Origin: Alphaproteobacteria bacterium
Lineage (GTDB): Bacteria > Pseudomonadota > Alphaproteobacteria > RUG11792
Assembly: GCA_025998575.1 (NCBI GenBank)
Contig: BNWD01000002.1
Location: forward strand, 1 to 27,348
DNA: 27,348 nucleotides
Reading direction: 5' to 3'
Position 1 is the first letter of the stretch, and every line of letters begins with the position of its first letter. The translations under genes were made by a program, and so were the position numbers. The notes below the pieces were generated by a model, which did not search any database, was not told the DNA's origin, and saw nothing but the letters and a program-made list of their open reading frames with translations. Below are positions 1 through 27,348 of this stretch, in pieces.

Positions 1-979
1 AAAAGAGTTGCAGTGAATATTTAACTATAATTTTTAAGTGAAGAAAAATTTCACACAATATGTTGTTAAGTGCGTGTTGTATTTTTCTAGATTAACAAAA
101 TTTCTAATTAATGTAATAAAGAATAAGAACTTGATATGTTGCTGGAGTGCTTTCTTAGATTTTGCTAAACATATAAATTATATTGCAAATTGCAATAAAT
201 TGAATATTGCTAAATATAATTTTCACCTTAATATTGAAGCTAGATCTTCATTTGATATAAAATTATTGAGGCCAATATTTCAAAAATATATAAATAATAA
301 TTTTTGTTATGGTGCGCCAGAAACCGTCTTATTCTAAAAAAGCTGGCGAGTCTATTAAACATGAGTTTGCTACTATTATATGGAGCTAACTGTGACTGAT
401 ACAGATTGCAAATTATTAATAATAAACTTATTCAAGAGCCTTCGAAGATTTACAGGTAAAAAAACGCTGAATGCTTACTCTATATGCATGTGATTCAGGC
501 AGATAATTCTCTGTGACTGGTTTTTAAGAAAAATTATTAATTACATTCACAATTTATTGTATGTCATTTTTACTGTAATTATTAATATATGTCAATTTTG
601 GAGATCTTGGTGAATTTGGAATTAATAAACTATATAAAACAAGTAGTCCGGATTACAAAAATATTCGTTAATTAGTTAATATTGGCATGAGTGCAATAAC
701 GAACCATTAAAAACGATTTTGCAAATTTTATAAATCCTTATTACAATAGCTATCTTAATATAAACGAATTTGTTGTTGGTTTAATATGGAATTGTTTATA
801 TATAGAAAGATAATATATTGATTTTCCGTTTTGAATTTAGGTCTAAAGAATTCCGTGAACTATATGCACATTAAAGACAATTTAAATATAAGTTCTCATT
901 CTAAAATTAGTAATTATGCGAAGAAAATTTGCACGAAGGCTATTATTTCGAGATGATATAGAAAATTAGCTGTTTCCTC
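1..979. other. AT-rich gap, no supported gene
   Basis: Nearly 1 kb before the mtaB promoter. It contains a GTG-started open frame of 99 codons (38-337) with no Shine-Dalgarno and a composition rich in Asn, Ile, Lys and Phe, as expected from random AT-rich DNA. A short somewhat GC-richer stretch at about 308-392 reads MVRQKPSYSKKAGESIKHE and then stops after 26 codons. I recognise neither. The segment is probably decayed coding DNA. Confidence 0.5.
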
Positions 980-1008
980 TTGAAAATAATTTAAATATAG
1001 TTTATTAT
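980..1008 (+). promoter_or_regulatory. sigma70-like promoter of mtaB
   Basis: TTGAAA at 980-985, a 17-base spacer, and TATTAT at 1003-1008. Transcription would begin about 7 bases later, which leaves only a very short leader before the ATG at 1025. Confidence 0.55.
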
Positions 1009-1024
1009 TTTAATATTAAGCAAG

Positions 1025-2275
1025 ATGTTGCAAGTTAAAATGATGCTTAAAAAAAACGAAAGCAGTGTTAAAACGATTACGCTTGGTTGTCGTTTCAATT
1101 TCTATGAGTCTGAGATGGCGAAGGCTGCTGTGCAAAAGATGGGCGTGGATGGCGATGTAGTTTTTATAAACACGTGTTCTGTGACTCATGAGGCTGAGCG
1201 ACAGTCGAAGCAAGCTGTAAGGCGAGCCATAAGAGAAAATGCAAGCGCAAAAATAATAGTTTCAGGGTGCGCAGTAAAGACCTCTTTCGATTATTTCAGC
1301 AATCTGGATGGCGTTTTCAAGGTTATGACAAATGATGAAAAGGATAGTCTAAATAATGTTGGCATTGTAAAAGATCATAATCAATTTTTTGAAAATAGAG
1401 CGCGTGCGTTTATTCAAATTCAAAATGGCTGCGATCATTTTTGCTCTTATTGTATAGTCCCAATCGCGCGCGGAAAGTCCAGAAGCCTTCCGCTAGAACG
1501 GATCTTGGATACTGTCGAACTTTTCGATAAAAGTGGGTTCAAAGAGTTAGTTTTGTCAGGCATAGACATAACATCTTATGGTAAGGATTTGGCAGATAAA
1601 ATCGAGCTAGCGGATGTTATAAAGGCAATCTTGGAGAGCTATCCGAGCCAAAAACGAATTAGAATCTCATCGCTGGATCCGCACAGCATTTCTCCTGCGT
1701 TGTTCGAATTGTTCGCAGATGAAAATAGGATAATGCCTCATTTTCATTTGAGCGCGCAGTCTGGAGATAATTCGGTTTTAACTGCTATGCGACGGAGGCA
1801 CAATAGAGAGAGCGTCATCAAATTTTGCTCCAAATTAAGAGCAAAAAGAAGCGACGTAGTTTTCGGCTGCGACTTCATTGCAGGCTTTCCGACAGAAACT
1901 GACGAGATGTTTTTAAACACAGTGAAGCTGATCGACGATGCCGGCATTTCCATGCTACACGTATTTCCTTTTTCGCCGAGAAGCGGAACGCTGGCTGCAC
2001 AAATGATTCAGTTGCCAAAAGACGTTGTGCTGAACAGAGCTAAAATCTTAAGAGAAAAAGCACAGCAGGCAAAACTAAAACTTTTCCACAATATGCAGGG
2101 GAAAATAGTCTCTGGTATTATCGAAAAATGCGAAAACGGAATATCATACGGTAAAACCGACTCATTCATCTCATTCTCTATAAAAAAACCACTCTCTACC
2201 AATGAAATCGCCTCCAATATGTTGATTACTGGGTATACGGAGAATGAACTGGTTCTGTGGTCAGATGTGCCTTGA
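1025..2275 (+). CDS. mtaB: tRNA t6A37 methylthiotransferase MtaB
   Basis: Radical-SAM methylthiotransferase that converts t6A to ms2t6A at position 37 of ANN-decoding tRNAs, in the cytoplasm. The N-terminal UPF0004 domain opens with TLGCRFNFYESE, close to the MtaB signature, and carries the three cluster cysteines C22, C51 and C82. The radical-SAM motif is NGCDHFCSYC (C136, C140, C143). A short TRAM-like tail closes the protein at 416 residues, a normal length. TLGCR.N.YESE separates it from MiaB, which has a different N-terminal signature. I chose ATG 1025 because it gives the longest frame. ATGs at 1040 and 1043 are alternatives, and no start has a convincing Shine-Dalgarno. The gene stands alone with its own promoter and no clear terminator. 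Confidence 0.93.
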   Translation: MLQVKMMLKKNESSVKTITLGCRFNFYESEMAKAAVQKMGVDGDVVFINTCSVTHEAERQSKQAVRRAIRENASAKIIVSGCAVKTSFDYFSNLDGVFKVMTNDEKDSLNNVGIVKDHNQFFENRARAFIQIQNGCDHFCSYCIVPIARGKSRSLPLERILDTVELFDKSGFKELVLSGIDITSYGKDLADKIELADVIKAILESYPSQKRIRISSLDPHSISPALFELFADENRIMPHFHLSAQSGDNSVLTAMRRRHNRESVIKFCSKLRAKRSDVVFGCDFIAGFPTETDEMFLNTVKLIDDAGISMLHVFPFSPRSGTLAAQMIQLPKDVVLNRAKILREKAQQAKLKLFHNMQGKIVSGIIEKCENGISYGKTDSFISFSIKKPLSTNEIASNMLITGYTENELVLWSDVP

Positions 2276-3655
2276 AAATCCTATATAGTTTAAAGATTTA
2301 GTTTTAAATTCGCAATTTGCCGAAACGCCTCAAATTAGGTTGTTTAATAAAGCTGTGGAAAAGAAAATAAAGTTGGCACTATTCAACGATACTCCAATGA
2401 ATCTAAAATCTTCTTTGTAATATGAATTTATCATTATTGCTCAATTTACAACTTAATAAACTGAAATATTCTTGTCTTGATAAAAGAATAGCCCCAAAAT
2501 ATTGCAACCATCTAGAATTACTTACTACTTCGCATTTGGTTTTATGAAAAGATTTGGGTAATTGTTGAATTAACAAACTTTAGCACTCCAACATTTTTGA
2601 ATAGAGAAAATTGAAGAAACGCAAATACATAGGGATTGCCCCGCAACTACGGTTTTGATAACCCCGCTCATGTGCAAACGAGAGAGTTTAAAATAAAGAA
2701 GAGCTTTCTATGTATTGTGCTTGATTTTACGCATATTTTCTTATATCAAGATATTCTCTCTCTATTGCAAATATTATGTTTTTTCAGGCTTGTTCTATAG
2801 CTCAGCAAACATTTATCTTCTATATTTTGGTAGTTCATACAAAATGATACCTAATCCTAAAAGTATACATTATAATATTTTCAAAACATTAAAAACAAAA
2901 AAGCAGAATATCTAAAGAATATGACAAATATATTAAATAGCTTTTGGAAATAAAAGGTGATAATATCTTGAGCTCATAAAAATTCTTCTATTAAAGTAAC
3001 ATTTATTCGATAGGCAAAATATTTGCTGCATTGAATTATAAAATTAATTCTGTAAAATTGGATAATATTTTCCTGTGTGAATTAATTAATAATAGATAGC
3101 GATAGTTTGCCCTGAATATAAAAATGCCAGGTCAGCAAATAAAAAGCTCTTACAATTATTATAGAGACTAGAGATTTTATAAAATCTCTCTATGGAGCAT
3201 AGTTATTTATCATAAAACACTATTGGAAAAATAAAAACAAGTCATCGGTGATAAATTTTCGAATATTAATGATTAAAACTTTATCATTTTGAGCTTAGTT
3301 ATAAAGCAGAAACGATTTATGTGATGGTGAAACTCAGTAATTTTTATGTTTTTTCGATAAAAATTCCTACAATACTCATTGCTCTGAGAAATTATATGTG
3401 AATTCTGTTAATCTTCAACACACTTAATTTAGTGCAATATTTTCAGATGCTAAATTTGAGTGGATTTTGTACGCAAGCTTCGCACGGAACTAATTCATCT
3501 GGCCCGTAACAATGAAACACTGATTACACATCTTGTTATTGAATTTTATCTACAAGCAATGCCGTTGCTGCTATTCTATCCAGTATCTAAACGTATGCTT
3601 ACAATACCTATAAACCACTCATATATCGACATAGTTTTAAAACAAGAAGAATCTC
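2276..3655. other. AT-rich gap with gene debris
   Basis: About 1.4 kb without a gene I can support. A stretch on the minus strand near 2560-2671 (reading from MSGVIKTVVAGQSL) and a plus-strand open frame at 2715-2915 have weak coding character only. A possible fourth-class trace of the IS1-like family lies at about 3190-3260 (plus), where a broken frame ends KQVIGDKFSN, similar to the LLGDKFN tail of the better copies. An open frame at 3460-3696 has no start signal and no recognised motif. Confidence 0.4.
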
Positions 3656-4350
3656 CTATGTATTATCCATCTCTTGTAATTGATTTTTCTCATTAACAGG
3701 TGGATACTCAATGTTAATATTCATTCCTTCGAAGTCTATTTGAGAGTTCGAGACTAATTCCTCAGGATCAACACGTAGTAATCTCGCTATCTTCTTTCGC
3801 GGGGTAGTACTCAAACCTCCCTTCGAATCAATATCTGTTAGATATAATTTCCTCCAGGTTTTAGCATCCTTACGAGAGCGGCATATAATTCATTTCGTGC
3901 GATATATTTTGCGGTTTGTTATAACCAATTAAACAAGGTAGCATTAGAGGCGTGGGAAATATATACAGGAAAACACTCAGAATTGAAATCAGCTATAACG
4001 TTTATGAAACCGTTTCTACAGGCATCGACACCCTCATAACCTTCTGTTTTATAAAACGAAAAACGATTCTTATTCTCTGCAATCTTACCATACTAAGCTA
4101 TTTCATATCCAAATGTTTCAAGCCAGGAAACATGAAAAACATCTTCCTTATTGAGCTTTAATTCCGCAAATGCTTCGCTGTATAGTCCATTTTCAAATTC
4201 CTTAGCAGTATTATCAAGCTTCATAACGTTGCCAGAGACATATTTCACCTCATATTCTGCTATAAAAGACCCTAATCTCAAAACACTATAAACAAAGCAG
4301 GGTTGTGCCGCACTCAACATAACTGCCGTTATTAATATTTTTTTAAACAT
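3656..4350 (-). pseudogene. broken secreted-protein gene, possible methyltransferase-like C-terminus
   Basis: The start is convincing. GGAGG lies 4-5 bases before ATG 4350, and the product begins MFKKILITAVMLSAAQPCF, a signal peptide. Reading runs in one frame to a TAG at 4093-4095, continues in the same frame with clear coding character to a TAA at 3919-3921, and then to a one-base deletion near 3843-3848. After that the next frame continues as LYLTDIDSKGGLSTTPRKK and ends at TAG 3656-3658. The segment around the frameshift reads ALVRMLKPGGN-LYLTDID, like the late motif of class I SAM-dependent methyltransferases. However, no motif I is visible, so the family is uncertain. The restored protein would be about 230 residues. 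Three separate lesions argue for a pseudogene rather than recoding. The intact promoter and start suggest fairly recent loss. Confidence 0.7.
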
Positions 4351-4387
4351 AAAACCTCCAAAATTATAAAACCCTCTCCACTCCATT

Positions 4388-4416
4388 ATTATATTTATAA
4401 AAAATTAACTTTTTAA
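4388..4416 (-). promoter_or_regulatory. promoter of the broken secreted-protein gene
   Basis: On the minus strand, a perfect TATAAT (4393-4388) is preceded by TTAAAA at a 17-base spacing. It lies about 40 bases upstream of ATG 4350, so the decayed gene may still be transcribed. Confidence 0.4.
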
Positions 4417-4418
4417 AT

Positions 4419-4841
4419 TTAGAAGGAGCTAATTCTGAGAATAGAAAGTTCTAGCAGTCTTTTCAACGAATCCACATCTACTACTACCTCAAACGCACAA
4501 AACGACAGAGCCGGTTCCTGTCACCAGTAGTCCATATTCTAGCAATATACTCTTTTTTTGAATATAAGTATAAAGCTCATTAAGTCATTGCCGTTCTACA
4601 AAATATATTTCATTCAAGGCGCAGAGTCATCGCAATACTTCTTTCTTATCACGTATATTACACTATTATCTACAAAGCTTTGTGTATTATTACAATCCTT
4701 ACTACTCCATTTCTATATTCAATTCCTTACGCTGTCCTTTTTTAAATTATCACTCTGACAATATTTACACATACCAATACCAACCCCTATTTCAAACATT
4801 TTTCTATATTCTACATCTATCCGTAGCTAGTTGGCAATCTC
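4419..4841 (-). mobile_element. IS1-like insertion sequence remnant, copy A
   Basis: The best-preserved copy of a family found several times here. The upstream terminus is at 4841-4821, seen on the plus strand as CCGTAGCTAGTTGGCAAT. ATG 4772 opens an InsA-like zinc-ribbon frame MCKYCQSDNLKKDSVRN, then (past two stops) KW.SKDC and SFVDN, as in IS1-type InsA proteins with CxxC...C. It continues through NGNDLMSFILIFKKR, which matches the EGNGFR.IA.I helix-turn-helix region. After a frame change it reads LSFCAFEVVVDVDSLKRLL, the InsB DDE-domain segment beginning with AFEV. It stops at 4419 without the catalytic C-terminal part. There are at least four stops, so it is inactive. What is seen is the motif order and homology to the other copies. 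The IS1 assignment is by recalled family resemblance. Confidence 0.68.
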
Positions 4842-5085
4842 TCTTCAAATGGTTTCGTTATATCAAACATAAATCTTAAAACTTATTCCAAATCATCTGG
4901 AGAAATGGTGGCGTTCTACTTACTGTTGCAATTCAAAAATATTTACTTTCGTAAACATTCCAATGCTGTTTATGAGAAAGAATCTTACTAGAAAGTTCTT
5001 CTAACTTACAATGTATTTTTAATCCGCAAAGTGGCAGATTAATGTGATATTTTGCTTTTTTCAACTCTAAGTAAGCAATTTATCG
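4842..5085 (-). pseudogene. gene fragment cut by the IS1-like element
   Basis: Directly outside the terminus of IS copy A, the minus strand has strong coding character broken by two frame changes and stops. It reads AKYHINLPLCGLKIHCKLEE, then LSSKILSHKQHWNVYESKYF, then NATISPDDLE and VLRFMFDITKPFEE up to the IS end. I do not recognise the protein. The reading stops at the IS terminus, which suggests that insertion disrupted it. No continuation is evident on the far side of the element. Confidence 0.45.
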
Positions 5086-5089
5086 TTAC

Positions 5090-5383
5090 TTAAACTTTCA
5101 GTCGATTCAGGGCAACTATCAAACAAACTATACCATCTTTGCATTGGTTGGCAATAAAAGAACTTAGCGATTTTTCTGGAATTTGATTTCCATTTTGTTT
5201 TTTAAATAATAACGAAAAAAAATGTACCAAGAGAATTTGCGTTTTGTTCTCCAAATCAATATAATAAAAGTTATCAATAACAGTTATAGATTTACTGACT
5301 TTCTCAGCGCATATCCAAGAGTCATTCAAGAATACAAAGCACGATAAAATACATAAAATCTTAACTATATTTCCCCTTTTCAT
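5090..5383 (-). CDS. small secreted protein of unknown function
   Basis: This encodes 97 residues, starting at ATG 5383. The N-terminus MKRGNIVKILCILSCFVF is a typical signal peptide, with a likely cleavage after WICA near residue 26. The mature part of about 70 residues is Lys/Asn/Ile-rich, contains one hydrophobic stretch (ILLVHFFSLLF) and two cysteines outside the signal (four in total with the signal region), and matches no family I know. A perfect TATAAT promoter lies 35 bases upstream and a weak purine-rich site (AGAGA) precedes the start. The gene lies between decayed sequence and divergent acs. It could also be the 5' remnant of a longer secreted gene, since decayed sequence follows its stop. 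Confidence 0.5.
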   Translation of the reverse strand: MKRGNIVKILCILSCFVFLNDSWICAEKVSKSITVIDNFYYIDLENKTQILLVHFFSLLFKKQNGNQIPEKSLSSFIANQCKDGIVCLIVALNRLKV

Positions 5384-5417
5384 CGCAACATCTCTCTTAA
5401 ATTAATAAAGTACAGAC

Positions 5418-5445
5418 ATTATACTTTAAAACAAGCCGAGGTTAA
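5418..5445 (-). promoter_or_regulatory. promoter of the small secreted protein gene
   Basis: On the minus strand, TTAACC (5445-5440), a 16-base spacer and a perfect TATAAT (5423-5418). The predicted transcript starts near 5411 and leaves a leader of about 27 bases before ATG 5383. Confidence 0.5.
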
Positions 5446-5485
5446 TGAGGAAAGGGGCTGTTTCGCAAAAATACGGTTTGCAAAG

Positions 5486-5514
5486 TTGGGAAATTTTGGT
5501 ACGATTCATAATAT
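5486..5514 (+). promoter_or_regulatory. possible promoter of acs
   Basis: TTGGGA at 5486-5491, a 17-base spacer, and TAATAT at 5509-5514 (or CATAAT at 5507-5512). It lies just upstream of the GTG start at 5538. The -10 match is weaker than in the other promoters listed. Confidence 0.35.
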
Positions 5515-5537
5515 ATCTTTATTCTATTTAGATCTTT

Positions 5538-7406
5538 GTGTTATTTGGGCATGAGTTAGCTTGGAAAGAGCAAGATATTTATGATGAAATCTATGAAAAT
5601 TCTATACAAAATTTTAATGAATTTTGGGCATTCCATTCTAAAGACATAGCATTTTCTCGGCAGCCATCAAGCATCTTTGACAAAGCTACTGGGAAATGGC
5701 TTTCTGGAGCAGCTGGAAACATTTGCTATAATTGCGTTGATAAACATGCCATTGCCACTCCCAAAAAGCCTGCTATAATTTGGCATGGCGATTTGCCGGG
5801 AGAGAGAGAGCTTGTCACGTATTCTGAACTTTTGAATAAAATTTGCAGCATATCTTCTATTTTGCGCTTGAGCGGCATAAAAAAAGGCGATGTAGTGGCT
5901 ATTTACATGCCGATGGTCCCGGATGCTATTGCTGCGATGCTTGCCTGCGCAAGGATAGGTGCTATTCACCTGACAATATTCGCTGGATTTTCGCCAAGCG
6001 CTCTTGCATATAGAATAGAAATGTCTAACGCAAAGATTTTGTTAACCTACAAGAAGGCGTCAAGATCTGGCAAAACGATCGATTTGCTCGGAAATTGCCA
6101 GAAAGCGCTATCTGAAATCAAAGGAAAAACGCCAAAAATTTTAGTCTTGGACGATGAAGATATTTATTTAAACGTTTCTATAAATAGAGACGTAGTCGAG
6201 TGTGATAGCGATGACAATCTGTTCATTTTATATACTTCAGGCTCGTCTGGCAAACCGAAGGGAATCATCCATTCTGGGCTTCCTTTTTTGCTTTATGCTG
6301 CCACGACTTTCAAATTTATTTTCGACGCAAAGTCTGATGATGTATACTTTTGCACGTCCGATATCGGCTGGATAACTGGTCACAGCTATATTGCATATGC
6401 ACCTCTTTTTCAAGGCCTAAGTATCGTCATATTCGAGGGAAATCCGACGTATCCTTCGCCTGATAGATATTGGGATATCATTGAAAACGAGTCTGTTACG
6501 CTGTTTTATACATCTCCTACTGCGCTTCGAACATTGCAAGCATTTGATGAAAATTATATTAAAAGTCGTGATTTATCTAGCCTGCGAATTTTGGGAAGCG
6601 TTGGAGAGCCTATCGACGAAAAAACTTGGAATTGGTTTTTTGAGGCAGTTGGAAAAAGACGTTGCCCAATAGTGGATACATGGTGGCAGACTGAAACCGG
6701 AGGCATCATTTTAGCCCCTCTGTTGGATTTGAAGCGCCAAAAACCATGCGTTGTCGGAAAGCCATTTTTCGGCATTGCCCCAAAAATAATCGACGCAAAA
6801 GACGAATTTTCGTTGGGAAGACTAACAATAACCAACAAATGGCCAGGAATGTGCAGTTCTATATTGTATGAGTGCCCTGAGGATATTGGGGCATGCGTGA
6901 ATATTTTTAATAAAAATTATTTAAAAGACGGGCTATTTTTGACTGGTGATGGTGCATTTTATGACACTGACTTCGATATAAAAGTCACAGGCCGCCTGGA
7001 CGACGTCTTGAATATTTCTGGACACAGGCTGAGCTCTGCCGAGTTCGAAGACGCTATAAACAAGGTCCGCGGCGTTAAAGAATGCGCGATCGTTCCTGTC
7101 GCACACGAAATAAAAGGACAGGCGGCATTTGCATACGTCGTGAAATCAGACAACGTTTCGGATGAAGAGCTGAGAAACGAGATCGCAAGCGCGCTGCGCA
7201 GCGGCATTGGGCCAATCGCTCGCCCAGATTTCATAGCGTTCGTCCATGACTTACCGAAAACCAGATCCGGCAAAATCCTTAGATATCTGTTGAAAGACAT
7301 CGCCGCCAACAAACAATGCACAATCAAAGACCTATCATCACTCTGCAACAAAGAATCCATCGATAATATTATGGCCGAAACTAGACGATGCTTGAATGGA
7401 ATTTAG
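5538..7406 (+). CDS. acs: acetyl-CoA synthetase (AMP-forming)
   Basis: Activates acetate with ATP to acetyl-AMP and then acetyl-CoA, in the cytoplasm. The 622-residue protein is slightly shorter than the usual 640-660. The ATP-binding loop YTSGSSGKPKG lies near residue 230. DIGWITGHSYIAYAPL and TWWQTETGG (near 380) match the acetate-type subfamily, with the tryptophan that restricts the acyl pocket. The hinge is GRLDDVLNISGHRLS. The C-terminal PKTRSGKILR (573-582) carries the catalytic lysine K579, the residue acetylated in regulated Acs enzymes. The start is GTG, because no in-frame ATG precedes conserved sequence, and the Shine-Dalgarno is poor. The gene stands alone. Propionyl-CoA synthetase is a less likely alternative. 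Confidence 0.92.
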   Translation: MLFGHELAWKEQDIYDEIYENSIQNFNEFWAFHSKDIAFSRQPSSIFDKATGKWLSGAAGNICYNCVDKHAIATPKKPAIIWHGDLPGERELVTYSELLNKICSISSILRLSGIKKGDVVAIYMPMVPDAIAAMLACARIGAIHLTIFAGFSPSALAYRIEMSNAKILLTYKKASRSGKTIDLLGNCQKALSEIKGKTPKILVLDDEDIYLNVSINRDVVECDSDDNLFILYTSGSSGKPKGIIHSGLPFLLYAATTFKFIFDAKSDDVYFCTSDIGWITGHSYIAYAPLFQGLSIVIFEGNPTYPSPDRYWDIIENESVTLFYTSPTALRTLQAFDENYIKSRDLSSLRILGSVGEPIDEKTWNWFFEAVGKRRCPIVDTWWQTETGGIILAPLLDLKRQKPCVVGKPFFGIAPKIIDAKDEFSLGRLTITNKWPGMCSSILYECPEDIGACVNIFNKNYLKDGLFLTGDGAFYDTDFDIKVTGRLDDVLNISGHRLSSAEFEDAINKVRGVKECAIVPVAHEIKGQAAFAYVVKSDNVSDEELRNEIASALRSGIGPIARPDFIAFVHDLPKTRSGKILRYLLKDIAANKQCTIKDLSSLCNKESIDNIMAETRRCLNGI

Positions 7407-7787
7407 GATTTTTTATTGAAATATACTTAAAATCTAAAAGGCAAATTACTGCAGATGATTTTTATGATATAGTAATGCTATTATCGTGAATATTTATTCC
7501 CAGTATTGTCAAAGAATTATTACAATTCTTCTGATTTGTTTACAGGCAATATGAAATCATAGCTATATCATTTTATTTTGAGCTGTATTTTATTCGACTA
7601 CCTAAAAATTACTCTAGTTTAAATACCATTGTTTGCGCTATAGATAAAAGCCTAGACTAATAAGCATTAATAATTGATATAAATTTTTCTTAAGAATTAA
7701 AAACATCTCTCAAAACAAAATTCTGCAAATGTGAATGTAGCGAGATGATGCTAAAATTCTGTTATAGGCGTCAATAATGAAATTTTT
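7407..7787. other. AT-rich gap between acs and trmD
   Basis: About 380 bases with no coding frame, repeat or RNA that I can support. There is no intrinsic terminator after acs. A TTATAG near the trmD start could be part of a -10 element, but no -35 accompanies it. Confidence 0.5.
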
Positions 7788-8495
7788 ATGATTCTAGTAA
7801 CCGTAGTCACTATTTTTCCTGAGATGTTTCCAGGGGCGTTGGCGTTTAGTCTTTTGGGCGCTGGGCTTGGCAAATTTTGGCTGCTAAAAGTCATAGACAT
7901 CAGAGAGTTTGCAACAGACAAGCACAAAACCGTTGACGATCGTCCGTTTGGAGGAGGCGCAGGAATGGTTATGAAGGCAGATGTTGTCGACATTGCACTG
8001 AAAGCAGCGCTCAATTTCTATTCTCAACTGCCAAAAATAATATTCATGACGCCTCGAGGTCACGTTTTTTCGCAGAAAATAGCGAAAGAAATAATGGACG
8101 GCAATGATGCGGGAATAATCATTCTTTGCGGGCGATACGAGGGAATAGACCAGCGCGTCATTGATTTCTGGAAAAAACGCTATAATATGCGAGATGTGAG
8201 CATTGGAGACTACATTCTTTTTGGCGGAGAAATTCCAGCGATGGTTATTATCGATTCTTGCTTGCGCTTAATTCCAGGAATCATGAATAACACAGAATCA
8301 ACATCCAGCGAAAGTTTTTCCATCGACCTACTGGAATACCCTCAATACACTAAACCTAGGAGCTGGAATAGTGAAGATGTTCCAAGCATACTCCTCTCCG
8401 GCAACCACAAAGAAATCGCAGAGTGGCGCACCAAGAAAGCAGAAGAGATCACAAAAAATGTTCGTCCCGATCTATGGAAAAGCTACAAAAAATAG
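7788..8495 (+). CDS. trmD: tRNA (guanine37-N1)-methyltransferase TrmD
   Basis: SPOUT-class methyltransferase that makes m1G37 in tRNAs reading CNN codons and some others, preventing +1 frameshifts. Its 235 residues are a normal length. PFGGGAGMVMKADVV is the substrate loop. LCGRYEGIDQRV and VSIGDYILFGGEIPAM form the knotted SAM site. LEYPQYTKP and LLSGNHKEIAEWR are the C-terminal tRNA-binding signature. rplS lies downstream, as in the classical rpsP-rimM-trmD-rplS order, but the pair is separated by 165-204 bases that carry an rplS promoter, and rpsP and rimM are not upstream. Confidence 0.96.
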   Translation: MILVTVVTIFPEMFPGALAFSLLGAGLGKFWLLKVIDIREFATDKHKTVDDRPFGGGAGMVMKADVVDIALKAALNFYSQLPKIIFMTPRGHVFSQKIAKEIMDGNDAGIIILCGRYEGIDQRVIDFWKKRYNMRDVSIGDYILFGGEIPAMVIIDSCLRLIPGIMNNTESTSSESFSIDLLEYPQYTKPRSWNSEDVPSILLSGNHKEIAEWRTKKAEEITKNVRPDLWKSYKK

Positions 8496-8625
8496 CTCTT
8501 TATATTTTTATATATTGCCATAAAACACGCAAATACTAACCACTCTATAATTATGTTATCGCACATTTCTTTAGTTGTCAAGAATATTTTCAATAAAAAT
8601 GAATGCAGCCCGAATAAAAATTATG
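8496..8625. other. spacer between trmD and the rplS promoter
   Basis: AT-rich spacer that interrupts the ancestral trmD-rplS operon. No terminator hairpin with a U-run is visible. Confidence 0.4.
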
Positions 8626-8654
8626 TTGAAAATTCGATTTAAACGCGATACAAT
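8626..8654 (+). promoter_or_regulatory. promoter of the rplS-metG-gpsA-addB-tpiA run
   Basis: TTGAAA at 8626-8631, a 17-base spacer, and TACAAT at 8649-8654, each one mismatch or so from the sigma70 consensus. Transcription would begin near 8661 and give a leader of about 40 bases before the rplS ATG at 8700. Confidence 0.62.
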
Positions 8655-8699
8655 AAAAGTATGAGGGTCTCAATCGATTGGGTTTTGTGGAGAATTGCG

Positions 8700-9071
8700 A
8701 TGAATATTATTGAGAAAATTAATGAAGAACAAGTTGCGAAACTGGTGGCAGACAGGAAAATTCCGGATTTCAGAGCTGGCGACACAGTCAAAGTTTTGGT
8801 AAAAGTCGTTGAGGGGGCAAGGGAACGTATGCAAGCGTTTGATGGATTTGTTCTGGCAAAAAAGAATAGAAGTATAAATTCGTCTTTTAAGGTGCGCAAG
8901 ATTTCTAATGGCGTCGGTGTTGAACGTTTATTTCCTTTGTATTCTCCTAACATTCAAATAGATGTTATGAAACATGGCAAGGTTCGCAGAGCTAAACTAT
9001 ATTATCTCAGAACAAGACTTGGGAAGAGCGCTCGTATCGCAGAACGCCGCTTAAGTGTTGCAGCTGGTTGA
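8700..9071 (+). CDS. rplS: 50S ribosomal protein L19
   Basis: A protein of the large subunit near the 30S interface. From ATG 8700 it has 123 residues, a normal length. A GGAG sits 8 bases upstream, and the 13 extra codons from 8661 lie in the predicted leader. [50 protein letters not shown] and [15 protein letters not shown] are L19 signatures. It starts a tight gene run, with metG beginning 13 bases after its stop. Its stop region overlaps the N-terminal extension of the longest metG frame, which is why I use the later metG start. Confidence 0.95.
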
Positions 9072-9084
9072 TTCTTGCTTACCG

Positions 9085-10626
9085 ATGAAGGCGATATTTA
9101 TTACAACTCCTATATATTATGTCAATGCGAAGCCGCATATAGGGCATGCATATACTACCGTTGCTTGTGATGTTTTTGCCCGCTTTCATCGGATGCTCGG
9201 ACATGATGTAAAATTTACGACTGGGACGGACGAACACGGAAATAAGATTGAGCAAATTGCTAAAAAGTTGAACAAAAAACCGCAGGAGTTCGTTGATGAT
9301 ATATCTCTATTGTTTTTGAATCTTTTGCCAGCGCTTAATATTAGCAATGATGATTTTATCAGGACAACACAACTGCGACATAAAAAAGCCGTGGCTCATT
9401 TTTGGAACAAGCTTTATGGAAATGGTTATATCTATCTTGGAGAATATTCAGGTTGGTATGACATGCAAAATGAAGCGTATTTTTCTGAAGACGAAATAAA
9501 CGACGGAAAGTCTCCGCTTGGCGGCGCTATTCAGTTCATGACAGAGCCGTGTTACTTCTTCAAACTTTCAGAATTTGGAGAAAAATTATTAAAGTTTTAT
9601 GATAAAAATCCAGATTTTATTTTTCCGTTGCAGCGGCGAAACGAAGTTATTTCATTTGTCAAGCGGGGTTTGGCGGATTTGGCCATTTCGCGGACCTCAT
9701 TTAACTGGGGCATTTCCGTGCCGAATGATCCGAAGCATGTCATTTATGTGTGGCTCGATGCTCTGACAAATTATTTAACATTAAATGGGTATCCTGAAAA
9801 CGAGAACCAGTCGGAAGATGCATTTTGGCAAAGCTCTCACCATTTTGTTGGGAAGGAGATAGTTCGCTTTCATGCAATATATTGGCCGGCGTTTTTGATG
9901 GCTGCTGATATGCCTCCGCCAAAACATGTTGTTTCTCATGGATGGTGGCTGAGTGAAGGCGAAAAAATGTCGAAGTCGCTTGGCAATGTTCAAGATCCAC
10001 TCAAATATTGCGCTTTGTTTGGTTCTGACGCATTGCGTTATTTTTTGCTCCGCGAGTTGCCGTTCGGATCTGACGGAAATTTCTCGTTGGAAGGCTTTGT
10101 CAACAGATATAACTCAATTTTATCTAATTCTTATGGAAATTTATGTCAACGAGTTTTGTCCTTCATTTGCAAAGGTTGTGACAAAATAATCTATCGGCCG
10201 TCCAAGCTTGATCCGTGTGACGTTGAATTTATTGATTCCGTTAAAGCCGCACTTGCTAGTATTGCTTCTTTGATTGAACAATTTGCGTTCAGTCGATATC
10301 TGGAACAGATCGAACTTGCTGTGTCAGCTGCAAACAAATATGTTGACGCACAAAAACCTTGGGTTTTAAAGGATTCTTGTCCACAACGAATGCAAGATAT
10401 TTTATTCATTTTGGTTGAGCAGATATATGCAATAACAAAATATTTCTGGCCTGTCATTCCACTTGCCGCTGAAAAAATTTTGCAACAAATTAATGTTCCT
10501 TATTCGTTGCCGCTGTCTTGTCAAGATGAATTTCCAAATGTCGTTCACGTCAATCAGCCGGAGCCTGCTTTTATGAGAATCGATGTGTCCGATCTTGGAA
10601 AATTTGATGTATATTCAAAAGATTAA
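9085..10626 (+). CDS. metG: methionyl-tRNA synthetase
   Basis: Charges tRNA-Met. The 513-residue class I synthetase has the HIGH motif in PHIGHAYT and KMSKS in GEKMSKSLGNV. Further landmarks are TGTDEHGNKIEQIA and the connective region YSGWYDMQNEAYFSEDEI, which lacks zinc-binding cysteines, as in the compact alphaproteobacterial type. No C-terminal EMAP dimerisation domain is present. I start at ATG 9085 (MKAIFITTPIYYVN), since family proteins begin at this point and the longer frame from 9055 would overlap rplS. The Shine-Dalgarno is weak, so translation may be coupled to rplS. The 3' end overlaps gpsA by about 20 bases. Confidence 0.96.
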   Translation: MKAIFITTPIYYVNAKPHIGHAYTTVACDVFARFHRMLGHDVKFTTGTDEHGNKIEQIAKKLNKKPQEFVDDISLLFLNLLPALNISNDDFIRTTQLRHKKAVAHFWNKLYGNGYIYLGEYSGWYDMQNEAYFSEDEINDGKSPLGGAIQFMTEPCYFFKLSEFGEKLLKFYDKNPDFIFPLQRRNEVISFVKRGLADLAISRTSFNWGISVPNDPKHVIYVWLDALTNYLTLNGYPENENQSEDAFWQSSHHFVGKEIVRFHAIYWPAFLMAADMPPPKHVVSHGWWLSEGEKMSKSLGNVQDPLKYCALFGSDALRYFLLRELPFGSDGNFSLEGFVNRYNSILSNSYGNLCQRVLSFICKGCDKIIYRPSKLDPCDVEFIDSVKAALASIASLIEQFAFSRYLEQIELAVSAANKYVDAQKPWVLKDSCPQRMQDILFILVEQIYAITKYFWPVIPLAAEKILQQINVPYSLPLSCQDEFPNVVHVNQPEPAFMRIDVSDLGKFDVYSKD

Positions 10627-11575
10627 CCGCATTGCAGTTCTTGGCGCTGGAGCTTTTGGAACTGCTTTGGCTGTTTTGTATTCCAAAAAATTTGATGTGA
10701 GTTTGTATTCGTGTTTTCAAGATCATGTTGCAAAAATGAAGAAGAAGCGTCAAAATGACTTCTTGGAAAACGTTGATATTCCGGCCTCTATTGATATAGA
10801 TGTTATCAATTCTTTTCAAAAAAGCAAATTCGATTGTGTTTTCTGGGCGTTTCCGTTAAAGCCTTCTCTTGAGATTTTGCGCCAAATAGCTGCGCATTTG
10901 GACGGGAATAACGTAATAATATGCGCCAAGGGGTTGCTCCATGATGGCACTTTTTTAACAGACGCTTTTTCGAAAATATTGCCGAATTCGCGGCTCGGAT
11001 ATCTTTCTGGGCCGAATTTCGCACATGAACTCGCTGCGTTCAATAATTCGGCGGCCATCATAAGCGCGACTGATATATTACATGCTTCTGATTTTGCAAA
11101 CGCGCTTTCGCTCGAAACATTCAAATTGTTTCCATCCACGGATGTGAAAGGCGCTCAACTCTGCGGAGCAGGAAAAAACATCATAGCCATCGCTTCAGGA
11201 ATCGTCGCTGGTTTGCATCTTGGATATAACGCACAGGCCGCTCTTGTTACGGAAGGACTTTTGGAAATATCTGCGCTTGGTGTTGCGCTTGGGTGCAAAA
11301 GTGAGACTTTTCAAGGCTTATGTGGATTTGGCGACCTTTTTTTGACAGCCTCAAGCGGGCTCTCGAGAAACAGATCTTTTGGAGAAAAATTAGCAAAAAA
11401 AGAGCTTTCGAAATCGAATCAAAAACCTGAGCAAACATGCGAGGGTTATGAAAGTGTTGTCCAGATACTACATCTTTCAAAAAAACATAGTATTAACGTG
11501 CCGATTTGTCAAGCTGTTTATCGGATTTTATTTGAAAACGCTGCGCCAGAATCCATTATAGATGTTTTTAAATAA
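10607..11575 (+). CDS. gpsA: glycerol-3-phosphate dehydrogenase [NAD(P)+]
   Basis: Reduces dihydroxyacetone phosphate to sn-glycerol-3-phosphate for phospholipid synthesis. The protein has 322 residues from ATG 10607. The Rossmann loop is IAVLGAGAFGTALAV (residues 9-23). SGPNFAHELA and CGAGKNIIAIASGIVAGL carry the substrate lysine, and GYNAQAALVTEGLLEI and GLCGFGDLFLTASSGLSRNR are strong GpsA signatures. The alternative start 10583 adds eight unconserved residues, and GGA upstream of 10607 favours the later one. It overlaps metG at its start and the AddB-like frame at its end by 14 bases. With tpiA downstream it can draw lipid glycerol from triose phosphates. Confidence 0.95.
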   Translation: MYIQKINRIAVLGAGAFGTALAVLYSKKFDVSLYSCFQDHVAKMKKKRQNDFLENVDIPASIDIDVINSFQKSKFDCVFWAFPLKPSLEILRQIAAHLDGNNVIICAKGLLHDGTFLTDAFSKILPNSRLGYLSGPNFAHELAAFNNSAAIISATDILHASDFANALSLETFKLFPSTDVKGAQLCGAGKNIIAIASGIVAGLHLGYNAQAALVTEGLLEISALGVALGCKSETFQGLCGFGDLFLTASSGLSRNRSFGEKLAKKELSKSNQKPEQTCEGYESVVQILHLSKKHSINVPICQAVYRILFENAAPESIIDVFK

Positions 11576-13322
11576 CATAACTTCAATAGAACGGCTATCG
11601 CTTTTGACGAGAGCCGTTTTGCAGCATGATACAAATATTGGCCTAATATCGGCAGTGAAAATAGCAAAGAAACTGGCAGAAGCTATTGATGAATTGCGAA
11701 AATTTAAAATAAATATCTCAAAAATAAATTTAAAATATTGCGCGTTTTTCCCAGAGCATATAAAAAAAAGGCTAGAATTTTTATTAATTTTTTTTGAAAA
11801 TTGGTTCGAAATTTTAAATAAATTAGAGAAAAATGATATTGAAATTGAATATAATAATTATCTTTTTGAAAATCAGACAGATTGTATACAACAAGCTGGG
11901 GTTTCTTTGTTTCAGGCGGAAGACTTACTCCAAGAAATTGATTTCATAATGAGTGTTATAATTGAAAATGAAGATAAAACGATTTCTATTATCGCTCTTA
12001 ATAAACAGTTGTATGAACTGCTGCTGATTCGATTAGGTTTGGAAAATATAGAATATTCTTCGTATATAGAGCATTTCGATAGAAAATCTAAATATTTAAT
12101 AGAATTTATTAATGAAATTGAGAAAAATTTTGGAGATTTCGGTGAGATTTCTAAGAATGATTTTGATAACTTAGTTAAGGAATTATTGGAATTTTATCCA
12201 CAGCAAAAGCAAGAAAAAAGAAAAGTTTCTTTAATAAAAATAACTGATATACCTTCTTTTACCCCGGAGATTGTTATCGCATCTTCAATGAATGAAGGTC
12301 AGTGGAACATGAGGCATCCAGGAGAGTATTGGTTGCCAAGGATTGTGAGGAGTTATCTCTGTTTACCAATCGAAAATTTTCAAAAAATTACAGAGAATTA
12401 TTTCTATTCTATATTCAACAAAAACTCTAAAATCTTTTTGACAAGAGCGAAGAAGAGCGGAACAACTATATCGCAAAAAAGCTCGATTTTGGCAAAATTT
12501 GAAGCAAGATGCAAGATAAAAAATATTAAAATTGAAAGTAAATTTTTAAATAATTTTTATACAAAAAGCGAAATAAAACAATCAGATAATTTTCATAAAA
12601 ACTTTGTTATACCAACTGAGTTAAGTTCGTCTAGCGTTGAGTTGTTAGAGAGCAATCCTTATATTTTTTTTGCGAGAGAAATTTTAAATATTTATCCGGA
12701 AAATTGCGATAAATTTATTGCAAATTTATCACAATTATTTAAGAAATTTTTATATTCATTTTACACAAATAACAATAAAATTCAAGATATTCTGGAGCAA
12801 GTCAAGGAGATTGATCCGTTTTATTATCAGAAATTTAAAAGTGTTTTGGAGTGGCTAAATATTAATGAAAAAAATCAATATATTTCTGATTTTTTTTATA
12901 ATGTTCATGGAAAAATTGCATTTCCGATTTTTTTTTCTGAAAAAGAAAATTATTTTGTTGACATATCTGCTTTTTTTGATAAAATAACAGTACATGGTAG
13001 TTATGCTATCATGCATTTTCATAAATTCCTATATGAAGTAAAAAATCGTGTTCTGACAGCGGCTTTGGTCGCTGAACACGGTCAATTATCAGAAATCATT
13101 CCTCCGATTCGAGAAGCAAGAATTTTGTCTTTGACAACTAATGCGGCAAATTGGTATGCGCCAACCGAGATCAAAACAATTGAAATTTCGAAAAAGATGA
13201 TTGATGATCACAAGGAGCATATAATGAATCTTTTGGAAGAATATTTCGTAAAAAAAGATTTAGAATTTTATGAAAAATCAAAACAAATTTTCAACAAATA
13301 CAAACATTTTGAAAGGAGATAA
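11562..13322 (+). CDS. truncated AddB-like DNA repair protein
   Basis: AddB is the helicase-like/nuclease partner of AddAB double-strand-break repair. This 586-residue version is far shorter than the roughly 1000 of the alphaproteobacterial family. It begins at IERLSLLTRAVL, which in the family lies well past the Walker A region, so the ATPase loop is absent. Recognisable parts are MNEGQWNMRHPGEYWLPRIV (243-262), IFLTRAKKSG (291-300) and SSSVELLESNPYIFFAREIL (357-376), which match LNEG.W, LTRA and DPY.FYAR.IL segments. At the expected DYKTG nuclease motif the protein reads AIMHFHKFLYEVKN (around 482-495), so the catalytic Asp-x-Lys is degraded. Base composition is more AT-rich (Lys, Asn, Ile) than its neighbours. 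It is translationally linked to gpsA by a 14-base overlap. It is probably a decaying or non-catalytic form. Confidence 0.72.
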   Translation: MFLNNITSIERLSLLTRAVLQHDTNIGLISAVKIAKKLAEAIDELRKFKINISKINLKYCAFFPEHIKKRLEFLLIFFENWFEILNKLEKNDIEIEYNNYLFENQTDCIQQAGVSLFQAEDLLQEIDFIMSVIIENEDKTISIIALNKQLYELLLIRLGLENIEYSSYIEHFDRKSKYLIEFINEIEKNFGDFGEISKNDFDNLVKELLEFYPQQKQEKRKVSLIKITDIPSFTPEIVIASSMNEGQWNMRHPGEYWLPRIVRSYLCLPIENFQKITENYFYSIFNKNSKIFLTRAKKSGTTISQKSSILAKFEARCKIKNIKIESKFLNNFYTKSEIKQSDNFHKNFVIPTELSSSSVELLESNPYIFFAREILNIYPENCDKFIANLSQLFKKFLYSFYTNNNKIQDILEQVKEIDPFYYQKFKSVLEWLNINEKNQYISDFFYNVHGKIAFPIFFSEKENYFVDISAFFDKITVHGSYAIMHFHKFLYEVKNRVLTAALVAEHGQLSEIIPPIREARILSLTTNAANWYAPTEIKTIEISKKMIDDHKEHIMNLLEEYFVKKDLEFYEKSKQIFNKYKHFERR

Positions 13323-13324
13323 AC

Positions 13325-13999
13325 ATGTCTAAATTAATAATCGGTAATTGGAAAATGAACGGTAGTATTCCACTTTTAAATGCATTTATTGATTCGATAC
13401 ATTGCGAAAATTTCGTCTTGGCAGTTCCGAATGTTTTCGTAGCATATTCTCACATGAAAGATAAATTTTTAAAATTAGCCGCTCAAGATTGCTCAATTTT
13501 CCAAGGATGCGGAGCGCGAACTGGTGAAATTTCGGCCGATATTTTAAAAGAGTCAGGCGCGGAATTTATTATCCTCGGACACAGCGAACGTCGCGCACTC
13601 TCTAGCTTTGACGGCATTGACTCGATCTATAAAAAATTGAACAACTCGATAAAGGCTGGATTAAAAGTTATTCTTTGCGTTGCCGAGAATTTTAATAAAT
13701 TATTAGATAAAAATACTTCTGAATTTATTATAAATAATATTGAAAATATTTATATAGCATTCGAGCCAATTTCGGCCATAGGCTCTGGGAAAGCAGCGTC
13801 TTTGCAGGAGATAGTCGACACTTTAAATGCTATCAAATCAAAATTTTCTGGTATAAAATGTATATATGGAGGAAGTGTCAACAGTGAAAATTCGGCGGAA
13901 ATTTTGACTCTCGAATCCGTCGACGGCGTGTTGATCGGCGGATCCAGTTTGAGGCTCGGCGAAATGAAGGCGATCTTGGGGTGCGACGCTCAAGTTTAA
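13325..13999 (+). CDS. tpiA: triosephosphate isomerase
   Basis: Interconverts DHAP and glyceraldehyde-3-phosphate. AGGAGATAAAC before ATG 13325 is a good Shine-Dalgarno. The catalytic set is visible: N8 and K10 (GNWKMN), H86 (ILGHSERR) and E147 (AFEPISAIGSGKAAS). The phosphate-binding glycines are in YGGSVNSEN and VDGVLIGGSSL. At 224 residues it is about 25 shorter than usual, with the losses in helices after CVAENFNK and elsewhere, and the common Trp after EP is Ser. The active site looks intact. It lies two bases after the AddB-like gene and supplies or removes DHAP for GpsA upstream. Confidence 0.93.
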   Translation: MSKLIIGNWKMNGSIPLLNAFIDSIHCENFVLAVPNVFVAYSHMKDKFLKLAAQDCSIFQGCGARTGEISADILKESGAEFIILGHSERRALSSFDGIDSIYKKLNNSIKAGLKVILCVAENFNKLLDKNTSEFIINNIENIYIAFEPISAIGSGKAASLQEIVDTLNAIKSKFSGIKCIYGGSVNSENSAEILTLESVDGVLIGGSSLRLGEMKAILGCDAQV

Positions 14000-14002
14000 G
14001 TC

Positions 14003-14021
14003 AACATTTGTTAATGTTTTT
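14003..14021 (+). terminator. weak hairpin with T-run after tpiA
   Basis: AACATT-TGTT-AATGTT followed by three further T's. The stem is six pairs and AT-rich, so it is a weak intrinsic terminator, placed just between the end of tpiA and the rpsA promoter. Confidence 0.4.
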
Positions 14022-14060
14022 AAATTGAAAACAATGCTTTTAATTTAAAAAAATGTGTGA

Positions 14061-14080
14061 TATCCTGAATATATAAGGTA
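14061..14080 (+). promoter_or_regulatory. rpsA promoter -10 with conserved leader motif
   Basis: TATCCT at 14061-14066 is followed by GAATATATAAGG. The same TATCCTGAATATA...AAGG block precedes pntAA at 16775. The -35 here (TTTTAA at 14038, 17-base spacing) is poor, so an activator or an alternative contact may be involved. Confidence 0.45.
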
Positions 14081-14129
14081 TTTGGGCATTTTTGCAGAGC
14101 GTTTTCGTTTTGCGCAAAACAAGGTGAAT

Positions 14130-15821
14130 ATGAGTAAAGTTGAATCGAAGGAACAGTTTAATTTCGCGGCAATGTTGGATGAGTCTTTGCAGACTGCGTC
14201 CTCGTTGGATAGCAAGGTTGTCGTTGGAACTATTGTTGGGATTAATGGCGATAAAGTGGTTGTTGATGTCGGGTTGAAGTCTGAGGGCAGACTGTTGCTG
14301 AATGATGTCATTGCTTTGAAGGGGACGTCTGATGTAAAAATAGGCGACACGTTGAGTGTTTATGTTGAGAAGTTTGAGGACAAGAATGGCTCTTTGATTC
14401 TGAGCATTGAGCGGGCAAAAAAGGAAGCTGTCTGGTCGGAATTAGATAAACATTTTGCTGACAAAACTACGATTAGTTGTGTCGTTATGACGCGCAGCAA
14501 GGGTGGGTTTCTGGTGGATATTCGCGGTACTCAGGCGTTTTTGCCTGGAAGCCAAGTTGATATGCGCAGCTTGAAAGATCAGTCGGCTATTGTTGGTTCG
14601 ACGTTCCAAGTCAAGATAATCAAGATGGACAAAGCTCGTAATAATATTGTAGTTTCACGACGCCTCGCCAACGAAGAATCCCAGCTCGAACTGCGCAAAA
14701 ATGTTCTGGAGAGTTTGGTGGAGGGCGAGATCAGGACTGGCATTGTTAAAAACACTACTGAATATGGCGCATTCGTTGATTTGGGCGGTATTGATGGCCT
14801 TGTGCATGTCACTGATATTGCTTGGCGGCGTGTCGCATCGCCTGCTGATGTTCTGAAGATTAATGAAGAAGTGAAGGTTATTGTCTTGAAGGTGAACAAA
14901 GAAAGTGGACGCATATCTTTGGGAATTAAGCAGCTGACTGATTCTCCTTGGTCTGGAATTGAAGACCGTTATGCCGTTGGTTCCGTTTATCCTGGAACCA
15001 TTGTAAATACCACTGAATATGGGGCTTTCGTTGAACTTGAACCTTGTATCGAAGGCATGGCATATTTATCTGAACTTGTTTGGGGGCGCAAGAATGTTAT
15101 TCCGAGCAAGGTTTTCAGTGTTGGGATGAAAGTGAATGCTCTGGTTTTGGAGGTCAACGCTTCGAAACGCAAGATAGCTCTTGGGTTGAAGCAATGCACT
15201 CCGAATCCGTGGAAAGAGTTTGCTGACAAAAATCCAATTAATTCAGTCATCAAAGGGACTGTGAGTTCTATTACTGAGTTTGGCATTTTCATCACCGTTG
15301 GCGATATCGATGGGATGGTGCATTTGTCTGACGTTTCTTGGGATTCTGAACATCAGGAGAGCAAGTCTTTGCCATATCAAAAAGGACAGGAACTAGAAGT
15401 CGTTGTTTTGGACGTTAATATAGAAAAAGAACGCATAAATTTGGGTATAAAACAGCTTCATCACGATCCTTTGAAAGATGCCTTTACAATAAATCGCGGC
15501 GACACTGTAACTGCAACTGTCTCTGGTTGCAATGCTGCTGGCATAGATGTGACACTGGAAAATGGCTTGCCTGGTTTTGTTAAGAAGATGGATTTGTCCA
15601 TTGACAAGTTCTTGCAGAAGACTGAGAATTTCACTGTTGGTGACAAGATTGAGGCCGTCGTTTTGACCGTTGATAAGCAGGCTCGTAAGGCCAATCTTTC
15701 TATAAAAGCTCTCGAATCGAAACTAGAAAATGAAGCTTTGAAGAATTATGGTTCTTCTTCTGATAACGGAGCTTGTCTTGGAGACCTTTTGGATGATGCG
15801 ATGAAGGATAAGTTAACGTAA
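14130..15821 (+). CDS. rpsA: 30S ribosomal protein S1
   Basis: mRNA-binding ribosomal protein for initiation on structured or weak Shine-Dalgarno messages. The 563 residues contain six S1 folds: VGTIVGINGDKVVVDVG, ISCVVMTRSKGGFLVDI, TGIVKNTTEYGAFVDLGG, PGTIVNTTEYGAFVELE, KGTVSSITEFGIFITVGD and TATVSGCNAAGIDVTLE. This is the full alphaproteobacterial set. AAGGTG lies 5 bases before ATG 14130, which I prefer over the longest frame from 14082, because the extra residues lie in the predicted leader. The SemiSWEET gene follows after 7 bases. Since several genes here lack a good Shine-Dalgarno, S1 may matter strongly for their initiation (inference). Confidence 0.96.
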   Translation: MSKVESKEQFNFAAMLDESLQTASSLDSKVVVGTIVGINGDKVVVDVGLKSEGRLLLNDVIALKGTSDVKIGDTLSVYVEKFEDKNGSLILSIERAKKEAVWSELDKHFADKTTISCVVMTRSKGGFLVDIRGTQAFLPGSQVDMRSLKDQSAIVGSTFQVKIIKMDKARNNIVVSRRLANEESQLELRKNVLESLVEGEIRTGIVKNTTEYGAFVDLGGIDGLVHVTDIAWRRVASPADVLKINEEVKVIVLKVNKESGRISLGIKQLTDSPWSGIEDRYAVGSVYPGTIVNTTEYGAFVELEPCIEGMAYLSELVWGRKNVIPSKVFSVGMKVNALVLEVNASKRKIALGLKQCTPNPWKEFADKNPINSVIKGTVSSITEFGIFITVGDIDGMVHLSDVSWDSEHQESKSLPYQKGQELEVVVLDVNIEKERINLGIKQLHHDPLKDAFTINRGDTVTATVSGCNAAGIDVTLENGLPGFVKKMDLSIDKFLQKTENFTVGDKIEAVVLTVDKQARKANLSIKALESKLENEALKNYGSSSDNGACLGDLLDDAMKDKLT

Positions 15822-15828
15822 CTCGACG

Positions 15829-16095
15829 ATGACTTTAATTGATTTCTTTGGGACGCTGGCTTTTGTAACATCGATTATAGGTCTCGTCCCTCAGATTTTG
15901 AAGTCTTACAAAACGAAATCGACGAAGGATATTTCATTTTTGATGCTGCTAAATTACGCGGTATGCGCGGCAGTTTGGGTGATTTATGGTACCTTTATTA
16001 GTTCTTCGTTTGTTGTTTGGAGCAACGCTGTTGCATTATTGAGTTCGATAGTGTCTATTATTCAGAAATATATTTATGATAAGAAGGGATTATAA
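15829..16095 (+). CDS. SemiSWEET (PQ-loop) transporter
   Basis: An 88-residue three-helix membrane protein of the SemiSWEET/MtN3 type, which works as a dimer to carry sugars or similar small solutes. The PQ motif is GLVPQILKSYKTKSTKDIS (residues 18-36), followed by FLMLLNYAVCAAVWVIYG, with a conserved Asn in the second helix, and a third helix from FVVWSNAVALLSSIVSII. Length and motif spacing are normal. It lies 7 bases after rpsA and overlaps thiN by 20 bases, so it is probably co-transcribed and coupled with thiN. The substrate cannot be read from sequence. PnuT-type thiamine carriers belong to a related fold, which makes thiamine a candidate worth testing. Confidence 0.85.
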   Translation: MTLIDFFGTLAFVTSIIGLVPQILKSYKTKSTKDISFLMLLNYAVCAAVWVIYGTFISSSFVVWSNAVALLSSIVSIIQKYIYDKKGL

Positions 16096-16705
16096 GTCAA
16101 TTTTGTGTTTAAACGGCGAACTACCGAGCTACGAATTTTTTGAAAATTTTGATCTACCAATAATAGCAGCTGACGGCGCTGCTAATTATTTAACAGAAAT
16201 TGGTATAGAGCCCAGTATTATAATTGGAGACATGGATAGTGTCAATAAAAATTTGTTATTAATCGGAAAATATATTGAAAGTAAAGATCAAAATTATTGT
16301 GATTTCGAAAAATCCATTGACTATATCAAGAAAAATAATTTGGAGCCAACGATAATTTTTGGTATAAACGGCGGATGTCTAGATCGCATATTAAATAATC
16401 TTAATATTTTTTCAAAAATTGACGCGACATTATATTGCGATGATATGTTTGGATTCGCAACGAGTTCGAACATTGAAATGACGCTTCCGCTCAATACAAA
16501 AATTTCTATTTTTGGACTGCCGAAATGCCTAATTTCTACCAGAGGTTTGAAGTGGGAATTAGATGACAGCATATTGAGTTTTCCAGATTTTAGTTCTTGT
16601 TGCAACAGGTCAATTATTCCGAAAATTTCATTTAAAATTTTATCAGGAAAAACGTTAATTTTTATATATACAGTTCCAATATTCGATGCAGGAATTTTTA
16701 TATAG
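16076..16705 (+). CDS. thiN: thiamine pyrophosphokinase
   Basis: Transfers pyrophosphate from ATP to thiamine, making the cofactor TPP directly from salvaged vitamin. The 209-residue protein has the family motifs in order: PIIAADGAANYL (28-39), IEPSIIIGDMDSV (44-56), YCDFEKSIDYI (74-84, equal to the D.EKA region) and FGINGGCLDRILNNLN (95-110). The usual GGR.DH is GGCLDR here, so the histidine is replaced by Arg. The C-terminal half is weakly conserved and Ile/Phe-rich, as usual. It overlaps the SemiSWEET gene by 20 bases. No TPP riboswitch is visible upstream of the run. Having this enzyme points to import of thiamine from outside. Confidence 0.85.
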   Translation: MIRRDYKSILCLNGELPSYEFFENFDLPIIAADGAANYLTEIGIEPSIIIGDMDSVNKNLLLIGKYIESKDQNYCDFEKSIDYIKKNNLEPTIIFGINGGCLDRILNNLNIFSKIDATLYCDDMFGFATSSNIEMTLPLNTKISIFGLPKCLISTRGLKWELDDSILSFPDFSSCCNRSIIPKISFKILSGKTLIFIYTVPIFDAGIFI

Positions 16706-16751
16706 ATAGAATAAAATTTGCTTAAAACACGATAAAAAATTATAAATAACG

Positions 16752-16790
16752 TTGCTAAACTGAAAAATATATGTTATCCTGAATATAAGG
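16752..16790 (+). promoter_or_regulatory. promoter and conserved leader of the pnt operon
   Basis: TTGCTA at 16752-16757, a 17-base spacer, and TATCCT at 16775-16780, then GAATATAAGG. The TATCCTGAATATA...AAGG block is shared with the rpsA promoter, which is unlikely for random AT-rich spacer. Confidence 0.55.
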
Positions 16791-16814
16791 ACGAGTATAT
16801 CGACGGATTTTTAA

Positions 16815-17927
16815 ATGAAGTTGTTTGTTTTGAAAGAGCCGAAATGGGAGCATAGAGTCTCTGTTACACCTGATGCCGCTAAATTTTTGTCAAAATTTGG
16901 AAGTATTTTGGTTGAAAAATCTGCTGGCGAGCGTGCTGGTTTTTCAGACGATGATTACAAATCTGTTGGTTGCGTTATCGTCAAACAACGAGATATTGGC
17001 GATGCTGACGTTGTTTTCGGAATTGGCCCGATTCGGTGTTTAGATAGTGTTAATGGATGGACTATAATAATTTGTTTGCAAGAGCCATATGAAAATAGAG
17101 AGAATTTGCGTTTGGCGAAAGAGAAAAACTTGGCTATGTTTTCTCTCGAGCTTATTCCAAGATCGACTCGTGCTCAATATATGGATGTTTTGTCGTCACA
17201 AAGTAGTCTTGCTGGATACAAAGCTGCCATAGAATCCGCGCACTTTCTTCGCAAAGGACTGCCTTTAATGATGACAACGGCTGGGACTGTTCCTGCAGCG
17301 AAAGTCCTTGTTATCGGCGCTGGAGTTGCTGGCTTGCAAGCGATTGCTACCGCGAAACGGCTCGGAGCAATTGTTTCTGCTTTTGATGTTAGGACATCGG
17401 CTAAAGAGCAGGTTGAAAGCATTGGCGCAAAGTTTGTTGAGGTGGAGTCTGTTGAGAGTGAGGACGGTATTTATGCAACAGAAATGACAGCCTCATATCA
17501 AACTGCGCAAGAAGCGAAGTTGCGTTCTGTTATTCCGGCGCAAGACATTATTATAACGACCGCTCAAATTCCGGGAAAAAAAGCTCCGATTATTATAAAA
17601 AAAGACATGGTTGCAACGATGAAACGCGGATCTGTTCTAATTGATTTGGCTTCGAAAACTGGTGGAAATTGTGAGTTGACAAAGCATGGCGAAACCGTTT
17701 CGGAGCATGGCGTTTTGATAATTTCATTTGATAATATTTTAAATTTAATTGCCTATGACGCATCCAGATTGTTCGCGAAAAACGTTTCGGCTTTTTTCGA
17801 GCTGCTATCAAAAGAGATGGAAAAAACAAAGAATTTATCGCAAATTGAGGAGGAAATCATTAAGTCAACATTGCTGACATTTGATGGAGAAATTGTTAAC
17901 GAGAAATTTAAAGGAGTTTGTTTATGA
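16815..17927 (+). CDS. pntAA: NAD(P) transhydrogenase subunit alpha part 1
   Basis: The NAD(H)-binding domain I of proton-translocating transhydrogenase, which drives NADPH formation with the proton gradient. The 370-residue protein begins with KEPKWEHRVSVTPDAAKFL. RSTRAQYMDVLSSQSSLAGYKA (116-137) is the family's RQD-loop region. The Rossmann segment is VLVIGAGVAGLQAIATAKRLGA (164-185), ending AFDVR. The mobile loop carries ATEMTASYQ. It is the first gene of a three-gene pnt operon in which domain I and the membrane part are separate genes, as in Rhodospirillum and Rickettsia. It overlaps pntAB by 10 bases. Confidence 0.95.
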   Translation: MKLFVLKEPKWEHRVSVTPDAAKFLSKFGSILVEKSAGERAGFSDDDYKSVGCVIVKQRDIGDADVVFGIGPIRCLDSVNGWTIIICLQEPYENRENLRLAKEKNLAMFSLELIPRSTRAQYMDVLSSQSSLAGYKAAIESAHFLRKGLPLMMTTAGTVPAAKVLVIGAGVAGLQAIATAKRLGAIVSAFDVRTSAKEQVESIGAKFVEVESVESEDGIYATEMTASYQTAQEAKLRSVIPAQDIIITTAQIPGKKAPIIIKKDMVATMKRGSVLIDLASKTGGNCELTKHGETVSEHGVLIISFDNILNLIAYDASRLFAKNVSAFFELLSKEMEKTKNLSQIEEEIIKSTLLTFDGEIVNEKFKGVCL

Positions 17928-18235
17928 TCACATTTGAAACACTTACTATCTTCGTTCTTTCCTGTTTTGTTGGATATTATGTCGTCCTGAAAGTGACGCC
18001 AGCTTTGCATGCTCCGCTTATGTCTGTCACGAACGCAATTTCAAGCGTTATCATAATTGTCGCAATTGGAGCTGTTGGCTGTGATTTAGGCTGCGCTTGT
18101 TTGACATATTGGCTCGCGCTTCTTGCAGTTTTTTTAACATCGATCAATATTGTTGGTGGATTCATGTTGACGCACAGGATGCTGGCGATGTTTTCTATAA
18201 AAAGAAAGAAAAAAGGAGGCGAAAATGCTTGCTAA
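17918..18235 (+). CDS. pntAB: NAD(P) transhydrogenase subunit alpha part 2
   Basis: A 105-residue membrane subunit, part of the proton channel domain II. There are three hydrophobic segments: FETLTIFVLSCFVGYYVVLKV, then HAPLMSVTNAISSVIIIVAI and YWLALLAVFLTSINIVGGFM. The motif PLMSVTNAISS is diagnostic of PntAB. A good Shine-Dalgarno (AAAGGAG) lies inside the end of pntAA, and the start overlaps that gene by 10 bases. The C-terminal basic tail (MFSIKRKKKGGENAC) holds the AAAGGAGG Shine-Dalgarno of pntB in its codons. Confidence 0.95.
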   Translation: MFMITFETLTIFVLSCFVGYYVVLKVTPALHAPLMSVTNAISSVIIIVAIGAVGCDLGCACLTYWLALLAVFLTSINIVGGFMLTHRMLAMFSIKRKKKGGENAC

Positions 18236-19589
18236 CATAAACAACTTGATCGTTCCAGTTTTGTTCATACTTGCTCTGAGAGGGCTTTCGTCAGCAAATA
18301 CAGCTAAGAAAGGCAACTTTTTTGGCATTTTTGGGATGGCGATCGCTATTTTAGGGGCCATATTGTTGCGAAATAATGGGTTCGTTTGTTCGATTGCAAT
18401 TATTTTTGGAGGGGCAATTGGGTATTGCATTGCGAAAAAAATCGACATGACTGCTTTGCCGCAATTGCTAGCCGCTTTCCATAGCCTTGTTGGATTAGCC
18501 GCAGTTTTCATTGATTGCAGCATATTCGCATCTCCAGATGTTTGCCTTCCATTACCATTTTCAGAAGCTATTGAAATAGCTCTTGGTGCTACGATTGGCG
18601 CAATAACTTTCTCCGGATCTATCGTTGCGTTCGGCAAGCTTCAAGGATTCGTCAGTGGCAAGGCCTTGCAATTTAAATTTCTGAAGACAATTGCTTTATT
18701 ATTAACTTTATTCCTGATTGGTGGAATATGTTCATTTATAATTCGCCAAAATTCACTTTTATTTTTAACAATTATTTTAGCCTCTTGTGCGCTTGGATTC
18801 ATTCAAATCATTGCGATTGGCGGAGCTGATATGCCTGTTATCGTTTCGATGTTGAACTCGTATTCCGGTTGGGCAGCCGCAGGAATTGGGTTTACGCTCA
18901 ATAATAATATTTTGATAATTGTTGGCGCATTAGTTGGAACTTCAGGAGCAATACTAAGCAATATTATGTGCAAAGGAATGAACAGATCGTTGAAAAAAGT
19001 TTTGTTCGGAGCTGGAGGGGCAGAACAAATTGCTATACCTTGTTCAAGAAAAGAGCAAGGAAACGTCAAACTTTGCAGTCCTGAAGATGCTGCGTTTATT
19101 GTCAAAAACGCGTCGTCTGTAATCATTGTTCCTGGTTACGGAATGGCGGTTTCGCAAGCTCAACATGTCATAAAAGAGCTTGTAGACATGTTGAAAACAG
19201 AAGATATTTCTGTGAAATATGCAATTCATCCAGTTGCTGGAAGAATGCCTGGTCACATGAATGTTTTGCTAGCTGAAGCGAACATTCCTTATGATGATGT
19301 TTTCGAGCTCGACGAGATCAATCATGAATTTGGCAGTTGCGATATTGCCATTGTTATTGGGGCAAACGATATCACGAATCCTTCTGCAAAAACCGATCCT
19401 AGCTCTCCTATATATGGCATGCCTGTTCTTGATGTTGAAAAAGCAAAAACTGTGTTGTTCGTCAAAAGGTCTTTGGGGACCGGATATGCTGGCATCGACA
19501 ATCCTCTTTTTTATCAAAGCAACACGCTAATGCTTCTTGGAGACGGAAAAAAAGTTATTGAATGCATTGTAAAAACAATGGAAACTTAA
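18225..19589 (+). CDS. pntB: NAD(P) transhydrogenase subunit beta
   Basis: Membrane domain plus NADP(H)-binding domain III, 454 residues. Several transmembrane helices occupy the first 260 residues. GGADMPVIVSMLNSYSGWAAAGIGF is a membrane-domain signature. Domain III begins near CSPEDAAFIVKNASSVIIVPG and carries GYGMAVSQAQHVIKEL, HPVAGRMPGHMNVLLAEA, VFELDEIN and VIGANDITNPSA, the NADP-binding set. AGGAGG six bases before ATG 18225 marks the start, with an 11-base overlap with pntAB. All three subunits look intact, so the complex should work. No clear forward terminator follows. Confidence 0.96.
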   Translation: MLANINNLIVPVLFILALRGLSSANTAKKGNFFGIFGMAIAILGAILLRNNGFVCSIAIIFGGAIGYCIAKKIDMTALPQLLAAFHSLVGLAAVFIDCSIFASPDVCLPLPFSEAIEIALGATIGAITFSGSIVAFGKLQGFVSGKALQFKFLKTIALLLTLFLIGGICSFIIRQNSLLFLTIILASCALGFIQIIAIGGADMPVIVSMLNSYSGWAAAGIGFTLNNNILIIVGALVGTSGAILSNIMCKGMNRSLKKVLFGAGGAEQIAIPCSRKEQGNVKLCSPEDAAFIVKNASSVIIVPGYGMAVSQAQHVIKELVDMLKTEDISVKYAIHPVAGRMPGHMNVLLAEANIPYDDVFELDEINHEFGSCDIAIVIGANDITNPSAKTDPSSPIYGMPVLDVEKAKTVLFVKRSLGTGYAGIDNPLFYQSNTLMLLGDGKKVIECIVKTMET

Positions 19590-19683
19590 AATTGTTTATT
19601 AATTCTAAAGATATTTAATAATTTGCACATATAACTTCCAGTTAAGATAAACCCTATACAATATTCAAACGTGAATATCAAAT

Positions 19684-19812
19684 AAAAAAGCACCGTGCTA
19701 AGCTTGGGGAGGATATAACAGAGCTGCCTTAAGGCAAACTCCATACGCACGATGCCAGAAGCTCTTTCGAACTTCGCTTTTAATATTAACACGCAAAAAT
19801 GGAGTTGTAAAG
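19684..19812 (-). ncRNA. candidate small structured RNA with own promoter and terminator
   Basis: On the minus strand, TTGAAA (19848-19843), an 18-base spacer and TATAAA (19824-19819) form a promoter overlapping the terminase stop. The predicted transcript of about 125-130 bases contains GAAGUUC-GAAA-GAGCUUC (19775-19758), a seven-pair stem capped by a GNRA tetraloop. It also has a nine-pair stem GCAUCGUGC/GCACGGUGC (19755-19747 with 19698-19690) followed directly by six U's (19689-19684), as in an intrinsic terminator. Inside the large stem, UUGCC-UUAA-GGCA folds as a smaller hairpin, and CCUCCCC is left unpaired. The 5' segment AACUCCAU (19806-19799) is a perfect complement of AUGGAGUU (19744-19737), which offers an alternative fold. 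It matches no RNA family that I recognise. It could instead be the 3' untranslated region and terminator of the terminase message. Confidence 0.55.
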
Positions 19813-19818
19813 AACTCT

Positions 19819-19848
19819 TTTATACTTTTTTAATAACTAAAATTTCAA
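19819..19848 (-). promoter_or_regulatory. promoter of the candidate small RNA
   Basis: TTGAAA (19848-19843), 18-base spacer, TATAAA (19824-19819), minus strand. The -35 overlaps the stop codon of the terminase gene. Confidence 0.5.
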
Positions 19849-21107
19849 AAATTGATAGTTGATATGTGATAATTGCCTCTATTTTGTTGAGATTTTAGGC
19901 CCTGTATTGCCCAAACAAGTGCGTCAACCCTGTCTGGAGATAACGTTGCTTTCTCATCATATGAGAGCGAGCACATTTGCTTTTCTAGTTCTATGAACCG
20001 CTTCGTATGGAAGACTTTCCTCGATTCATAAAGAAACGAAATCGGTTCAGCTCTTGCAACTTTTCCCCTGATTGCCTTTGTAGGATTAATCGGAATATCC
20101 GGCTGAATCGTACGAATCATTTCGCTGACCAAATCCCCTCCGTTGTTAGTTTCGACTATGACGCTGCTTGCCGAATAGTTATAAAAAGCATTGCAAACGA
20201 TCTTGGCCCAGGCTGGCGGGCTGTGTTTTCCGCTCAGGTCTTCCAGAACGTATATACGCTCGTCATTGCCGATTCCAGCGACGATTATGCCGGTTTCGTC
20301 TGAGTTTTTGGAGCAGCTGACAGCTGGATCAACACCGATGACCACCCGATCCAAATCAGCGCAGTCAATTTCACGATAGCGTATGTTTTCCTGTTTCCAA
20401 ACAGTGTTTTCTTTTTCCAAAATCAGCTCGCCAAATAGCTCTTGCTGCCCGCACCTCGTTTCGCTATATTTTACCTTCATCGCTTCGATAAATCGCGCAG
20501 ACAGGTTTGTCTCATTATCAAAAGTTGATCCCTTCGTCAAGTGTGTTTTTTTGTCTTCAGCCAGCTCCTTCAGGATTTCAAGCGGCCGAGGAGTCGTAGT
20601 CATTATGCATTTCGGATCCTCGCCTAGTCTCAACGTGAACATAATTTGAATCCAAATTTCCTCAGGATGCCTGAATTTCGCGAACTCGTCTATCCAAATG
20701 AGATCGAACTGCAGCCCACGCATCGATTCATAATTGTCAGCTCCAATGATATACGCAACAGCTCCATTTTTCCAAGCTATCTGATTTTTGGACTTATAAT
20801 ACTTGAATTTTATTACGTCCTCATCTTCAGTTTTGTCTTCGAGATTATTGAACATTTTTTGTGCGATAGACGTAGAAAGCAGACCGCTGATGCCTTCGAC
20901 CATGATAGTTTTAGCCTCTCCGATCGTCTTTCCAATGATCGCAATCCTCTTATACTTCCCAGAATTGATAAGTTCCATGATATTCTCAGCCCCGGTCCTA
21001 GTTTTCCCGAAGCCTCGTCCAGCTAATATCATCCAAAGTGCCCAATCACCATCAGGTAATTTCTGCGACTCCCTAGCAATCTCTCCCCACGACATTATAT
21101 TTTCCAT
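19845..21107 (-). CDS. phage/gene-transfer-agent-type large terminase
   Basis: The DNA-packaging motor: an ATPase that drives DNA into a capsid, fused to an RNase H-like nuclease that cuts it. The 420-residue protein has Walker A GRGFGKT (30-36), Walker B LIWIDE with D140-E141, the coupling motif TTTPRP (170-175), and nuclease acidic residues in GVDPAVS (D260), VETNNGGD (E319) and SPDRVDALVWA (D392, D395). All look intact. AAAGGAG with a six-base gap before ATG 21107 fixes the start. It resembles the terminase of alphaproteobacterial gene transfer agents and Rickettsia-type remnants. No portal, protease or capsid gene is adjacent. Its codon use resembles that of its neighbours, which points to long residence. 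Confidence 0.88.
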   Translation of the reverse strand: MENIMSWGEIARESQKLPDGDWALWMILAGRGFGKTRTGAENIMELINSGKYKRIAIIGKTIGEAKTIMVEGISGLLSTSIAQKMFNNLEDKTEDEDVIKFKYYKSKNQIAWKNGAVAYIIGADNYESMRGLQFDLIWIDEFAKFRHPEEIWIQIMFTLRLGEDPKCIMTTTPRPLEILKELAEDKKTHLTKGSTFDNETNLSARFIEAMKVKYSETRCGQQELFGELILEKENTVWKQENIRYREIDCADLDRVVIGVDPAVSCSKNSDETGIIVAGIGNDERIYVLEDLSGKHSPPAWAKIVCNAFYNYSASSVIVETNNGGDLVSEMIRTIQPDIPINPTKAIRGKVARAEPISFLYESRKVFHTKRFIELEKQMCSLSYDEKATLSPDRVDALVWAIQGLKSQQNRGNYHISTINF

Positions 21108-21166
21108 AATTTTCTCCTTTGCTAAAATGATTGTTGATGTAATTTTTAGATTTAAATGTTTTTGAT

Positions 21167-21191
21167 GTTAGGAACATGCCTAACGTTCCTA
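21167..21191. promoter_or_regulatory. interleaved palindromes between terminase and hfq
   Basis: Two inverted repeats share bases: GTTAGG-AACATG-CCTAAC (21167-21184) and TAGGAAC-ATGCCTAAC-GTTCCTA (21169-21191). The site lies in the divergent intergenic region. It may be an operator for a dimeric regulator or, in RNA, two mutually exclusive hairpins. Confidence 0.5.
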
Positions 21192-21328
21192 TGCTACCAC
21201 TTCCACAAAAACAATGTCAACAAAAAAATGTACATATGCGCATATTTAAAATGTGCGTTCTCCACTTGCAAAATTTTGATTTTTCAAGCAAAATGCTATA
21301 TGTTGTTCAATATTTTATTGGCGTGCAG

Positions 21329-21661
21329 ATGTCTGAGAAAATAATAAATATACAAGATGCATTTTTGAATTATATGCGCAAGAATAAGGTGCCAGTGACG
21401 ATTTTTTTGCTAAATGGCGTCAAGTTAACTGGCATTATTTCCTGTTTCGACCAGACGTCGATCGTTGTGAAGCGCGAGGGATATACGCAGCTTGTTTACA
21501 AAAATGCGATTTCGACGTTTTCTCCTCATGGTCCGATTAGCGTTTTCGATTGGAATGGACCGAATAATACTTCGGAAAATTTTAGAAAAAAGCCGGATGA
21601 AAGTAATAATTCGCTAGACTCTGATGAAGATTCTGACATTGAAGATGATGTGTGTGAATGA
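21329..21661 (+). CDS. hfq: RNA chaperone Hfq
   Basis: A hexameric Sm-fold protein that pairs small RNAs with mRNAs. I start at ATG 21329 ([14 protein letters not shown]), which matches the family N-terminus and gives 110 residues. The 51 extra upstream codons are unlike Hfq. Sm1 is [20 protein letters not shown], and Sm2 is [11 protein letters not shown]. The Sm2 hallmark YKHA is YKNA here, so the proximal-face histidine (H57 of E. coli) is Asn59, and the Phe after FDQ (F42) is Thr43. The lysine (K58) remains. The tail is strongly acidic ([11 protein letters not shown]), similar to the acidic tip that regulates RNA release in E. coli Hfq. TGCTATATG at 21294-21302 is an extended -10 candidate. 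The stop overlaps the alr start as ATGA. Confidence 0.92.
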
Positions 21662-22743
21662 GGCCGTTTTTCTTGAACGCCTTCATAGATTTGGAGGCTA
21701 TTGGGCGGAATTTCAAGGCGATGCAGCAAGTTGTCGGAGAAAACGTTGAGTGCGCGGCAGTCGTCAAAGCCAATGCTTATGGCCTTGGCGATTCAACGGT
21801 TTCCGAGAAATTGTATGACATCGGATGCAGGAATTTTTGGGTTGCATATTCAATGGAAGCAGAGAGAATAAGGAAAGTTCTGCCGCTTGACGCGAAGATC
21901 TATTTTCTGCATGGCTTTCAAGAATTTGATATTAATTTGTTTAAAAATCAAGGTATAATTCCAGTAATAAACTCAATTGATGAATTTTCGATAATCAAAA
22001 AAAAAGGTATAAATTTCGTCTTACATGTCGACACTGGACTTTCCAGAATCGGACTTTCGGAGCACGATTTAGATTGTATTTTATGTGATTTGAAAACCGA
22101 AAAAATAGATTATGTCATTTCTCACTTCGCTTGTTCTGATGAAAAGTTTAATAAATTAAATGATATTCAAAAGGAAAAATTTGACAGAATTTTGCATAAA
22201 ATTAGAAGCATTGTTGATGTAAAAAGCAGTGTTTCTGCAAGCTGTAGCACACTGCTAGATCGCAAATATCACTACGATGCAGTCAGAATTGGAGCGTTCT
22301 TATACGGGATAAAGTCTGGAAAATGTCCAATTCCTGAGAACGTTTTCTCATTGAAAGCCAAGGTTTTGCAGACGTATGAAATCGAGCCTGGAACAAGCGT
22401 TGGCTATGGCGCGACGTTTATAGCTAAGAGGAAAACAAAAATCTCTGTTGTTTCGATAGGATACGCCGACGGCTTGAAGAGATCGCTTGCGAACAAAGGC
22501 TGCGTCTTGTTTTATGACGATTCCGATAGACATTATAAAGCTCCAATTATCGGCAATATCTCGATGGACCTAACTGCCTGCGACGTAACAGCCGTTCCGG
22601 AGAATTTGACTATCCACCACGCTGACGCAACGATTCTAAGCAAGGATTACTCAATAAACGATATGGCGATAGACGCCTCAACCATCCCATACGAAATCCT
22701 GACAAGCTTCTCACACTCGCAACACACAGGACAATATGAATAA
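21658..22743 (+). CDS. alr: alanine racemase
   Basis: A PLP enzyme that makes D-alanine for peptidoglycan. The 361-residue protein has the PLP lysine K37 in [21 protein letters not shown] and HFACSDE follow in the barrel, VRIGAFLYG supplies the arginine that contacts the pyridine nitrogen, and the C-terminal domain has the catalytic tyrosine in GYGATF (family SYG.T). [11 protein letters not shown] and [14 protein letters not shown] are further signatures. The ATG overlaps the hfq stop as ATGA, so translation is probably coupled to hfq. D-Ala synthesis implies that a cell wall, at least a thin one, is kept. Confidence 0.94.
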
Positions 22744-22780
22744 ATAGACGATCACTTAATATATTTTACAATATTTTCTC

Positions 22781-22809
22781 TTTACATTGCCTATTTTTCG
22801 TGTTACAAT
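22781..22809 (+). promoter_or_regulatory. promoter of the M48 metalloprotease gene
   Basis: TTTACA at 22781-22786, a 17-base spacer, and TACAAT at 22804-22809, each one mismatch from consensus. Transcription would start near 22817, about 20 bases before ATG 22838. Confidence 0.62.
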
Positions 22810-22837
22810 AAAATTATATATGGTGAGAAGTTGAATT

Positions 22838-24184
22838 ATGAGAGTATTAAGATATATATTTTGTTTTTTGCTGAGCTTTCAGTGCTTTGCTGGCGAGAAT
22901 GAATATCTAATTATAGACGAAGAGTCTGAGAATTTGGTGGGTGAAATTGTCGACAAGTTGAAGGGAGCGCTGAATTATAAGCAGGATATTTCTGTTTATA
23001 TTTCGAGCAGTCGTGTTTTGAATGCTGCAGCTACTCAAACAGGAGACATAATAGTCAACGCAGGAAGCATAATCAGATGCGAGAATATTTCCGAGTTGAT
23101 CGCGGTTTTGGCTCACGAAGTTGGCCATGTTGCTGGAGGACACATAACTATGTTCATGTCTCAGCGAAACGCGTTCATGCAAATGGGATTGATCACTATG
23201 CTGATTGGTGGCGCAGCTGCAGCATTGTCTGGTGATCCGAGTCCACTTTTGGCCGGCGCATATGGAGCACAGATTTTCCCTCAAAAAATGGCTTTGAGCA
23301 AGATGAGACAGATTGAAAATCGCGCTGATTCAAAGGCCGCGGAAGCTGTTAAAAAGTTGGATTGGCCGGTTTTTGCTGGATTTGTCTCTATGCACAGAAA
23401 ATTGCAGAACACTGTTAATAGCCCTTCTTCAGACGCAAATTATTGGTCGACTCATCCTGAATCTACAATTCGGATTACAAAGTTTTTGGATTATGCAGCT
23501 GAGGAAAAAAAGAAGGCCTTTTCGAAGGAAACGATTGATTATTTGGCTTCGCTTCAGCATCGTTTGATGATAATTAAGGCGAAGCTGAAAGCGTTGGTTT
23601 GTGATTTGAAAACTGTCGTTGGCGCGCTTGAATCATCGGAAAATAAAGTTGATAAATACGCGCTTGCAATAGCTTTATATCGAGCGAACATGTTTGCTGA
23701 TGCTGAAAAGTTGATCGATGAAATAATCGCGTCAGATAGCGAAAATTTCTTCAATCCTGCTCATCTGATGGAAATCAAGGCGCTATGTTTGCTTAGTCGT
23801 GGAAAACCAAAAACTGCAATGGATTTTGCTTGGTCGCTGTGCCAGAAAAAAACAAAAATATATCGTGATCTGCTCATTTTATATGCGGAAGCCGTGATTC
23901 GCTGCGAGTCAAAACAGCATGCAAAACAAGCTATAAACTTGCTCAATATACTATATTTGAAGACTAAAACGGATTTGACTTTGATAAACACTATTGGCAG
24001 ATTATACGCTCTAATTGGCGATGACACAAGCGCGAGCCTGTTTGCAGCCGAAGCTGCACTTGTCACTGGAGACAAAAAAAGCGCCACCTTCCACTCAAAA
24101 AAAGCTATGAAATCCTCTAATAACATCGTCCGCCGCAAAGCTGCAGATGTATTATCCGATGCCTCTGCGGCAAATTGTAGTTGA
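22838..24184 (+). CDS. secreted M48-family zinc metalloprotease (BepA-like)
   Basis: A periplasmic peptidase probably involved in quality control of outer-membrane assembly. The 448-residue protein starts with the signal peptide MRVLRYIFCFLLSFQCFAG. The zinc site is HEVGH (H93, E94, H97) in LAHEVGHVAGGH. The third ligand is in the QIENRADSKA segment (E160). A hydrophobic hairpin MGLITMLIGGAAAAL lies between them, typical of the family's membrane-associated helix. The C-terminal half (about 260-448) is helical with TPR-like repeats, as in BepA. The start has GAGAAG upstream and its own promoter. No terminator or downstream partner is seen. It is named BepA-like by domain order. The exact orthology is not established. 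Confidence 0.88.
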   Translation: MRVLRYIFCFLLSFQCFAGENEYLIIDEESENLVGEIVDKLKGALNYKQDISVYISSSRVLNAAATQTGDIIVNAGSIIRCENISELIAVLAHEVGHVAGGHITMFMSQRNAFMQMGLITMLIGGAAAALSGDPSPLLAGAYGAQIFPQKMALSKMRQIENRADSKAAEAVKKLDWPVFAGFVSMHRKLQNTVNSPSSDANYWSTHPESTIRITKFLDYAAEEKKKAFSKETIDYLASLQHRLMIIKAKLKALVCDLKTVVGALESSENKVDKYALAIALYRANMFADAEKLIDEIIASDSENFFNPAHLMEIKALCLLSRGKPKTAMDFAWSLCQKKTKIYRDLLILYAEAVIRCESKQHAKQAINLLNILYLKTKTDLTLINTIGRLYALIGDDTSASLFAAEAALVTGDKKSATFHSKKAMKSSNNIVRRKAADVLSDASAANCS

Positions 24185-24749
24185 TTTAGCGTAGACAATT
24201 ATTACATTCTTAATTTTGATAATTTTAGGATTATCTCATAATATATTTTGTTTTATCCAGATGCAAATTGCAGTGATTCTGATCAATCATTGCAATGTCG
24301 TTTTTAGTTTTGCAAATTCTTTTGTTTAATTAAGGCTATATAATAAAATAGTTAAAAATTAAAGAACATAGATATATTCAAATAGTGTTCTGCAGAACAA
24401 TTCTATTTCTGTATCTAGAATATAACGGATTTAAGAGAATTGCTAAAATAATAAAGGCAATACTGATGCTTGGCACAGCCATATGCCATATTAAGTTGCA
24501 TAACATTTAGATAAAAAGGGAAAAAGCTATTTTAGATTATAGCTATGAATTCTATTTGCATTAGATTTTGTTAAGTTTGAAATTGAATGAGAACGAGCCT
24601 ACTCTTAAAAATCTATACTTAAAAATTTTTGTATGGAAAAGTAATGGTCAAATCTATAAAATGCATTAATTAGCAAATACAAATTGCTAGAATAAACACA
24701 CCTGCAGCACTCGACATAGTTAGAGTTTTAGAACAATTTTATCCATTTT
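24185..24749. other. AT-rich gap after the M48 gene
   Basis: About 560 bases with many stops in all frames. I see no gene, strong hairpin or recognisable IS segment. It may contain the lost distal part of IS copy C. Confidence 0.4.
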
Positions 24750-24881
24750 TTATTATTTTAGTATGGATAGTAACATTTATCTCGCTATTCTAGATTATAA
24801 CTACTCACAATCACTACAGCAAACGACATAGTTTTTCGTTCAGCTATATATTTACCAAAGCCGTAACTGGTTGACAATTCC
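24750..24881 (-). mobile_element. IS1-like remnant, copy C (upstream end only)
   Basis: The terminus at 24881-24861, seen on the plus strand as CCGTAACTGGTTGACAAT, matches the upstream ends of copies A and B. Inward, GTTATAATCTAGAATAG and GCGAGATAAATGTTACTATC align with the corresponding leader of copy B (GTTATAATATAGATAATAG, GCGAGATAAGTTTGT), after which the similarity fades. Only the end and leader survive. No transposase motif is legible. Confidence 0.5.
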
Positions 24882-24962
24882 AGCACTTTCTAACACCGTA
24901 TCACGATTCCTCTCAGAAATTTATTCCTTATAGGTTTGAGCTTGGATTTAATTTCGTATATA

Positions 24963-25172
24963 TTATTTCTCAATTTTATAGCAGAGAAATTGGTTCGGTG
25001 GTTTGAGCATGATCAATTCGAACATATTTCCAAGGCCAGAAGAGCATTGTATAGCGTTCATAGAAGCCAGTGTTTCTAAGCATTTCTTGAACTTCTCAAA
25101 GCTAGTCTGATTATGCGCTATGTTAGTTTTGAGCATAGTCACTTTTTCGGTTAATTTTGATAAAATATTCAT
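24963..25172 (-). CDS. small protein of unknown function, possibly truncated
   Basis: The 69-residue frame starts at ATG 25172 with an excellent Shine-Dalgarno, AAGGAGAAAGAAA directly upstream. The sequence MNILSKLTEKVTMLKTNIAH is amphipathic and helical, followed by FEKFKKCLETLASMNAIQC. There is no signal peptide, no membrane segment and no recognised motif. The stop comes 82 bases before the terminus of IS copy C, so the protein may be a shortened form of a longer one that the element disrupted. The strong ribosome site makes a translated gene, or a recently active one, more likely than chance. Confidence 0.45.
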   Translation of the reverse strand: MNILSKLTEKVTMLKTNIAHNQTSFEKFKKCLETLASMNAIQCSSGLGNMFELIMLKPPNQFLCYKIEK

Positions 25173-25310
25173 TTTCTTTCTCCTTATTTTAATATGAATT
25201 GAAATATTTTAAGTAACTTCTGTAGTTTATATGAGTCCTTGCCACAAAAATACTTTTATGAGAGTAGAGAAAATCAATATACACTAAATGCAAATGTGAT
25301 ATGAATAAAG

Positions 25311-25403
25311 GGAAGGAGTTATGTAGATCCCCCTAGGTGGGCTGGTGTTAAAGATGAAGTCCTTTACCATAAAAACATTAAGAGAGTATTAACAAATCTG
25401 TAA
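25311..25403 (+). pseudogene. short coding-like fragment, unidentified
   Basis: An open stretch of 30 codons reads GRSYVDPPRWAGVKDEVLYH and then KNIKRVLTNL before TAA. It has no start codon or upstream reading, and it is richer in G and C than its surroundings, which suggests a remnant of a real gene. I do not recognise it. The rest of 25200-25590 shows nothing. Confidence 0.3.
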
Positions 25404-25589
25404 ATTCCATGTAAAAAAATGAATTTCTAAATGTATGGGAAAATTATTGGCAATAACTATTTTGTGGAAACTGTATAAAATGTCAGCGATACTATAATAA
25501 CAAAGTATGCGCGTAATCAATTACAAGGTATGTAATGCATAAGAAGCTCTTTAGAGTTTCTTTTTGAGTTAAAACTATGTAGCTTTTAT

Positions 25590-25991
25590 GCAGAGGGTTT
25601 TATCACCAAGCAATTTAAACGAAAAGCTACAGCATTCTTTTTACAAGGTAATAATTTAGCGCTGAGTTGTAATACTATACTAAACATGTTTTTGGCTTCG
25701 TAACTATATGTTCTCTATAAAATTTTAGTCGTCATTTCAATGAATCTCCTCCTGTCAGCATCAGTCCATATTCTGATCCCATTCTCTTTTTTTGAATATA
25801 AGTTAAAGAACATTAAATCAGCGCTATTCTTCAAAAGCCATTTCCTTCACGCTACAGTTATGACAGCCTCCTCTCTTTGTAACTATTACAATACTTACAC
25901 TCCACAATATACATACAAACTTATCTCGCAAATATGCTCAAACCTATTATCTATATTATAACGCCCACAACCGCAACCGGTTGCCAATCCC
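25590..25991 (-). mobile_element. IS1-like insertion sequence remnant, copy B
   Basis: The upstream terminus is at 25991-25971, on the plus strand CCGCAACCGGTTGCCAAT. About 65 bases inward the frame reads MYIVECKYCNSYKERRLS (zinc-ribbon start), then REGNGF.RIALI (helix-turn-helix region). The second CxxC is deleted. After EYGLMLTGGDSLK a deletion removes the AFEV segment. The InsB C-terminus follows as HIVTKPKTCLV.YYNSALNYY, LVKRML and, after a frameshift, KLLGDK. Copies A and B share CTTATATTCAAAAAAAGAG exactly. It is clearly inactive. Confidence 0.68.
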
Positions 25992-26037
25992 ATGATTTTA
26001 TGAATGATAATTGAGAAAGATAGATTGGATGATCAGA

Positions 26038-26330
26038 ATATGCACTGTTTTAGTGCATTTGAGGTAGGAAGAGACCGAAATTCGTTAAAAAGACTGCTAA
26101 ACAAGATGTCTCATCTGAATATAAAACTATATGTACCGATGCAAATTACTCGTACAAAAAATAATTCCTAAGTTTATACAGCATATAGTTACAAAGCATA
26201 AGATATGTTTAGTAAAGTCTTACAACTCAATGCGAAGATATTATCTTGCAAAAAGAACGCTAGAACTTTTAGCAAAATTGCTTGGTGATAAATTTAATCG
26301 TCACTGGAAATAGTTTCAAATTCGCATCCT
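26038..26330 (+). mobile_element. IS1-like remnant, copy D (InsB C-terminal part)
   Basis: This fragment is on the opposite strand to copies A-C and carries the distal transposase. It reads CFSAFEVGRDRNSLKRLLNK from 26038, then with a frameshift CTDANYSYKK, whose Asp is the likely second catalytic residue of the DDE set. After another shift it reads IIPKFIQHIVTKHKICLVKS, YNSMRRYYLAKRTLELLAKL and LGDKFNRHWK, ending at 26313. A worn terminus (CGTCACTGGAAAT) follows. The segment of the family with RKT...YSKS between YLAR and LEL is missing. It abuts copy B tail to tail with about 45 bases between them and lies 50 bases before the tRNA-Glu gene. Confidence 0.68.
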
Positions 26331-26343
26331 GTATAATTAATGC

Positions 26344-26372
26344 TTGCGGAATGTTGATAAATCTGGAATAAT
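26344..26372 (+). promoter_or_regulatory. promoter of the tRNA-Glu/tRNA-Lys pair
   Basis: TTGCGG at 26344-26349, a 17-base spacer, and AATAAT at 26367-26372. This places the transcription start at or just before the first tRNA base at 26381. Confidence 0.45.
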
Positions 26373-26380
26373 ATATGAAA

Positions 26381-26456
26381 GTCTCCTTCGTCTAGAGGTC
26401 TAGGACACAGCCCTCTCACGGCTGCAACACGGGTTCAAATCCCGTAGGAGACGCCA
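26381..26456 (+). tRNA. tRNA-Glu (anticodon CUC)
   Basis: Acceptor stem GTCTCCT/AGGAGAC, discriminator G, and encoded CCA. The anticodon stem CAGCC/GGCTG encloses the loop CTCTCAC, giving anticodon CUC, which reads GAG. The T arm is CGGGTTCAAATCCCG. All arms pair well, so the gene looks functional. A UUC tRNA-Glu must exist elsewhere to read GAA. Confidence 0.95.
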
Positions 26457-26464
26457 TTTATTTT

Positions 26465-26540
26465 GGGCGCCTAGCTCAGTTGGTAGAGCAACTGACTCTT
26501 AATCAGTGGGTCATAGGTTCGAATCCTATGGCGCCCACCA
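26465..26540 (+). tRNA. tRNA-Lys (anticodon CUU)
   Basis: Acceptor GGGCGCC/GGCGCCC, discriminator A, and encoded CCA. The anticodon stem ACTGA/TCAGT has the loop CTCTTAA, giving CUU, which reads AAG. The T arm is ATAGGTTCGAATCCTAT. It lies 8 bases after tRNA-Glu and is surely co-transcribed. No terminator with a stable stem follows. Confidence 0.95.
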
Positions 26541-26791
26541 CATTAAATTTGAATTTTTATTATTTCTTCTATTGAGTTTCGGAAACGCATTGTAACTTAG
26601 ATTGCGTACTTAATTTCGAAGAAAATTACAACTCGAAAGACGACGCATTACATGACAAATTCATACTGTTAAAACGATACATTACAGCATTAGTTATTTC
26701 AGATGTTTTTGCGAATTATCATTTTCATTAATTATAATTGAACAATAATACTTCTTAAACATGCAAAACATTTGAAATAATGTCAAATATT

Positions 26792-26960
26792 GGAAACTAG
26801 CCAACTATTCACGGCCATAACAACAGTTAAGTTTATCACCAAGCAACTTTACGGAAAGCTCCAATGATTCTTTTTGATAGTGCAATCTTGCAAGATAATA
26901 TCCTAACACTGAGTTGTAATATACTCAGGGATTGGGCATTTTTATTTTCTTAAGATTCAT
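26792..26960 (-). mobile_element. IS1-like remnant, copy E (distal end with terminus)
   Basis: On the minus strand it reads VYYNSVLGYYLARLHYQKES and then LELSVKLLGDKLNCCYGRE before the stop. It therefore keeps the YNS...YLAR...LEL..KLLGDK signature, including the part between YLAR and LEL that is lost in B and D. The opposite terminus is at 26792-26813, on the plus strand GAAACTAGCCAACTATTCAC, which is an inverted match to the upstream ends of A-C. It supplies the second terminal inverted repeat of the family. The reading upstream of 26930 is broken. Confidence 0.62.
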
Positions 26961-27348
26961 ATAATATTTGAGCCATTGCAGAAGTAGGCGTAAATCACAA
27001 CCTTTCAACATAATCGCATGAGTGATATTTTTGTAGTAATGTTTTTTCTTACACTTTGGCGCGCTCTTTTATTATGAACTCCTGAGTTGTATCTATGAAG
27101 ATTAATATCTTTAAATATTGCATAGATTGTTATCATAAGACAGTATTCTTTGTTACACACACTCCAATGCATGACAAGCCAAAAACAAATATTACACGTC
27201 AATTACTATCATTTTATTGACAGCATATATATGTGCATTTTGAAAGATCTCCAAAGATGCATTTTTATCAATACCGCAACAATATATACTTTAAAAGTAA
27301 TTGAATTGGTCAATTAAGATATGCTTTTTATCTGTTGCAATTGTTCTT
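26961..27348. other. AT-rich terminal gap
   Basis: The last 390 bases hold no gene that I can support. A minus-strand open frame at 27005-27202 has no Shine-Dalgarno and no motif. It may include more of IS copy E in decayed form. The stretch between tRNA-Lys and copy E (26541-26791) is also empty. Confidence 0.4.

Follow-up and report, generated by a model that had tools for sequence, protein, structure and literature searches.

Broken copies of an IS1-family element, MITE-like elements and a multiplied phage-type gene pair in a reduced genome related to the Holosporales

Results

Repeat fragments at the locus

The window, i.e. the whole stretch of 27,348 nucleotides analysed here, is part of an assembly (G000) of 855,653 bases in 171 contigs, with a completeness of 63.5% and a contamination estimate of 0.21%; it represents a reduced genome whose nearest named relatives are found in the Holosporales. 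The Holosporales were named by the search with the window's terminase; an RpsA scan yielded no match, and an Alr alignment scan brought up a single near relative, the proteobacterium RUG11420 (53%), with the next row at 38%. The window contains four fragments resembling the insertion sequence IS1 (copies A, B, D and E), several pieces of a second repeat family, a damaged copy of a small gene termed g7 and an intact large terminase gene (Table 1).

Table 1. Position of the features described in the window
Feature	Position	Strand	Remarks
MITE L-type end fragment and the repeat sequence after it	2648..2860	+	
MITE L-type end fragment	3610..3700	+	
Copy A, IS1-like fragment	4452..4841	-	Left terminal repeat (~4820-4841), zinc-ribbon start
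Large terminase gene, phage/GTA type, intact	19845..21107	-	Outside the repeat family; context for the cargo
Segment C, R-type MITE end	24747..24880	-	Terminal repeat ~24861-24880
Damaged g7 copy (cargo)	24882..25172	-	ORF 24963-25172 is the remaining 69-aa frame
Ribosome-binding leader, common to g6 copies	25173..25200	-	g6 absent at this site
Second MITE-like element, Lmid and L-type end	25239..25580	-	On the far side of the cargo from segment C
Copy B, IS1-like fragment	25592..25991	-	Left terminal repeat, zinc-ribbon stretch, helix-turn-helix, DDE end
Copy D, IS1-like fragment	26042..26313	+	C-terminal half of the transposase; found by tblastn with the L028 protein
Copy E, IS1-like fragment	26792..26935	-	C-terminal end and right terminal repeat

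The first-pass annotation had assigned five fragments, A to E, to a single family. Pairwise blastn comparisons, with E-values computed for the five-segment set, connect four of them (B–D, 2e-26; A–B, 1e-17; D–E, 2e-9; A–D, 5e-8; B–E, 4e-6), and the lack of a direct match between A and E (at most 10 nt) is explained by the fact that each holds different parts of the element. Segment C was rejected as an IS1 copy: its blastn matches to the other segments span 8–24 nt and are at chance level, and it belongs to a MITE whose interior is unrelated to the insertion sequence. The transposase motifs listed in that annotation are present, CKYC in copy A, EGNGF.RIA in copy B, where stops interrupt it (by-eye reading), and AFEV..SLKRLL, CTDANYSYKK, HIVTK..CLV..YNS..YYLA and LGDK in copy D. 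As it had also stated, no intact reading frame was seen in the window copies: the transposase of copy A is internally deleted after the zinc-ribbon start and that of copy B is disrupted by stops and deletions.

The family extends well beyond five fragments, since copies A and D have 43 and 44 matches in their own genome, respectively, self-matches included. A query across C and B returned 136 rows forming two groups, one corresponding to the IS1 part and the other to a second repeat family at about 24747-25585. All repeat modules combined mask 521 of 3,262 bases at positions 2276-5537 and 1,472 of 3,164 bases at positions 24185-27348; the proposal that the IS1-like family explains much of the intergenic sequence thus holds in part, some of the masked sequence being MITE and cargo. 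Note that two tRNA genes lie between copies D and E (positions 26381-26537) and that positions 27140-27348 contain an additional short repeat, with 7–8 matches, itself included, in 289 kb of own contigs and no likeness seen to the IS or MITE probes.

Identity of the insertion sequence

A consensus built iteratively from own contigs describes an element of about 700 bp with a zinc-ribbon start, a DDE-type end and terminal repeats GGGATTGGCAAC..TTACGG. It starts with GGGATTGGCAACCGGTTACGG, followed some 45 nt further on by a start codon and then by the zinc ribbon CKYC..KWKCKDC; the latter, which reads CKYCNSSSLVKDCVRNGIQKWKCKDC and is also given as CKYCNSSSLVKDCVRNGIQKWKCKDCNRSQ, was judged by eye to be of the N-terminal InsA type. 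Downstream come MDELYTYVQKK, RIWTAVDRNRLCFSAFEVG, CTDANYSY and HIVTKSETCLVESYNSVLRYYL. The right ends read ..GGCCGTAAATAGTTGCCAATCCC, so that the two ends are GGGATTGGCAACCGGTTACGG and GGGATTGGCAACTATTTACGG (right ends read by eye).

The census of IS1, MITE and cargo sequences covered 442,715 distinct bases of own contigs, out of 855,653 in total. It yielded 131 IS1 pieces, whose identity to the consensus probe ranges from 68 to 93% (median 81%), and 71 broken IS1 loci covering 18,375 bases (443 kb examined). One near-full copy, on C18, measures 718 bp and has both ends. In the own contigs examined, no intact transposase was seen; all copies are broken and their frames disrupted, the longest stop-free sense stretch over the IS1 loci being 113 aa, which corresponds to part of the domain only.

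Members of the IS1 family are about 700–800 bp long, with inverted ends of about 20 bp starting with GG; they produce target-site duplications of 8–9 bp and encode two frames joined through a programmed frameshift. The 718-bp C18 copy and the GG-starting ends agree with this length and end type. As for the DDE_Tnp_IS1 domain, PF03400 has no match at E ≤ 0.001 in this genome; it has matches in 8 of 35 family genomes, 7 of them above the cut-off. Three proteins of same-family relatives match PF03400 at 5e-13 to 3e-12 and the NCBIfam model transpos_IS1 down to 5e-24, under that model's own cut-off, and a protein search with one relative's IS1 transposase retrieved 69 homologues, the majority labelled PF03400. 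The relatives' transposases in turn match the copies of this genome (best tblastn E-value, 2.7e-19), segment D being matched by the L028 transposase at 3.4e-7 in a 435-kb set, and their IS1 ends start, as read by eye at five loci, with GGGATTG (L026, L028, L029 and L038) or GGAATTG (L034). The domain is thus found via homologous relatives and, with no PF03400 match in the own copies, IS1 membership rests on the consensus and on these relatives. That the repeats belong to another DDE family is scarcely credible: the own copies do not reach PF03400 directly and the NCBIfam IS1595 and IS6 models weakly match the relatives too, but IS1 scores best by many orders of magnitude (5e-24 vs 9e-5 for L029), and the GG-type ends and the zinc ribbon also speak for IS1. 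Sequence comparison therefore confirms repeats A, B, D and E as fragments of one predicted IS1-family element and upholds the initial description of a dispersed, decayed, IS1-like family that has IS1-type relatives with similar ends.

A larger family of MITE-like elements with IS-type ends

The end motif shared by the fragments, another early observation, is real: a 20-base terminal pattern, with up to five substitutions allowed, was counted 49 times across 289 kb of own contigs, whereas three mononucleotide shuffles averaged 4.3 occurrences. Its inversion in copy E is due to the fact that E bears the right end of the element. Besides the IS ends, two end types with a different continuation were found (L-type and R-type), and these are joined in elements of 296–556 bp (n = 7 paired) with no transposase. 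The overlap between these elements and the insertion sequence is limited to about 20 terminal bases, which agree with the two IS ends at 17/20 and 18/20 positions when compared by eye. The 442,715 bases contain 90 L-end and 81 R-end pieces, each end type being present on 39 of 43 contig pieces; this family is larger than the IS1 family. Short, devoid of transposase, numerous and having ends in common with an autonomous element, these repeats are MITE-like. The element at 25239..25580 has lost its outermost 47 bases, after which copy B begins. The picture drawn at first was therefore incomplete: it had overlooked this larger second family as well as the cargo at 24963-25172. Taken together, IS1, MITE and cargo sequences mask 56,793 of the 442,715 bases examined.

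The cargo, a phage-type gene pair

The g7 gene is small (about 100 aa) and, in relatives, comes after a head–tail connector gene. Of 34 relatives, 15 have a homologue, represented by a single row and mostly as an open frame of 103–117 aa. At the nine relatives' loci that were read, the gene in front of g7 (g6) measures about 180–210 aa; g7 follows it immediately in eight of them and some 450 nt downstream in L178. In turn, g6 is present in 31 of 34 relatives, always at a single place, with four split into two adjacent rows. This genome, however, gives 18 rows for g6, over 13 contigs, and 12 rows for g7. The g6 proteins of two relatives match PF05135 (4e-9 and 3e-11) and TIGR02215 (1e-10 and 3e-14), above the cut-off in all cases, as well as the head–tail adaptor PHROG 442 (3e-8 and 4e-16); a g6 profile reached only E-values of 0.24–0.26 against the PDB. 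For g7, nothing above chance was found in Pfam and NCBIfam (two relatives) or among PHROGs (nine sequences), no match was obtained in the PDB, and when the g7 of one relative was searched against proteins, only its own record came back.

The g6 copies of this genome start behind the same leader as the window g7, which indicates that the window copy has lost g6. Overall, the g6 pieces are 73–94% identical to the consensus probe (median 86%). The g6 copies on C26 and C28, although they have lost internal stretches in frame, can still be read from start to stop (140 and 116 aa), and the g7 copy on C30 aligns over its full length with those of eight relatives. In an alignment inspected by eye, the g6 copies resemble mosaics, with indels common to different combinations of copies. 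Some additional features occur next to these genes. A palindromic, GC-rich repeat some 160 nt long (14 pieces, e.g. L058:2904-3067 and L062:3334-3494), located between g6 and g7 in several copies but elsewhere too, looks like a separate REP-type element. On L049 (4643-4787), a g6 copy ends shortly ahead of a tRNA-like stretch. Finally, g7 gives way to an IS1-like left end on two contigs (L046:13757-13955 and L067:12872-13034), at one and the same codon, suggesting that an IS-carrying unit was probably itself multiplied.

MITE pieces at the borders of the cargo

In the 442,715 bases, cargo is found at 24 places, containing g6 (13) and/or g7 (15), two adjacent stretches on L072 being tallied as one place. 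Within 150 nt, a MITE piece borders 17 of these places on the left and 13 on the right; 10 are bordered on both sides and 4 on neither, and at 14 of the 24 at least one side is without a recognisable MITE piece. Direct orientation of the right-hand MITE is seen in 12 of 13 cases, the sole exception being the window, where the orientation is opposite. On the left, the leader starts at the same point in 8 of 14 rows, directly behind a readable MITE terminus in 7 of these 8; the remaining 6 left junctions are of another kind or decayed. On the right, a MITE terminus lies within about 10 bases of the end of g7 in 9 of 12 rows, the best junctions passing through AAGTGCTT, and is missing in the other 3. 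Cargo thus stands between two MITE copies, as expected for a composite element, at 10 of 24 places. Target-site duplications are not in excess over the control for the eight end pairs scored (mean score 4.28 vs 3.85 for mismatched flanks), and the single composite end pair that could be scored has no duplication. A search of the relatives with the MITE–cargo stretch gave only matches of 25–32 nt, in 3 of 34 genomes.

Codon-position bias in the cargo copies

Differences from the consensus at codon positions 1, 2 and 3 number 114, 95 and 205 in g6 (12 sequences) and 34, 54 and 99 in g7 (8 sequences), compared with 446/343/382, 338/290/315 and 435/395/452 in three non-coding controls. Unlike those of g6 and g7, MITE differences are not concentrated at the third position; the IS1 blocks are mixed, with a third-position excess in two of four. 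The excess in g6 and g7 shows that protein-level selection was at work during the divergence of these sequences, whether it concerned a number of copies or a master copy that itself evolved. No enrichment of in-frame indels is seen in g6 (5 of 14 vs 25 of 83 in IS1), which argues against a long preservation of every copy. As for the ancestral burst of transposition put forward in the first-pass annotation, the 68–93% identities of the IS1 pieces and the change of g6 and g7 under protein-level selection fit a burst and a prolonged activity alike.

Terminase, connector and capsid in the family

The terminase gene of the window has a 420-aa open frame, for which the best other match is a Holosporales protein (74%); phage proteins reach at best 42% identity among the matches listed, and all 364 matching phage records lie below 60%. 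The HK97-type capsid protein (PF05065) is found in 31 of 34 relatives, as one row in 30 and as two in G036, and was not found in the own assembly (63.5% complete). Wherever g6 and the capsid gene are both present (29 relatives), they are on different contigs, suggesting that g6–g7 stood apart from the other head genes before amplification. The g6 protein of one relative has no match at 1e-5 among 50,697 phage records.

In RcGTA, the gene transfer agent (GTA) of reference here, the structural genes form one cluster. The genes described above differ from it in being apart from one another and in the multiplication of g6–g7; they resemble it in their conservation within the lineage, a single-place connector and an HK97-type capsid each being present in 31 of 34 relatives and a conserved terminase in the window. 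This distribution suggests that the terminase, the capsid and the connector make up a family-wide, scattered, GTA-like set kept by descent, of which g6–g7 may be read as a piece, although the connector could be a prophage relic instead of a GTA gene. GTAs in such endosymbionts are the subject of George et al. 2022, as referenced in PMC11909080.

Discussion

We consider it probable that the g6–g7 copies were spread by composites formed from the MITEs of an IS1-family system that is now extinct. The IS1 transposase would have acted on MITE ends; two MITEs would have bracketed a g6–g7 locus, giving rise to a composite element; this composite would have been multiplied by transposition, and probably also via MITE–MITE recombination; and the copies would have decayed after the last intact transposase was gone. 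The IS1/MITE system is indicated by the coexistence of broken IS1 copies of about 700 bp with MITEs that have nearly the same ends of about 20 bp, and the spread of a composite by g6–g7 copies that lie beside or between MITEs, through junctions common to several of them, when relatives have the pair at a single place. From this structure we infer that the composite may have moved as a unit.

With target-site duplications showing no excess over the control, recombination between MITEs stays an alternative to transposition. The cargo would then have been spread by homologous recombination or gene conversion between scattered MITEs, which we regard as possible, if somewhat unlikely. The mosaic look of the g6 copies, in which indels recur in different combinations when read by eye, fits such exchanges, and the L- and R-type ends, each present on 39 of 43 contig pieces, would provide homology everywhere; however, the common junctions and the direct orientation of the flanking MITEs fit either route, and nothing favours recombination alone.

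A more far-reaching proposal, which we make tentatively and hold to be rather doubtful, is that a pair of IS1-family MITEs captured a conserved GTA-type head–tail connector operon, which thereby became a recombining gene family of many copies, several of them long kept under protein-level selection.

Alternatively, the g6–g7 copies might be remnants of a duplicated prophage or GTA cluster next to which MITEs inserted later. Scattered phage genes are usual in bacteria, g6 is of phage type, and more than half of the cargo places have no MITE piece on at least one side. Yet the borders of the units fall on MITE ends and recur in many copies, the PF05065 capsid was not found in the incomplete own assembly, and the separation of g6 from the capsid gene in 29 of 29 relatives does not speak for a duplicated cluster; we therefore find this origin quite improbable. 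An assembly artefact, with redundant strain variants or misbinned contigs mistaken for copies, is very improbable in spite of the 171 contigs and the limited completeness, given that three cargo units are found together on contig C1 and two on C5, that g6 pieces diverge as much as they do from the consensus probe, that contamination is estimated at 0.21% and that the window contig alone bears IS, MITE and cargo.

Several known systems are close to the one described here. The element resembles IS1 insertion sequences in the DDE_Tnp_IS1 domain of its relatives, its zinc-ribbon start, its length of about 700 bp and its GG ends of about 20 bp, and is unlike them in that all own copies examined are broken. 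Its ends also differ from the 24-bp ISAba3-like end GGTGGTGTTTCAAAAAGTATGCTG given in PMC6382973, where an IS1-family composite is described with an 8-bp target-site duplication. A MITE-bounded composite is a known type of structure: composites flanked by MITEs or TIMEs, in which two copies of a short element with the ends of an autonomous partner stand on either side of other genes, as here, are described in PMC6382973, PMC3934969, PMC4133298 and PMC13367494. The genes flanked in those composites are integron or resistance genes or a mercury module, whereas the cargo described here is a damaged phage-type connector pair, present at 24 places in a sample covering roughly half the assembly. Likewise, the amplification of the Orientia RAGE provides another intracellular genome rich in mobile-element copies, but the element in question, as described in PMC10732058, is conjugative, in contrast to the IS1/MITE system. 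No report of a GTA or phage connector multiplied by MITEs was found among the matches listed from the open-licence PMC literature. As far as the literature searched shows, the new part is the combination of IS1-type ends with a g6–g7 cargo and its copy number, and the multiplied phage-type gene pair is more unusual than the insertion sequence family.

The debris of the IS1-family system, comprising broken copies, MITEs and cargo, makes up at least 6.6% of the reduced 855,653-base assembly, in which a conserved phage-type gene pair was apparently dispersed by this system. Were the captured-operon reading true, the copies would amount to a transposon-made diversification of a GTA part and not only to junk. 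If g6–g7 belongs to a GTA, a transposon would have captured one of its components and raised it to many copies, and comparing these copies would make it possible to test what becomes of GTA genes in obligate symbionts.
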